Translations under genes and position numbers: made by a program
Part shown: positions 1 to 50,913 of the stretch, one piece after another
Layout of the letters: every line of letters begins with the position of its first letter
How positions within the stretch are numbered: position 1 is the stretch's first letter
Origin: an uncultured Parabacteroides sp.
GTDB taxonomy: Bacteria; Bacteroidota; Bacteroidia; Bacteroidales; Tannerellaceae
Reading direction: 5' to 3'
DNA: 50,913 nucleotides
Assembly: GCA_949298575.1 (NCBI GenBank)
Contig: CASFXH010000017.1
Span: forward strand, 1-50,913
Notes under the pieces: generated by a model
Databases searched by the model: none
Seen by the model: the letters and a program-made list of their open reading frames with translations, nothing else
What the model was told of the DNA's origin: nothing

Positions 1-35
1 GAAGGAAGAATAGTTGTTGGTATCAAAGAAAGCCG

Positions 36-43
36 TACCTTTG
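36..43 (+). promoter_or_regulatory. Bacteroidetes -7 box TACCTTTG, no gene assigned
   Basis: This is an exact match to TAnnTTTG, pointing right. No reading frame of quality follows before the hairpin at 417-456, so a transcript from here would be non-coding or would come from a lost gene. It could also be a chance match. Confidence 0.4.
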
Positions 44-171
44 TGTTGTCGCAAAAAAAGGGTCGTTTAAACGCTACACTCCATTTAAGGCCCTAACATC
101 CTCATTCTTCCTACGATACGACAGCGACAACCCTTTTCTCGCTACACTCTTATGAATGGATTCCCATAAGG

Positions 172-211
172 AAATATATAATATAATGTACACGTACATA
201 TATAATATATA
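172..211. repeat. AT-rich imperfect palindrome
   Basis: Alternating TATAATATAA tracts sit on both sides of a GTACACGTAC core, forming a long imperfect dyad. Such sequences extrude or bend easily. No function can be assigned. Confidence 0.5.
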
Positions 212-280
212 GGCGCATACGTGAGGGCGTGAAAATGGGTGAAAGTGTAGTGCGAAAAGGGTATGTGAAATAGAACCCCC

Positions 281-312
281 CCCTCTGCCCTTCGGGCATC
301 TCCCCCTCATGG
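281..312 (+). repeat. Dispersed 32-bp element, copy 1
   Basis: A 32-bp stretch with core CTGCCCTTCGGGCATC is repeated exactly, in the opposite orientation, at 28298-28329. Its core GCCCTTCGGGC is a small hairpin with a TTCG-type loop. Both copies are intergenic, as expected for a REP-like dispersed element. Confidence 0.75.
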
Positions 313-416
313 TGAAGCCAATTGAGGGGGTAAAACACACGCCCCAAACGCCTGCGCAAGCATCGCCTTGCGCTTGCGCAAGCGTTGCCCAACGGCACCG
401 CAAGCGTAAGCCTACA

Positions 417-456
417 CTTCCGCAAGCGTTGGCCAATGCTTGCGGAAGCGTTTTTT
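417..456 (+). terminator. Near-perfect 32-bp palindrome followed by T-run
   Basis: Arms CTTCCGCAAGC (417-427) and GCTTGCGGAAG (438-448) flank a TTGGCCAA-like centre, with TTTTTT at 451-456. This has the form of a strong intrinsic terminator reading right. No gene ends just before it, so it may terminate a non-coding transcript from the promoter at 36-43 or insulate the pseudogene promoter. Confidence 0.65.
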
Positions 457-615
457 CATGCTTCCAGACGGGGTAAATTCACCCTCCCAATGATGGTTTT
501 CTAACAATAGGCATTATGAGGTGCTCACAATGCCATTCTAAAAGGGAGCGATTGAGGATGGGGAAAGGGTTCGCGAGCGGCCGTATTTAATCCGCGTTTT
601 TTACGGAGAAAAGCT

Positions 616-623
616 TATCTTCG
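616..623 (+). promoter_or_regulatory. -7 box TATCTTCG (extended CGCG) for the pseudogene
   Basis: This is one of 12 exact TAnnTTCGCG sites in the window. It ends about 31 nt before the ATG at 656. Confidence 0.65.
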
Positions 624-655
624 CGTCAAAGAGGTCACATTAAAAACAATCGCTT

Positions 656-2116
656 ATGAGCCCCAGATTATATCCCATCGGGATCCAGAACTTCGAGAAG
701 ATCCGCAAGGAGGGTTATCTCTATGTCGACAAGACCGCCCTGAGCCGCCCCCGCCGCTTCGGCAAGAGCCTGCTGGTCTCTACGCTGGAGGCCTATTTCC
801 AAGGGAAGAAGGAGCTGTTCGAAGGGCTGGCGATGGCGCGTTTGGAGAAGGAATGGCTGGAGCATCCGATCTTCCATATCGACCTGAATGCCCGTAGCTA
901 TAAAGGTATTCCCGATTTAGTAAGTATTCTCAATGAACATTTGGAAAAATGGGAAGCGATTTATGGTGACCAAAAGAAAGACCGCTATTTGGAAGAACGA
1001 TTCCGCTATATGATCGAACGGGCTTACGAGCGAACGGGCCGCAAGGTAGTCATCCTGGTCGACGAGTACGACAAGCCGCTCTTGCAGACGCTTCACGACG
1101 AGAAGCTTCAGGAGGAAATGCGCTCGACGCTGAAACCTTTCTACGGCTCCGTTTCGCCCTGCTGACGGGCGTGACGAAGTTCGGGAAGGTGAGCGTCTTC
1201 AGCGATTTGAATAATTTGGAAGACATCTCGATGCTTCGGGCCTACGCCGATATTTGTGGAATCTCGGACGCGGAGATTCGCGGCGAACTGACAGAGGATG
1301 TCCAAGCCTTGGCCGACGCTTTGGGCTTGGATCATGAGGCGACGTTGGCGCGATTGAAAGAAAATTATGACGGCTATCATTTCACGTCGGAAGCCACGGG
1401 TGTTTATAACCCGTTCAGCCTGCTAAACACCTTTAAGAACAAGCAATTCGGCGACTACTGGTTCGAGACGGGCACGCCAACCTACCTGGTGGAATCGCTC
1501 AAACGGACGAAGTACAATCTCTATGACATGGCCCACACGGAGACCGACGCGAGCGTCTTGAACAGCATCGACGCCGCCTCTTACAACCCCATCCCGGTGA
1601 TCTACCAATCCGGTATTCAAGGTTTATACCTTGGGCTTCCCGAACCGGGAGGTGGAAGAGGGATTTGTCAAATACTTGTTGCCTTTCTACACGAATGTCA
1701 ACGCGGTCAAGAGCTCTTTTGAAATAAGCCGGTTCGTCCAATCCGTGGAGCGTGGCGACGTGGACGCCTTCCTCGAGCGCCTCCAGTCTTTCTTCGCCGA
1801 CACGCCCTACGAGCTGGCCCGCGACTTGGAGTTGCATTACCAAAATGTCCTGTTCATCGTCTTCCGCTTGGTGGGGCTCTACACCCAAGTGGAATACCAC
1901 ACGAACCGGGGGCGGATCGATCTGGTCTTGAAAACGGACCGCTACATTTATATCATGGAATTTAAACTGGACGGCACGGCGGACGAGGCCCTGCGGCAGA
2001 TCGAGGAGAACGGTTACGCCGAGCCTTTCGCCCACGACGGGCGGCAGGTGATCAAGGTCGGGGTCAATTTCTCTTCCTCGGTCAGGAACATCGAGCGGTG
2101 GGTGGTGGCCGGGTAA
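656..2116 (+). pseudogene. Broken AAA-ATPase-like / PD-(D/E)XK nuclease family gene
   Basis: The full reading resembles the Bacteroidetes family with an N-terminal AAA-ATPase-like domain and a C-terminal PD-(D/E)XK (DUF1703-type) domain. It starts YPIGIQNFEKI at residue 6, has the P-loop-like SRPRRFGKS, then ILVDEYDKPLLQ (Walker B-like), then NYDGYHF and TGTPTYLV, and ends with the nuclease-like GRIDLVLKTDRYIYIMEFKL. From remembered family members, three short segments are missing. About 13 residues are lost in frame between KTAL and SRPRRFGKS. A second deletion near 1147-1157 shifts the frame: TLKPFYG runs to a TGA, and RFALLTGVTKFGK resumes in another frame. A third near 1616-1622, after IYQSG, shifts it again. 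The intact protein would be about 510-530 residues. The family often occurs as many paralogs per genome; its function is unsettled. Product inactivity is inferred. Confidence 0.85.
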
Positions 2117-2132
2117 ATCCGTTACGTAGACG

Positions 2133-2494
2133 TTTTGGCGCAACAGGACGATTTTTCCCCCATTACAAAATTGTTTTGACGCAACAGGACGATTTTTCCC
2201 CCATTACAAAATTGTTTTGGCGCTACAGAGCGATTTTTTCCCCATTGCAAAAGTGAAATGGCGCTCCTGAACGTTTTTTCCCCCATTACAAAATTGTTTT
2301 GGCGCTCCTGAACAATTTTTCCCCCATTGCAAAAGTGAAATGGCGCTTCCGGGCGATTTTTCCCCCATCGCAAAAGTGAAATGGCCCTCCTGAACGTTTT
2401 TTCCCCCATCGCAAAAGTGAAATGGCCCTCCTGAACGTTTTTTCCCCCATCGCAAAAGTGAAATGGCCCTCCTGAACGTTTTTTCCCCAAAACA
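2133..2494. repeat. Tandem array of 41-bp units, about 9 copies
   Basis: Units recur exactly every 41 bp (starts at 2133, 2174, 2215, 2256 and so on). Each carries TTTTTCCCCCAT followed by either ACAAAATTG or GCAAAAGTG. The next unit then begins TTTT or AAAT respectively, so the two half-types co-vary across the junction. Because 41 is not a multiple of 3, all three minus-strand frames cycle through the repeat and give spurious open frames. Downstream of the pseudogene and beyond the S46 peptidase terminator, so the array is intergenic. Confidence 0.95.
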
Positions 2495-2539
2495 AACACG
2501 CGGACCACGCCGGGAAGACGGCGCGTCCGCGTGTTTTTT
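2495..2539 (-). terminator. Terminator of the S46 peptidase gene
   Basis: Arms AACACGCGGAC (2495-2505) and GTCCGCGTGTT (2525-2535) enclose a second stem (CGCCG/CGGCG). A T-run follows on the plus side and a weaker one on the minus side, so it may act in both directions. It begins 32 nt past the peptidase stop. Confidence 0.8.
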
Positions 2540-2570
2540 CACGTTCTTTCCCTCAGCGGGAGGCGACGTT

Positions 2571-4715
2571 CTATTCCACCAACTTCAACTCCTCGAGCAA
2601 GCGCCCGCAGCGCCCCCACTTGTCGATGACGAAGAGGACGTAGCGGATGTCGACCGAGATGCTGCGTTGCAAGTCGGGCTCGAAGGCGATATCGCCACTC
2701 ATGGCCTCCCAGTTGCCGTCGAACGCGAGGCCGATCAGGCGGGCGTTCTTGTCGAAGACGGGGCTGCCGGAGTTACCGCCGGTGATGTCGTTGTTGGAGA
2801 GGAAACACAACTGGAGCTCGCCCTTGTCGTTGCCGTAGCGGCCGAAATCGCGCTGGCGGAGCAGGTCGAGGATCTCGGGCTGGACGGCGAACTCGGAGCT
2901 GGTGGAGTCTTCCTTCTCGAGGACGCCCTTGTCGGTCGAGTAGTAGTTGTACCACGCCGCGTCATAAGGACGGTAACCGCCGATCGAGCCATAGCTCATG
3001 CGCATCGTGAAGTTGGCGTTAGAGGGGAGCGCCTTTTCGGGATACATTTCCTTGAGGGCCTTGAAATAGAGACGTTCGCCCTGAAGGATGTCGAACTCGG
3101 CGTCGCCCATCTCCTGCGAGAGGCTGTAGAGGGCCAATGAAGTCGAGAGGGCCAACTCGGCGGCCGGGTCTTTCTTCAGCTTATCGTATTCCTTCGGGTT
3201 GTTGATCATCTTCTCGATGTTGGCCTCGGAGAGCAGGCGGGTTTTCTTGAAGACGTAGGCGGCGTATTTCTCGTAATCGCCCTTGTATTTCTTGTCGATC
3301 TTCTCGTAGATGTCGGGCAAGCGATCGGGGGCGACACGCTCCTTGACGATCTTCAGCATGGCGGCGAGGACTTTCTGGTCCAGCGTCGGCTCATAGTCCT
3401 TGAAGAAGGCGCGGACGCGGTCTTCCATGAAGATGGCTTTCTCCTCGGCGGTCGATTCCTCCACGTCGAACTGCTGCACCATGCGGGCCAAGCGGATGAT
3501 CTCCGCGCCGTTCGAGAAGGCTTCGGAGAGATACGTGCGGGTCTTCAACAAATCGTTGGTCGACGTATAGCCTTTCTCCAACAAGGAAAGGACCTCGCCA
3601 TACTCCGCTTTCCGGGCGGCGCTTTGGCTGACCCAATCGGCGAAAGTCTTCTCCTCGGCACGCTTGCGGTCGATCACGTTGAGGTTGGCCAAGCCACGGT
3701 TCATGCCGATCGAGTTTTTCCAATAGTTCGAGCTGCCGGCGTATTTGGAAGCGTATTTGATACGCACGGCGTCGCTGGCCGCCATGGCCTCGCTCCAGAG
3801 CGCTTGCTTGATGCCGCGGACCTCGATGCGAGGCTCGTTGGTCGACTTGATCCGTTGCTCCACGCCCCACGAGCACAAGTAGCGATCCGTGCTTCCGGGG
3901 AAGCCGATGGTCATCGCGTAGTCCTTGTCGGCGTAGCCTCGCAAAGAAACCTCGGCGACGTAGCGGGGTTTGTAGGGCTTGTTGGCCTTGTCGTACTCGG
4001 CGGGCTTGTTCTCGGCGTTGGCGTAGACGCGGAAGACGGAGAAGTCGCACGTCTGGCGCGGCCACATCCAGTTGTCCGTATCGCCACCGAACTTTCCGAG
4101 AGAGCTGGGCGGCGCGAAGACCATGCGGACATCGCGGAAGACATCATACGTCACCAGATAATACTTGTTATTGTTGTAGAACGGGACGACACGGGCCGAG
4201 AGGAAAGGATTGTCGTGGTCGATCGAGTCGCAAATGGCGTCACCGATGGAGTCGGCCGCCATCAAGCGCTTGTACTCATCTTGAAACTTCGCAATCTGGC
4301 TGTTGATGCGGTCGCTCACGTCGACCGTCTCCCGCAGGTAAAGCACGCTCAGGCCTTGTACCGGCAGTTCCTCGGCTTGGCTTTGCGAGACGAAGCCATC
4401 TTTCAAATAGTCATGCTCCACGCTACTGAGCTTCTGGATCGCGCCGTAGCCGCAGTGGTGGTTGGTGAAAATCAATCCCTCGTCGGATACGGTGATTCCC
4501 GAGCAACCGCCCCCGAAGATGACGACGGCGTTAGCCACGCAGGGCGCGTTCTCGTTATACAACAGGTCAGCCGACGGCTTGAAACCCAATTCCGCCATGC
4601 GGGCCAGGTTCTCCTTGTTCAATTCTTTCAGGATCCACATGCCTTCGTCGGCGTATGTGGATAACGTAGCGGCGCAAAGGAGCAACGCCGCGCTGATTCT
4701 TTTTTTCCAGTTCAT
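2571..4715 (-). CDS. S46 family dipeptidyl-peptidase (DPP7-like)
   Basis: Exported serine peptidase that removes dipeptides from the N-termini of peptides in the periplasm, a central activity in asaccharolytic Bacteroidales. The start at 4715 (MNWKKRISAALL) gives 714 residues, the usual family length, with a signal peptide ending near residue 22; longer readings upstream have no signal peptide. The catalytic His lies in FTNHHCGYG (about 86-87) and the Ser in GGNSGSPV (about 649). The residue in FDGNWEAMSGD near 667 is Gly. In this family Gly favours hydrophobic P1 residues (DPP7) and Arg favours acidic ones (DPP11), so DPP7-like is my inference. It is last in a minus-strand run, 31 nt after the flippase gene. 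Confidence 0.93.
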   Translation of the reverse strand: MNWKKRISAALLLCAATLSTYADEGMWILKELNKENLARMAELGFKPSADLLYNENAPCVANAVVIFGGGCSGITVSDEGLIFTNHHCGYGAIQKLSSVEHDYLKDGFVSQSQAEELPVQGLSVLYLRETVDVSDRINSQIAKFQDEYKRLMAADSIGDAICDSIDHDNPFLSARVVPFYNNNKYYLVTYDVFRDVRMVFAPPSSLGKFGGDTDNWMWPRQTCDFSVFRVYANAENKPAEYDKANKPYKPRYVAEVSLRGYADKDYAMTIGFPGSTDRYLCSWGVEQRIKSTNEPRIEVRGIKQALWSEAMAASDAVRIKYASKYAGSSNYWKNSIGMNRGLANLNVIDRKRAEEKTFADWVSQSAARKAEYGEVLSLLEKGYTSTNDLLKTRTYLSEAFSNGAEIIRLARMVQQFDVEESTAEEKAIFMEDRVRAFFKDYEPTLDQKVLAAMLKIVKERVAPDRLPDIYEKIDKKYKGDYEKYAAYVFKKTRLLSEANIEKMINNPKEYDKLKKDPAAELALSTSLALYSLSQEMGDAEFDILQGERLYFKALKEMYPEKALPSNANFTMRMSYGSIGGYRPYDAAWYNYYSTDKGVLEKEDSTSSEFAVQPEILDLLRQRDFGRYGNDKGELQLCFLSNNDITGGNSGSPVFDKNARLIGLAFDGNWEAMSGDIAFEPDLQRSISVDIRYVLFVIDKWGRCGRLLEELKLVE

Positions 4716-4746
4716 TAGCTTGTTTATATAAATGTTGATAGATTGT

Positions 4747-6249
4747 TTATTTCCGTTTGAAATACTTCCCCACGTAAGGCAATTCCCCAAGAGGCAAATC
4801 CCGCTTGACCAGGACGACGACATAAATCGCCAGCAGCGCTGTCCGATAAACCAAGCGTAGCGCCACGGAGCCGATCTCCACGCCCATTCCCGCGACGAAA
4901 AGCACCGCCGCCAGCCCCGCGTAAAGGAAAGCTGAACGCAGGTCGTAGTGAATCGGGAATTTCTTCTGCCCAATAAAATAAGAAAGCAGCATCATCACCA
5001 AGTTGCAGGCGAACGAGGCCCAAGCGCAAGCCATATAGCCATACCTCGGGGCGAACAATAGGATGATCAGTACCGTCGCCACGCAACCGATGGCCGAGAA
5101 ATAAGCGCCCCAATACGTCTGGTCGGTCAGCTTATACCACAAAGAAAGATTGAAATAAATCCCGAAAAACAACTCTCCCAGCATGACGATCGGTACCACC
5201 CGCAGCCCGGGATAGTAGGCCTCGCCGACGAAATATTTCAAGATGTCCAGATAGAAGGTGACGCCCAAGAAAATGAGTAAGGCGAGAAGGATGAAATATT
5301 TCATCGCCTCGGCATAGGCCACCGTGTTGTCGTCTTTCTTATAACGGGCGAAGATAAAAGGCTCGTAGGCATAGCGAAAAGCCTGGGTGAACATCACCAT
5401 CACCACCGCGATCTTGAAACATGCCCCATAAATTCCCAACTGCTCGTTGGCGTAGGCCTTATCCTCAAACAGGAAGGGGAAAAGGATCTTGTCGGCTGTC
5501 TGGTTGAAGATGCCCGCGATACCCAGCAAAAGGATTGGGAAAGAATAGGCCAGGATCTGTCGCAATGTCGCGATGTTCACCTTCGCCCGCAGCCCTGGCA
5601 AAAGGTCGGGCACGAGTAAAATCAATGTCAGCAAGGTGGTGAACACGTTCGCCACAAAGATATACCCCACGCCATAATCCGGCAAGAAGAACCAATCGAC
5701 CACGCCCGGCGCGTGTTGATGCAGCCACGGGCAAACGATCAGGAAGAAAATATTGAGAATGATATTGAGAAAGATATTGGCCAGCTTGATCCCCGCGAAA
5801 CGCCAAGCCTTACCCTGATAACGCAAGTACGCGAAAGGAATGCAACAAAAGGCGTCGACCGCCACGATTCCCGCCATCATCCCGACATACTCCGGATGGT
5901 CGCCATAACCCAATGCTCCGCTAATCGGCCCCAACGCCAAGAGCACCAACAGGGCGAACAACATCGAACTAGCCATCAGGCAATAGAGCACTGAGGCGTA
6001 GACCCGTTCCGGTTCCTGTTCTTCCTTCTTGTTGATAAAGCGGAAAAAACCCGTCTCCATGCCATAGGTCAAGATGATCAACAAAAGGGCTGTCCAGCCG
6101 TAAAGGTTGGTGACGATCCCATAGTCGCCCGTGTCCGTCAAGACCCGCGTATACATCGGGACCAACATCCAGTTCAGGAACCGGCCGACGATGCTGCTCA
6201 ATCCGTAGACGGCCGTCTCTTTCGCCAGCCTTTTCATTCCTCCTGCCAT
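4747..6249 (-). CDS. Polysaccharide flippase (MOP/PST superfamily)
   Basis: Inner-membrane protein of 500 residues with roughly 12-14 hydrophobic segments, beginning MAGGMKRLAKETAVYGLSS, the N-terminus typical of Bacteroidales Wzx-like/oligosaccharide flippases. Members of the MOP superfamily move lipid-linked glycans across the inner membrane; the substrate here is unknown. The first ATG (6249) is chosen because homologs share the MAGxLK start. The second ATG at 6237 has GGAGGA almost touching it, too close to be a good ribosome binding site. It lies between ruvB (37 nt upstream) and the S46 peptidase with no glycan-synthesis genes nearby, so it looks like a housekeeping envelope flippase rather than part of a capsule locus. 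Confidence 0.88.
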   Translation of the reverse strand: MAGGMKRLAKETAVYGLSSIVGRFLNWMLVPMYTRVLTDTGDYGIVTNLYGWTALLLIILTYGMETGFFRFINKKEEQEPERVYASVLYCLMASSMLFALLVLLALGPISGALGYGDHPEYVGMMAGIVAVDAFCCIPFAYLRYQGKAWRFAGIKLANIFLNIILNIFFLIVCPWLHQHAPGVVDWFFLPDYGVGYIFVANVFTTLLTLILLVPDLLPGLRAKVNIATLRQILAYSFPILLLGIAGIFNQTADKILFPFLFEDKAYANEQLGIYGACFKIAVVMVMFTQAFRYAYEPFIFARYKKDDNTVAYAEAMKYFILLALLIFLGVTFYLDILKYFVGEAYYPGLRVVPIVMLGELFFGIYFNLSLWYKLTDQTYWGAYFSAIGCVATVLIILLFAPRYGYMACAWASFACNLVMMLLSYFIGQKKFPIHYDLRSAFLYAGLAAVLFVAGMGVEIGSVALRLVYRTALLAIYVVVLVKRDLPLGELPYVGKYFKRK

Positions 6250-6286
6250 TTTCTTCTCTCTCTTTTTTTGTTTTAAATCAAGTCAC

Positions 6287-7315
6287 TCAAAACAGCGAAC
6301 CTTGTCGCTGGTCGTCGAACCGTGAGCGTCCCAGATGGGAATAGGCCAACTCTGTCGCCTCGCGCCCCCTTGGGGTCCTTTTCAAGAAACCTTCCTTGAT
6401 GAGGAAAGGCTCATAAACCTCCTCGAGCGTACCGGGATCCTCGCCCAACGCCGTCGCGATCGTGGTCAGTCCAACGGGACCACCCCGGAACTTGTCGATG
6501 ATGGTCGTCAAGATCTTGTTGTCGATCTGGTCCAATCCGTAACGGTCGATATTCAAGGCTTCCAATGCGTAACGGGCGATCCCCCTATCGATCTCGCCCG
6601 AACCTTTCACCTGGGCGAAATCGCGCACCCGGCGCAAGAGGGCATTGGCGATACGGGGTGTCCCACGACTCCGGGAGGCGATCTCATCGGCCGCGTCGGT
6701 CTGGCAACGGACCCGAAGAATCTCCGCGCTCCGGAGGACGATCTTCGCCAACGTATCGTTATCGTAATATTCCAAATGCATATTGATCCCGAAGCGGGCA
6801 CGCAACGGGCTTGTCAGCAAGCCACTCCGTGTGGTCGCGCCAATCAGCGTGAATGGCGCCAAGTCGATTTGGATCGAACGGGCGCTCGGTCCTTTGTCGA
6901 TCACGATATCAATTCGGTAATCCTCCATCGCCGAGTAAAGGTATTCCTCGACCACCGGGCTGAGCCGGTGAATCTCGTCGATAAAAAGGACGTCGTTTTT
7001 CTCCAGCGAGGTCAAGACCCCCGCCAAATCGCCTGGTTTGTCGAGCACCGGACCCGACGTAGCCTTGAATCCTACACCCAACTCATTGGCGATGATGTTG
7101 GAAAGGGTCGTCTTCCCCAATCCGGGAGGTCCATGCAAAAGGACGTGGTCGAGGGCCTCGTGCCGCATGCGTGCGGCCATGACAAAGATCCGGAGATTCT
7201 CCACCACTTTGGCTTGTCCACTGAAATCCCTGAAACTGAGAGGACGAAGTACGTTCTCGAATTCCCGCTCGCTTTCAGGAACGTGAGTGTCCCGTATATC
7301 AAAATCGTCTGTCAT
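6287..7315 (-). CDS. ruvB: Holliday junction branch migration helicase RuvB
   Basis: AAA+ motor of the RuvAB complex that drives branch migration of Holliday junctions in recombinational repair. The start at 7315 (MTDDFDIRD) gives 342 residues, the family length; the longer reading from 7357 would add 14 residues overlapping the promoter. Walker [10 protein letters not shown] is at 62-70, Walker B FIDEIH at 111-116, then the sensor GATTRSG, and the C-terminal winged helix ends near the C-terminus with TPRGR. It has its own TATCTTCGCG promoter just upstream and is followed after 37 nt by the flippase gene. ruvA and ruvC are not in the window. Confidence 0.97.
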
Positions 7316-7336
7316 TTTTTCTTTTCCCATGTGGCG

Positions 7337-7344
7337 CGAAGATA
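7337..7344 (-). promoter_or_regulatory. -7 box TATCTTCG (extended CGCG) for ruvB
   Basis: Exact TAnnTTCGCG on the minus strand, ending about 20 nt before the ruvB start at 7315. It supports that start over the ATG at 7357, which lies upstream of the box. Confidence 0.7.
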
Positions 7345-7407
7345 ACTTTTTATTCACGATTTTCGCCGGCTTATCCCGAAAATCAACGGGCTATGGCTTC
7401 TATCCCT

Positions 7408-8910
7408 CTACTCATCCGCCAAGCCAAGGGTCGTCCAATACAACCATTTCGCGAACGACTCCAGCATGGCGGGGTTGATCGACTTCGTATTGTCTTTCGG
7501 ATGATGATAGAACCCACCTCCCGCCGAGCGAAGATCCGTACAGGGATAACCCGCTTGCATGAACACCGCGCCGTCGGTCCGCGGGCGAGTGAGGTAATGG
7601 GTCTCTCGTTCGAGAAGTTGACGATGGATATATTTCTCGTTAGCTTCCCGCGCCACTTCCGTCAAATGGGGATGATCGTACGCGTAATTGGTCACGAGAA
7701 TTTCCCCGGCGCCCACTTGCTCGAGATTCAAGACCGCTTTTATTTGTTCTTTGGGGAAAACGGGATGTTGGGTATAATAAGTACTTCCTGTCAAACCCGC
7801 TTCCTCGCCATCGAGACTGAGGAAAACGACACTCCGCTTAGGCTTTTTCTCCAGCTTGGCGATCGCTTCCGCCACGCCCAGGAGCGAAGCGGAGGAGGTA
7901 TTGTTATCGTTCGCGCCCTCGATGTGATAAGGGATCATGCCCAAATGGTCGAGATGGGCAGCGATGATGACATACTCATTTTTCAACACGGGATCGCTTC
8001 CTTCCACGACGCCGATAATATTCTTGCCCGTAGCGTCAGGGTTATAGGTCGCATTCATCTTGATCCGGGCCCGTTTGCCCATCTCAAAAGACTGAGGCTT
8101 TCCTGTCTCATAAATCTTATTGACGGTCTCCCGGTAAGCGCGACCCGTTCCCCGGAACAGGTCATTGACCACCGTATCTGTCACATGGCAATAAACGAAT
8201 CCTTCATTATAAGGCGCGTTCGGGCCCGGGACCCAGTTGTAAAGCAAGCCAATGGCGCCGTGGGCCACCGCGTTGTTCAACTTCGTTTGATGAAGCGTAT
8301 GCTTATACCATTTCTTGATCGCTTCCGGAGAACGGTCACGATTTGGCGTCTCGCCCTCGGCCAATACGATCTTTCCCCGCACGTCGATACCCTCGTAATC
8401 GTCATAACCCAATTCAGGCGCCGTGACGCCAAAACCCACATAGACCACATCTGCCGTAATATCGCCATTTCCACTCATTCCTCCGGCGAACCAGCCATCC
8501 GCCCAAGGGTATGACTTCGCGATCCATGTATCTTTCTCCTTCGCCCGGATAGGGAAAAGAACCTCCATCGTACTACCCGGCTGGATCTCTACGCAAGGAT
8601 GCGGAAACAATTGGATGTAACCGCCATTGTCTCCCGCTGGCTTCAACCCCCATGAGCGATAATAATCCTCCACGATCGCGACCGCCTTGGCCATACCTGG
8701 CGAACCAGCGAGACGTCCCTCGAGCGAGGAATCGGAAAGTTGTTCGACATACCCAAAAAGTTTCTCGGAAGTCAACACTTGATGCATCGTGTCAAGACGT
8801 TTCCGCTCATCGCTCAATGATGGTCTACCCGACTGGGCGTGAGCGCTCAAAATAATCATCATCAAGCACAAGGCGATCCCTAAAGAATATTGTCTGTCAT
8901 GTGTTTTCAT
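7408..8910 (-). CDS. Exported M28 family zinc metallopeptidase
   Basis: Secreted aminopeptidase-type enzyme of 500 residues with a signal peptide (residues 1-25, cleavage after SAHA). A protease-associated insert runs roughly 145-300, followed by the M28 catalytic domain. Candidate zinc ligands are H319 and D321 in AAHLDHLG, D335 in GANDN, E369/E370 in DGEEAG, and a His in FYHHPKDN near 470. The usual GADDN motif reads GANDN, which keeps the bridging Asp. It likely trims peptides in the periplasm, complementing the S46 peptidase. Its own promoter lies upstream and ruvB follows 92 nt later with a separate promoter. Confidence 0.92.
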   Translation of the reverse strand: MKTHDRQYSLGIALCLMMIILSAHAQSGRPSLSDERKRLDTMHQVLTSEKLFGYVEQLSDSSLEGRLAGSPGMAKAVAIVEDYYRSWGLKPAGDNGGYIQLFPHPCVEIQPGSTMEVLFPIRAKEKDTWIAKSYPWADGWFAGGMSGNGDITADVVYVGFGVTAPELGYDDYEGIDVRGKIVLAEGETPNRDRSPEAIKKWYKHTLHQTKLNNAVAHGAIGLLYNWVPGPNAPYNEGFVYCHVTDTVVNDLFRGTGRAYRETVNKIYETGKPQSFEMGKRARIKMNATYNPDATGKNIIGVVEGSDPVLKNEYVIIAAHLDHLGMIPYHIEGANDNNTSSASLLGVAEAIAKLEKKPKRSVVFLSLDGEEAGLTGSTYYTQHPVFPKEQIKAVLNLEQVGAGEILVTNYAYDHPHLTEVAREANEKYIHRQLLERETHYLTRPRTDGAVFMQAGYPCTDLRSAGGGFYHHPKDNTKSINPAMLESFAKWLYWTTLGLADE

Positions 8911-8955
8911 ATCATTAGATATTTAATAAACGCGTATTATGAACATTAAATGACG

Positions 8956-8963
8956 CGAAGATA
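8956..8963 (-). promoter_or_regulatory. -7 box TATCTTCG (extended CGCG) for the M28 peptidase
   Basis: Exact TAnnTTCGCG on the minus strand, ending about 44 nt before the start at 8910. Confidence 0.7.
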
Positions 8964-9044
8964 AGTATTTTCCATATATACCTCCCCCAAGGACACGCGA
9001 AGCGAAGTCTCTTACGTTTCATCCTTTGGTGACATGGTTACCTG

Positions 9045-9225
9045 ACTTTGGTAACGTGATTACTTGACTTTGGTAACGTGATTACCTGACTTTGGTAACA
9101 TGATTACCTGACTTTGGTAACGTGATTACCTGACTTTGGTAACGTGATTACTTGACTTTGGTAACGTGGTTACCTGACTTTGGTAACGTGATTACCTGAC
9201 TTTGGTAATCTGATTACCAAATTAT
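9045..9225. repeat. Tandem array of 22-bp units, 8 copies
   Basis: ACTTTGGTAAC recurs every 22 bp. Each unit holds the dyad GGTAAC-n3-ATTACC, so the array reads as eight evenly spaced palindromes. It lies in the 450-bp gap between the M28 peptidase promoter and the DEAD-box helicase terminator. Confidence 0.95.
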
Positions 9226-9277
9226 GGTGATCGGTTTGGTAATCGGATGACCGTATTCTGTTCGGCAATCAAAACAG

Positions 9278-9330
9278 AAATGGCATACGAGGAGACCGGT
9301 TTTATCCGCATGCTCCCTCGTATGCCATTT
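9278..9330 (-). terminator. Terminator of the DEAD-box helicase gene
   Basis: A perfect 15-bp inverted repeat (AAATGGCATACGAGG at 9278-9292, its complement at 9316-9330) surrounds a 23-nt loop, beginning 31 nt past the helicase stop codon. Confidence 0.8.
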
Positions 9331-9360
9331 CACATTTTTATGTATCCCTTCTTCCGCGGG

Positions 9361-11115
9361 CTATTTCCGTTTTTTCTTGTTGCGTGGGGCGCCTTCCCAC
9401 CAAGGTTTCTTGTCGCCCCGTTTTCCCTCGAAGCGGTCTTTGCCTTTCCGGTCGCGATCTTTTCCGGCTTTTTTCTTGCCTTCTCCACCTTTCTCCGGTT
9501 GGGCGATCTCCACGGAAATGCGGCGCCCGTCGATCTCGAAACTGTTCATGCGTCTTAACACCTTTTCAGCCTCTTTCTCTTCGACCTCAAAGAACGAGAA
9601 ATTATCATGCAAATCGATACGGCCCACAACGACTTTCCCGGGAACACACTTGTTGATCATCTCGATCAAATCGCTCGGACGCATCTTGTCTGTCTTACCA
9701 AAATTGATGAACAAGCGTGTATAGCCTTCTTCGGCTTGGCGTCCTTTCCGGCTGCCCCGCTCTCTGTCTTTCCGGCGAGAACCTTCCTCGACGGTCTCGA
9801 TGTCACCCGCTTCCTTATAATAATCGATCATACGATTGAACTCCAACGAGACCATGCGCTTGATGATGTCCTCCTTGTCCAACCATTCCAATTTGCGGAA
9901 AATGGATGGCATCAAGGGCGCGATCTCTTCCTCGTTGACTTTCACTTTCTCGATCTGGTCCACCAAGTTGAACAATTGCTTTTCGCAAATTTGCTGGCCC
10001 GTTGGCATCTCGCCCTTCTCGAATTGCTTGTTGATCACTCGCTCGATCTGCTTAATCTTGCCTTTCTCTTTCACGTGGCAAATCGAGATGGAAATACCCG
10101 TCTTGCCGGCGCGCCCCGTACGGCCGCGACGGTGCGTATAAGACTCCACATCGTCGGGCAAACCGTAGTTGATGACATGCGTCAAGTCGTCTACATCCAA
10201 ACCACGGGCAGCCACATCGGTCGCGACCAATAGTTGCAGATGCTTGATGCGGAATTTGTTCATCACATAGTCGCGTTGCGCCTGGCTTAGGTCGCCATGC
10301 AAAGAGTCGGCATTGTAGCCATCTTGGATCAATTTGTCCGCGATCTCTTGGGTCTCCTTTCTCGTCCGGCAGAAAACAATTCCATAAACATTCGGATAAT
10401 AGTCCACGATGCGTTTCAACGCGGCATATTTGTCTTGTGCCCGAACGATGAAATAAATGTCACGGATATTCTTGTTACCCTCGTTCTTCCGTCCGATGAC
10501 GATCTCGCGAGGATTCTTCATGTATTGCTTGGTGATATTGGCGATACCTTGAGGCATGGTCGCCGAGAAAAGAAGCATATTGCGTGTTGGAGGAACAGCG
10601 GCCAAGATCTCGTTGATGCTGTCCATGAATCCCATGTTGAGCATCTCGTCGGCCTCGTCGAGGATCACGTTCTTGATTTCGCGCAGGTCGACCGTTTTCC
10701 GGTTCATCAAGTCGAGTAGGCGACCCGGTGTCGCGACCACGACATGCACACCCCGTTTCAAGGATTTGATTTGGCTTTCGATGCTCGAACCGCCATAGAC
10801 AGGAAGGACTTTCAGTTTATCCAGATATTTAGAATAATCACTCAAGTCATCCGCGATTTGCAAACAAAGCTCCCGCGTAGGGCAAAGCACTAACGCTTGC
10901 GGATAAACTTTATTGATATCGATTTTTTGCAAGATCGGCAGGCCATAAGCGGCAGTTTTACCCATACCAGTTTGCGCCAACGCGATCACGTCATTATCTT
11001 CTCCCAGCAAAAAAGGAATCACTTCCTCTTGTACCGGCATAGGGGACTCATATCCCAACTCTTGGATTGCCTTTAGGATCGGAGCGGCAACCCCTAATTC
11101 TTCAAATGTTTTCAA
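9361..11115 (-). CDS. DEAD-box RNA helicase with DbpA-type RNA-binding tail
   Basis: ATP-dependent RNA helicase of 584 residues acting in ribosome assembly or RNA turnover. The motifs appear in order: Q-motif region, AQTGMGKT (47-54), PTREL (79-83), TPGRLLDL (129-136), DEAD (153-156), SAT (184-186), HRRGRTGR (328-335). A DbpA-like RNA-binding domain (YTRLFINFG onward, about 465-540) follows, then a basic Lys/Arg/Gly-rich tail. DbpA domains in E. coli bind 23S rRNA; the target here is inferred. It belongs to the CsdA/DeaD-like group, many members of which are cold-induced, but I see no long cold-shock leader. It has its own promoter although the phosphatase gene ends only 69 nt upstream. Confidence 0.93.
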   Translation of the reverse strand: MKTFEELGVAAPILKAIQELGYESPMPVQEEVIPFLLGEDNDVIALAQTGMGKTAAYGLPILQKIDINKVYPQALVLCPTRELCLQIADDLSDYSKYLDKLKVLPVYGGSSIESQIKSLKRGVHVVVATPGRLLDLMNRKTVDLREIKNVILDEADEMLNMGFMDSINEILAAVPPTRNMLLFSATMPQGIANITKQYMKNPREIVIGRKNEGNKNIRDIYFIVRAQDKYAALKRIVDYYPNVYGIVFCRTRKETQEIADKLIQDGYNADSLHGDLSQAQRDYVMNKFRIKHLQLLVATDVAARGLDVDDLTHVINYGLPDDVESYTHRRGRTGRAGKTGISISICHVKEKGKIKQIERVINKQFEKGEMPTGQQICEKQLFNLVDQIEKVKVNEEEIAPLMPSIFRKLEWLDKEDIIKRMVSLEFNRMIDYYKEAGDIETVEEGSRRKDRERGSRKGRQAEEGYTRLFINFGKTDKMRPSDLIEMINKCVPGKVVVGRIDLHDNFSFFEVEEKEAEKVLRRMNSFEIDGRRISVEIAQPEKGGEGKKKAGKDRDRKGKDRFEGKRGDKKPWWEGAPRNKKKRK

Positions 11116-11151
11116 AATAGATAAATATGTATAGGTGAAAAATAGACGGCG

Positions 11152-11159
11152 CGAAGATA
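11152..11159 (-). promoter_or_regulatory. -7 box TATCTTCG (extended CGCG) for the DEAD-box helicase
   Basis: Exact TAnnTTCGCG on the minus strand, 35 nt before the start at 11115 and inside the 69-nt gap after the upstream gene. Confidence 0.7.
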
Positions 11160-11184
11160 AGCAAAAAATGAAGAGTTTATCGAG

Positions 11185-12237
11185 TTAATAGAGCAAAATC
11201 TCCCGGATTTTGTCTTGGTCTTCTTTGGAAAGGCGCAATCCTGTCTCAAGGTAATCCTGAATCGAACCATAATCCTTGTTAATCTGATGTACGATGGCAT
11301 CGACCAATTCTTCGTGGGCCGCCAAAAATACCGTGACGCTCTCTTGCGAATCGCTGCTTAATCGAGTGGCCCATTGGGCGAATTTCGACGTGTCAATGTA
11401 ATTATTCGAGCTCATGTAGTCGGCTCGGATCGTTTCGGAAGGGACGCCCAAGATATAGAGCAAGAGCATTGAGAGGAAGCCTGTCCGATCCTTGCCGAAG
11501 ATACACGAGACACAAATCGGATAGCGCGACTCGTCGAGGAAAATACGCAAAGCTTGGGCAAAGGCTTCGGTGTTGCGGGTTACGAATTGGATATACTCAT
11601 CTTGCATCGCCACGAAAGCGTCGCCCTTCCGGATTTCTCCCTCTTCAACCCGTTCAGCGATCTCGTTCAAACGAGGAATCACGATAGGAATGGGGACGAG
11701 CGTCGCCTTGCCGTAGCCACAAGGATAAAGCTCCCGCTCGCGATCGCTCCTGAGATCGATAATGGTCTTGATCTTGAGGTTATCCAAACGAACGGAATCC
11801 CACTCGCTCAACCGGCTCAATTTTCCCGAACGGAAAACCCTGCCCCACCGGACCATTTGCCCTTTTGAAGTAAGATAACCACCCAAGTCGCGGATGTTTT
11901 GCACGCTATCCATCGCCACTGAACGCGAACCGACCACTTGTTGATACCGGTTGTTGAAATCGAGCAAGAAATATTGGCGATTCGTATTGTCGTCTGTAAT
12001 GTAAGTCGTCACGCCTTCCGCGATATCCACGAATTGGGTAGCGGGCCCGTCGAAACGATCGGGATCATTGGAAACGGAAACACTGACAGTCCCTTCGAGA
12101 ACAGGATTGGTTTCCCATCGAAGGATATAATTGCCGATCTCGTTTCGCTCGCAATTGGTGTGGATCGTAGGCGTCCGGAGCGAGCAAGCGCTCAGCAAAG
12201 AAATGAACAAAGGGATAAATAAATATTTACTCATCAT
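11185..12237 (-). CDS. Tyrosine-protein phosphatase-like lipoprotein
   Basis: Lipoprotein of 350 residues: signal peptide with lipobox LLSAC (Cys 18), an N-terminal beta-rich region (about 20-110), then a DSP/PTP-like phosphatase domain opening with NIRDLGGY. The active site CIFGKDR fits CX5R and continues TG; the residue before the Cys is Ser rather than the common His. Related exported phosphatases of the tyrosine phosphatase family 3 type act on phosphotyrosine, phosphoserine or phosphoinositides; the substrate here is unknown. A TACCTTTG promoter lies 36 nt upstream. Two adjacent ATGs (12237 and 12234) are equivalent. Confidence 0.85.
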   Translation of the reverse strand: MMSKYLFIPLFISLLSACSLRTPTIHTNCERNEIGNYILRWETNPVLEGTVSVSVSNDPDRFDGPATQFVDIAEGVTTYITDDNTNRQYFLLDFNNRYQQVVGSRSVAMDSVQNIRDLGGYLTSKGQMVRWGRVFRSGKLSRLSEWDSVRLDNLKIKTIIDLRSDRERELYPCGYGKATLVPIPIVIPRLNEIAERVEEGEIRKGDAFVAMQDEYIQFVTRNTEAFAQALRIFLDESRYPICVSCIFGKDRTGFLSMLLLYILGVPSETIRADYMSSNNYIDTSKFAQWATRLSSDSQESVTVFLAAHEELVDAIVHQINKDYGSIQDYLETGLRLSKEDQDKIREILLY

Positions 12238-12272
12238 AACTGCCAGACTTATCCGAATCGTTTCAACGATTT

Positions 12273-12280
12273 CAAAGGTA
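12273..12280 (-). promoter_or_regulatory. -7 box TACCTTTG for the phosphatase lipoprotein
   Basis: Exact TAnnTTTG on the minus strand, 36 nt before the start at 12237. Confidence 0.65.
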
Positions 12281-12319
12281 CGAAAACTGACATAAAAACG
12301 CTTTTCCCATTAAGCATAT

Positions 12320-13249
12320 TTAAGATGGGCTAACATATCGGGCCGCGAAGTCTTTAGAAATATAATTGTCGTAGCTTTGGCAAACTTCGGAGGAAAGATC
12401 GAGTCCGCGTCCGATGATTTTCGCCCATGTCGCCTCGTCAAGATCCCGCAAGTCGGCTTTTCGTACCCGTTCGCGCAAGAGGCCATACACTACGCCGGCG
12501 TTAAAATTATCCCCCGCTCCGATCGTGCTTACCGGTTGGATAGGGCGAGCGGCGTAATGGGTTTCCAAGTTACGTGTTCGCAGATCAACCCCCCGCGCTC
12601 CGTGGGTCGTAATGAAATTATCGCAATAGAAGCGGACTTGGTCCTCATAGAGCGTATGGGCATCGGTTTCCCCAAAGATATTGACGAAATCCTCATCGGA
12701 ACCGCGCACGATGTCGGCGTATTCCATATTCTCAAGGATCGCCGGACGGAGGAGAATCGCCTCGTGGGCATGCGCTTTCCGGAAGTTGGGGTCGTAATAG
12801 AGGATGGCGCCCCGCTCGCGGGCATATTGGAGAAACTCGACCATCCGTTCACGCAAAGCGGGGTTGAGCGAATAATAGGACCCATAGATGAAGATGTCGT
12901 CGGCCTCGATCGGAGGGAAAGAGACGTCGAGCCGCTGTGCCGGATAGTTCTTGTAGAAAGAATAGTTCGCGTTGTTGTGCTCGTCGAGGAAAGCGAGCGA
13001 AATGGGGCTTTTCCCATCAAGATAGCGGTCTACATAGTCGGTTGAGATATGATTTTCGACCATGAACGCACGGATCAAGTTACCCACCTGGTCGTCGCCC
13101 AGTTCACTGACGAACAACACCGAAACGCCTAATCTTCCTAACGAGGTCAGCCCATTGAATACTGATCCGCCGGGGACGGCCGCGTAAGGGCGGTTCTCCC
13201 GGAAAATGATGTCGAGGATCGTCTCCCCAATGCCTATTACTTTTCTCAT
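12320..13249 (-). CDS. PfkB-family carbohydrate kinase
   Basis: Sugar kinase of 309 residues in the ribokinase/fructokinase fold. The N-terminal GGSVFNGLTSLGRLG matches PfkB signature 1. The C-terminal STIGAGDNFNAG carries the anion hole and the catalytic Asp (GAGD). Fructose or a related ketose is the likely substrate, but the family is broad. It begins 21 nt after the SIS-domain gene and shares its promoter, so a sugar-phosphate pathway using both is plausible. Confidence 0.88.
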   Translation of the reverse strand: MRKVIGIGETILDIIFRENRPYAAVPGGSVFNGLTSLGRLGVSVLFVSELGDDQVGNLIRAFMVENHISTDYVDRYLDGKSPISLAFLDEHNNANYSFYKNYPAQRLDVSFPPIEADDIFIYGSYYSLNPALRERMVEFLQYARERGAILYYDPNFRKAHAHEAILLRPAILENMEYADIVRGSDEDFVNIFGETDAHTLYEDQVRFYCDNFITTHGARGVDLRTRNLETHYAARPIQPVSTIGAGDNFNAGVVYGLLRERVRKADLRDLDEATWAKIIGRGLDLSSEVCQSYDNYISKDFAARYVSPS

Positions 13250-13270
13250 ATATAATATAATTATAGTAGG

Positions 13271-13888
13271 TTATTGATTTTCGCCCGATCGCTCCCGGCT
13301 CTTCGCGCCCAGATAGCCTCCATGATGGCGTTTGGCGTAGTCGGCGTGGGTGAAGCCGATGCGCGTCATGACGCCCACCACAAGAATATCCCCTATGACG
13401 GTCATGACGGTCGTTGAGGTGGTTGGCGTCAGCCCCAAGGGACAGACTTCTGGCGGATTGCCTGTCGTGAGGCAGATTGTCGCCTCGTGGGCCAACGGAC
13501 TTTCAGGGTCGCTCGTGATCACGATGAAAGGAATGTGGGGCACCAAGCGCCGGGCTAATGCCGTCAGTTCGACCAGCTCACGCGTCTTGCCAGAGTTGGA
13601 GACCAACAGAAGGAGATCTTCTTCACGCACAATACCTAAATCGCCATGTTGCGCCTCGCTGGGATGGAGGAAAAAGGCCGGCGTCCCTGTCGAGCTGAAC
13701 GTCGTGGCCATGTTCATCGCGATTTGCCCTGCCTTGCCCATGCCACTGGTGATCAATCGCCCCCGGCGTTCGTGAACATGTTCGACGATGAGGCGGATCG
13801 CCTCGTCGAAAGCGGATGTCACCGGGATATGACGGATGGCCTCCGCCTCTTGTTCCAATATGGATACGATATTTTCCTTTGTCATCAT
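13271..13888 (-). CDS. SIS-domain sugar-phosphate isomerase (KpsF/GutQ-like, no CBS)
   Basis: Protein of 205 residues made of one SIS domain: GRLITSGMGKAGQIA (phosphosugar loop, about 42-56) and LLLLVSNSGKTRE (about 96-108). It resembles arabinose-5-phosphate isomerases of the KpsF/GutQ type but lacks their C-terminal CBS pair, so it could act on another phosphosugar. The start at 13888 (MMTKENIVS) sits 25 nt after a perfect promoter box; an earlier ATG at 13915 would overlap the box itself. It is the first gene of the minus-strand run and is followed by the PfkB kinase. Confidence 0.85.
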   Translation of the reverse strand: MMTKENIVSILEQEAEAIRHIPVTSAFDEAIRLIVEHVHERRGRLITSGMGKAGQIAMNMATTFSSTGTPAFFLHPSEAQHGDLGIVREEDLLLLVSNSGKTRELVELTALARRLVPHIPFIVITSDPESPLAHEATICLTTGNPPEVCPLGLTPTTSTTVMTVIGDILVVGVMTRIGFTHADYAKRHHGGYLGAKSRERSGENQ

Positions 13889-13912
13889 GATCGAACCGGA
13901 TTTTTGTCCGCA

Positions 13913-13920
13913 CAAAAGTA
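13913..13920 (-). promoter_or_regulatory. -7 box TACTTTTG for the SIS isomerase-PfkB pair
   Basis: Exact TAnnTTTG on the minus strand. With a start about 7 nt downstream, the leader would be only about 18 nt. The box rules out the earlier ATG at 13915. Confidence 0.7.
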
Positions 13921-13985
13921 GGGATTATTTACTTAGGAAAGAAAAAAGATCCTCTTTAGGTTGTTTTAACTATAAAGGTTGGGCT

Positions 13986-14008
13986 AATAACTGTATTATA
14001 CCGTTATT
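13986..14008 (+). promoter_or_regulatory. Probable BlaI-type operator, 23-bp dyad
   Basis: Arms AATAAC (13986-13991) and GTTATT (14003-14008) enclose a GTATTATAC core. The 23-bp site is symmetric about 13997 apart from one mismatched pair and the central base. It ends 21 nt before the ATG of the BlaI-like repressor and overlaps the expected promoter. BlaI/MecI repressors bind such dyads upstream of their own operon, so autoregulation is a good inference. Confidence 0.7.
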
Positions 14009-14029
14009 TGTGGAAAAATTATTCGTGTC

Positions 14030-14392
14030 ATGAAAAGATTAACAAGAAAAGAAGAAGAAGTTATGGCTTTCTTTTGGGAAAAGGGAGCCTTGTTCGTGAA
14101 GGAAATACTCACGTTTTACCCTGAGCCCAAGCCTCATTTCAATACGATCTCGACGATTGTCCGAGGGCTGGAGGCAAAAGGTTTCGTCTCGCATGAGACA
14201 TTCGGAAACACGTATCGCTATTACCCGCTTATCTCGAAAGAGGCGTTTCGGGATGGGACGCTGAAGGGCGTGATCGAGAAATATTTTAACAACTCGTACC
14301 TCAGCGCCGTCTCGGCATTGGTGGAAAAAGAGGATATCTCGCTCGACGAGCTGAGACAACTGATCCAAGACGTCGAGGCCTTGCGGCAATAA
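14030..14392 (+). CDS. BlaI/MecI/CopY family repressor
   Basis: Winged-helix repressor of 120 residues. It begins MKRLTRKEEEVMAFFW, the usual first helix of the family, has recognition-helix sequence HFNTISTIVRGLEAKGFV, and a C-terminal dimerisation helix. In the family, proteolysis triggered by the partner BlaR1 releases the operator. The partner is encoded 35 nt downstream and a strong dyad lies just upstream. In Bacteroidetes such pairs are common outside beta-lactam resistance, and no beta-lactamase is nearby, so the regulon is open. Confidence 0.92.
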   Translation: MKRLTRKEEEVMAFFWEKGALFVKEILTFYPEPKPHFNTISTIVRGLEAKGFVSHETFGNTYRYYPLISKEAFRDGTLKGVIEKYFNNSYLSAVSALVEKEDISLDELRQLIQDVEALRQ

Positions 14393-14427
14393 GCGGTCAC
14401 TCATTTTTTCCTTAAAATCTAATAGCC

Positions 14428-15747
14428 ATGGGACTTTTCATCCTCTATCTCATCGAATCGGCGGGCTGCCTGGCGCTTTTTTACCTGCTGTATAAAGGCT
14501 GGCTGGCCCGCGAGACTTTCTTCCGCCTCAACCGCGTCGCGTTGCTCGGTTGCTGGGCGCTGGCGTTTCTCTTGCCGGCCGTCCATTTGGCGGGAATGGG
14601 GGCGGAAGGCGATTTCTCCTCCAGCCTCGCGCGGGTCGGAGCTCCTGTCGCCGCGGGAATCGCCACGGGAGCGCCTACGCCCATTCCCACGGATCACGGC
14701 GCCTACATCTGCGTCCTCGCGCTCAGCTATCTCTATCTTGCCGGGCTGCTCGTCGTGCTCGCGAAAGAGGTTTGCGCTTGGGCCCGTCTTTACGGATTGC
14801 TGCGAGGCGGGCGGCGGGTCACGCTGGCGACGGGGACGCGGGCCTTGGTGGTGAAAGCCGCCGTCGCGCCTTTTTGCTGGATGAGGACGATCGTCCTTTC
14901 CGAGGAAGACTACCGGCAGGCGCCGCGGGAAGTGATCGCGCACGAAAGCGCGCACGCCCGGCAGCTCCATTCGCTGGACCTGCTGCTGATCGACCTCGCC
15001 CTCTTGCTCCAATGGTTCAACCCGGCGGCATGGGCGCTCAAGCGGGAGACGCGGGCCGTCCACGAGTATGAAGCCGACCAGATGGCGCTCGACAGCGGGG
15101 TCGACACCCGCTCGTATCAACTATCGCTCATAAAAAGAGCTGTTGGCCCAGTTCGCTACGCTATGGCCAACAGCTTCAATCACAGTTCACTTAAAAACCG
15201 TATCGTTATGATGTCAAAAAAGAAATCCAGCCCGTGGGCTTACATGAAGTACGCGGGCATCCTCCCGCTGGCGATCGTGGCTTCGGCCGCCCTCGCCCAT
15301 CCGGAGGTGAGCCAGGTCGCTCGCGAATTCGCTGGCGCCAAAGTTAGTGTTTTTCCGGTAATGACGGAAAATGTTCTCGAGAAAACCGCTGTCACGGATC
15401 CCGAATTTCCGGGTGGGCAGAAAGAGTTCCACATTTTCCTAGCCAAAAGCCTCCGTTACGCGGTCGATGCGCAAAAGAAGGGTGTCCAGGGAAGGGTGGT
15501 CTGCGCCTTCACGGTCGGCACGGACGGGTCGGTCAAGGGTGTCCGCGTCGTGAATAGCGTCGATCCAGCCCTCGACAACGAGGTCGTCCGCACGCTCCAA
15601 GGGATGCCGAAATGGACGCCAGCCCAACGCGACGGCCAAGCCGTGGAAGCGGAAATGACTTATGGCGTCGTCTTCAAGTTTGAGGGCGATCCGAACGCGC
15701 CGAAAGGTGAGGAAGGGGATATCGTAGTGGTGGGCTTCCGCCAATAG
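14428..15747 (+). CDS. BlaR1-type M56 peptidase fused to a TonB C-terminal domain
   Basis: Membrane protein of 439 residues. Hydrophobic segments lie near 3-22, 36-54 and 93-112. The M56 zinc peptidase motif HESAH is at 172-176, with EYEADQMALDSG following around 213-225. A further transmembrane segment (about 278-290) is followed by a periplasmic TonB-like domain from about 340, with PEFPGGQKEF, GRVVCAFTVGTDGSV and the terminal VVFKFEG. BlaR1 sensors normally carry a penicillin-binding sensor domain; here a TonB-like domain replaces it, a common arrangement in Bacteroidetes whose signal is not known. It forms an operon with the repressor gene and ends at a strong terminator. Confidence 0.9.
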   Translation: MGLFILYLIESAGCLALFYLLYKGWLARETFFRLNRVALLGCWALAFLLPAVHLAGMGAEGDFSSSLARVGAPVAAGIATGAPTPIPTDHGAYICVLALSYLYLAGLLVVLAKEVCAWARLYGLLRGGRRVTLATGTRALVVKAAVAPFCWMRTIVLSEEDYRQAPREVIAHESAHARQLHSLDLLLIDLALLLQWFNPAAWALKRETRAVHEYEADQMALDSGVDTRSYQLSLIKRAVGPVRYAMANSFNHSSLKNRIVMMSKKKSSPWAYMKYAGILPLAIVASAALAHPEVSQVAREFAGAKVSVFPVMTENVLEKTAVTDPEFPGGQKEFHIFLAKSLRYAVDAQKKGVQGRVVCAFTVGTDGSVKGVRVVNSVDPALDNEVVRTLQGMPKWTPAQRDGQAVEAEMTYGVVFKFEGDPNAPKGEEGDIVVVGFRQ

Positions 15748-15783
15748 GTCTCCTTTCCTTCCCTTAAACGTCTCCAATGAATC

Positions 15784-15822
15784 AAGCGTGTCTCTCGAAC
15801 AGGGGGACACGCTTCTTTTTTT
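15784..15822 (+). terminator. Terminator of the BlaI-BlaR1 operon
   Basis: Arms AAGCGTGTC (15784-15792) and GACACGCTT (15806-15814) are followed by CTTTTTTTT, 36 nt after the stop codon. Confidence 0.9.
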
Positions 15823-15844
15823 CGTGCGGGGATATATTTCGCTC

Positions 15845-16078
15845 ACGGAATATATTCTCACGATTTTACAAGGATTAATTCCGTGCACGAAATATATTCT
15901 CACGATTTTATAAAGATTAATTCCGTGCACGGAATATATTCTCATGATTTTAGAAGGATTAATTCCGTGCACGGAATATATTCTCGCGATTTTAGAAGGA
16001 TTAATTCCGTGTACGGAATATATTCTCGCGATTTTACAAAAGTTAATTCCGTGCACGGAATATATTCTCGCGAAATAA
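15845..16078. repeat. Tandem array of 42-bp units with nested palindromes, 6 copies
   Basis: TATATTCTC recurs exactly every 42 bp (15851, 15893, 15935, 15977, 16019, 16061). Most units carry the perfect 16-bp palindrome ATTCCGTGCACGGAAT overlapping a second palindrome GAATATATTC. The array fills the convergent gap between the BlaR1 and FKBP gene terminators. Confidence 0.95.
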
Positions 16079-16100
16079 ATCATTACTTAATAGACTTTTT

Positions 16101-16152
16101 AGAAAAAAGAAATCGGCCACCGAAAGCCTTTCTGGCTTGCCGATGACCGATT
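16101..16152 (-). terminator. Terminator of the glyS-FKBP operon
   Basis: On the minus strand a long stem (16134-16152 with 16111-16128, GGC/GCC near the loop) is followed by TTTCTTTTTT (16101-16110). It starts 25 nt past the FKBP stop codon. Confidence 0.85.
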
Positions 16153-16176
16153 TTCCCAACCGGATAAAACAATTTC

Positions 16177-16758
16177 CTACTCCTCGACCTCCCCATTCTG
16201 GAGCACCTTCACCACCTCGATCTCGAAGATCAAGGCCGAGCAGGGCTCGATGTCGCCTTGCTCGTTGTAGCCGTAGCCCAGCTGCCAGGGGACCCAGACC
16301 TCCCATTTGTCGCCCTCGCGCATTTGCTGGAGCGCGATGGTCCAACCGAGGACGACGCTGGCATAACCCGTGGGGTTGGTTGATGAATTATAATCAGCCA
16401 CTTCCGAGGAGACGGCCACGTGGAAGGGATCGTCATAAGGTCGTACACACTCGTCGTGGAGAACGCCGTCGATCGTACGACACGTATAATAGACCTGCAC
16501 ACGGCTGGTGTAGAAGACCCGCTCACCGTCGCCGGCCTGGATCTGGCGCATGAGGACGCTGCCCTCGTTGCCCGTCGAGACGACCTCCGTAAAGTCGGGA
16601 TCGTTCTTCTTTTCCTCGAAGGCCGCCTCGTTCTGGTCGCGCCACGCCTCATCATAAACCACTTCCGTATCCTCCTCATCATCCTTGTTGCACGAGGCCA
16701 AGCCCAGCGCGAGTGTCGCGCAGAGGCACAAGAGTACGATATGCCCGAACTTTCTCAT
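16177..16758 (-). CDS. FKBP-type peptidyl-prolyl isomerase lipoprotein
   Basis: Lipoprotein of 193 residues with signal peptide and lipobox LASC (Cys 23). A spacer rich in acidic residues is followed by an FKBP domain: VQVYYTCRTIDG, then VVLGWTIALQQMREGDKWEVWVP, then LIFEIEVVKV near the end. FKBPs catalyse cis-trans isomerisation of prolyl bonds; this one is probably anchored at the outer membrane and helps fold exported proteins. Several aromatic binding-pocket residues differ from the canonical set, so activity is likely but not certain. It starts 11 nt after glyS, an arrangement seen in other Bacteroidales. Confidence 0.88.
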   Translation of the reverse strand: MRKFGHIVLLCLCATLALGLASCNKDDEEDTEVVYDEAWRDQNEAAFEEKKNDPDFTEVVSTGNEGSVLMRQIQAGDGERVFYTSRVQVYYTCRTIDGVLHDECVRPYDDPFHVAVSSEVADYNSSTNPTGYASVVLGWTIALQQMREGDKWEVWVPWQLGYGYNEQGDIEPCSALIFEIEVVKVLQNGEVEE

Positions 16759-16769
16759 TGGTTTTCTTT

Positions 16770-18314
16770 TTAGTCTAATGTTTTCATCAATAAATTCTTC
16801 AAGCTGACTTTCTCGGAGATGATGTCGTGCAAGCGGTCGATGGGGACGCGCTCTTGGGCCATCGTGTCGCGGAAGCGGATCGTGACCTGGTTGTCTTGCA
16901 GCGTGTCATGGTCGACGGTGATGCAATACGGCGTGCCGATGGCGTCTTGCCGGCGGTAGCGCTTGCCGATGGAGTCTTTCTCGTCGTATTGGCAACGGAA
17001 ATCGAAGCGGAGCAGCCGCATGATCTCCTCGGCCTTCTCGGGCAGCCCGTCTTTCTTGACCAGCGGGAGGACGGCCAGCTTGATCGGGGCCAGGGCGGCC
17101 GGCAGTCTCAGCACGACGCGCGTCTCGCCATTTTCCAAGGTCTCCTCGCGATAGGAACCGGCCATGACGCTCAGGAAAACGCGGTCGACACCGATCGACG
17201 TCTCGATCACGTAGGGCGTATAGCTCTTGTTCAGCTCGGGGTCGAAATATTGGATCTTCTTGCCCGAATATTTCTCATGTTGCGAAAGGTCGAAATCGGT
17301 GCGGCTGTGGATACCTTCCACTTCCTTGAATCCGAACGGCATCTCGAACTCGATGTCGGTCGCCGCATTGGCGTAGTGCGCCAGCTTCTCGTGGTCGTGG
17401 AAGCGGTATTTCTCGTCGCCAAGGCCCATCGCCTTGTGCCATTTGAGGCGAGTCTCTTTCCATTTCTGGAACCAGCCCATCTCCTCGCCTGGGCGGACGA
17501 AGAATTGCATCTCCATTTGCTCGAACTCGCGCATCCGGAAAATGAACTGGCGGGCGACGATCTCGTTGCGGAAGGCTTTGCCGATCTGGGCGATGCCGAA
17601 GGGGATCTTCATGCGCCCTGTCTTCTGGACGTTCAGGAAATTGACGAAGATGCCTTGCGCCGTCTCGGGGCGGAGGTAGACTTTCATCGCGCCGTCGGCC
17701 GTCGAGCCCATCTCGGTGGAGAACATGAGGTTGAATTGGCGGACGTCGGTCCAGTTGCGCGTCCCCGAGATGGGGCAGACAATCTCACAATCCAGGATCA
17801 GCTGGCGCAAATCCTCGAAGTTCGAGTCATTCATGTCTTTCGTATAACGTGCGTGAATCTCGTTCCATTTCGCCTGGTGCTCGAGGACGCGGGGATTCGT
17901 CTGGCGGAATTTCTCCTCGTCAAACGCCTCGCCAAACTTCTTGGCGGCCTTGGCCACTTCCTTGTTGATCTTCTCCTCGATCTTCGCCAAGTGGTCCTCG
18001 ATCAGGACATCGGCGCGATAACGTTTCTTCGAGTCCTTGTTGTCAATCAAAGGATCATTGAACGCGTCGACATGGCCGGAAGCTTTCCAGATCGTCGGGT
18101 GCATGAAAATCGCGGAGTCGATCCCTACCACGTTCTCGTGCAAAAGCGTCATGCTGTCCCACCAATATTTCTTGATATTATTTTTCAATTCCACGCCATA
18201 CTGCCCGTAATCGTAGACAGCGCCCAAACCATCATAAATCTCGGACGAGGGGAATACGAAACCATACTCTTTGCAATGCGAAACCAGTTTCTTGAAAACG
18301 TCTTCCTGTGCCAT
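16770..18314 (-). CDS. glyS: Glycyl-tRNA synthetase (alpha2 class II type)
   Basis: Cytoplasmic enzyme of 514 residues charging tRNA-Gly. It is the single-chain bacterial/eukaryal-like form. The N-terminus ends in ...GLGAVYDYGQYGVELKNNIK. Motif 2 is FRNEIVARQFIFRMREFEQME. Motif 3 is TSIGVDRVFLSV. The C-terminal anticodon-binding domain includes LAPIKLAVLPL and RYRRQDAIGTPYCITVD. The Glu-rich FNLMF and YLRPETAQGIFVNF segments are typical. It leads an operon with the FKBP lipoprotein; a TAAATTCGCG promoter is 38 nt upstream. Confidence 0.97.
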   Translation of the reverse strand: MAQEDVFKKLVSHCKEYGFVFPSSEIYDGLGAVYDYGQYGVELKNNIKKYWWDSMTLLHENVVGIDSAIFMHPTIWKASGHVDAFNDPLIDNKDSKKRYRADVLIEDHLAKIEEKINKEVAKAAKKFGEAFDEEKFRQTNPRVLEHQAKWNEIHARYTKDMNDSNFEDLRQLILDCEIVCPISGTRNWTDVRQFNLMFSTEMGSTADGAMKVYLRPETAQGIFVNFLNVQKTGRMKIPFGIAQIGKAFRNEIVARQFIFRMREFEQMEMQFFVRPGEEMGWFQKWKETRLKWHKAMGLGDEKYRFHDHEKLAHYANAATDIEFEMPFGFKEVEGIHSRTDFDLSQHEKYSGKKIQYFDPELNKSYTPYVIETSIGVDRVFLSVMAGSYREETLENGETRVVLRLPAALAPIKLAVLPLVKKDGLPEKAEEIMRLLRFDFRCQYDEKDSIGKRYRRQDAIGTPYCITVDHDTLQDNQVTIRFRDTMAQERVPIDRLHDIISEKVSLKNLLMKTLD

Positions 18315-18353
18315 AATCTTTCTTATTTGCTTATATCTTTTGTACGAATGCCG

Positions 18354-18361
18354 CGAATTTA
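18354..18361 (-). promoter_or_regulatory. -7 box TAAATTCG (extended CGCG) for glyS
   Basis: Exact TAnnTTCGCG on the minus strand, 38 nt before the glyS start. No T-box-like leader is present. Confidence 0.65.
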
Positions 18362-18455
18362 GAATAAAAAACTGAGATTGAGATTCCCCACGCGAGAAAA
18401 CGTCCTTGTCCGCGCCGGCGTTTTCGTTTTGCGCGATTTAATTTTCGTTTTCCTT

Positions 18456-18481
18456 CTCCTTTATATATAAATGTAAAGGAG
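18456..18481 (+). promoter_or_regulatory. Inverted repeat upstream of the LytS gene, possible operator
   Basis: Perfect arms CTCCTTTA (18456-18463) and TAAAGGAG (18474-18481), 10 nt apart. It ends just upstream of a near-match promoter box at 18490-18497, the position expected for an activator site. LytTR regulators bind repeated rather than inverted sites, so the protein that binds it is unknown. Confidence 0.45.
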
Positions 18482-18489
18482 GATTTGAC

Positions 18490-18497
18490 TTACTTCG
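18490..18497 (+). promoter_or_regulatory. Near-match -7 box TTACTTCG (then CG) for the LytS gene
   Basis: Matches TAnnTTCGCG at all but the second position and lies 29 nt before the ATG at 18529. The weak match fits a promoter needing an activator. Confidence 0.45.
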
Positions 18498-18528
18498 CGA
18501 ATGGAAAAAGAAAAAGGATAGAAGCTTT

Positions 18529-19545
18529 ATGGAATGGTTATATCGGCATACGCAACTTAAATTGGCGCTATCGAGTGTTATCGGCGCCTTCTTTGTCACG
18601 TTCGCGAACCTGATCTGCATCCCGTGGGAGATGACGTATTACGACGAGTCGGAATATTTGGCCATCTATGGAGCCTACGCGTTCCGGCTTATCTTCTTCG
18701 TGGGGATGATTTGGCTCTTGCTTGAATATAACTTGCGGGGGGTCAACAATTACTCGTTCAAGAAGCGTTGCTTGGTCAATTTCGTGATCGTGGCGGGCTC
18801 GTATTTGCTCTTTGTCTTGATCTGTTGGCTGTTCGATGTCCAAAAAATCGACTGCATGCGTTATTCGGTCTATATCCAGTTCCTGGCGGTCTTCATCTTC
18901 AGCTTGTTCTTCGGGCAAATCGTCTCGATGTACATGGAGCGCCACCAAAAGGAGATCGAGATCGAACGCCTGAAAACGGAAAACCAGCGTAGCCGCTACG
19001 ACGCCCTGGCCAATCAGATCAACCCCCATTTCTTTTTCAACTCGCTGAACAGCCTTTCCGGCCTGATCCGCAAGAAAGACGAGGAGAAGACACTGGCCTT
19101 CCTCAACAAGCTTTCAGACATGTTTCGCTATACGCTCCAAAGTGACCGGAAAGGGTTGGTCCCGCTTTCGGAAGAAATCAATTTCATTCACGCGTTCGCC
19201 TACCTGACGGAAGTGCGTTACGCGAACAAGTTCACATTCGATATCAACATCCGGCCGGAAGCCTTGGAGTGGCGACTCCCCGTGCTTTCCCTCCTTCCGC
19301 TAGTCGACAACGTAATGGTTCACAATGCGATCGACAGCGACCACAAGATGGTGGTACGCATCGAAGTGAGCGATCGGGACGAATTGGTCATCTCGAACCC
19401 GATCTACCCGAAATTCACCAAGCCCGTCACCAACGGCACTGGCCTGAACAACCTGATGAGCCGCTTCGAGCTTCTGACTGGCCAGAAGATCCGTGTGGAA
19501 AAGGACGAGCGCGATTTCCGTGTCTTTTTACCTTTAATCAAATAA
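18529..19545 (+). CDS. LytS-type sensor histidine kinase
   Basis: Membrane sensor kinase of 338 residues. Four hydrophobic segments (about 11-32, 48-66, 82-103, 113-134) have little periplasmic sequence between them, suggesting it senses something in or near the membrane. A short coiled linker is followed by the His_kinase domain with phosphoacceptor His 167 in NQINPHFFFNSLNSL, and a degenerate ATPase domain (LPLVDNVMVHNAI for the N box, NGTGLNNLMSRF for the G box). It partners the LytTR regulator encoded 12 nt downstream; the four genes 18529-23355 look co-transcribed. Confidence 0.92.
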   Translation: MEWLYRHTQLKLALSSVIGAFFVTFANLICIPWEMTYYDESEYLAIYGAYAFRLIFFVGMIWLLLEYNLRGVNNYSFKKRCLVNFVIVAGSYLLFVLICWLFDVQKIDCMRYSVYIQFLAVFIFSLFFGQIVSMYMERHQKEIEIERLKTENQRSRYDALANQINPHFFFNSLNSLSGLIRKKDEEKTLAFLNKLSDMFRYTLQSDRKGLVPLSEEINFIHAFAYLTEVRYANKFTFDINIRPEALEWRLPVLSLLPLVDNVMVHNAIDSDHKMVVRIEVSDRDELVISNPIYPKFTKPVTNGTGLNNLMSRFELLTGQKIRVEKDERDFRVFLPLIK

Positions 19546-19557
19546 AAGAAAAAAACC

Positions 19558-20307
19558 ATGAAAGTACTCATTGTAGAAGACGAGACAACCGCTTATGAGA
19601 ATATGGTCGAGTTGTTGTCGCAAGTAGACCCCACGATCCAGGTCATGGGAAACACCGAAAGCATTCAACAGACAATCCGGTGGCTAGGCGAACACGAAAC
19701 GCCTGACCTCATCTTCATGGATATCCACCTTTCAGACGGCTCCGCGTTCGACATTTTCAGCGCGACCACCATCGAGACGCCCATCATCTTCACGACCGCC
19801 TACGACCAATACGCAATCGAGGCTTTCAAGGTGAACAGCATCGATTATCTCTTGAAACCCGTCAAGGAGGAGGAGTTGCGACGCGCCTTGGCGAAATTCA
19901 GCAAATGGACACACCCGGACATCGAACGCTACCTCAGCCAAATCACCCAAATGGCGACGAGACCCAGCTATGGCGACCAGATCCTGATCCCGATCAAAGA
20001 TAGGTTGCTCCCCGTGAAACTGAATGAGGTCGCTTGCTTCTACACCACCGACCGGAACACGTCGGTCATCCTGAAAGACGGGAAGAAATACGCTTACAAC
20101 AAAACACTCGACCAAATCATGTCCACGCTTGACCCCCACCTGTTTTTCCGGGCGAACAAGCAATTCATCGTCGCCCGTGACAGTGTGGTCAACATCACGA
20201 TCTGGTTCGATAGCCGCCTGCGGATCGCGCTGCTCGTGGATACGCCCGAACAAATCTACGTCAGCAAGAACCGGGCGGCGGAATTCAAGGCGTGGATGGT
20301 TTCCTGA
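19558..20307 (+). CDS. LytTR-type response regulator
   Basis: Regulator of 249 residues: a receiver domain (phosphoacceptor Asp 55 in FMDIHLSDG, Thr/Ala in FTTAYDQYA, Lys in YLLKPVK) followed by a LytTR DNA-binding domain from about 140 (ILIPIKDRLLPVKLNEVACFYTTDRNT onward, with FFRANKQFIVARDSV). LytTR domains bind short direct repeats upstream of target promoters. It is the cognate of the kinase 12 nt upstream. The gene that follows after 36 nt encodes a membrane iron-sulfur protein, a possible target or co-expressed output. Confidence 0.93.
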   Translation: MKVLIVEDETTAYENMVELLSQVDPTIQVMGNTESIQQTIRWLGEHETPDLIFMDIHLSDGSAFDIFSATTIETPIIFTTAYDQYAIEAFKVNSIDYLLKPVKEEELRRALAKFSKWTHPDIERYLSQITQMATRPSYGDQILIPIKDRLLPVKLNEVACFYTTDRNTSVILKDGKKYAYNKTLDQIMSTLDPHLFFRANKQFIVARDSVVNITIWFDSRLRIALLVDTPEQIYVSKNRAAEFKAWMVS

Positions 20308-20343
20308 ATCCAAGAATTTCTATCATCTTAAATCATCATAAAC

Positions 20344-21933
20344 ATGTTACGTAAAATCAGATTGACACTCGCGGTGATTTGCTTCACGCTGATTACGCTG
20401 CTGTTCCTCGATTTCACGGGGACGATTCACGCGTGGTTCGGTTGGCTGGCCAAAATCCAGTTCCTGCCCGCTTTGCTCGCGCTCAATGTGGGAGTGGTCA
20501 TCGCCCTGCTTTTGTTAACCCTGCTCTTCGGGCGGGTTTATTGTTCCGTGATTTGCCCTCTGGGCGTGTTTCAAGATGTCATCTCGTGGATCCACGGGCG
20601 GCAGAAGAAAGGGAAGACTCGCTTCTCCTATTCCCCCGCGCTCACGTGGCTACGTTATGGCGTATTCGTATTGTTCGTGATCTTGCTGGTGGCCGGCGTA
20701 CACGCGGCGGTGGCCTTATTGGCGCCTTATAGCGCTTATGGACGGATCGCCAGCAGCTTCTTCGCCCCGATCTATCAATGGGGAAACAATCTTTTGGCCA
20801 TGCTGGCGGAACGGGCGGATAGCTACGCGTTCTACTCGGTCGATGTCTGGATCAAGGGAGGGGCTACCTTGGCCGTAGCCGCCATCACCCTTATCGTCGT
20901 GGCGTTCTTAGCCTGGAAGAACGGGCGGACCTATTGCAACGCCATCTGCCCGGTGGGCACGTTGCTGGGAACAGTCGCCCGCTTCTCGCTCTGGCGCCCG
21001 GTGATCGATACGGACAAGTGTAAGAACTGCAACCTTTGCGCCCGGAAGTGCAAGGCGTCGTGCATCAACATCAAGAATCATTCGATCGATTACAGCCGGT
21101 GCGTGGCTTGTATGGATTGCTTGGACAATTGCAAGCATGATGCCCTCCATTTCCGCTATGCTTACGGGGCGAAAAAGGTGGACAGCCAGCCAGCGCCCAG
21201 CGGGGATCCTTCCTCGCGTCGTAGTTTCCTCTCGGCGGTCGGACTCTTGGCGTCGGGGGCGGCTTTGAAAGCGCAAGAGAAGTTGGAACAACAGAAACGT
21301 CAATACCAAGTAAACCGGACCCAGTCGTACACCGACACCCGGACGATGATGCCCGACCCCAAGGCGAAGGTGATCCAGAAAGTCGATGGCGGATTCGCCG
21401 AGATCATCGACAAGGAGATCCCGGAGCGCTCGACGCCCATCACGCCTCCAGGCTCTCGAGGCATCCTGAACTTCACCAAGAACTGCACCGCCTGCCAGCT
21501 CTGCGTATCGGTCTGCGAGAGCCATGTCTTGCGTCCTTCTACCAGCCTCGACCGGTTGATGCAGCCGGAGATGTCGTACGAGCGGGGCTATTGCCGGCCC
21601 GAGTGCGTCAAGTGCTCCGAGGTTTGCCCGACAGGGGCTATCAAGCCGATCACACGGGCGGATAAGTCAGCCATCCAGATCGGTCATGCGATAGTAATTC
21701 ACCACAATTGCATCGTCAACGTCGACGGCGTGGAGTGTGGCAACTGCGAGCGGCATTGCCCCACCAAGGCGATCAGCATGATCCCCAAAGACCCGAACGA
21801 CCCGAAATCGCTCAAGCTCCCCGTCGTCGACGAGGCGAAGTGTATCGGATGCGGCGCGTGCGAGAACCTCTGTCCCGCTCGGCCGTTCAGCGCCATCTAC
21901 GTCGAGGGCCATGAGCGGCATCGCGAGATCTAG
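20344..21933 (+). CDS. Membrane poly-ferredoxin, NapH-NapG-like fusion
   Basis: Protein of 529 residues. The N-terminal part has four to five membrane segments with CSVICPLG (NapH/CcoG-like CxxxCP, about 62-69) and CNAICPVG near 200, then two ferredoxin clusters (CKNCNLCARKC and CVACMDCLDNC). An internal twin-arginine stretch SSRRSFLSAVGLLASGA follows at about 290-306, and then a second half with CTACQLCVSVC, CVKCSEVCP, CGNCERHCP and CIGCGACENLCP. Separate NapH (membrane) and NapG (Tat-exported) proteins show these two layouts, so this reads as a natural fusion passing electrons from quinol to periplasmic clusters. No nitrate reductase is nearby; the adjacent aldo/keto reductase is the probable partner (inference). 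Confidence 0.88.
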   Translation: MLRKIRLTLAVICFTLITLLFLDFTGTIHAWFGWLAKIQFLPALLALNVGVVIALLLLTLLFGRVYCSVICPLGVFQDVISWIHGRQKKGKTRFSYSPALTWLRYGVFVLFVILLVAGVHAAVALLAPYSAYGRIASSFFAPIYQWGNNLLAMLAERADSYAFYSVDVWIKGGATLAVAAITLIVVAFLAWKNGRTYCNAICPVGTLLGTVARFSLWRPVIDTDKCKNCNLCARKCKASCINIKNHSIDYSRCVACMDCLDNCKHDALHFRYAYGAKKVDSQPAPSGDPSSRRSFLSAVGLLASGAALKAQEKLEQQKRQYQVNRTQSYTDTRTMMPDPKAKVIQKVDGGFAEIIDKEIPERSTPITPPGSRGILNFTKNCTACQLCVSVCESHVLRPSTSLDRLMQPEMSYERGYCRPECVKCSEVCPTGAIKPITRADKSAIQIGHAIVIHHNCIVNVDGVECGNCERHCPTKAISMIPKDPNDPKSLKLPVVDEAKCIGCGACENLCPARPFSAIYVEGHERHREI

Positions 21934-21969
21934 CTTTCTATTTATAATTAATAATGAATAAGTGAAACA

Positions 21970-23355
21970 ATGAACAAGCAAGATATTCACCCCATCAATC
22001 GCCGAGACTTCCTGAAGCTCGTCGGCGTATCCTCGGCCGCAGCGGCGCCCCTCCTCTCCGGCTGTTCCTCGAAAGGGGCTACGAACGTCAACGACATCCC
22101 GCGAGGCGAGGTGCCGACCGACCAAATGACCTATCGCACCAGCCCGAAAGGCGAGAAAATCTCCCTCCTTGGCTACGGATGCATGCGATGGCCGACCCTT
22201 GACGAGCCCGACGCTGATGGCAACATTATCGACCAGGAAGAGGTCAACCGCCTCATCGATTACGCCATCGCCCACGGGGTCAACTATTTCGACACGGCGC
22301 CCGTCTACGTTCGCGGACAGTCCGAGCGAGCCACTGGCATCGCCCTCGCCAAATATCCGCGGGATAGCTATTACTTGGCCACGAAGCTCTCCAACTTCAG
22401 TGAATGGAGCCGGGAGAACTCCATCGCCATGTATCGCCAATCATTCGAGAACCTCCAGACCGACTACTTCGATTACTACCTCCTCCACTCCATCGGCAAC
22501 GGGGGCATCGAGACTTTCCGGGCGAGGTATATCGACAACGGCATGCTCGACTTCCTGCTCAAGGAGCGCGAGGCGGGCCGCATCCGCAACCTCGGCTGGT
22601 CGTTTCACGGGACGAAGGAGGTCTTCGACGAGGTCCTCGCCATGCACGACGAGGTCCACTGGGACTTTGTCCAGATCCAGATGAACTACGTCGATTGGCG
22701 CCACGCCACCGGGCGCAATGTCAACGCCGATTACCTCTACGCCGAGCTTCTGAAGCGAGGCATTCCCGCTATCATCATGGAGCCGATCCTCGGAGGCCGC
22801 TTGGCTAACGTCCCCGAGCACGTCGCCATCCGCCTTAAGCAACGCACGCCCCAGAATAGCATCGGCTCGTGGGCCTTCCGCTTCGCCGGCACGCCCGAGG
22901 GCATCCTCACCGTCCTCAGCGGCATGACCTATATGGAGCATTTGCAAGACAACATCCGCTCCTACTCCCCTCTCGATCCGCTCGACGACGAGGAGCTGGC
23001 CTTCCTCGAGGAGACGGCGCAGCTGATGATGCAGTATCCCACGATCCCTTGCAACGACTGCCAGTACTGCATGCCCTGCCCCTACGGCATCGACATCCCG
23101 GGCGTCCTCTTGCATTATAATAAATGTGTCAACGAGGGCAACGTCCCGAAGAGCAGCCAGGACGCCAACTATCGCGAGGCGCGCCGGGCCTACCTCGTGG
23201 GCTACGACCGTTCCGTCCCCCGCTTGCGCCAGGCCGACCATTGCACGGGCTGCGCGGAGTGCAACAAGCATTGCCCGCAAAGCATCGACATCCCCAAGGA
23301 GATGCAACGCATCGACACCTTTATAGAACAACTTCGCCAGGAAACGTTGCCTTGA
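21970..23355 (+). CDS. Tat-exported aldo/keto reductase with C-terminal ferredoxin domain
   Basis: Protein of 461 residues. An N-terminal twin-arginine signal INRRDFLKLVG (about 9-19) ends in a lipobox-like LLSGC (Cys about 32), so it is probably a Tat-exported lipoprotein. The aldo/keto reductase barrel follows, with catalytic-tetrad candidates in YFDTAPVYV, ATKLSNF and LLHSIG. The C-terminus adds 4Fe-4S motifs CNDCQYCMPCPYGIDIP and CTGCAECNKHCPQSIDIP. Such enzymes can use iron-sulfur clusters in place of or beside NADPH. The neighbouring membrane poly-ferredoxin could feed it electrons outside the cytoplasm. The substrate is unknown. It ends the LytS operon, with the terminator overlapping its 3' end. 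Confidence 0.9.
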   Translation: MNKQDIHPINRRDFLKLVGVSSAAAAPLLSGCSSKGATNVNDIPRGEVPTDQMTYRTSPKGEKISLLGYGCMRWPTLDEPDADGNIIDQEEVNRLIDYAIAHGVNYFDTAPVYVRGQSERATGIALAKYPRDSYYLATKLSNFSEWSRENSIAMYRQSFENLQTDYFDYYLLHSIGNGGIETFRARYIDNGMLDFLLKEREAGRIRNLGWSFHGTKEVFDEVLAMHDEVHWDFVQIQMNYVDWRHATGRNVNADYLYAELLKRGIPAIIMEPILGGRLANVPEHVAIRLKQRTPQNSIGSWAFRFAGTPEGILTVLSGMTYMEHLQDNIRSYSPLDPLDDEELAFLEETAQLMMQYPTIPCNDCQYCMPCPYGIDIPGVLLHYNKCVNEGNVPKSSQDANYREARRAYLVGYDRSVPRLRQADHCTGCAECNKHCPQSIDIPKEMQRIDTFIEQLRQETLP

Positions 23356-23378
23356 TGGGCAACGATCCCTGGCGAAAG
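23332..23378 (+). terminator. Long hairpin ending the LytS-aldo/keto reductase operon
   Basis: Two stacked stems (CTTCGCCAGG with CCTGGCGAAAG, and CGTTGCC with GGCAACG) enclose the stop codon at 23353-23355. TTTTCTT follows after GCC. The last coding residues are thus encoded in the terminator stem. Confidence 0.8.
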
Positions 23379-23402
23379 CCTTTTCTTATGGAGGCTATGC
23401 TT

Positions 23403-24506
23403 TTACAAGGACCAGAAATAATGGCTTCGCCACGCGACGGGGCTTTGGTCCCAATAGTTTTCCCAATTCCATAACATGCCCGAGGTGTCCGCGTAGATGG
23501 CGCACAGGAAAATCGAGATGAGCCAAAGGATGATCAGCGTCCATTTGATGGGCGTGGAGAGCGGTTGCCATTTGAAAAGGTAGCCGCAGATGGCGTAGGC
23601 CAGCGCGAAAACCGGGATGCCGATGATCAGGATCGCGCCGACGATCCCAAGGATGATCATCGAGGTCGGCATGCCGTTGTAGAAGTCCGTGCCGAAGGGC
23701 GAGAGGTAATAGAGCAGGCTGGAACTGCCCGCCACGAGCCCGATCAGGACGGCGATCAGGACCAGGACCACAATGGCCAATACCGGCAAAAGAAGGATGC
23801 CGGCCAGGACGACGGCCACTTTCAACAGCAGCCCGATGATCGTCACGAAGAGGTCGGCCGCCTTCTGGAGGGCGGTGCGCGGCTTGTCGGAGTTCATGAC
23901 ATTGTTGATGTTATGGGTCACACGCTCGAAGCCGTCGGTGACGGTGCGGCCGATGTTCTCGACGGTGATGCTCTCGCCACGCATTTCCAGCTTGTCGGTC
24001 GCTGTCTTGGCTTGGGGGATGATGATCCAGAACAGGAAATAGAGGGGGATCGTGATGCCATAGAAGAACATGAGGAGGAACAGGCCGATGCGGACGAACG
24101 TCGGGTCCCAGTTCATGTAGGCGGCGAATCCGCTGGCCACGCCACCGAGGATCCGGTTGTCGGGGTCGCGCATGAGGCGTTTCCGGGCGGTCGTGTTCTC
24201 TTGGTGGGTTTCCCGTTGGCTCCGCGTGTCTTCGGGGTTCTCGTCGGCGAAAATCTCTTCGGGTTTGCCCATGCGGCGGATCACCTCCTCGACCTCGCGG
24301 ATGGTGATGACCTCATAGCCCAGCCGCACCCGCTCGTTGAGCAGCTCGGAGATGCGGGCCTCGAAATCGTCCATGATCTCGTCCGAGCCTTCTTCTTGCT
24401 GGAAATGCACGCGCAAGTTTGACAGGTACTTGTCGAGCAGTTGGTATGCGTCCTCGTCAATGTGGAAGACCGTGCCACCCAGATTGACTGTTAGTGTTTT
24501 TTTCAT
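23403..24506 (-). CDS. PspC-domain membrane protein
   Basis: Protein of 367 residues. The N-terminal cytoplasmic region (MKKTLTVNLGGTVFHIDEDAYQLL, acidic helices to about 105) is the usual Bacteroidetes start for this type. The PspC domain follows (RKRLMRDPDNRILGGVASGFAAYMNWDP, about 108-165, with a membrane segment), then several more hydrophobic segments (about 210-265 and 278-345). PspC domains take part in envelope stress responses. The gene is 12 nt downstream of a PadR-type regulator, the standard pairing, so PadR probably controls it. Confidence 0.88.
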   Translation of the reverse strand: MKKTLTVNLGGTVFHIDEDAYQLLDKYLSNLRVHFQQEEGSDEIMDDFEARISELLNERVRLGYEVITIREVEEVIRRMGKPEEIFADENPEDTRSQRETHQENTTARKRLMRDPDNRILGGVASGFAAYMNWDPTFVRIGLFLLMFFYGITIPLYFLFWIIIPQAKTATDKLEMRGESITVENIGRTVTDGFERVTHNINNVMNSDKPRTALQKAADLFVTIIGLLLKVAVVLAGILLLPVLAIVVLVLIAVLIGLVAGSSSLLYYLSPFGTDFYNGMPTSMIILGIVGAILIIGIPVFALAYAICGYLFKWQPLSTPIKWTLIILWLISIFLCAIYADTSGMLWNWENYWDQSPVAWRSHYFWSL

Positions 24507-24518
24507 ACTTATTTGTTT

Positions 24519-24845
24519 TTAAATGTTTTTGAGATGATTGATCGTATTGTTCAGTTCCTGCCATGAGCTTTCGAGCTCGACCAGGAACGCTTCGCCTTTT
24601 TCCGTCAGGCTGTAGTACTTGCGGGGTGGGCCTTGGGTGGACTCGACCCAGCGATAGCTCAGCAACTCGCCGTTTTTCAGGCGGGTCAACAGGGGGTAAA
24701 GGGTGCCCTCGACGACGATGAGCCGCGCCTCCTGAAGCTTCTGGATGATGTCGGAGGTGTAGGCCGCCTCTTTTTTGAGGAGCAGTAGGATGCAATATTC
24801 CAAGATCCCTTTCCGCATTTGTGATTTTACGTTTTCCGCGTTCAT
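24519..24845 (-). CDS. PadR family transcriptional regulator
   Basis: Winged-helix regulator of 108 residues: MRKGILEYCILLLLKKEAAYTSDIIQKL forms the first helices, VVEGTLYPLLTRLKNGELL the recognition helix and wing, and YYSLTEKG follows. It has the short C-terminal helix of PadR subfamily 2. It is first in an operon with the PspC-domain gene. A TATATTCGCG promoter and a TGTA-n8-TACA dyad upstream suggest autoregulation. Confidence 0.93.
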   Translation of the reverse strand: MNAENVKSQMRKGILEYCILLLLKKEAAYTSDIIQKLQEARLIVVEGTLYPLLTRLKNGELLSYRWVESTQGPPRKYYSLTEKGEAFLVELESSWQELNNTINHLKNI

Positions 24846-24880
24846 CTTTTTCTCCTTCCTTCTTGAATTTTGTGACGACG

Positions 24881-24888
24881 CGAATATA
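24881..24888 (-). promoter_or_regulatory. -7 box TATATTCG (extended CGCG) for the padR-pspC operon
   Basis: Exact TAnnTTCGCG on the minus strand, 34 nt before the start at 24845. Confidence 0.7.
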
Positions 24889-24899
24889 GGCGATGCTTG

Positions 24900-24915
24900 T
24901 GTACTATGCGATACA
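24900..24915 (-). promoter_or_regulatory. Probable PadR operator, TGTA-n8-TACA
   Basis: TGTA (24900-24903) and TACA (24912-24915) are separated by 8 nt, close to the known PadR dyad ATGT-n8-10-ACAT. It lies 11 nt upstream of the -7 box, where a repressor would block the polymerase. Confidence 0.55.
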
Positions 24916-25046
24916 AACTACTATATTTTAGTTTTAATTAACAGGAAAAGTCCTCCCATCCCTTTCATAAAAAGGAAAAGCGCGCAAAAGGGCGTTCTCT
25001 GGGCAAAAAGATTCCCTTATTTACCTCGTGTTTGAAAAGAAAGCCA

Positions 25047-25054
25047 TACTTTTG
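25047..25054 (+). promoter_or_regulatory. -7 box TACTTTTG for the acyl-CoA ligase
   Basis: Exact TAnnTTTG, 26 nt before the ATG at 25081. Confidence 0.65.
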
Positions 25055-25080
25055 TCAACAAATAAAAAAACAAAAGGATC

Positions 25081-26892
25081 ATGGCTAATTACCATTTCGC
25101 GGAACTCATCCATCGGCAGGCCGAGAAATACGGCGACCGCGTGGCCTTGAAATATCTCGACCAGGCCAGCGGGAAGTGGCAGAAAATCTCTTGGAAAGAA
25201 TTTTCGCGCCGGGTGATGCTTACCGCCAAGGCCATCGCCGAGTTCGGCATCGAGCCGCAAGAGAATGTCGGGGTCTATTCGCAGAACATGCCCCAGTGTC
25301 TTTTCACCGATTTCGGCGCTTACGCCAACCGGGTCGTCACCGTCCCGATGTACGCGACCAACTCGCCGGAGCAGATCGAGTTCATCATCAACGACGCGAC
25401 GATCCATACGCTCTTCGTCGGCGAGCAACTCCAGTATAACAACGCGTTCAAGGTGCAGAAGCGGAACGATTGCCTGAAGCGGATCGTCGTCTTCGACCCC
25501 AATGTCAAGCTGAATCCCGAGGACAAGACGTCGATTTTCTTCGGCGACTTCCTCCGGCTGGGCGATTGCGCCAACGCCGAGGCGATCGTCAACGTCCGCA
25601 TGAAGGAAGCCAGCCCCGAAGACTTGGCCACCATCATCTACACCTCGGGCACGACGGGCAACTCGAAAGGCGTCATGCTCCATCATTCCAATTACTTGGA
25701 GGCGATGCGCATCCACGACATCCGCCTCACGATGGTCAACGACCGCGACACGGCCCTGAGCTTCCTCCCCCTGACGCATATCTTCGAGAAAGCGTGGGTC
25801 TGCTATTGCCTCCACAAGGGCGTGACGGTCGTCCTCAACCAGGATCCGAAGCAGATCACGGAGGTGCTGCCCGCGATCCGGCCGACGCTGATGTGCAACG
25901 TCCCCCGTTTCTGGGAAAAGGTCTACACCGGCGTGCACGACAAGATCCATACCTTCCCGCGGCCCATCCAGCGGATGATCATGAGCGCCATCGAGACGGG
26001 GCGCCTCTACCTCCTGGAATACCGCAACAAGGGCATCGAGGCCCCGGCGACGTTGAAGGCCAAGTTCAACCTCTACGACAAGACGATCTTCCAGATGCTC
26101 AAGAAGGTGATCGGCATCGACCGGGGGCGCCTCTTCCCCGTGGCGGGCGCGCCGTTGGCCGACCATATCAACGAGTTCCTCCAATCGGTCAATATCCCCA
26201 TCGCCTACGGGTACGGGCTGAGCGAGACGACGGCCACGGTCAGCTTCTACGTGGAGCGGGGCTTCGTCATCGGCTCCATCGGGACGGTGATGCCGGGGCT
26301 GGAGGTGAAGATCGACCCCGCCAACCAAGAGATCTTGGTCAAGGGAAAGACCGTCACCTGCGGCTATTACAAGCGGCCCGACGAGAACGAGCGCTCCTTC
26401 ACGCCCGACGGCTTCTTCCGCACCGGCGACGCGGGCCGGCTCGAGGGCGACACGCTCTATTTCACCGAGCGCATCAAGGACTTATATAAAACCTCCAACG
26501 GCAAGTACATCGCCCCGCAAGCCATCGAGGGCGTCATCAGCAGCGACCGCTTCGTGGAGCAGATCGCCGTCATCGCCGACCAGCGCAAGTTCGTCAGCGC
26601 CCTCATCGTCCCCAACTTCCAGGCGCTGGAGGAATACGCCGAGCGGAAAGGATGGCCCCCCTTCGCGTCTCACGAGGAGGCGACGCGGAGGCCCGAGGTC
26701 GTCCGGCTCTTCGAGGTGCATATCGAGAAAAGCCAGCAGAATTTCGCCCCCTTCGAGAAAATCAAGCGCTTCACGCTCCTCAGCGAGCCCTTCACGATGG
26801 AAGGCCGCGAGCTGACCGACACGCTCAAGCTCCGCCGCCGCGTGATCGCCGAGAAGTACGCCGAGCGGATCGAGGCCATGTATCGCGATTGA
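25081..26892 (+). CDS. Long-chain fatty acid-CoA ligase (AMP-forming)
   Basis: Cytoplasmic or membrane-associated enzyme of 603 residues that activates fatty acids to acyl-CoA via acyl-AMP. The P-loop-like A3 motif YTSGTTGNSKG is at 187-197. The A5 region is YGYGLSETTATVSF. The A7-A8 region includes FFRTGDAGRLEGD and ERIKDLYKTSNGKYIAPQAIE. It matches the Bacteroidetes long-chain ligases (FAA1-like). A stand-alone gene with its own promoter; prfB follows 49 nt later. Confidence 0.94.
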   Translation: MANYHFAELIHRQAEKYGDRVALKYLDQASGKWQKISWKEFSRRVMLTAKAIAEFGIEPQENVGVYSQNMPQCLFTDFGAYANRVVTVPMYATNSPEQIEFIINDATIHTLFVGEQLQYNNAFKVQKRNDCLKRIVVFDPNVKLNPEDKTSIFFGDFLRLGDCANAEAIVNVRMKEASPEDLATIIYTSGTTGNSKGVMLHHSNYLEAMRIHDIRLTMVNDRDTALSFLPLTHIFEKAWVCYCLHKGVTVVLNQDPKQITEVLPAIRPTLMCNVPRFWEKVYTGVHDKIHTFPRPIQRMIMSAIETGRLYLLEYRNKGIEAPATLKAKFNLYDKTIFQMLKKVIGIDRGRLFPVAGAPLADHINEFLQSVNIPIAYGYGLSETTATVSFYVERGFVIGSIGTVMPGLEVKIDPANQEILVKGKTVTCGYYKRPDENERSFTPDGFFRTGDAGRLEGDTLYFTERIKDLYKTSNGKYIAPQAIEGVISSDRFVEQIAVIADQRKFVSALIVPNFQALEEYAERKGWPPFASHEEATRRPEVVRLFEVHIEKSQQNFAPFEKIKRFTLLSEPFTMEGRELTDTLKLRRRVIAEKYAERIEAMYRD

Positions 26893-26941
26893 ACCTATAC
26901 ATTATTATTAATACATCTAACATTTAAAACAAGAAAAAGAC

Positions 26942-28061
26942 ATGATTACATCAGACCAACTACACGACGTGTTGGAGCGCGAGCAAGCGCTGAGGAGGTA
27001 TCTTTGACATCGATGGCAAGACCATCCAACTCGAGGAAGAAGAACTCCGCACACAAGACCCCGCTTTCTGGGAAGACGCCAAGCGAGCCGAGGCGCAAAT
27101 GAAAAAGGTCAAGGACCTGAAAAAATGGATTGAACTCTACAAGGAAGTCAAAGCCGCCGCCGAGGAGCTGGAGCTGGCCTACGAGTACGCCCGCGAGCAG
27201 ATCGTCAGCGAGGAGGAAGTCGACCAGGCCTACGCCCAAGCCACCCGCCTCATCGAGGACCTGGAGTTTCGCAACATGCTCCGCGACGAGGCCGACCAGA
27301 TGGCCTGCGTCTTGAAAATCAACTCCGGAGCCGGCGGAACCGAGAGCCAGGACTGGGCCTCGATGCTCATGCGCATGTACCTCCGGTGGGCCGAGAACAA
27401 CGGCTACAAGACCTCCATCGCCAACCTCCAGGAAGGCGACGAGGCCGGCATCAAGAGCGTGACGATCAACATCGAGGGCGACTACGCCTACGGCTACCTC
27501 AAGAGCGAGAACGGCGTCCACCGCTTGGTCCGCGTCTCGCCCTACAACGCCCAAGGCAAGCGCATGACGTCGTTCGCCTCCGTCTTCGTCACCCCCTTGG
27601 TCGACGATACGATCGAGGTCAAGGTCGACCCCGCGGCCATCTCGTGGGACACCTTCCGCTCGGGCGGCGCCGGCGGGCAGAACGTCAACAAGGTCGAGTC
27701 GGGCGTCCGCCTGCGCTACCAGTTCAAGGACCCCTACACGGGCGAGGAGGAAGAGATCCTCATCGAGAACACCGAGACGCGCGACCAGCCCAAGAACCGC
27801 GAGAACGCCATGCGCCAACTGCGCTCCATCCTCTACGACAAGGAATTGAAGCACCGCATGGCCGAGCAGGCCAAAATCGAGGCCGGCAAGAAGAAGATCG
27901 AGTGGGGCTCGCAGATCCGAAGCTACGTCTTCGACGACCGCCGCGTGAAGGACCACCGGACGAACTACCAGACCTCCGACGTGGGCGGCGTGATGGACGG
28001 CAAGATCGACGGCTTCATCAAGGCCTATTTGATGGAATTCGCTGGGGGGGAGGAGAAATGA
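26942..28061 (+). CDS. prfB: Peptide chain release factor 2, made by +1 frameshift
   Basis: RF2 recognises UGA/UAA and releases the finished protein. The reading is 26942-27004 (21 codons, through CTT) joined to 27006-28061, skipping T27005 of an in-frame TGA, for 372 residues. The release loop GGQ is at 244-246 in SGGAGGQNVNKVESG. The codon-reading tripeptide, SPF in E. coli, is SPY here (199-201). The frameshift lets low RF2 raise its own synthesis. A reading from 27099 alone would lack the first 52 residues. The small gene that follows overlaps the stop codon by 4 nt. Confidence 0.96.
26993..27007 (+). promoter_or_regulatory. Programmed +1 frameshift site of prfB
   Basis: A perfect internal Shine-Dalgarno AGGAGG (26993-26998), 3 nt before CTT TGA, followed by C. 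This is the classic RF2 autoregulatory signal; the base after the stop gives the poor context TGAC. The SD match is complete, notable in a group that seldom uses SD pairing for initiation. Confidence 0.95.
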
Positions 28062-28249
28062 TACGCCGCTCCCCTTGCCCCTCGGGCGAGAAGCCGCTTG
28101 AGGAAGCGCGAAAAGAAGAGGCCGAATCCGCTCGCGTATCGGCAGGGAAATTCTATGGCGTGTGGAAAGACGAGGATTTCCCAGAGCTAAGCGCGGACGA
28201 GATGGCCGAGGCCATAAAGGCAAGTCGTCAATTCAAAAATGATCCTTGA
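28058..28249 (+). CDS. Small protein overlapping prfB, antitoxin-like C-terminus
   Basis: Protein of 63 residues whose ATG overlaps the prfB stop (ATGA), with a purine-rich GGGGGGAGGAGAA just before it acting as a good ribosome binding site. The C-terminal half, GKFYGVWKDEDFPELSADEMAEAIKASRQF with a charged Asp/Glu end, recalls the toxin-binding tails of VapB-like antitoxins (GxWKD...). The N-terminal half has no DNA-binding fold I recognise. No toxin gene follows, so it would be an orphan or remnant. The overlap implies translational coupling to prfB. Function unknown. Confidence 0.55.
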   Translation: MIRRSPCPSGEKPLEEARKEEAESARVSAGKFYGVWKDEDFPELSADEMAEAIKASRQFKNDP

Positions 28250-28297
28250 TGCTCCTTCCCTAGGATAAAAGCCTCAAACGCGATCTTTCTCCCCCTC

Positions 28298-28329
28298 CCA
28301 TGAGGGGGAGATGCCCGAAGGGCAGAGGG
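28298..28329 (-). repeat. Dispersed 32-bp element, copy 2 (inverted)
   Basis: Exact reverse complement of 281-312. It lies at the start of the non-coding stretch ahead of the 42-bp array and gene P1. Confidence 0.75.
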
Positions 28330-28380
28330 AGGCCAAAACTGGCGAAAAAAAATAAAGCCCCAACCCGTCGGAGAGGCGCG

Positions 28381-28556
28381 GACGCGACGTCCGGAGGGCT
28401 CGCACGCCGTATGAACCCCGCGGACGCGACGTCCGGAGGGCTTGCACGCCGTATGACCCCCGCGGACGCGACGTCCTGAGAGCTCGCACGCCCGCGACCC
28501 CCGCGGACGCGACGTCCTGAGAGCTCGCACGCCCGCGACCCCCGCGGACGCGACAA
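28381..28556. repeat. Tandem array of 41-42-bp units, about 4.5 copies, upstream of P1
   Basis: GACGCGAC starts at 28381, 28423, 28465, 28506 and 28547 (steps 42, 42, 41, 41). The first three units carry the dyad GGACG-CGA-CGTCC. The last two full units differ together from the first two in GAGAGCTCGCACGCCCGCG. The array ends 91 nt before the start of P1. Confidence 0.95.
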
Positions 28557-28614
28557 AAATTTCTTCTCCATCTACATTTTTTTTACTTTCTGTTTTGTTT
28601 TTAGAAAAAATGAT

Positions 28615-28622
28615 TACCTTTG
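28615..28622 (+). promoter_or_regulatory. -7 box TACCTTTG for P1
   Basis: Exact TAnnTTTG with a TTTG at 28594-28597 as a -33 candidate (17 nt spacing). Leader about 18 nt to the ATG at 28647. Confidence 0.7.
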
Positions 28623-28646
28623 GACCGGAAAAAAATTTCTATGAAT

Positions 28647-29552
28647 ATGGGAAAGTATAAGAAAATAGACAACGCGAATCTCGGGCAGTTGGACAACTCC
28701 GAGTACACCCGCTTCATGCAGCGCTTCTACGAGCTGGCTTTCCCCGCCCAGGAAAGCGGCGAGGAGCCCGACGACGGGGGCAGCCCCGGGACGGTCAGCC
28801 TCCTGCAAACCCGCGCGGCCGAGGGCAACCCTGAGCTGGGCATCAGCGCCGAGGAGCAAGAGGCTTTCGAGAAAGACCTGGCCCTGATGAGCGACCTGGT
28901 CGAGATCTCGCGTATCAAGAAGGAAACGAAAGAGTTGAAACCAGTCGACGAGCGCCGCGACGACGTGGTGACCTACTTCATCGCCTCCGTCCGCCAGCAA
29001 CAAAGCTCGCCGATCGCCGCCCAGAGCGACGCCGCGAAAGACCTCTACGAGGTCGTGAAACCCTACGAGGGCGTCTATCGCGAGGCCAACGAGGCGGAGA
29101 CGATCAAGATCGACGGCCTGCTGGCCGACGTCGCCAAGGAAGGCCTGCCCGAGCTGGTCGCCACGCTGGGCCTGACGGCCGTCGTCGCCGAGCTCCAGAG
29201 CTTGAACGACCAGTATAAGACGCTGAGCGCCGAGCGCCTCAAGACCGAGACGGCGATCCTCGAGAAAGAGTCGAGCGCCGAGATCCGCAAGCGGATGGAC
29301 GATCTGTACGACGACATGACGACGATCGCTTTCGTCCAAAGCGTCGCCAACCCGACCGAAGGGACGGCCGCGTTCGTCAGCCAGCTCAACACGCTGATCA
29401 AGAAGACGAAGGCCACCTACAAGGCCCGCCGGAGCCTCGAGTCGAAGGGGGACAAGAAGGAGGAGGGAGATTCTTCCACCACCACCCCCACCACTCCCCC
29501 GACGGAGACGGAGACGGAGACGACGCCTTCCGGGTCAGAGAATGGGAAATAG
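28647..29552 (+). CDS. Paralogous family protein P1 (DUF6261-like, uncertain)
   Basis: Soluble protein of 301 residues without signal peptide. I chose the ATG at 28647 because it gives MGKYKKIDN, matching MGRYKKIDD and MGKYKEIKK in the two paralogs (P2 and P3). All three share an N-terminal LxNxEYxxFM-like helix, an acidic turn PDDGGSPGTVSL (about 43-54), GNxELGIS, ExEAFE, DERRDD, SPIAA, VKPYxGIY, KIDGLL and TLGLT. Most of it should be alpha-helical. The tail (about 280-301) is Thr/Pro/Glu-rich. The layout recalls DUF6261 proteins of Bacteroidales, a family of unknown function; this match is from memory. A 42-bp array and a TACCTTTG promoter lie upstream, and GNRA hairpins follow. Confidence 0.85.
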   Translation: MGKYKKIDNANLGQLDNSEYTRFMQRFYELAFPAQESGEEPDDGGSPGTVSLLQTRAAEGNPELGISAEEQEAFEKDLALMSDLVEISRIKKETKELKPVDERRDDVVTYFIASVRQQQSSPIAAQSDAAKDLYEVVKPYEGVYREANEAETIKIDGLLADVAKEGLPELVATLGLTAVVAELQSLNDQYKTLSAERLKTETAILEKESSAEIRKRMDDLYDDMTTIAFVQSVANPTEGTAAFVSQLNTLIKKTKATYKARRSLESKGDKKEEGDSSTTTPTTPPTETETETTPSGSENGK

Positions 29553-29576
29553 TTTTATGCTATAATTTGTAGGGAA

Positions 29577-29600
29577 CATGCCTGTAAAGGCGTGATTTTT
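29577..29600 (+). terminator. Terminator of P1, GNRA-capped hairpin 1
   Basis: CATGCCT pairs with AGGCGTG (one wobble) around a GTAA loop, followed by ATTTTTG. It begins 25 nt after the stop codon. Confidence 0.7.
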
Positions 29601-29606
29601 GCTTTC

Positions 29607-29636
29607 GTATACCTTTCCCGTGAGGGCCAGGTATAC
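29607..29636 (+). other. GNRA-capped hairpin 2
   Basis: GTATACCT (29607-29614) pairs with AGGTATAC (29629-29636). Inside, CCC-GTGA-GGG forms a second stem with a GTGA loop. There is no T-run after it. Confidence 0.65.
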
Positions 29637-29675
29637 TTCATACGTATTGTGTAATAGATATGGAATTTAGAACAA

Positions 29676-29716
29676 GATAGGGCCTCCCTGTGAAGGTGGG
29701 GCCCTATCGCTTTTTT
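29676..29716 (+). terminator. Terminator-like GNRA-capped hairpin 3
   Basis: GATAGGGCC (29676-29684) pairs with GGCCCTATC (29700-29708). The inner stem CCT-GTGA-AGG continues it with a one-base bulge, and GCTTTTTT follows. A stronger terminator than hairpin 1, reading the same way; it may be a back-up or end a separate small RNA. Confidence 0.75.
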
Positions 29717-29744
29717 GTGGCCAAGCTTTCGCGCGGGTGGCGGG

Positions 29745-29933
29745 TTATTGGTAATCCTCGCCGGTCTCCCAAGCCGCCTCGTCGCCGTGGTGGCTCTCGG
29801 CGAGGTCGACGCGAAAGCCCATGTTCATCAGCTTCAAGCGCCAGCAAGCGTCCGATTGGGGCGTGGCCATCGTCGCGTCGTCGCCGAGGAGATCGCGATC
29901 GAGAGGAAAAAATAGCGAATCCGTTTCATGCCT
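29745..29933 (-). pseudogene. 3' remnant of a gene once behind the cobalamin riboswitch
   Basis: A frame of 62 residues is open from a stop at 29934-29936 to TAA at 29745. It reads like the end of a real protein (FFPLDRDLLGDD near the start, ACWRLKLMNMGFRVDLAESH later) but has no start codon until an internal ATG at 29870 (41 residues). I do not recognise the family. It faces the same way as the riboswitch and begins 139 nt after it, so a deletion that removed the 5' part of a B12-controlled gene is the simplest reading. A different ATG at 29929 opens another frame with a hydrophobic start but stops after 31 codons. Confidence 0.5.
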
Positions 29934-30071
29934 TTAAGAATTTAAATAAATGGATGAAACAGACGCTCCCAAGAAAGGGAGAATAGCCCAAGGATTGTAT
30001 GGCAGAACAGAAAGAATCCCGCGGACCGCGCTTCTATTCCTGGAAGCGTCATGTTCCAAATTAACGCGCTC

Positions 30072-30252
30072 GGCAGGTCTTCTGGCTCTCTCCTGACTGG
30101 AAACCTTCCCATCCCAACGATTCAGGGGACAGTGGTCTAGACATTCCAGCCAACACACGCCTTTCGGCATGGGAGAATACAGCTGCAGGAACAGCTCCGG
30201 TCTCTCACCGGATTCCCTTTCACCGCCCCACGGACGCGGGGCGATTGCCTGA
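30072..30252 (-). ncRNA. Cobalamin (AdoCbl-type) riboswitch
   Basis: On the minus strand the conserved cores appear in order: GGTGAAAGGGAATCCGGTG, then GAGCTGTTCCTGCAGCTGTA, CCACTGTC, GGATGGGAAGG, AGTCAGGAG, and the B12 box AGCCAGAAGACCTGCC ending at 30072. A promoter box lies immediately upstream. These riboswitches shut off B12 uptake or synthesis genes when cobalamin is plentiful. No intact gene follows on this strand, only the remnant at 29745-29933 and then the convergent gene P1. Downstream hairpins (CGCTTC/GAAGCG, and CTCCC/GGGAG) could be parts of the expression platform. Confidence 0.93.
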
Positions 30253-30260
30253 ACACGGGG

Positions 30261-30268
30261 CAAAGGTA
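30261..30268 (-). promoter_or_regulatory. -7 box TACCTTTG for the cobalamin riboswitch
   Basis: Exact TAnnTTTG on the minus strand. The predicted start falls at about 30254, just where the riboswitch fold begins, so the RNA is probably still made. Confidence 0.7.
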
Positions 30269-30320
30269 AGATTTAAGCAAGATATTTTCCAAAAAAGCGA
30301 GCTGTTTTTGCGCAAACGCG

Positions 30321-30328
30321 TACCTTTA
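30321..30328 (+). promoter_or_regulatory. -7 box TACCTTTA for the oxidoreductase
   Basis: One mismatch to TAnnTTTG, 31 nt before the ATG. Confidence 0.5.
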
Positions 30329-30359
30329 TGGCTCGAAATCATTTAATCTTAAGACAACA

Positions 30360-31786
30360 TGAAAACAACAGAAATCACGCGCCGATCTTTCTTGAAACGG
30401 ACGCTCGCCCTTTCGGCCCTTGGCGCCATGCCCTCCCTCTGGTTGCCTAAGGCCCACGCCGCCGTCCGGCAGGTGAGCGCGAACGAGCGAGTGAAAATCG
30501 CTTTTATCGGCATTGGCCAACGAGGTGGGGAAATCGCGAAGGAGTTGTATAAAACCGGCTTGTGCGAGGTCGTCGCCCTTTGCGACGTCGACATGGGGGC
30601 CGCGCATACGCAGGAGATTATCAATATGTTCCCCAAAGCCCCACGCTTCCAGGACTTCCGGACGATGTTCGACCGCATGGCCGACCAGATCGACGCCGTC
30701 ACGGTGGGCGTCCCCGACCACTCGCATTTCCCGATCGCCATCGAGGCCATGAGCCACGGCATCCATGTCTACGTCGAGAAACCCCTCGCGCGGACTTTCA
30801 ACGAGGTAGAGATCCTGATGCGCGCCGAGAAGAAATACGACGTCGTCACCCAGATGGGCAATCAAGGACATTCCGAAGGCAATTATTTCCAATTCAAAGC
30901 CTGGAAAGAGGCCGGCATCATCAAGGACGTGACCGCGATCACCGCCCACATGAACAGCCCCCGTCGCTGGCACGGCTGGAACCCGCGTATCAAGCACATG
31001 CCGATGGGCGAGCCCGTCCCCGAGACGATGGATTGGGACACGTGGATCGGCGTGGCGCGATACCATGATTACAACCACGATTACCACTTGGGCCAATGGC
31101 GTTGCTGGTACGACTACGGCATGGGCGCCTTGGGCGATTGGGGCGCGCACCTGATCGACACGGCGCACGAGTTCCTGGAACTGGGCTTGCCGACGGAGAT
31201 CAATCCGCTCTACCTCAAGGATCATAACCCGTTCTTCTACCCCATGTCGTCGACGCTCCTCTTCCGCTTCCCCGCCCGGGGCGACATGCCGCCGGTCGAC
31301 ATCACTTGGTATGATGGCCTCGACAACATTCCCGCCGTGCCCGAGGGCTATGGCGTCTCCGAGCTCGACCCGAACATCCCGACCGTGGCGGGTGGCAAGA
31401 TCCAGCCGATGAAACTGAACCCGGGGAAAGAGATCTACTCCAAAGAATTGACATTCAAGGGCGGATCGCACGGCAGCACGCTCTCCATCATCCCGGACGA
31501 GAAGGCGAAGGAGATGGCCCCGCGCCTGCCGGAAGTGCCTCCCAGCCCATCGAATCACTACGCCAACTTCCTGTTGAGCTGCCAGGGCAAGGAGAAGCCG
31601 CGTTCGCCGTTCTCTGTCTCAGGCCCGTTGAGCCAAGTCTTCTGCCTCGGTGTCTTGAGCCAACGCTTGAACCGGAAGCTGGTCTTCGACCGCGACACGA
31701 AGCGGATCACCAACGACTCGGAGGCGAATAAGATGCTCGTAGGGCTGCCTCCACGGCCAGGGTGGGAACAATATTACAATATTTAA
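30360..31786 (+). CDS. Gfo/Idh/MocA family oxidoreductase with Tat signal
   Basis: Exported NAD(P)-dependent sugar oxidoreductase of 475 residues. The twin-arginine signal ITRRSFLKRTLALSALGA (7-24) is cleaved after PKAHA. The Rossmann domain starts VKIAFIGIGQRG, with CDVD for the cofactor ribose and EKPLAR as the catalytic Lys motif. The C-terminal half carries GALGDWGAHLIDTAHEF, the usual metal- or substrate-binding helix. Tat export of such enzymes with cofactor bound is common in Bacteroidetes, where relatives act on glycans, including GH109-type glycosidases; the substrate here is not deducible. It stands alone between a promoter and a bidirectional terminator. Confidence 0.9.
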
Positions 31787-31792
31787 GGAACC

Positions 31793-31840
31793 AAAAAAAG
31801 GGTAGGGAGATTGAAACGGCTCCCTACCCTTTTCTCTTTC
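31793..31840. terminator. Bidirectional terminator between the oxidoreductase and fumarase
   Basis: Arms GGGTAGGGAG (31800-31809) and CTCCCTACCC (31820-31829), with AAAAAA on the left and TTTTCTCTTT on the right, so it serves both convergent genes. Confidence 0.9.
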
Positions 31841-31857
31841 AACGCTTGATCACACGA

Positions 31858-33489
<1,632 letters not shown>

Positions 33490-33539
33490 ATACTTTTCTT
33501 TTTATGAAATTGTTGATGATAGATTCCGCTTAGGTGGGG

Positions 33540-33547
33540 CAAATCTA
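33540..33547 (-). promoter_or_regulatory. -7 box TAGATTTG for fumarase
   Basis: Exact TAnnTTTG on the minus strand, 50 nt before the start at 33489. Confidence 0.65.
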
Positions 33548-33611
33548 GCGAAAAAAACGGAGAGTAGGCCCTTCCCGTTGGCCTTTTTCTTTTCCGGGCC
33601 CTTCATGAACA

Positions 33612-33641
33612 ATTAAAGGCTGTCTCCCGACAACCTTTAAT
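33612..33641. repeat. Inverted repeat in the fumarase-phosphodiesterase gap
   Basis: ATTAAAGG (33612-33619) and CCTTTAAT (33634-33641), with TGTC/GACA pairing inside. No T-run follows in either direction, so an operator or RNA hairpin is more likely than a terminator. Together with the small frame at 33678-33740 it is what fills this 317-bp gap. Confidence 0.5.
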
Positions 33642-33677
33642 CATGATCATTTTGTTAATCTTAAATCTTATACTATT

Positions 33678-33740
33678 ATGAAAAAACCACGTCGCGAAGA
33701 TATGCTCGCCGGGCGCGTCTGTCAAGCCTTGAGGGCATAA
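33678..33740 (+). CDS. Possible 20-residue peptide
   Basis: ATG to TAA, reading MKKPRREDMLAGRVCQALRA. It lies in a gap with an inverted repeat upstream and a run of A/T before the ATG, as for a Bacteroidetes start, but no clear -7 box. Nothing on the same strand follows until aroQ, so it is not a leader peptide for a known gene. Speculative. Confidence 0.2.
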   Translation: MKKPRREDMLAGRVCQALRA

Positions 33741-33791
33741 ATAGTGTTAAACAACATGCCCGCCAGATGATTCACCTATCGGCGGCCCGCG

Positions 33792-33826
33792 TCGAGCCTC
33801 TTCCCGCTAGCGGAAAAGGGGCTCGA
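33792..33826 (-). terminator. Hairpin around the stop codon of the phosphodiesterase gene
   Basis: TCGAGCC/GGCTCGA and TTCC/GGAA stems surround CGCTAGCG, whose centre holds the TAG stop. No T-run follows, so terminator function is doubtful. Confidence 0.35.
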
Positions 33827-34997
33827 TGGCGGCGCTATCCCCATCGTTGGGGGCGGGATGGATGCCAAGGAGGCGGGCGATGAGGTTGTGAAGGTTGACA
33901 TTGGCCATCGCCGGGAGCTCCACGCCGCGCTTGAAGGAGGGACCCGTGGCGTAGAATATGGCCTCCATCTCGGGCGCGAAGTTGTCGAAGCCGTGGGCGC
34001 CGCCGGTATAGAAGGCCGCGTGGTCGCGGAAGACGACGTAGGTGCCGACCTTGGGGGCGACGACGAGCTCGGGCACCCGCGGGTTGCGCCCATAGACGAA
34101 GCGCTCGGGGATCTCATCCTTCCGCCAGACCGTGATGTTGGGGACGCGCTTCAGGATCTCGTAGGCCTTGTCCGCGTAGCCCGCCCGGGGATATAATAAG
34201 GTAGGGACGCCCTCGAAGACATGCCGGAAGCTGTCGCGAGGAAGATAGTCGGCAAGGTTCACCCAGCGCTCGGCCGGGCAAGTGGCCATGCCATGGTCGG
34301 AGAGGACGAGGAAGTCGATCTGAGGGAAAATGGGCAGCTGCCGAGCCCGCTGGAAGAAGTAGCCCACGACGCTATCCAGCCGCTCGACCACGCGAAACGT
34401 CGCCGCCGAGTCGGCCGTCGCCAGGTGCCCCGTATGGTCCGGCTCCTCCAGGTACCACATGACCAGGCGCGGGCGGCGCTCCTCGGGGAGGCTCAGCCAG
34501 GCGATCACGGAGTCGGCGCGGTCGCGATAGGGGACCGACTCGTCGTAGGGCTTCCAGATGGAGGGCTGCCCGCCGGGCAGGGCGACCTCGCTGCCGACCC
34601 AGTAGAACGTCGCCGCCCGCACGCCCTGCCGCTCGGCCACGTTCCAGATCGGGTCGCCGCCGAAGAAGCGCGGGTCCGGGCATGAGGCGCGGTAGACGCT
34701 GTCCAGCTCGGCGTCGTAGAAGGCGTTGTTGATCAGCCCGTGATGGTCGGGGTGCAGGCCCGTCGCCATGCTGTAGTGGTTGGGGAAGGTCACGCTCGGG
34801 TAGCACGGGCGGAAGGCCGCCTTGACGCCCACCCGCGCCAGCGAGTCGAGCGTCGGCGTATGGGCTTTCAGGGGATAATCGGAACGGAAGCCATCCATCG
34901 AGAGGACGACGACATAGCGCTCGTCGCTCCGCTGGCAAGCCGCGAGCAACGCGCATAGGCCCCCTAGGACGAGGGCGAGAAGACGATTGCGTTTCAT
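33807..34997 (-). CDS. Nucleotide pyrophosphatase/phosphodiesterase-like lipoprotein
   Basis: Exported protein of 396 residues in the alkaline phosphatase superfamily (NPP/ENPP branch). Signal peptide with lipobox LLAAC (Cys about 21), then VVLSMDGFRSDY (first metal Asp), YPSVTFPNHYSMATGLHP with the nucleophile Thr, YLEEPDHTGH (Asp/His ligands), LVLSDHGMA (Asp-His ligands) and GGAHGFDN (last His). All expected two-zinc ligands appear present. It probably cleaves phosphodiesters in nucleotides or head groups outside the cytoplasm. The start at 34997 gives the signal peptide and is 20 nt after a promoter box; longer frames are GC-rich read-through. The stop codon sits in a strong hairpin (33792-33826). 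Confidence 0.9.
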   Translation of the reverse strand: MKRNRLLALVLGGLCALLAACQRSDERYVVVLSMDGFRSDYPLKAHTPTLDSLARVGVKAAFRPCYPSVTFPNHYSMATGLHPDHHGLINNAFYDAELDSVYRASCPDPRFFGGDPIWNVAERQGVRAATFYWVGSEVALPGGQPSIWKPYDESVPYRDRADSVIAWLSLPEERRPRLVMWYLEEPDHTGHLATADSAATFRVVERLDSVVGYFFQRARQLPIFPQIDFLVLSDHGMATCPAERWVNLADYLPRDSFRHVFEGVPTLLYPRAGYADKAYEILKRVPNITVWRKDEIPERFVYGRNPRVPELVVAPKVGTYVVFRDHAAFYTGGAHGFDNFAPEMEAIFYATGPSFKRGVELPAMANVNLHNLIARLLGIHPAPNDGDSAAIEPLFR

Positions 34998-35018
34998 ACC
35001 AAAAAGATTATTTCCCCG

Positions 35019-35026
35019 CGAAATTA
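35019..35026 (-). promoter_or_regulatory. -7 box TAATTTCG (extended CGCG) for the phosphodiesterase
   Basis: Exact TAnnTTCGCG on the minus strand, 20 nt before the start at 34997, which supports that start. Confidence 0.7.
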
Positions 35027-35097
35027 CGCGTAGATCTCCGCTTTTCCGCCACGCCGGGCGATTCTTTTCCGCGCCCGGCGGGGAAAGGCGCCGCGGC

Positions 35098-36006
35098 TCA
35101 ACGCTTCCGGGCCTGGTTGCGCGGGTGGTGCGCCAGGATCTCCTCGCGGAGCGACTCGCGGCTGACGTGCGTGTAGATCTCGGTCGTCGTGATGCTCTCA
35201 TGGCCCAGCATCTCCTGGATGGCCCGCAGGTTGGCCCCGCCCTCGAGCAGGTGGGTGGCGAAGGAGTGGCGGAAGGTATGCGGGCTGATGGTCTTCTGGA
35301 TCCCCGCGGCGGCGGCCAGGTCCTTGATGATGAGGAAGACCATCACGCGCGAGAGCGTCCCTCCCCGCCGGTTGAGGAAGAGCACGTCCTCGCTGCCTTT
35401 CTTGGGCACGACCTTGCCCCGGTCTTTCAGGTAGTTGGAGATCTCGCGCAGCGCCGTCTCCGAGATGGGCACGAGCCGCTGCTTGTCGCCCTTGCCCAAG
35501 ACCCGGATGAAGCCCTCGGCGGGATAGATGTCGGCGTAGCGCAGGTTGACCAGCTCGGAGACGCGCAGCCCGCAGCTGTAGAGCACCTCGATCATCGCCC
35601 GGTTGCGATGCCCCTCGGGCGTGGAGAGGTCGATGGCCGCGATGATCCGGTCGATCTCCCCGACGGTCAGCACCTCGGGCAGGTGGACGCCGATCTTGGG
35701 CGCCTCGACCAGCTCCGTCGGGTCGCGCTCGATGAAGTGGTCGAGCAGGAGGTAGCGGTAAAACGACTTTACGCCGCTGAGTATACGCGCCTGCGACCGC
35801 GGATGGATCCCGATGTCGCGCAGCCGGGCGATGAATTGCTGCAGGTCGTCATACGTGATTTCCGCCACGCCCTTCCTCTCCTCCCGGGCGAAACGGAGCA
35901 GCTTGTCCACGTCGGCGAGGTAAGCCTCCACCGAGTTGGCCGAGAGGCCCCGCTCCAGCCGCAAGTAGGTCTTGTATTTCTCCTTGAGCGCATTTCCCTC
36001 ATTCAT
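35098..36006 (-). CDS. xerD: Tyrosine recombinase XerD
   Basis: Site-specific recombinase of 302 residues resolving chromosome dimers at dif with a partner Xer protein. The N-terminal core-binding domain (1-105) is followed by the catalytic domain with Arg 148, Lys 172, His 243, Arg 246, His 269 and nucleophile Tyr 278 (in TTEIYTHVS). Context supports a housekeeping XerD rather than an integrase: it is divergent from aroQ, as in other Bacteroidales, and no mobile element or attachment site is near. Confidence 0.95.
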   Translation of the reverse strand: MNEGNALKEKYKTYLRLERGLSANSVEAYLADVDKLLRFAREERKGVAEITYDDLQQFIARLRDIGIHPRSQARILSGVKSFYRYLLLDHFIERDPTELVEAPKIGVHLPEVLTVGEIDRIIAAIDLSTPEGHRNRAMIEVLYSCGLRVSELVNLRYADIYPAEGFIRVLGKGDKQRLVPISETALREISNYLKDRGKVVPKKGSEDVLFLNRRGGTLSRVMVFLIIKDLAAAAGIQKTISPHTFRHSFATHLLEGGANLRAIQEMLGHESITTTEIYTHVSRESLREEILAHHPRNQARKR

Positions 36007-36042
36007 CTCTCTTCTCGTTTAGGGTCGTATGGAATAAATTCA

Positions 36043-36050
36043 TATCTTTG
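36043..36050 (+). promoter_or_regulatory. -7 box TATCTTTG for aroQ and the following operon
   Basis: Exact TAnnTTTG followed by CGCG, 49 nt before the aroQ start. It probably drives the co-directional run to 40315. Confidence 0.7.
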
Positions 36051-36099
36051 CGCGGAAAATCCCCCGCTCGGGGAGCAAAGGTAATAATTCAAGGGAAGA

Positions 36100-36519
36100 A
36101 TGAAAAGGATACAGATCATCAACGGCCCCAACTTGAACCTGCTGGGCAAACGCGAGCCGGCCATCTATGGCGACACCTCGTTCGACGGTTTCCTGGAGCG
36201 CCTCCGCGCCCGCTACCCCCAATGCGAGATCCATTACTATCAAAGCAATATCGAGGGCGAGCTGATCGACAAGATCCACGAGGTGGGTTTCGACTTCGAC
36301 GGCCTCATCCTCAACGCCGGCGCCTATACCCACACGTCGATCGCCCTGCGCGACGCGATCAAGGCGGTGACGACGCCCGTCGTCGAGGTCCACATCTCCA
36401 ACGTCCACGCCCGCGAGCCCTTCCGGCACGTCTCCATGATCTCCGCCGTTTGCAGGGGGATCGTCGTCGGATTCGGCCTGGAATCCTATCGCTTGGCCTT
36501 GGAATCGTTCCTGAGCTGA
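36100..36519 (+). CDS. aroQ: 3-dehydroquinate dehydratase, type II
   Basis: Dodecameric shikimate-pathway enzyme of 139 residues that dehydrates 3-dehydroquinate. NGPNLNLLGKREPAIYG carries the catalytic Tyr 23 on the flexible lid (with Arg 18), LNAGAYTHTS binds substrate, and VEVHISN supplies His 98. It leads the run aroQ-pyk-methyltransferase-rbfA-permease. Confidence 0.97.
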   Translation: MKRIQIINGPNLNLLGKREPAIYGDTSFDGFLERLRARYPQCEIHYYQSNIEGELIDKIHEVGFDFDGLILNAGAYTHTSIALRDAIKAVTTPVVEVHISNVHAREPFRHVSMISAVCRGIVVGFGLESYRLALESFLS

Positions 36520-36599
36520 CCGGCCGCCGGGGCCCGGGGCCTTGGCCGGCGCGCGAGGGGGGAAACCATTCTGTCGAATATTAATTTCATTTAAAAGAT

Positions 36600-38051
36600 A
36601 TGCTTAAACATACGAAGATTGTCGCGACCGTTTCGGATAAGCGATGTGAAGTGGAGTTTATTGAAGCGCTCTATAAGGCGGGGATGAACGTCGTCCGCTT
36701 GAACACGGCCCATCTCTCCGAGGAGGGCTTGGCGAAGATTGTCAACAACGTACGGGCCGTCTCGGACCGCATCGGCATCCTGATCGACACGAAAGGCCCC
36801 GAGGTCCGCACCACCGTGGCCGAAAGCCCCATCGCGTTCCGCACGGGCGACGTGGTCCGGATCTCCGGCGAGCCCGATGAGCCGACGACGCGTGACCATA
36901 TCCACGTCTCCTACCGCAATTTCGTCGCCGACCTCTCCGTCGGCGACGAGATCCTGATCGACGACGGCGAGCTCGAGTTCCTCGTCAAGGAGAAGCTCCC
37001 CGATTGCCTCGTCTGCGAGGCCCGCAACGACGGCGAGCTCGGCAGCCGCAAGAGCGTCAACGTCCCCGGCGTACGCATCAACTTGCCCTCGCTCACCGAG
37101 CGCGACCGCAAGAACATCCTCTGGGCCATCCATAACGACCTCGATTTCATCGCCCACTCCTTCGTCCGCAGCAAGCAGGACGTGCTCGACATCCAGCGCC
37201 TCCTCGACGAGTACAACAGCCCCATCAAGATCATCGCCAAGATCGAGAACCAGGAGGGCGTCGACCGGATCGACGAGATCCTCGAGGCCGCCTATGGCAT
37301 CATGATCGCCCGCGGCGACCTCGGCATCGAGATCCCCGCCGAGCGCATCCCGGGCATCCAGCGCGTCCTGATCCGCAAGTGCGTCGAGGTGAAGAAACCC
37401 GTCATCGTGGCCACGCAGATGTTGCACTCCATGATCAACAACCCCCGCCCGACGCGCGCCGAGGTGACCGACATCGCCAACGCCATCTATTACCGCACCG
37501 ACGCACTCATGCTCAGCGGCGAGACGGCTTATGGCAAATACCCCGTCGAGGCCGTACAGACGATGACCAAGGTGGCCCGCGAGGCCGAGAAGACCAAGCT
37601 CGCCGCCAACGACATACGCGTCCCCATCGAGGGCAACGACCTCGACGTCACCTCCTTCCTCGCCAAGCAGGCCGTCAAGTCGTCGTTCAAGCTCCACGTC
37701 AAGGCCATCATCACCGACAGCCACACCGGGCGCACCGCCCGCTACCTGGCCGCCTTCCGGGGCACCTCGACCGTCTTCGCCATCTGCTACAACCCGAGGG
37801 TCACGCGCATGCTCTCCCTCTCCTATGGCGTATGGGCCGTCTACCAACCCTGGAACGACAGCCGCCGCGACTACTTCTTCGAGGCCCTCAACGAGCTGAT
37901 CAAGAGCGGGCGCATCACGCGCGACGACATGGTCGCCTACCTCAGCGGCAGCTTCGGCGAGGGCGGCGGGACGACCTTCCTCGAGATCAACAACGTCGGG
38001 AAGCTGCTCGACAACAGCGGCAAGTTCTCCCTCCCGACCTTCAAGGATTAA
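36600..38051 (+). CDS. pyk: Pyruvate kinase
   Basis: Glycolytic enzyme of 483 residues making ATP and pyruvate from phosphoenolpyruvate. TKIVATVSDK opens the barrel and ILIDTKGPEVRT follows. The catalytic Lys/Glu region is IKIIAKIENQEGVDRIDEIL and MIARGDLGIEIP. The signature VIVATQMLHSMINNPRPTRAEV is intact. RLNTAH replaces the common RLNFSH, a form I associate with Bacteroidetes. The B domain (about 70-165) is present. It is 80 nt after aroQ and 18 nt before the methyltransferase gene. Confidence 0.96.
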   Translation: MLKHTKIVATVSDKRCEVEFIEALYKAGMNVVRLNTAHLSEEGLAKIVNNVRAVSDRIGILIDTKGPEVRTTVAESPIAFRTGDVVRISGEPDEPTTRDHIHVSYRNFVADLSVGDEILIDDGELEFLVKEKLPDCLVCEARNDGELGSRKSVNVPGVRINLPSLTERDRKNILWAIHNDLDFIAHSFVRSKQDVLDIQRLLDEYNSPIKIIAKIENQEGVDRIDEILEAAYGIMIARGDLGIEIPAERIPGIQRVLIRKCVEVKKPVIVATQMLHSMINNPRPTRAEVTDIANAIYYRTDALMLSGETAYGKYPVEAVQTMTKVAREAEKTKLAANDIRVPIEGNDLDVTSFLAKQAVKSSFKLHVKAIITDSHTGRTARYLAAFRGTSTVFAICYNPRVTRMLSLSYGVWAVYQPWNDSRRDYFFEALNELIKSGRITRDDMVAYLSGSFGEGGGTTFLEINNVGKLLDNSGKFSLPTFKD

Positions 38052-38069
38052 CCCCCAAGCCCGAAAGCC

Positions 38070-38708
38070 ATGTGGAAGGAAACGATCGACGACTACATTC
38101 TCCGGCACAGCGATGAGGAAGGACAACTGCTCGCGGCCCTCAACCGCGACGCGCACGTCAACCTCCTCCAGCCCCGCATGCTCTCGGGACACCTGCAAGG
38201 CCGCTTCCTGAAGATGCTTTGCCGCGTGGCGCGCCCCGCGCGCGTCCTCGAGATCGGCACCTACACGGGCTACGCCACGCTCTGCCTCGCCGAGGGCCTG
38301 CCGACGGGGGGCCATGTCGACACGATCGAGCTCAACGACGAGATGGAAGACTTCATCCGCAAGTACCTCGACCAGTCGCCCTTCCGAGACCGCGTCACCC
38401 TCCACATCGGCGACGCCCGCGCGGTGATCCCCACGCTCGAGGGCGAGTTCGACCTCGTCTTCATCGACGCCGACAAGCGCCACTACAGCGCCTACTACGA
38501 CCTCGTCTTCCCCCGCGTGCGCCCTGGCGGGCTCATCCTCGCCGACAACACGCTCTGGGACGGCCACGTCGTCGAGAGCCCCGCGCCCACCGACCGGCAG
38601 ACGCTCGGCATCATGGCCTTCAACGACAAGATCAAGCGAGACGAACGCGTGGAGAAGGTCATCCTCCCCCTGCGCGACGGCCTCACCCTCATTTGGAAAA
38701 AACTCTAA
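38070..38708 (+). CDS. Class I SAM-dependent O-methyltransferase
   Basis: Protein of 212 residues of the catechol/caffeoyl-CoA O-methyltransferase type. The glycine motif VLEIGTYTGYATLCLAEGL (about 56-74) binds SAM. FDLVFIDADKRHYSAYYD carries the metal Asp, and ILADNTLWDGHVV a further metal ligand. The methyl acceptor is unknown. In other Bacteroidales the same gene sits next to rbfA. Confidence 0.9.
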   Translation: MWKETIDDYILRHSDEEGQLLAALNRDAHVNLLQPRMLSGHLQGRFLKMLCRVARPARVLEIGTYTGYATLCLAEGLPTGGHVDTIELNDEMEDFIRKYLDQSPFRDRVTLHIGDARAVIPTLEGEFDLVFIDADKRHYSAYYDLVFPRVRPGGLILADNTLWDGHVVESPAPTDRQTLGIMAFNDKIKRDERVEKVILPLRDGLTLIWKKL

Positions 38709-38722
38709 TAAAACAAAACGAT

Positions 38723-39079
38723 ATGGATAACACAAGATTGAGTAAAATAGAACGATTGATCCAGAAAGAACTGGGCGACATCTTCCAACGTCAAACCCAA
38801 GCCATGCGCGACGGCGTCCTCGTCAGCGTCAGCGTCGTGCGCGTAAGCCCCGACCTCAGCCTCGCCAAGGTCTACCTCAGCATCTTCCCCTCGCGGAGGA
38901 CCGACGAGCTGATGTACGCCATCAAGGCCAACACGCGGACCATCCGCTACGACCTCGGCCAGCGCGTCCGCACGCAATTGCGCAAGATCCCCGAGCTCGT
39001 CTTCTTCATCGACGACTCGCTCGACTACATCGAGCACATCGACTTTCTGCTTCACGACGACGACCCGGACAAGGCTTAG
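38723..39079 (+). CDS. rbfA: Ribosome-binding factor A
   Basis: Small KH-like protein of 118 residues that binds the immature 30S subunit and helps mature the 16S rRNA 5' end. Typical features are the start RLSKIERLIQKELGDIFQ, the LAKVYLSIFP strand and the IPELVFFIDDSLDYIEHIDFLL end. The start ATG at 38723 is the natural one after the methyltransferase gene (14 nt). Its TAG abuts the next ATG with no gap. Confidence 0.94.
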   Translation: MDNTRLSKIERLIQKELGDIFQRQTQAMRDGVLVSVSVVRVSPDLSLAKVYLSIFPSRRTDELMYAIKANTRTIRYDLGQRVRTQLRKIPELVFFIDDSLDYIEHIDFLLHDDDPDKA

Positions 39080-40315
39080 ATGAACCTCCCCTTCTACATC
39101 GCCCGGCGATACCTCTTCTCGAAGAAGTCGCACAACGCCATCAACCTCGTCTCGATGGTGTCGGTGTGTGGCATCGCCGTGGCCACGATGGCCCTCGTCT
39201 GCGCCCTCTCCGTCTACAACGGCTTCAGCGAGCTCGTCGCCTCCATGTTCAGCCATTTCGACCCGGAGCTCAAGATCACCCCACGCGAGGGCAAGGCCTT
39301 CACGCCCGATTCCGCCCGCTTCGAGCGCGTGAGAAACCTCCCCGGCGTGGCCTACTATGGCGAGACGCTCGAGGAGAACGCCCTCATCACCTACAACGAC
39401 CGACAGGCCGTCGCCATCCTCAAGGGCGTCGACGAGCGCTACAAGGACGTGACCGCCATCGACAGCATCCTCATCGACGGCTCGTTCCGCCTCCGCGACG
39501 AGGTGGCCAACTACGCCAACCTCGGCATCGGCCTCGCCTATACCCTCGGCATCAACGCCGGCTTCGTCACGCCCATGCGGATCTACGTCCCCAAGCGCGA
39601 CGCCCGCGTCAACATGGCCAACCCCATCGCTTCCTTCAACCTGGAATACGCCTTCATAGGCTCCGTCTTCCGCGTCGACCAGGCCGCCTACGACGAGCGC
39701 TACATGCTCATCGCCCTCCCCCTGGCCCGCCGCCTCCTCGGCTACGACCGCGAGGTGACGGCCATCGAGCTCAAGACCCGCGAGGGCGCCGACCTCGCCA
39801 CCGTCAAGGCCCAGATCGAGGAGATCCTCGGCCCCGCCTTCCTCGTGCGCGACCGCTACGAGCAACAGGCCGACTCGTTTCGCATGATGCAGGTCGAGAA
39901 GTGGATGACGTTCCTCATCCTCACCTTCATCCTGGCCATCGCCCTCTTCAACGTGGTCGGCTCGCTCTCGATGCTCATGATCGAGAAGCGCGACGACGCC
40001 GCGACGCTCCGCCACCTCGGCGCCAGCGAGGGCCTCATCCGCCGCGTCTTCCTCTTCGAGGGGTGGCTCATCTGCGGCCTCGGCGCCCTGGTGGGCATCG
40101 CGCTCGGCGTCGGCCTCTGCCTCTTGCAAGAGCGTTTCGGGCTGCTGCGCATGGGCTCGTCGGCCGCCGCGTTCGTCATCGAGGCCTACCCCGTGCGGCT
40201 CGAGGTGGCCGACGTGCTGCTCGTCCTCCTCACCGTCCTCGTCATTGGTCTCCTCGCCGCCTGGTATCCCGTGCGCTATCTCGCCCGGACGCTCTGGGCC
40301 CGCGAGGAAGCCTGA
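39080..40315 (+). CDS. FtsX/LolCE-type ABC transporter permease
   Basis: Inner-membrane permease of 411 residues. One N-terminal membrane helix (about 22-45, after RRYLFSKKSHNAINLVSMVSV) is followed by a large periplasmic domain (about 45-275) and three C-terminal helices (about 278-300, 320-350, 370-395). This is the LolC/LolE layout, used to extract lipoproteins for transport to the outer membrane, or by MacB-like exporters. The start codon abuts the rbfA stop, so translation is probably coupled. The ATPase partner is not in the window. A terminator follows. Confidence 0.9.
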   Translation: MNLPFYIARRYLFSKKSHNAINLVSMVSVCGIAVATMALVCALSVYNGFSELVASMFSHFDPELKITPREGKAFTPDSARFERVRNLPGVAYYGETLEENALITYNDRQAVAILKGVDERYKDVTAIDSILIDGSFRLRDEVANYANLGIGLAYTLGINAGFVTPMRIYVPKRDARVNMANPIASFNLEYAFIGSVFRVDQAAYDERYMLIALPLARRLLGYDREVTAIELKTREGADLATVKAQIEEILGPAFLVRDRYEQQADSFRMMQVEKWMTFLILTFILAIALFNVVGSLSMLMIEKRDDAATLRHLGASEGLIRRVFLFEGWLICGLGALVGIALGVGLCLLQERFGLLRMGSSAAAFVIEAYPVRLEVADVLLVLLTVLVIGLLAAWYPVRYLARTLWAREEA

Positions 40316-40353
40316 CGCGCCGCCCCGACCTACTCATCCCCCCTATAAACGGC

Positions 40354-40390
40354 AGAAGCCCGCTTTTCACAAAGGGGGCTTCTATTAAGA
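40354..40390 (+). terminator. Terminator of the aroQ-permease run
   Basis: AGAAGCCC (40354-40361) pairs with GGGCTTCT (40376-40383), followed by ATTAAGAT; the T-run is poor. Starts 39 nt after the stop. Confidence 0.55.
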
Positions 40391-40422
40391 TATAAATCTC
40401 AAAAAAAGTTTTTGGTAAGAAC

Positions 40423-40485
40423 GGTAGTCGAACAATCACTGCGGGACTACCGAACCTCTTATATGGGCCTTACGGTCCATATAAG
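40423..40485. other. Two adjacent hairpins between the permease gene and P2
   Basis: GGTAGTC/GACTACC (40423-40429 with 40445-40451), then CTTATATGG/CCATATAAG (40458-40466 with 40477-40485) extended by GCC/GGT pairs around TTAC. Neither has a T-run. They may mark the 3' end of P2, whose stop is at 40555, or a small structured RNA. Confidence 0.5.
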
Positions 40486-40554
40486 ATAGTCAACAAAAAA
40501 ATGTTTGTATTTGTGCCAATAAACGTAAAGCAAATTATATTGAATGTCTTGATC

Positions 40555-41607
40555 CTAACGTCCTTTCTTATTCTCGGCCTCGGGCGTCGCGGGCGTTTCG
40601 CCCATGACGGGGCTGGCCGTCTGGGTGGAGGTCCACCCGCCGCTGACGGTCGAGACGGAAGCCTCGCGCGCCGCCGGCTCCTCGCTCTTCTGGGGCGTCG
40701 CGGCCTGAGGGGCGGCCTCGGCGCTTTTCGCCTTGGCCTTCGCTTCTTTCGCGGCGGCCTTCGCCGCTTTCCGGGCGCGCGTCTTGGTGGTCGCCTCCGT
40801 GCCTTCCTCCTTCTTCTTGGCGTTGGCGCGGTAGAGGCTGAGCCGCTGCTTGTTCTTCGCCTTCGTCTTCTCGATCAGGGTGTTGAGGCGCGAGACGAAA
40901 GTGGCCGTCGCGGCCGACGGGCTCAAGACGCTGGTCGCGAAGGCGACGGTCGTCATGTTCTCGTACACCTCGTCGAGCCGTGCCCTGACGGCGGCGCCCG
41001 ATTCGATGGCGTTGTCCGACTTGCGGTTCATCCGCGTCGTGGTCATGCTTTTGAAGGCCTCGTTCTCCTTCCGGAGCTCGTCGATGACGCTGGTGAGGCC
41101 CATCGTCTCGAGCATCTCGGGGAATCCTTCCTTCTCGGCGTCCATCAGCAGGCCGTCGATCTTGGAGGTTTTCTCCTCGACGGAGTCGCGCTGGATGCCG
41201 AAATAGGGTTTCATCACGTTGTAGACCTTGTTGGCCATCTCGCGGTGCGCGGCGATGGGCGACTTGCTTTGCGTCCTTACCGCCGTGTTGAGGTAGACGA
41301 TGAGGTCGTCGCGCCGGTCGTCGCTCTCCTTGAGCGGCTTCGTCTCCTCGCTGATGCGCGAGTACTCGACGAGGTCGACCATCAGGGTCAGTTCCTTCTC
41401 GAAGGCTTCCTTGTCTTCCTGGCTGATGCCCAGCTCGGGGTTCCCCTCGACGAGGCTGACGGTGCCCGGGCTGCCGCCGTCGTCGGGCTCCTCCTCGTCC
41501 TCGACGGCGGGGAAGAACAGCGGGTAGGCGGCCTGCATGAACGTCGCGTACTCGGCGTTGTTGAGCTTGCTCAGCGATGCGTCATCTATCTTCTTATAGC
41601 GTCCCAT
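40555..41607 (-). CDS. Paralogous family protein P2 with Lys/Ala-rich tail
   Basis: Second family member, 350 residues, starting MGRYKKIDDASLSKLNNAEY. The core (1-250) carries the same landmarks as P1: EEPDDGGSPGTVSL, GNPELGIS, EAFEKEL, DRRDDL, SPIAA, VMKPYFGI, KIDGLL and TMGLT. The tail (about 255-350) is different: strongly basic and Ala-rich (RKAAKAAAKEAKAKAK) like histone H1 or nucleoid proteins, then a Ser/Thr/Pro/Glu end. So the family keeps a core and changes low-complexity tails. A TATATTCGCG promoter is 23 nt upstream, then about 1 kb of repeats. It is on the opposite strand to P1 and P3. Confidence 0.85.
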   Translation of the reverse strand: MGRYKKIDDASLSKLNNAEYATFMQAAYPLFFPAVEDEEEPDDGGSPGTVSLVEGNPELGISQEDKEAFEKELTLMVDLVEYSRISEETKPLKESDDRRDDLIVYLNTAVRTQSKSPIAAHREMANKVYNVMKPYFGIQRDSVEEKTSKIDGLLMDAEKEGFPEMLETMGLTSVIDELRKENEAFKSMTTTRMNRKSDNAIESGAAVRARLDEVYENMTTVAFATSVLSPSAATATFVSRLNTLIEKTKAKNKQRLSLYRANAKKKEEGTEATTKTRARKAAKAAAKEAKAKAKSAEAAPQAATPQKSEEPAAREASVSTVSGGWTSTQTASPVMGETPATPEAENKKGR

Positions 41608-41631
41608 GATTTTTCTCATTTTTCTCAATCG

Positions 41632-41639
41632 CGAATATA
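41632..41639 (-). promoter_or_regulatory. -7 box TATATTCG (extended CGCG) for P2
   Basis: Exact TAnnTTCGCG on the minus strand, 23 nt before the ATG at 41607. Confidence 0.7.
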
Positions 41640-41839
41640 GAGGCATCTTCCATACCCTCCAAATTTTTTTGGGGGAAAATTATACTTTTTTTATGTTCCA
41701 AAATTAAGATCGTGGCTTGGTGGGTGGATGGTTCCCCCCTCTCCCCTGAAGCGCGTCAAAATCATTCCAAAAGCTCCCCTATGGCAGGGGAGCTGGATCG
41801 CCGAAGGCGAGACTGAGGGGTCCACCCTCTCAAGAAGCG

Positions 41840-42244
41840 CGTCAAAATCATTCTAAAAGCTCCCCCGCGAGGGGAGCTGGATCGCCGAAGGCGAGACTGA
41901 GGGGTCCATCACACAAAACCCATATCTTCACCCCTCACCCCTTCGGGGAGCTCCCCTAAGACAGGGGAGCTTTTTGGATAGTGGATCGGGGAACCCCTCA
42001 GGACAGGCGAGCTTTTTGGATAGTGGATCGGGGAACCCCTCAGGACAGGCAAACTTTTTAGATAGTAGAAGCCCCCTCTCCCCTAAAAAGCGTCAAAATC
42101 ATTCTAAAAGCTCCCCTGCTATAGGGGAGCTGGATCGCCGAAGGCGAGACTGAGGGGTCCATCACACAAAATCCATATCTTCACCCCTCACCCCTTCGGG
42201 GAGCTCCCCTAAGACAGGGGAGCTTTTTAGATAGTGGATCGGGG
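41840..42244. repeat. Two direct copies of a ~153-bp hairpin-rich element
   Basis: 41840-41992 and 42091-42244 are nearly identical, and a shorter third copy of the first part lies at about 41753-41822. Each contains CTCCCC...GGGGAG, GATCGCCGAAGGCGAGACTGA and CCCCTTCGGGGAG hairpins. The motif style matches the dispersed element at 281-312, so this is probably a local expansion of a REP-like family. Confidence 0.85.
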
Positions 42245-42430
42245 AGCTCCCCTAAGACAGGGGAGCTTTTTAGATAGTGGATCGGGGAACTCCTCAGGAC
42301 AGGGGAGCTTTTTAGATAGTGGTCCGGGGAACCCCTAAGACAGGGGAGCTTTTTAGATAGTGGTCCGGGGAACCCCTCAGGACAGGCGAGCTTTTTGGAT
42401 AGAAGGCTCGCTGACTGAGGGGCTCCCCTA
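41967..42430. repeat. Tandem units of 41-43 bp in two blocks, 8 copies
   Basis: GAGCTTTTT starts at 41967, 42009, 42051 (last degenerate) and again at 42220, 42263, 42305, 42346, 42388; steps are 42, 42 and 43, 42, 41, 42. Each unit reads GAGCTTTTTnGATAGTGG, then a GGGGA-CCCCT stem, then ACAGG. The first block follows the first 153-bp copy and the second block follows the second copy. Confidence 0.92.
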
Positions 42431-42465
42431 CCTTATATTATATATATCCCCCCAAAAACCCCTCG

Positions 42466-42648
42466 CCACGATGGCCAACGAGGTGAGCGCGGCGCGGAGT
42501 AGGTTGGCCACGGTGGCGAATGGGGTTGTCGCGGCGCTCACCTGGTTGGCCATGGTGGCGAACGAGGTTGACGCGGCGCGGAGTAGGTTGGCCACGGTGG
42601 CGAACGGGGTTGACGCGGCGCTCACCTGGTTGGCCATCGTGGCGAGGG
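42466..42648. repeat. Tandem array of 42-bp units with alternating halves, about 4.5 copies
   Basis: GGTTGGCCA starts at 42502, 42544, 42586 and 42628, exactly 42 bp apart. Units alternate between endings GCGCGGAGTA and GCGCTCACCT, giving an 84-bp higher-order repeat. The perfect dyad GCCAC-G-GTGGC occurs in every other unit. The array runs to within about 10 nt of the stop codon of the beta-propeller lipoprotein. Open frames across it on both strands are simply 14-codon repeats. Confidence 0.95.
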
Positions 42649-42657
42649 GGGGACGCG

Positions 42658-43746
42658 TCATTCCCATTCCAAAGTGACCTTATGGATAAAGAGGTCTTGA
42701 TCGTAATCGACCATGTAGACCACATGGTCGTCTTCCGTGGCGCAGCCAAAATACATCATCCAGCGCTCATCAGGGATCCGATAGCGGGCGATTAAATTCC
42801 CGTCCCAATCGTATTGCTCAAGGTAGCGGCCATCGCGATGGTCTCGCTCGTTTTCGGAGTGCTGGTGGATGGTATACACATAATTCTCGCCCCCGCCGCA
42901 GTCATAGTAATACATGGTGTTACTGGACGAACTGAGGGTGCGAAGCTGGGGATCGCCATATTGGATCATTTTCGCGTTTCGCCCATCCAGGTCGCTGAAG
43001 AAAATTTGATCAAAATAGAGGAACGCCCAAGCTAAGCGCTCTTTTTCCCTATTATACGCTAAATTCCCCAAATAGAAATAGCTACCCGCGCCGGGAGCGA
43101 AATGGAAGTGGGTTATGCCGCGCGCGGTCGTGTCCTTCAGATGGATTACGCCAACCCCTTCCCCTTCTCCGGAATCGAACAGGCATAAGAGGCTATCGGA
43201 TCCAAGGTGGAACATGCCATCGGAGCTCAATCGGACATTTGGTATCTCCGGCAGCTTCCCATAGGGCACGAGTTGGTAATCGGTTGAGATATAGAATAAC
43301 TTATTATCCCAAAATCTCCGGATGAGGAACAGCTTGTCCGGGTCCGTCGTCTCGATGACGCGGCAGTCGGTGAAGTCGTCCGGCCCGTCTCCCCATGGCG
43401 CGAGCTCGGCGAGCACCTGGTTGGTCTTTAAGGAAATCAAGTGCAGGAGGTAGGCGCCTCGCCGGAACTCCAGATGCTGCACGAGCAAGTAATCGCCTCG
43501 TTTAAACAAGCGCAATTCGCGGTGCTCGATGAGGAGGTCGATGGGCAGTTGCTCGATCGACTTGATTTTTCCTTTAGGGAACTCCGACTTCCGGCGCTTC
43601 TCGACCGCTCGCTCGGGGACTCGCGGGTAGGTGATGCCATTAAAAATCTCCGTCTGGAGGGGTTCCTCGCTCGCCGCGCCTCCTCGGCATCCCGCCAGGA
43701 GGACTAGCGCGAGCGCTAAGCTGAATAGAGAAATGGATTTACGCAT
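42658..43746 (-). CDS. Beta-propeller-like lipoprotein (BF3164/TolB-like)
   Basis: Lipoprotein of 362 residues with signal peptide and lipobox LLAGC (Cys about 20). The rest is beta-rich with repeated strand pairs such as LLVQHLEF, YLLHLISLKTNQVL, LFLIRRFWDNKLFYIS, and VYMVDYDQDLFIHKVTLE at the end. This matches the 6-bladed beta-propeller lipoproteins (BF3164 or TolB-like 6-blade families) that are abundant in Bacteroidales and lack a known catalytic role. Assignment is by pattern rather than a single motif. It has its own TATATTCGCG promoter and ends against a 42-bp repeat array. Confidence 0.75.
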   Translation of the reverse strand: MRKSISLFSLALALVLLAGCRGGAASEEPLQTEIFNGITYPRVPERAVEKRRKSEFPKGKIKSIEQLPIDLLIEHRELRLFKRGDYLLVQHLEFRRGAYLLHLISLKTNQVLAELAPWGDGPDDFTDCRVIETTDPDKLFLIRRFWDNKLFYISTDYQLVPYGKLPEIPNVRLSSDGMFHLGSDSLLCLFDSGEGEGVGVIHLKDTTARGITHFHFAPGAGSYFYLGNLAYNREKERLAWAFLYFDQIFFSDLDGRNAKMIQYGDPQLRTLSSSSNTMYYYDCGGGENYVYTIHQHSENERDHRDGRYLEQYDWDGNLIARYRIPDERWMMYFGCATEDDHVVYMVDYDQDLFIHKVTLEWE

Positions 43747-43771
43747 AACGAACAGGTTTTATTCATATCCG

Positions 43772-43779
43772 CGAATATA
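43772..43779 (-). promoter_or_regulatory. -7 box TATATTCG (extended CGCG) for the propeller lipoprotein
   Basis: Exact TAnnTTCGCG on the minus strand, 24 nt before the start at 43746. Confidence 0.7.
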
Positions 43780-43830
43780 CGAAATAAACATATTGCCGCG
43801 GCGTATATTCTCGTCTTTTTATATTTATCC

Positions 43831-43838
43831 TATCTTCG
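43831..43838 (+). promoter_or_regulatory. -7 box TATCTTCG (extended CGCG) for the SGNH hydrolase
   Basis: Exact TAnnTTCGCG, 29 nt before the ATG at 43869; divergent from the preceding promoter, about 50 nt away. Confidence 0.7.
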
Positions 43839-43868
43839 CGAAAACATTCATTTCAAAAAAAAGACAAG

Positions 43869-45008
43869 ATGGGTAAGCGGATAGGCGGATGGATCGGGCG
43901 GGGGGCGCTGGTGGCGCTGCTGGCCGGCGCACTATGGGCGTGCGAGAAGACGGAGATCGTGGAATCGACGGAGCTGGCCTCGACCGGGGCCGAGATCGAG
44001 ATTGGCGACAGGCTCTATGCCGTCGTCGGGGATACGCTGAGGGTCTATCACTACAGTATTCTCCAGAACCCTCGGGCGGATAATTACATCCTCAGCGTCT
44101 CGTGCGAGAAGGGGCGCAACTTCGAGGAGTATTGGCGCTATGAGCCCCAGCCGGGTGATGAGGGGGAGACGGCGCTGCGGCTGGCTATTTACGACTTCGA
44201 GGGGACGTGCCTGGACGAGCGGACGGTGACCGTCGTCACGCGCTCGGCGCGGAACCCCGCGCGGCCGACCCACGTCCTCTGCCTGGGCAACAGCCTCATG
44301 GCCGACGGGCAGACGCCCATCGAGCTGAGCCGTCGGCTGAAGGGGACGGCGGGCGTGGCGACGTGGCCGGCTCCGCTGGATTTGAGCAATTTCAAGCTGG
44401 TCGGGCGGAAGCATAATGAGGACTCGACCGTCGGCTGGGAAGGCACGAGCGGGTATACGTGGAAGAGCTACGAGGATCTGGATGTCCGGGAATACGTGGA
44501 GACGCATTGCGGGGGGCAGCTGGATTACGTGTACTTGCAGCTGGGGACGAACGAGTTGCTCTCACAAGGTCCGTTCGAGGAGGTGGATTGGATCGTCAAT
44601 GGGGCGCGTAAGTTGATCGACCGTTTCCATGAGGCTTACCCCGCGTGCCGGATCATGCTGGGGAGCGTCCTGCTTCCCTCGCAGGAGGGCGGCCTGGGTT
44701 GGGACTACGCGGGCGAGGATCCGAACGCCGTCTACGGGTCGCTGGGCTATGGCGTAAAAGTCCATCGCCTCAACACCCTTTATCAGGCGCTGGCCAACGA
44801 GGGTGCCTACCGCGACTTCCTCATTTTCATCGACAACAACGCCCAGTACGACTGCCGGCACGTCTACCCGACCCTCGAGCGCCCGAGCGGGAACTACCTC
44901 AGCAGGCCCGAGACGGTGGGGACGAACGGGGTTCACCCGATGGACGTGGGGTATTGGCAGATCGCCGGGGGGATCTTCCGGGCGCTCGTCAGCCTCGCCT
45001 CGGAGTGA
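43869..45008 (+). CDS. SGNH/GDSL-like hydrolase lipoprotein
   Basis: Lipoprotein of 379 residues: signal peptide with a lipobox-like GALWAC (Cys about 25), an N-terminal beta domain (about 30-125, containing VGDTLRVY), then an SGNH hydrolase fold. Block I reads LCLGNSLMADG, where Ser is the likely nucleophile. The Asn block reads LQLGTNEL, and the His block reads GTNGVHPMDVGYWQIA. The Asp usually two or three residues before the His is Asn/Gly here. Esterase activity on acetylated glycans is typical; the substrate is not deducible. Confidence 0.8.
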   Translation: MGKRIGGWIGRGALVALLAGALWACEKTEIVESTELASTGAEIEIGDRLYAVVGDTLRVYHYSILQNPRADNYILSVSCEKGRNFEEYWRYEPQPGDEGETALRLAIYDFEGTCLDERTVTVVTRSARNPARPTHVLCLGNSLMADGQTPIELSRRLKGTAGVATWPAPLDLSNFKLVGRKHNEDSTVGWEGTSGYTWKSYEDLDVREYVETHCGGQLDYVYLQLGTNELLSQGPFEEVDWIVNGARKLIDRFHEAYPACRIMLGSVLLPSQEGGLGWDYAGEDPNAVYGSLGYGVKVHRLNTLYQALANEGAYRDFLIFIDNNAQYDCRHVYPTLERPSGNYLSRPETVGTNGVHPMDVGYWQIAGGIFRALVSLASE

Positions 45009-45042
45009 GGGTCGCTCCTTTCCCCGCCGCCCCATTTTCCCC

Positions 45043-45086
45043 AAAAAAAGAAGGGCGCGGGGGAACGCCTTCCCCTCACGCCCTTC
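45043..45086 (-). terminator. Terminator of pnp, possibly bidirectional
   Basis: GAAGGGCG (45050-45057) pairs with CGCCCTTC (45079-45086), with GGGGGAA/TTCCCC inside. The A-run at 45043-45049 gives a T-run on the minus strand. It starts 26 nt past the pnp stop. Confidence 0.85.
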
Positions 45087-45111
45087 GAGCGATATAACTG
45101 AGTATGTGGAA

Positions 45112-47298
45112 TTATCGGTTGCCTCGACGTTCCGGGCGAGCGCCGCGCGCCGGCCGTCCTTGCCGCTCCTCGAAGCCTTCGGGTTTGGGGAGGAGCGCCT
45201 TGCGGGAGAGGCGGAACTTGCCCGTCTTGGGGTCGATGTCAAGCAATTTGACCTTGATGGAATCGCCCTCGTGGAAGCCGGCTTCCTCGACGGTCTCGAG
45301 GCGCTTCCAATCGAGCTCGGAGATATGCAGCAAGCCATCCTTGCCGGGCATGAACTCGACGAAGGCGCCATAAGGCATGACGGAGGAAATCTTGCCCTCG
45401 TAGACCTCGCCCACCTCTGGAACGGCGGCGATGGCCTTGATGGCGCGGATGGCCTCGTTGATCGTCTCGGCGTTGGGGCCTGAGATCTCGATCTTGCCGA
45501 CTCCGTCTTCTTCCTCGATATTGATCAGCGCGCCAGTCTTTTCCTGGATGCCCTGGATGATCTTTCCGCCCGGGCCAATGACGGCGCCGATGAACTCCTT
45601 GTTGATGACCATGGTCTCGATGCGCGGGGCGTGCGGCTTGAGCTCGGGGCGCGTATCGGGCTGCGCCTCGGTGATCTTGCCGAGGATGTAGAGCCGTCCC
45701 TCGCGGGCTTGGGCCAAGGCGCGCTCGAGGATCTCGTAGGAGAGGCCGTCGACCTTGATGTCCATTTGGGTGGCGGTGATGCCGTCTTTCGTGCCTGTCA
45801 CCTTGAAATCCATGTCGCCCAGGTGGTCCTCATCGCCCAGGATGTCGGAGAGGATGGCGTAGTTGGTGCCGTGGTTCTCGGAGATGAGCCCCATGGCGAT
45901 GCCCGATACGGGCTTCTTCATCGGGACGCCGGCGTCGCGGAGGGCCAGGGTGCCGGCGCAGACCGTCGCCATCGAGGAAGAGCCGTTCGACTCGAGGATG
46001 TCCGACATGACGCGGATGACGTAGGGGTAGTCCTCGGGGAGCATGCGCTTGAGCGCGCGCCAAGCCAGGTGCCCGTGTCCGATCTCGCGCCGGCCGACGC
46101 CGCGGACGGCTTTCGCCTCGCCGGTGGAGTAAGGGGGGAAGTTATAGTGGAGCAAGAAGCGTTCCTTGCCGTGGACGAGGACGTCGTCGATGATCTTCTC
46201 GTCGGCCTTCGTTCCGAGGGTGACGGTGGAGAGGGATTGCGTCTCGCCGCGGGTGAAGATGGCGGATCCGTGTGGGCCCGGGAGGCAGTCGGTCTCGATC
46301 CAGATGGGGCGGATCTCGGTGGTCTCGCGTCCGTCGAGTCGCTTTCCCTCGTCGAGGATGGCGCGGCGCATGGCCTCCTTCTCGACGTCGTGGTAGTAGC
46401 GGTTGATCATCTCGACCTTCTCGTCGGTCAGCTCCTCCTCGGTGAATTGGGCCTTGTAATCCTCGACGATCTTCTCGAAAGCCTCGGCGCGCTCCTGTTT
46501 CCCGGTGCCCGAGGTGGCGATGGCGTAGGCCTTGTCGTAGCATTTATCATGCACGTCCTTGCGCAGGTCGTCGTCGTTGACCTCGTGACAGTATTCGCGC
46601 TTGGTCATTTTGCCGCACGCCTCGGAGAGCTCCAGCTGGGCCTGGCATTGCGCCTTGATGGCCTCGTGGGCGAACTTGATGGCCTCGAGCATCTCCGACT
46701 CCTGCACCTCGTTCATCTCGCCCTCGACCATCATGATGTTGTCGAGCGTCGCGCCGACCATGATGTCGATATCGGCCTTCTCCAATTGCGTAAAGGTGGG
46801 GTTGATGACGAATTGCCCGTCGACCCTCGCCACGCGCACCTCCGAGATCGGCCCATTGAACGGGATGTCGGAGACCGCGAGCGCCGCCGAGGCCGCCAGT
46901 CCCGCCAAGGCGTCCGGCATGTCTTCCCCATCGGCGGAGAAGAGGGTGATGTTGACATATACTTCCGCGTGATAATTGTCGGGGAAGAGAGGGCGCAGCG
47001 CCCGGTCGACCAAACGCGCGGTCAGGATCTCATAGTCGGAAGCCTTTCCTTCTCTTTTCGTGAAGCCACCGGGGAAGCGGCCAAAAGCGGAATATTTTTC
47101 CTTGTATTCAACTTGCAACGGCATGAAATCGACGCCTGGGTTCGCGTCTTTCGCGGCGCATACGGTGGCCAGTAAGACCGTGTTGTTCATCCGAACCGTC
47201 ACGGCGCCATCCGCTTGCTTCGCCAATTTCCCAGTCTCAATGGTGATGGACCTTCCATCGCCTAACTCGATCGTCTTGTTAATTGGATTAAGCATCAT
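45112..47298 (-). CDS. pnp: Polyribonucleotide nucleotidyltransferase (PNPase)
   Basis: 3'-5' phosphorolytic exoribonuclease of 728 residues. It has two RNase PH domains ([24 protein letters not shown] in the first, [16 protein letters not shown] and [27 protein letters not shown] in the second), a KH domain ([27 protein letters not shown]) and an S1 domain ([33 protein letters not shown]). Starts at 47298 or 47295 ([14 protein letters not shown]) match the family; the ATG at 47316 would add six residues. The C-terminus carries a short Arg/Gly tail. It has its own TACATTCGCG promoter. E. coli pnp is autoregulated by a leader stem-loop; none is evident here. Confidence 0.97.
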
Positions 47299-47332
47299 TT
47301 TTATATCTTTTTGCAATCTGTAAAAACCTGCG

Positions 47333-47340
47333 CGAATGTA
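47333..47340 (-). promoter_or_regulatory. -7 box TACATTCG (extended CGCG) for pnp
   Basis: Exact TAnnTTCGCG on the minus strand, 33 nt before the start at 47298. Confidence 0.7.
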
Positions 47341-47455
47341 GTGAAAGTTTGTGGGCTAAATGAATGAAACGAAAATAAATAACGGAGGGGATCCGTTTTT
47401 TTTGAAAAAAAGGAGGAAGAATGAAGGAAAGGTGATGGCGTATTGTGAAATAATG

Positions 47456-47463
47456 TATATTTG
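47456..47463 (+). promoter_or_regulatory. -7 box TATATTTG for the thioredoxin-like lipoprotein
   Basis: Exact TAnnTTTG, 32 nt before the ATG at 47496. Confidence 0.7.
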
Positions 47464-47495
47464 CACCCTCGAAACATTTTAATGTAAAGTAAAGA

Positions 47496-48689
47496 ATGAA
47501 ACAAACACGTACGAAATGGTGCTTCGCGGCGATGTGTCAGGCCGTGTGGATGATCTTGTTTCTCTCCGCTTGCGGGCAGAAAGATACGTTTACGGTCGAG
47601 GGAGTCGTGGCGGGCGCTAGCGAGCAGGTGATGTATCTGGAGAATGTAGGCGTCTCGTCGGTCGAGGTGCTGGACTCCGTGAAGTTGACCCCTGCCGGCA
47701 AGTTCGACTTTGAGGTGAAGCGGCCGGAATATCCGGATTTCTATCGGCTAAGATTGAATAATCAACTCATTAATTTCGCGATCGACTCGACGGAGACGCT
47801 TCGTTTCGCCGCCGACGCGAGCACTTTCGCGACTTCCTATACGGTGGAAGGCTCAGAGAACTGCAAGGCGATCAAGGAAATCACCTTGGCCCAGCTCGAC
47901 GCCAACCAGGCGATCCAGCGCCTTCGCCACGAGCATGAGGAAGGCGACTTGGCCGACTCGACCTACCAGCGGGAGGTCTTGGCCGCCTCAGAGTCCTATA
48001 AGGCGGTAGCCCGGAAATACATTTACTCCGCCCCGATGTCGACGGTCGCTTATTACGCCCTGTTCCAGCAGATTGATGGCTTGCTGTTTTTTGACTTGTA
48101 TGACAAGGAAGACTCGAAGGCTTATGGGGCCGTGGCGACGAGCTACGACCATCACTACCCGGAGAGCCCCCGTTCGCGCCATCTCTATAACCTGGCGCTG
48201 CAATCCATCAAGGTGATCCGGGCGCAACAGCAGCAACAAGACCAGCAAGGGAAAGCCTCGGCGATCACCGCCTTGGCCGACGGCGAGGTCGGGTATGTCG
48301 ACATCGTGCTGCCAGACTTGCGTGGCGAGCGCGTCAGCCTCTCGTCGGTCGCCCGCGGAAAGACGGTGATGGTGAACTTCACGGCCTACATGTCGGAGTG
48401 GTCGCCCGCGTTGAATATGGACTTCAGGGAATTGTACGATAAATACAAGAGCCGGGGATTCGAGATTTACCAGATCTCGTTGGACAGTGACTTGCATTTC
48501 TGGCGGAACGCGGCCTCCAATTTACCCTGGATCTGCGTGCGCGACCCGGAGACGGTCTACTCGCAAATCGCGGGCCTGTATAATGTCAAGCAATTGCCCG
48601 CCATCTTCATCTTGGACAAGGCCGGCAACCTGGTGAAGCGGATCGAGGACTTGAAAGAGTTGGATTCCTCCATCCGGGCGGCGCTGTAA
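47496..48689 (+). CDS. Thioredoxin-fold lipoprotein lacking the CxxC motif
   Basis: Lipoprotein of 397 residues: signal peptide and lipobox LFLSAC (Cys about 26), a DUF4369-like N-terminal domain (FTVEGVVAGASEQVMYLENV onward), a helical middle with a poly-Gln stretch near 244-252, then an AhpC/TSA or thioredoxin-like domain (VDIVLPDLRGERVSLSSVARGKTVMVNFTAYMSEWSPALN). Where active relatives have WCxPC, this one has EWSPA, so both Cys are missing and disulfide chemistry is unlikely. The cis-Pro loop QLPAIFILDKAG is intact. It may act as a binding or structural relative of the ResA/TlpA-type proteins. Confidence 0.85.
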   Translation: MKQTRTKWCFAAMCQAVWMILFLSACGQKDTFTVEGVVAGASEQVMYLENVGVSSVEVLDSVKLTPAGKFDFEVKRPEYPDFYRLRLNNQLINFAIDSTETLRFAADASTFATSYTVEGSENCKAIKEITLAQLDANQAIQRLRHEHEEGDLADSTYQREVLAASESYKAVARKYIYSAPMSTVAYYALFQQIDGLLFFDLYDKEDSKAYGAVATSYDHHYPESPRSRHLYNLALQSIKVIRAQQQQQDQQGKASAITALADGEVGYVDIVLPDLRGERVSLSSVARGKTVMVNFTAYMSEWSPALNMDFRELYDKYKSRGFEIYQISLDSDLHFWRNAASNLPWICVRDPETVYSQIAGLYNVKQLPAIFILDKAGNLVKRIEDLKELDSSIRAAL

Positions 48690-48778
48690 AAGAGGCGATC
48701 GGGAAGGCCCCTCGCGAGCGACGAGAGAGATATGTTGTAAAACAGGCCAAGAAGGGTGGCTTATTTAAAAAGATCACC

Positions 48779-48786
48779 TATCTTCG
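48779..48786 (+). promoter_or_regulatory. -7 box TATCTTCG (extended CGCG) upstream of greA
   Basis: Exact TAnnTTCGCG but 118 nt from the greA ATG, with a terminator-like hairpin in between; compare the 20-50 nt leaders elsewhere. Confidence 0.65.
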
Positions 48787-48792
48787 CGCTTA

Positions 48793-48843
48793 CATAACAG
48801 TTGGGAGTTCCAGCCAAACCATTTTGGTTGGGATTCTTTTTTT
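48793..48843 (+). ncRNA. Possible ~50-nt leader RNA or attenuator before greA
   Basis: A transcript from the TATCTTCGCG promoter would reach the hairpin CCAAACC/GGTTGG (48814-48820 with 48826-48831) and the T-run at 48836-48843 after about 50 nt. This could be a small RNA or premature termination controlling greA. No peptide is encoded. It may instead terminate transcription coming from the upstream lipoprotein gene. Confidence 0.4.
48814..48843 (+). terminator. Intrinsic terminator between the promoter and greA
   Basis: Hairpin with one bulged A and the loop ATTTT, followed by ATTCTTTTTTT. Confidence 0.65.
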
Positions 48844-48892
48844 ATTGCATCGTGAATAGTTGAAGTTTATAAATAATCATCTTTTTTTGAAT

Positions 48893-48899
48893 AGGAGGT
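48893..48899 (+). promoter_or_regulatory. Strong Shine-Dalgarno of greA (AGGAGGT)
   Basis: A full AGGAGGT placed 6 nt before the ATG. Most genes in this window lack any SD, so greA translation may be set unusually high. Confidence 0.8.
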
Positions 48900-48905
48900 A
48901 CGTTT

Positions 48906-49376
48906 ATGGCAGTCAGTTATATGACGAAAGAAGGCTATGATAAGATCTTGGCCGAAATCAATTATTTGGAGACCGTGAAGCGCCCGGAAATCTCGGCGCA
49001 GATCGCGGAGGCTCGCGACAAGGGCGACTTGTCGGAGAACGCGGAGTATGACGCGGCGAAAGAGGCGCAAGGAATCATGGAGGCCAAGTTGGCCCAATTG
49101 AAAAGCTTGATCTCGAACGCCCGCCTGATCGACGAGAGCCGGGTGAAGACCGACGAGGTGCAAATCCTCAACAAGGTCAAGATCAAGAACGTCAAGAACA
49201 ATATGGTCATGACCTATACGCTGGTCTCCGACTCGGAGGCGAACATCAAGGAGGGCAAGATCGCCATCAGCACGCCGATCGCCCAAGGACTTTTGGGCAA
49301 GAAGGTGGGCGACGTGGTCGACATCCGTGTCCCCTCAGGCATGATGACGTTCGAGATCCTCGACATTTCCATTTGA
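48906..49376 (+). CDS. greA: Transcription elongation factor GreA
   Basis: RNA polymerase cleavage factor of 156 residues that rescues backtracked complexes. The N-terminal coiled coil carries the acidic tip RDKGDLSENAEYDAAKEAQ (about 37-56), with Asp/Glu that hold the catalytic metal. The C-terminal FKBP-like domain ends IRVPSGMMTFEILDISI. The HIT-family gene follows after 45 nt. Confidence 0.96.
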   Translation: MAVSYMTKEGYDKILAEINYLETVKRPEISAQIAEARDKGDLSENAEYDAAKEAQGIMEAKLAQLKSLISNARLIDESRVKTDEVQILNKVKIKNVKNNMVMTYTLVSDSEANIKEGKIAISTPIAQGLLGKKVGDVVDIRVPSGMMTFEILDISI

Positions 49377-49421
49377 GAAAAAGTTTTTTGAGCGAACATA
49401 TATAATAATAAGGTAAAGCGT

Positions 49422-49817
49422 ATGGCAACATTATTTAGTCGGATCGTGGCGGGCGAGATCCCTTGCCACAAGGTCGCGGAAGATGAGGAATGCTTCGCGT
49501 TTTTGGATATCAACCCGGTCGCTGTCGGGCACACCTTGGTGATCCCGAAGCGCGAGGTGGATTATATTTTTGACTTGAGCGATGAGGAACTGGCGCGCCT
49601 CATGGCGTTCGCCAAGCGGGTGGCGCGGGCGCAAGAGGCGGCTATCGCGTGCAAGCGGGTCGGACTCGCCGTGATGGGACTGGAAGTCCCTCACGCGCAC
49701 ATCCATTTGATCCCGATCACGAAGGAGTCGGACATGTATTTTGGCGGGGAAAAGCTCAGCCTGTCGCAAGACGAGCTGGCCAAGATCGCCGAGAAAATCC
49801 GCGCGAAATTCGAATAA
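49422..49817 (+). CDS. HIT family nucleotide-binding protein
   Basis: Histidine-triad protein of 131 residues of the HINT branch: FSRIVAGEIPCHKVAEDEE start, VGHTLVIPKREVDYIFDL, and the triad HAHIHLIP near residue 93. HINT proteins hydrolyse purine nucleoside phosphoramidates. Probably co-transcribed with greA (45 nt gap, no promoter box between). Confidence 0.93.
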   Translation: MATLFSRIVAGEIPCHKVAEDEECFAFLDINPVAVGHTLVIPKREVDYIFDLSDEELARLMAFAKRVARAQEAAIACKRVGLAVMGLEVPHAHIHLIPITKESDMYFGGEKLSLSQDELAKIAEKIRAKFE

Positions 49818-49853
49818 TCGGGGTTTTCGTGCCGAAGTTTGGCGCGTAAAGGC

Positions 49854-49861
49854 TATATTTG
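49854..49861 (+). promoter_or_regulatory. -7 box TATATTTG without a following gene
   Basis: Exact TAnnTTTG, 37 nt past the HIT gene stop. The next gene on this strand starts at 50376 and has its own box. Confidence 0.55.
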
Positions 49862-49867
49862 CGTCAA

Positions 49868-49978
49868 TTAATACAGGGAGTGACTTATTTCATAAAAATT
49901 AATTAGTGGTTTTTACTCATAAGTTTGTTAACCTTAGAAGGAAGGGTCTGTCTGGGAAGATCGATCCTTTTTGTTTTT
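49868..49978 (+). ncRNA. Candidate small RNA, about 110 nt
   Basis: Between the TATATTTG box and a terminator-like hairpin (GAAGGGTC at 49941-49948 with GATCCTTT at 49963-49970, then TTGTTTTT) there is no reading frame of quality. A small RNA is the simplest explanation. Alternatively the hairpin just ends the greA-HIT operon. Confidence 0.4.
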
Positions 49979-50097
49979 CACCAACCCCGGTGGCGGCGAC
50001 GCGATTGCCGCGAACGGCCACCAACGCTTTCCATGGAATATAAGTTCTAAAGACGAGGCGCGCCGGACGGGGCGAAAAACGTCGAAAATGCCCGGCG

Positions 50098-50285
50098 ACC
50101 CCTCGCCGCACGACTTTAAACACTTTAAAGTAGCCAGGCGAACCTCGCCGCGCGACTTTAAACACTTTAAAGTAGCCAGGCGAACCTCGCCGCGCGACTT
50201 TAAACACTTTAAAGTAGTCAGGCGAACCTCGCCGCGCGACTTTAAACACTTTAAAGCGGTCAGGCGAACCTCGCCGCGCGTTTTC
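50098..50285. repeat. Tandem array of 42-bp units with two hairpins each, 4.5 copies, upstream of P3
   Basis: CGACTTTAAA starts at 50111, 50153, 50195 and 50237, exactly 42 bp apart. Each unit contains the perfect dyad ACTTTAAA-CAC-TTTAAAGT and a second dyad AGGCGA-acc-TCGCCG. The array ends 91 nt before the ATG of P3. Frames of 14-codon repeats run through it on both strands and are not genes. Confidence 0.95.
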
Positions 50286-50339
50286 GACGTTTTTTTATCC
50301 TTTTTTTGAAGGGAATCTTGGTCTTTCAAGATAAATCCT

Positions 50340-50347
50340 TACCTTTG
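50340..50347 (+). promoter_or_regulatory. -7 box TACCTTTG for P3
   Basis: Exact TAnnTTTG, 28 nt before the ATG at 50376; the same box as that of P1. Confidence 0.7.
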
Positions 50348-50375
50348 GGACGATATTTTTCAAACATTTTCAAAA

Positions 50376-50913
50376 ATGGGAAAGTATAAGGAAATAAAAA
50401 AAATCTCATTGAGCTCGCTCAACAACGCCGAGTACGTCGACCTCATGACGGGCTTCTGCCGCCTGGCCTTCCCTCCCGCGACGGCGGACGAGGAGGATCC
50501 GGATGACGGCGGCAGCCCCGGGACGGTCAGCCTGATGGCCGCGAAGTCGGCCCAAGGCAACGCCGAGCTGGGCATCAGCGCCGAGGAACAGGAGGCATTC
50601 GAGGCCGACCTGGCGCGATTGGCCGACATGGTGGAAGACGCGCCGAAGGCCGCCGACGAGACGGCCGAGTTGAAAACCAACGACGAGCGCCGCGACGAGC
50701 TGGTCGTCTACCTGACCACGACCGTACGGCAGCAACGCAACTCGCCCATCCAGGCCATCCGCGACGCGGCCAAGAGCCTGTACAACGTAGTGAAACCCTA
50801 CATTGGGATTTACAACATCCCGGTCCGCCAGGAGACCGTCAAGATCGACGGGATGCTGATCGACTTGGAGAAGGAAGATTACCCCGAAAAGCTCGCCACG
50901 CTGGGCCTGACGC
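50376..50913 (+). CDS. Paralogous family protein P3, 5' part only
   Basis: Third family member, cut by the window end after 179 codons. It begins MGKYKEIKKISLSSLNNAEY and shows the family landmarks in the same order as P1 and P2: EDPDDGGSPGTVSL, GNAELGIS, EQEAFEADL, NDERRDEL, SPIQA, VVKPYIGIY, VKIDGML and TLGLT. The C-terminal tail, the part that varies between P1 and P2, is outside the window. The same combination of 42-bp array and TACCTTTG promoter lies upstream as for P1. Confidence 0.85.
   Translation, partial: MGKYKEIKKISLSSLNNAEYVDLMTGFCRLAFPPATADEEDPDDGGSPGTVSLMAAKSAQGNAELGISAEEQEAFEADLARLADMVEDAPKAADETAELKTNDERRDELVVYLTTTVRQQRNSPIQAIRDAAKSLYNVVKPYIGIYNIPVRQETVKIDGMLIDLEKEDYPEKLATLGLT

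What the first reader, a model, noticed from the sequence alone, without database searches (positions are those of the whole stretch)
2133..50285. Seven unrelated intergenic tandem arrays, six with nearly the same period of 41-43 bp
Measured periods are 41 (2133-2494), 22 (9045-9225), 42 (15845-16078), 41-42 (28381-28556), 41-43 (41967-42430), 42 (42466-42648) and 42 (50098-50285). The sequences are unrelated, yet the spacing is held. Forty-two bp is four turns of B-DNA (4 x 10.5), and 22 bp is about two. Most units contain a perfect dyad. Arrays with equal period but private sequence suggest a common generating or selecting process, for example a protein or nucleoid structure requiring helical phasing, or a replication mechanism with a fixed step. 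A protein-coding origin is unlikely, as 41-bp steps break the frame.
Basis: partly seen in the sequence, partly recalled or inferred. Interest (0 to 1): 0.75.

Follow-up and report, generated by a model that had tools for sequence, protein, structure and literature searches.

The report
DUF6261 genes with private repeat arrays
The odd 41-43-letter DNA repeats in this gut-bacterium window mostly belong to an unstudied gene family, each gene having in front of it its own repeat sequence but nearly the same repeat length, with array-only copies elsewhere in the genome, which points to a gene-plus-repeat module spread through many Bacteroidales.

Summary
The arrays are real and the period peak is sharp: in 841 kb sampled of a 3.05-Mb Parabacteroides-like genome, 52 of 54 strong arrays have period 40-43 or 22-24, or about double 41.

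The 41-43 class belongs to a gene family. Three window array clusters lie just upstream of DUF6261 (PF19775) genes; the genome has 34 such genes. An array lies within 300 bp upstream of 12 of 14 DUF6261 genes versus 23 of 576 other genes (p=2e-14). The link holds in other Bacteroidales: 20 of 28 loci order-wide, 17 of 20 in named genomes (one locus in both sets).

Unit sequences are private; period and palindromes are kept. Arrays without a gene exist: 12 of 30 match an array beside a DUF6261 gene of the same genome, 0 of 30 match arrays of two other species.

The 22-bp array is a separate dispersed family resembling BrickBuilt.

Best reading: a two-part module, an all-helical DUF6261 protein plus a cognate array of palindromic DNA sites, with array-only copies. 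Linkage is shown; protein-array binding and purpose are inferred.

The parts
28377..28554 (+). 42-bp array x4.3, ending 86 bp before the start codon of the DUF6261 gene at 28641
28594..28622 (+). promoter-like TTTG-N17-TACCTTTG between array and gene (Bacteroidetes-type consensus, recalled)
   Evidence: read; consensus not tested by experiment
28641..29552 (+). DUF6261 gene (PF19775, E 4.8e-40)
40555..41646 (-). DUF6261 gene (PF19775, E 4.9e-40); start codon uncertain
41748..41908 (-). 84-bp repeat x1.9, 102 bp upstream of the DUF6261 gene 40555-41646
41953..42066 (-). 42-bp array x2.7, same upstream region
42196..42402 (-). 42-bp array x4.9, same upstream region, unit holds a GGGGAGCTCCCC palindrome
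42465..42645 (-). 42/84-bp array, about 820 bp from the DUF6261 gene and 37 bp or less from the end of the gene at 42658
50101..50280 (+). 42-bp array x4.3, 95 bp upstream of a DUF6261 gene; relative of an array at C9:42069-42257 of the same genome
50376..50913 (+). DUF6261 gene, cut off by the contig end
2132..2488 (+). 41-bp orphan array x8.7 between two convergent genes; unit matches the array upstream of the DUF6261 gene at C56:18202-18654 (local score 60; best control 25)
15844..16073 (.). 42-bp orphan array x5.5 between two convergent genes; no cognate found among the 25 linked arrays in hand
9024..9218 (.). 22-bp array x8.9, member of a dispersed family with six more places in this genome; separate from the DUF6261 arrays

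Best explanation
The 41-43-bp arrays are the DNA half of a two-part module. SHOWN: a DUF6261 gene is preceded on its own strand by 2-10 copies of a ~41.5-bp unit; unit sequence is nearly free between genes while period and palindromes are kept; array-only copies with the same unit lie elsewhere in the same genome at unrelated intergenic sites. INFERRED: the palindromes are double-stranded DNA sites for the DUF6261 protein (an all-helical protein, core predicted as a helical bundle), set about two and four helical turns apart so that many copies bind one face of the DNA; binding at the home array, which lies next to the gene's promoter, sets the gene's own expression, and orphan arrays are further docking sites produced by copying of the array. 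Unequal exchange or slippage between neighbouring palindromes would grow and shrink the arrays, so linkers drift and are replaced quickly while site geometry is kept. The 22-24-bp arrays are a different, BrickBuilt-like repeat family.
For: Array upstream in 79 of 105 DUF6261 genes of 21 genomes with >=300 bp upstream in hand, and downstream in 0 of 117 gene rows (rows include 2 double-counted in overlapping loci L303/L304); 20 of 28 order-wide loci and 17 of 20 named-genome loci, one locus shared; 12 of 14 against 23 of 576 other genes, p=2e-14. Dyads above shuffles, centres 20-21 apart in 29 of 79 against 8.6 expected; dyad arms vary less between copies than the rest, 162/2483 against 449/4723, 28 of 38 arrays, p=7e-4; linked arrays start or end at a dyad edge in 20 and 21 of 45 against 7.6 expected. 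No strand preference in RNA folding (mean -45.2 both ways, sense lower in 42 of 79) and G.T 12 against A.C 9 mismatches: symmetry at DNA level. Orphans match own-genome linked arrays in 12 of 30, controls 0 of 30, again 2 of 4 in G009. Orphan arrays: 36 in 1.08 Mb of genus genomes with >=9 DUF6261 genes, 0 in 0.79 Mb of those with fewer; without G000 6 in 242 kb, p=1.7e-4. Promoter-like sites flank arrays: 14 of 75 just before, 15 of 75 between array and gene, 0 inside, 2 of 75 in the 200-600 bp before (windows differ in size).
Against: No binding was or could be tested. Unit sequences are unrelated once the proteins fall below about 65% identity (55-65%: 3 of 19 pairs above the 99th percentile of shuffles; >=65%: 6 of 7), so a sequence-reading protein would have to change specificity very fast. 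26 of 105 genes lack an array by TRF, among them 7 of 7 from the low-copy genomes G004, G012, G013, G017, G020, G021, G023. 18 of 30 orphans had no match, 2 of 4 in G009, and the single orphans of G024 and G007 none. Orphan ends are not clearly at dyads (8 and 4 of 24 against 4). Genes beside matched orphans have no common theme, which speaks against a regulon. No DNA-binding fold was recognised; the model is weak (mean pLDDT 53.6, pTM 0.42) and its best structural matches are at the level of any helical bundle. One weak orphan-like array (two copies) sits in G026, which has one DUF6261 gene.
Confidence: 0.5

Rival explanations
1. REP/RAYT-like selfish or domesticated repeat system: the palindromes work as folded single-stranded hairpins, and DUF6261 (alone or with host enzymes) copies arrays to new intergenic sites; regulation is incidental.
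For: Gene next to its own palindromic repeats plus array-only copies elsewhere limited to the repeat (10 of 12 pairs have no match outside the array, in the other two the extra matches are again to repeat copies); neighbours are assorted metabolic genes; sequence is free but complementarity kept; recent duplicate genes in G019 share DNA from 222 bp before the array to about 110 bp after the stop.
Against: No Y1/HUH transposase domain in the two DUF6261 proteins scanned; the predicted confident part is all helical; no conserved GTAG-like tag was looked for or seen; REPtron genes are mostly single copy according to PMC8266576 (passages), here up to 52 per genome.
Confidence: 0.22
2. Type III toxin-antitoxin-like system: the array is transcribed into repeat RNA that holds the DUF6261 product in check.
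For: Repeat array upstream of the gene, repeat length conserved while sequence diverges, fractional copy numbers, as described for ToxIN (36 nt x5.5, 34 x2.9, 35 x2.8; PMC5086642, passages).
Against: No strand preference in folding; promoter-like sites lie between array and gene at least as often as before the array (15 and 14 of 75); no terminator-like site between array and gene on the coding strand at the one locus scanned; no toxin family in PADLOC for 4 proteins or Pfam for 2; many arrays without a gene.
Confidence: 0.07
3. Plain minisatellites: slippage or unequal exchange makes tandem repeats, and 41-43 is simply the favoured step in these genomes.
For: Arrays are tandem, vary in copy number, turn over quickly: of the genus loci with the dbpA 3' side in hand only G000 has the 22-bp array.
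Against: Does not explain 12 of 14 against 23 of 576 genes, the absence of 41-43 arrays from 0.79 Mb of genus genomes with few DUF6261 genes, or the dyad excess.
Confidence: 0.1
4. A general nucleoid protein or DNA structure needs helical phasing, and arrays of any sequence serve it.
For: Mean period 41.5 is four turns of 10.4; dyad centres 20-21 apart.
Against: 22-24 does not fit the same pitch; no 31-32 or 52-53 class; arrays follow one gene family, not genomes in general.
Confidence: 0.08

Closest known systems
REPtrons (TnpA-REP/RAYT transposase with cognate REP palindromes and BIMEs)
   Same: A gene sits beside its own palindromic repeats, and cognate repeats without the gene are spread in intergenic DNA; REPs can stand in tandem pairs.
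   Different: DUF6261 shows no Y1/HUH domain by Pfam and is predicted all helical; dozens of gene-array pairs per genome, each with its own unit; direct repeats of fixed ~41-bp step.
MITE464/PgRS of Porphyromonas gingivalis (41-nt tandem repeats) and the '41, 23 and 22' nt repeats noted for strain W83
   Same: Same order, same period of 41; intergenic.
   Different: Reported as one MITE family with IS5-type terminal repeats (PMC4596501, section 7 part 1); no DUF6261 link is mentioned in the parts read; whether P. gingivalis has DUF6261 was not tested (0 in one Porphyromonas MAG).
BrickBuilt MITE of P. gingivalis (23-nt bricks with leader and tail)
   Same: Resembles the 22-bp class here: dispersed array family, unit dyad, partly shared flank.
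   Different: Unit sequence (GGTAAT..ATTACC type); no terminal inverted repeats or target-site duplication were shown here.
Type III toxin-antitoxin systems (ToxIN, CptIN, TenpIN)
   Same: Private repeat array of nearly fixed repeat length just upstream of one gene.
   Different: No sign of RNA-strand structure, no toxin family match, arrays without a gene.

Membership tests
DUF6261 (PF19775) for the three window genes | Match to the Pfam model above its cut-off (27 bits) | tested here: met
   137.4, 137.4 bits; 86.4 bits for the part held of the third gene
REPtron / RAYT | Y1-type HUH tyrosine transposase | tested here: not met
   Pfam scan of two DUF6261 proteins lists DUF6261 and a weak DUF269 only; structural search lists no conclusion on this
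REPtron / RAYT | Cognate palindromic repeats beside the gene and dispersed in intergenic DNA | tested here: met
REPtron / RAYT | GTAG-type tetranucleotide next to the palindrome | not tested
   no search made
Type III toxin-antitoxin | Tandem repeat array directly upstream of the toxin gene | tested here: met
Type III toxin-antitoxin | Terminator between array and gene, single promoter before the array | tested here: inconclusive
   none on the coding strand at 28200-28700; promoter-like sites on either side in a minority of 75 loci
Type III toxin-antitoxin | ToxN-like endoribonuclease toxin | tested here: inconclusive
   no toxin family in Pfam (2 proteins) or PADLOC (4 proteins); activity not testable
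Type III toxin-antitoxin | Structured repeat RNA | tested here: inconclusive
   no strand preference in folding; transcription not testable
BrickBuilt-like MITE (22-bp class) | 22-24-bp tandem repeats at several intergenic places with shared unit | tested here: met
   six further places, 74-91% identity
BrickBuilt-like MITE (22-bp class) | Leader and tail with terminal inverted repeats | tested here: inconclusive
   partly shared flanks; terminal repeats not searched for
MITE464/PgRS (41-bp class) | IS5-type terminal inverted repeats around the array | not tested
   orphan-to-linked homology stops with the repeats in 10 of 12 pairs, which leaves no shared terminal repeat there, but no search for the published termini was made

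The most novel reading that the evidence does not exclude
An order-wide class of gene-plus-array elements in which a non-transposase, all-helical protein family (DUF6261) makes, keeps or reads DNA arrays by geometry rather than sequence: paired palindromes every ~20.8 bp in ~41.5-bp units, with sequence free to drift so fast that each of dozens of paralogues in one cell owns a private array and its own set of array-only copies. It would be a new principle of repeat recognition or repeat making, and it would account for the 41-bp repeat class noted in P. gingivalis if that species carries the gene.
Probability: 0.25. Interest if true: 0.92.

Novelty: new variant of a known kind. Interest (0 to 1): 0.77.

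Why it matters
DUF6261 is nearly absent from the paper library searched (one paper holds the name, seen as a listing only), yet it reaches 34, 52 and 36 copies in single genomes, 15 in a Tannerella forsythia genome, and occurs in 45 of 392 sampled Bacteroidales genomes. Tying it to private DNA arrays gives the family a first testable role, turns an anonymous minisatellite class into a marker of one gene family, and offers many natural protein-array pairs for asking how a protein family and its DNA sites diverge together. It also separates two repeat classes (41-43 and 22-24) that looked like one phenomenon.
Full report
OBSERVATION. All seven arrays are present at about the stated coordinates. 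The window is one whole contig (C17) of an 88-contig, 3,051,199-base genome. Its PNPase is 87-90% identical to that of several Parabacteroides genomes, so I call it Parabacteroides-like. I sampled 40 stretches plus the window, 841,145 bases or 27.6%. Of 54 arrays with TRF score >=150, 40 have period 40-43, 9 have 22-24, 3 have 81-84, and 2 have other periods. Four other genomes of the genus (G012, G015, G018, G020; 600 kb together) have no array at that score, and weak 21-24-bp arrays are the commonest kind there apart from 7-bp repeats in G012.

LINK TO DUF6261. Two complete window genes beside arrays match PF19775/DUF6261, and a third is cut off by the contig end. The genome has 34 DUF6261 genes scattered over its contigs; relatives in the genus have 0 to 52. 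Taking genes with at least 300 bp of upstream DNA in hand, an array of period 38-45 (or double or triple) lies upstream in 24 of 26 in G000, 22 of 28 in G009, 20 of 29 in G019 and 13 of 22 in the other genomes, 79 of 105 in all; no such array lies downstream in the 117 gene rows (upstream means anywhere in the stretch held, up to about 1.5 kb; the rows hold two genes twice because L303 and L304 overlap). Within the random-like sample of G000 and with a 300-bp limit, 12 of 14 DUF6261 genes against 23 of 576 other genes have one upstream (Fisher p=2e-14), and 0 of 14 against 33 of 576 downstream.

BREADTH. DUF6261 is found in 45 of 392 Bacteroidales genomes, 29 of 204 genera. In 28 loci fetched from these, 20 have the array upstream; two have an array of such a period on the downstream side (L318 p87, L330 p41). 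In named genomes (Tannerella forsythia, other Tannerellaceae, Phocaeicola coprophilus, Mediterranea, Seramator thermalis, Barb4), 17 of 20 loci have it; two of these 20 hold under 250 bp upstream, and one locus is the same place as one of the 28. Of 16 genomes reached by name, 9 have DUF6261; a Porphyromonas MAG, three Bacteroides, a Ca. Symbiothrix, P. distasonis SIG124 and Ca. P. intestinavium have none. The period stays at 41-42 although the loci run from 30 to 55% G+C.

ANATOMY. In 79 units upstream of DUF6261 genes (42 bp: 43, 41: 28, 43: 4, 40: 4) the best dyad scores 6.27 against 4.15 in shuffled units and the second-best 4.52 against 3.21; their centres lie 20-21 bp apart in 29 of 79 against 8.6 expected. 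So a unit is often two palindromes about two helical turns apart. Dyad arms vary less between copies than the rest (6.5% against 9.5%; 28 of 38 arrays; p=7e-4). Linked arrays begin and end at a dyad edge more often than chance (20 and 21 of 45 against 7.6), orphans not clearly (8 and 4 of 24 against 4). RNA folding shows no strand preference and mismatches in near-perfect dyads are G.T 12, A.C 9, other 27, so I place the symmetry at the DNA level. Bacteroidetes-type promoter-like sites (consensus recalled) occur within 200 bp before the array in 14 of 75, between array and gene in 15 of 75, inside in 0, and in the 200-600 bp before in 2. Two genes of G000 without a TRF array (L209, L216) still show scattered copies of one palindrome upstream (seen by eye).

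ORPHAN ARRAYS. The G000 sample holds 15 arrays linked to DUF6261 and 30 orphans (score >=120). Against 25 linked arrays of G000, 12 of 30 orphans score 40 or more; against 44 linked arrays of G009 and G019, 0 of 30. The window's 2132 array is one of the 12. In 10 of 12 pairs no match lies outside the repeats; in the other two the extra matches are again to repeat copies. In G009, 2 of 4 orphans match a linked array of that genome (117 and 106 against at most 41 for other genomes), two do not; single orphans of G024 and G007 do not, with one linked array each in hand. Among 19 genus genomes sampled, orphans number 36 in 1,083,416 bases where DUF6261 has nine or more copies and 0 in 788,742 where it has fewer; without G000, 6 in 242,271 (p=1.7e-4). 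Five of the nine high-copy genomes (G019, G005, G014, G010, G003) showed none in their small samples, and G026 of another family showed one two-copy array. Genes beside matched orphans are assorted (esterase, histidine phosphatase, EamA, GcpE, ferredoxin, RmlD, cytidylyltransferase and others).

SEQUENCE FREEDOM. Unit similarity is clear only for proteins at least 65% identical (6 of 7 pairs above the 99th percentile of shuffles) and drops to 3 of 19 at 55-65%, 6 of 89 at 45-55%, 13 of 193 at 35-45% and 32 of 987 below. Period and dyads outlive the sequence. This is what makes the case unusual and also the main weakness of a simple operator model.

PROTEIN. Structural matches are at helical-bundle level. 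No sequence relative among solved structures, no PADLOC or PHROGs family, no NCBIfam family above cut-off, no phage or viral-contig match, two P. distasonis plasmid records.

THE 22-BP CLASS. The 9024 array has relatives at six other places of the genome at 74-91% identity, with partly shared flanking sequence. The neighbours of ten such arrays are assorted genes. It resembles BrickBuilt of P. gingivalis. Klein et al. (PMC4596501: abstract, section 5 and part 1 of section 7 read) also report 41-nt repeats in MITE464/PgRS and cite 41-, 23- and 22-nt repeats for strain W83, so both period classes have been seen before in one species of the order, without a gene partner in the parts I read.

MECHANISM. 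I commit to a gene-plus-cognate-array module with DNA-level recognition at about even odds. Shown: linkage, orientation, geometry, cognate orphans, dose relation. Inferred: binding, autoregulation, copying of arrays. The nearest known logic is the REPtron (PMC8266576, passages), but the transposase that defines it is not there. Type III toxin-antitoxin (PMC5086642, passages) shares the layout but not the RNA signs.

NOVELTY. One paper of the library holds 'DUF6261' (listing only) and searches listed none on such arrays; papers outside that library were not searched. I rate it a new variant of a known kind (gene with cognate palindromic repeats), with a real chance of being more.

Noticed in passing
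window 30055-30268 (-): Cobalamin riboswitch (Rfam 73.3 bits) on the minus strand between two plus-strand genes by my rough gene calls, so the gene it would control is unclear.
   Followed up: no
L044 12440-12805: A 42-bp array before a DUF6261 gene in a Tannerellaceae MAG appears to read through as an open frame with a 14-residue repeat after a TACCTTTG promoter-like site; read by eye only.
   Followed up: no
L032 12304-12536, L396 2738-2889, L044 12491-12760: The 3' side of PNPase carries a 41/42-bp array in three genomes, of different unit sequence, as if it were a favoured site.
   Followed up: partly
window 41780-42160: Three exact copies of a GGGGAGCTG...CTGAGGGG palindromic stretch beside the arrays; found nowhere else in the 441 loci held.
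   Followed up: partly
L009, L019, L021, L023, L027, L028 (23-bp arrays): Several 23-bp arrays share a GGCATTATAA-like core, another dispersed family of the 22-24 class; seen by eye in TRF units.
   Followed up: no
L293 and L294 (G019): Two nearly identical DUF6261 genes (98% protein) share about 1.65 kb including the array: a recent duplication whose ends could show how the module moves.
   Followed up: partly
L303/L304 (G019:C7): Two DUF6261 matches facing each other within 1.4 kb, one with two stop codons.
   Followed up: no
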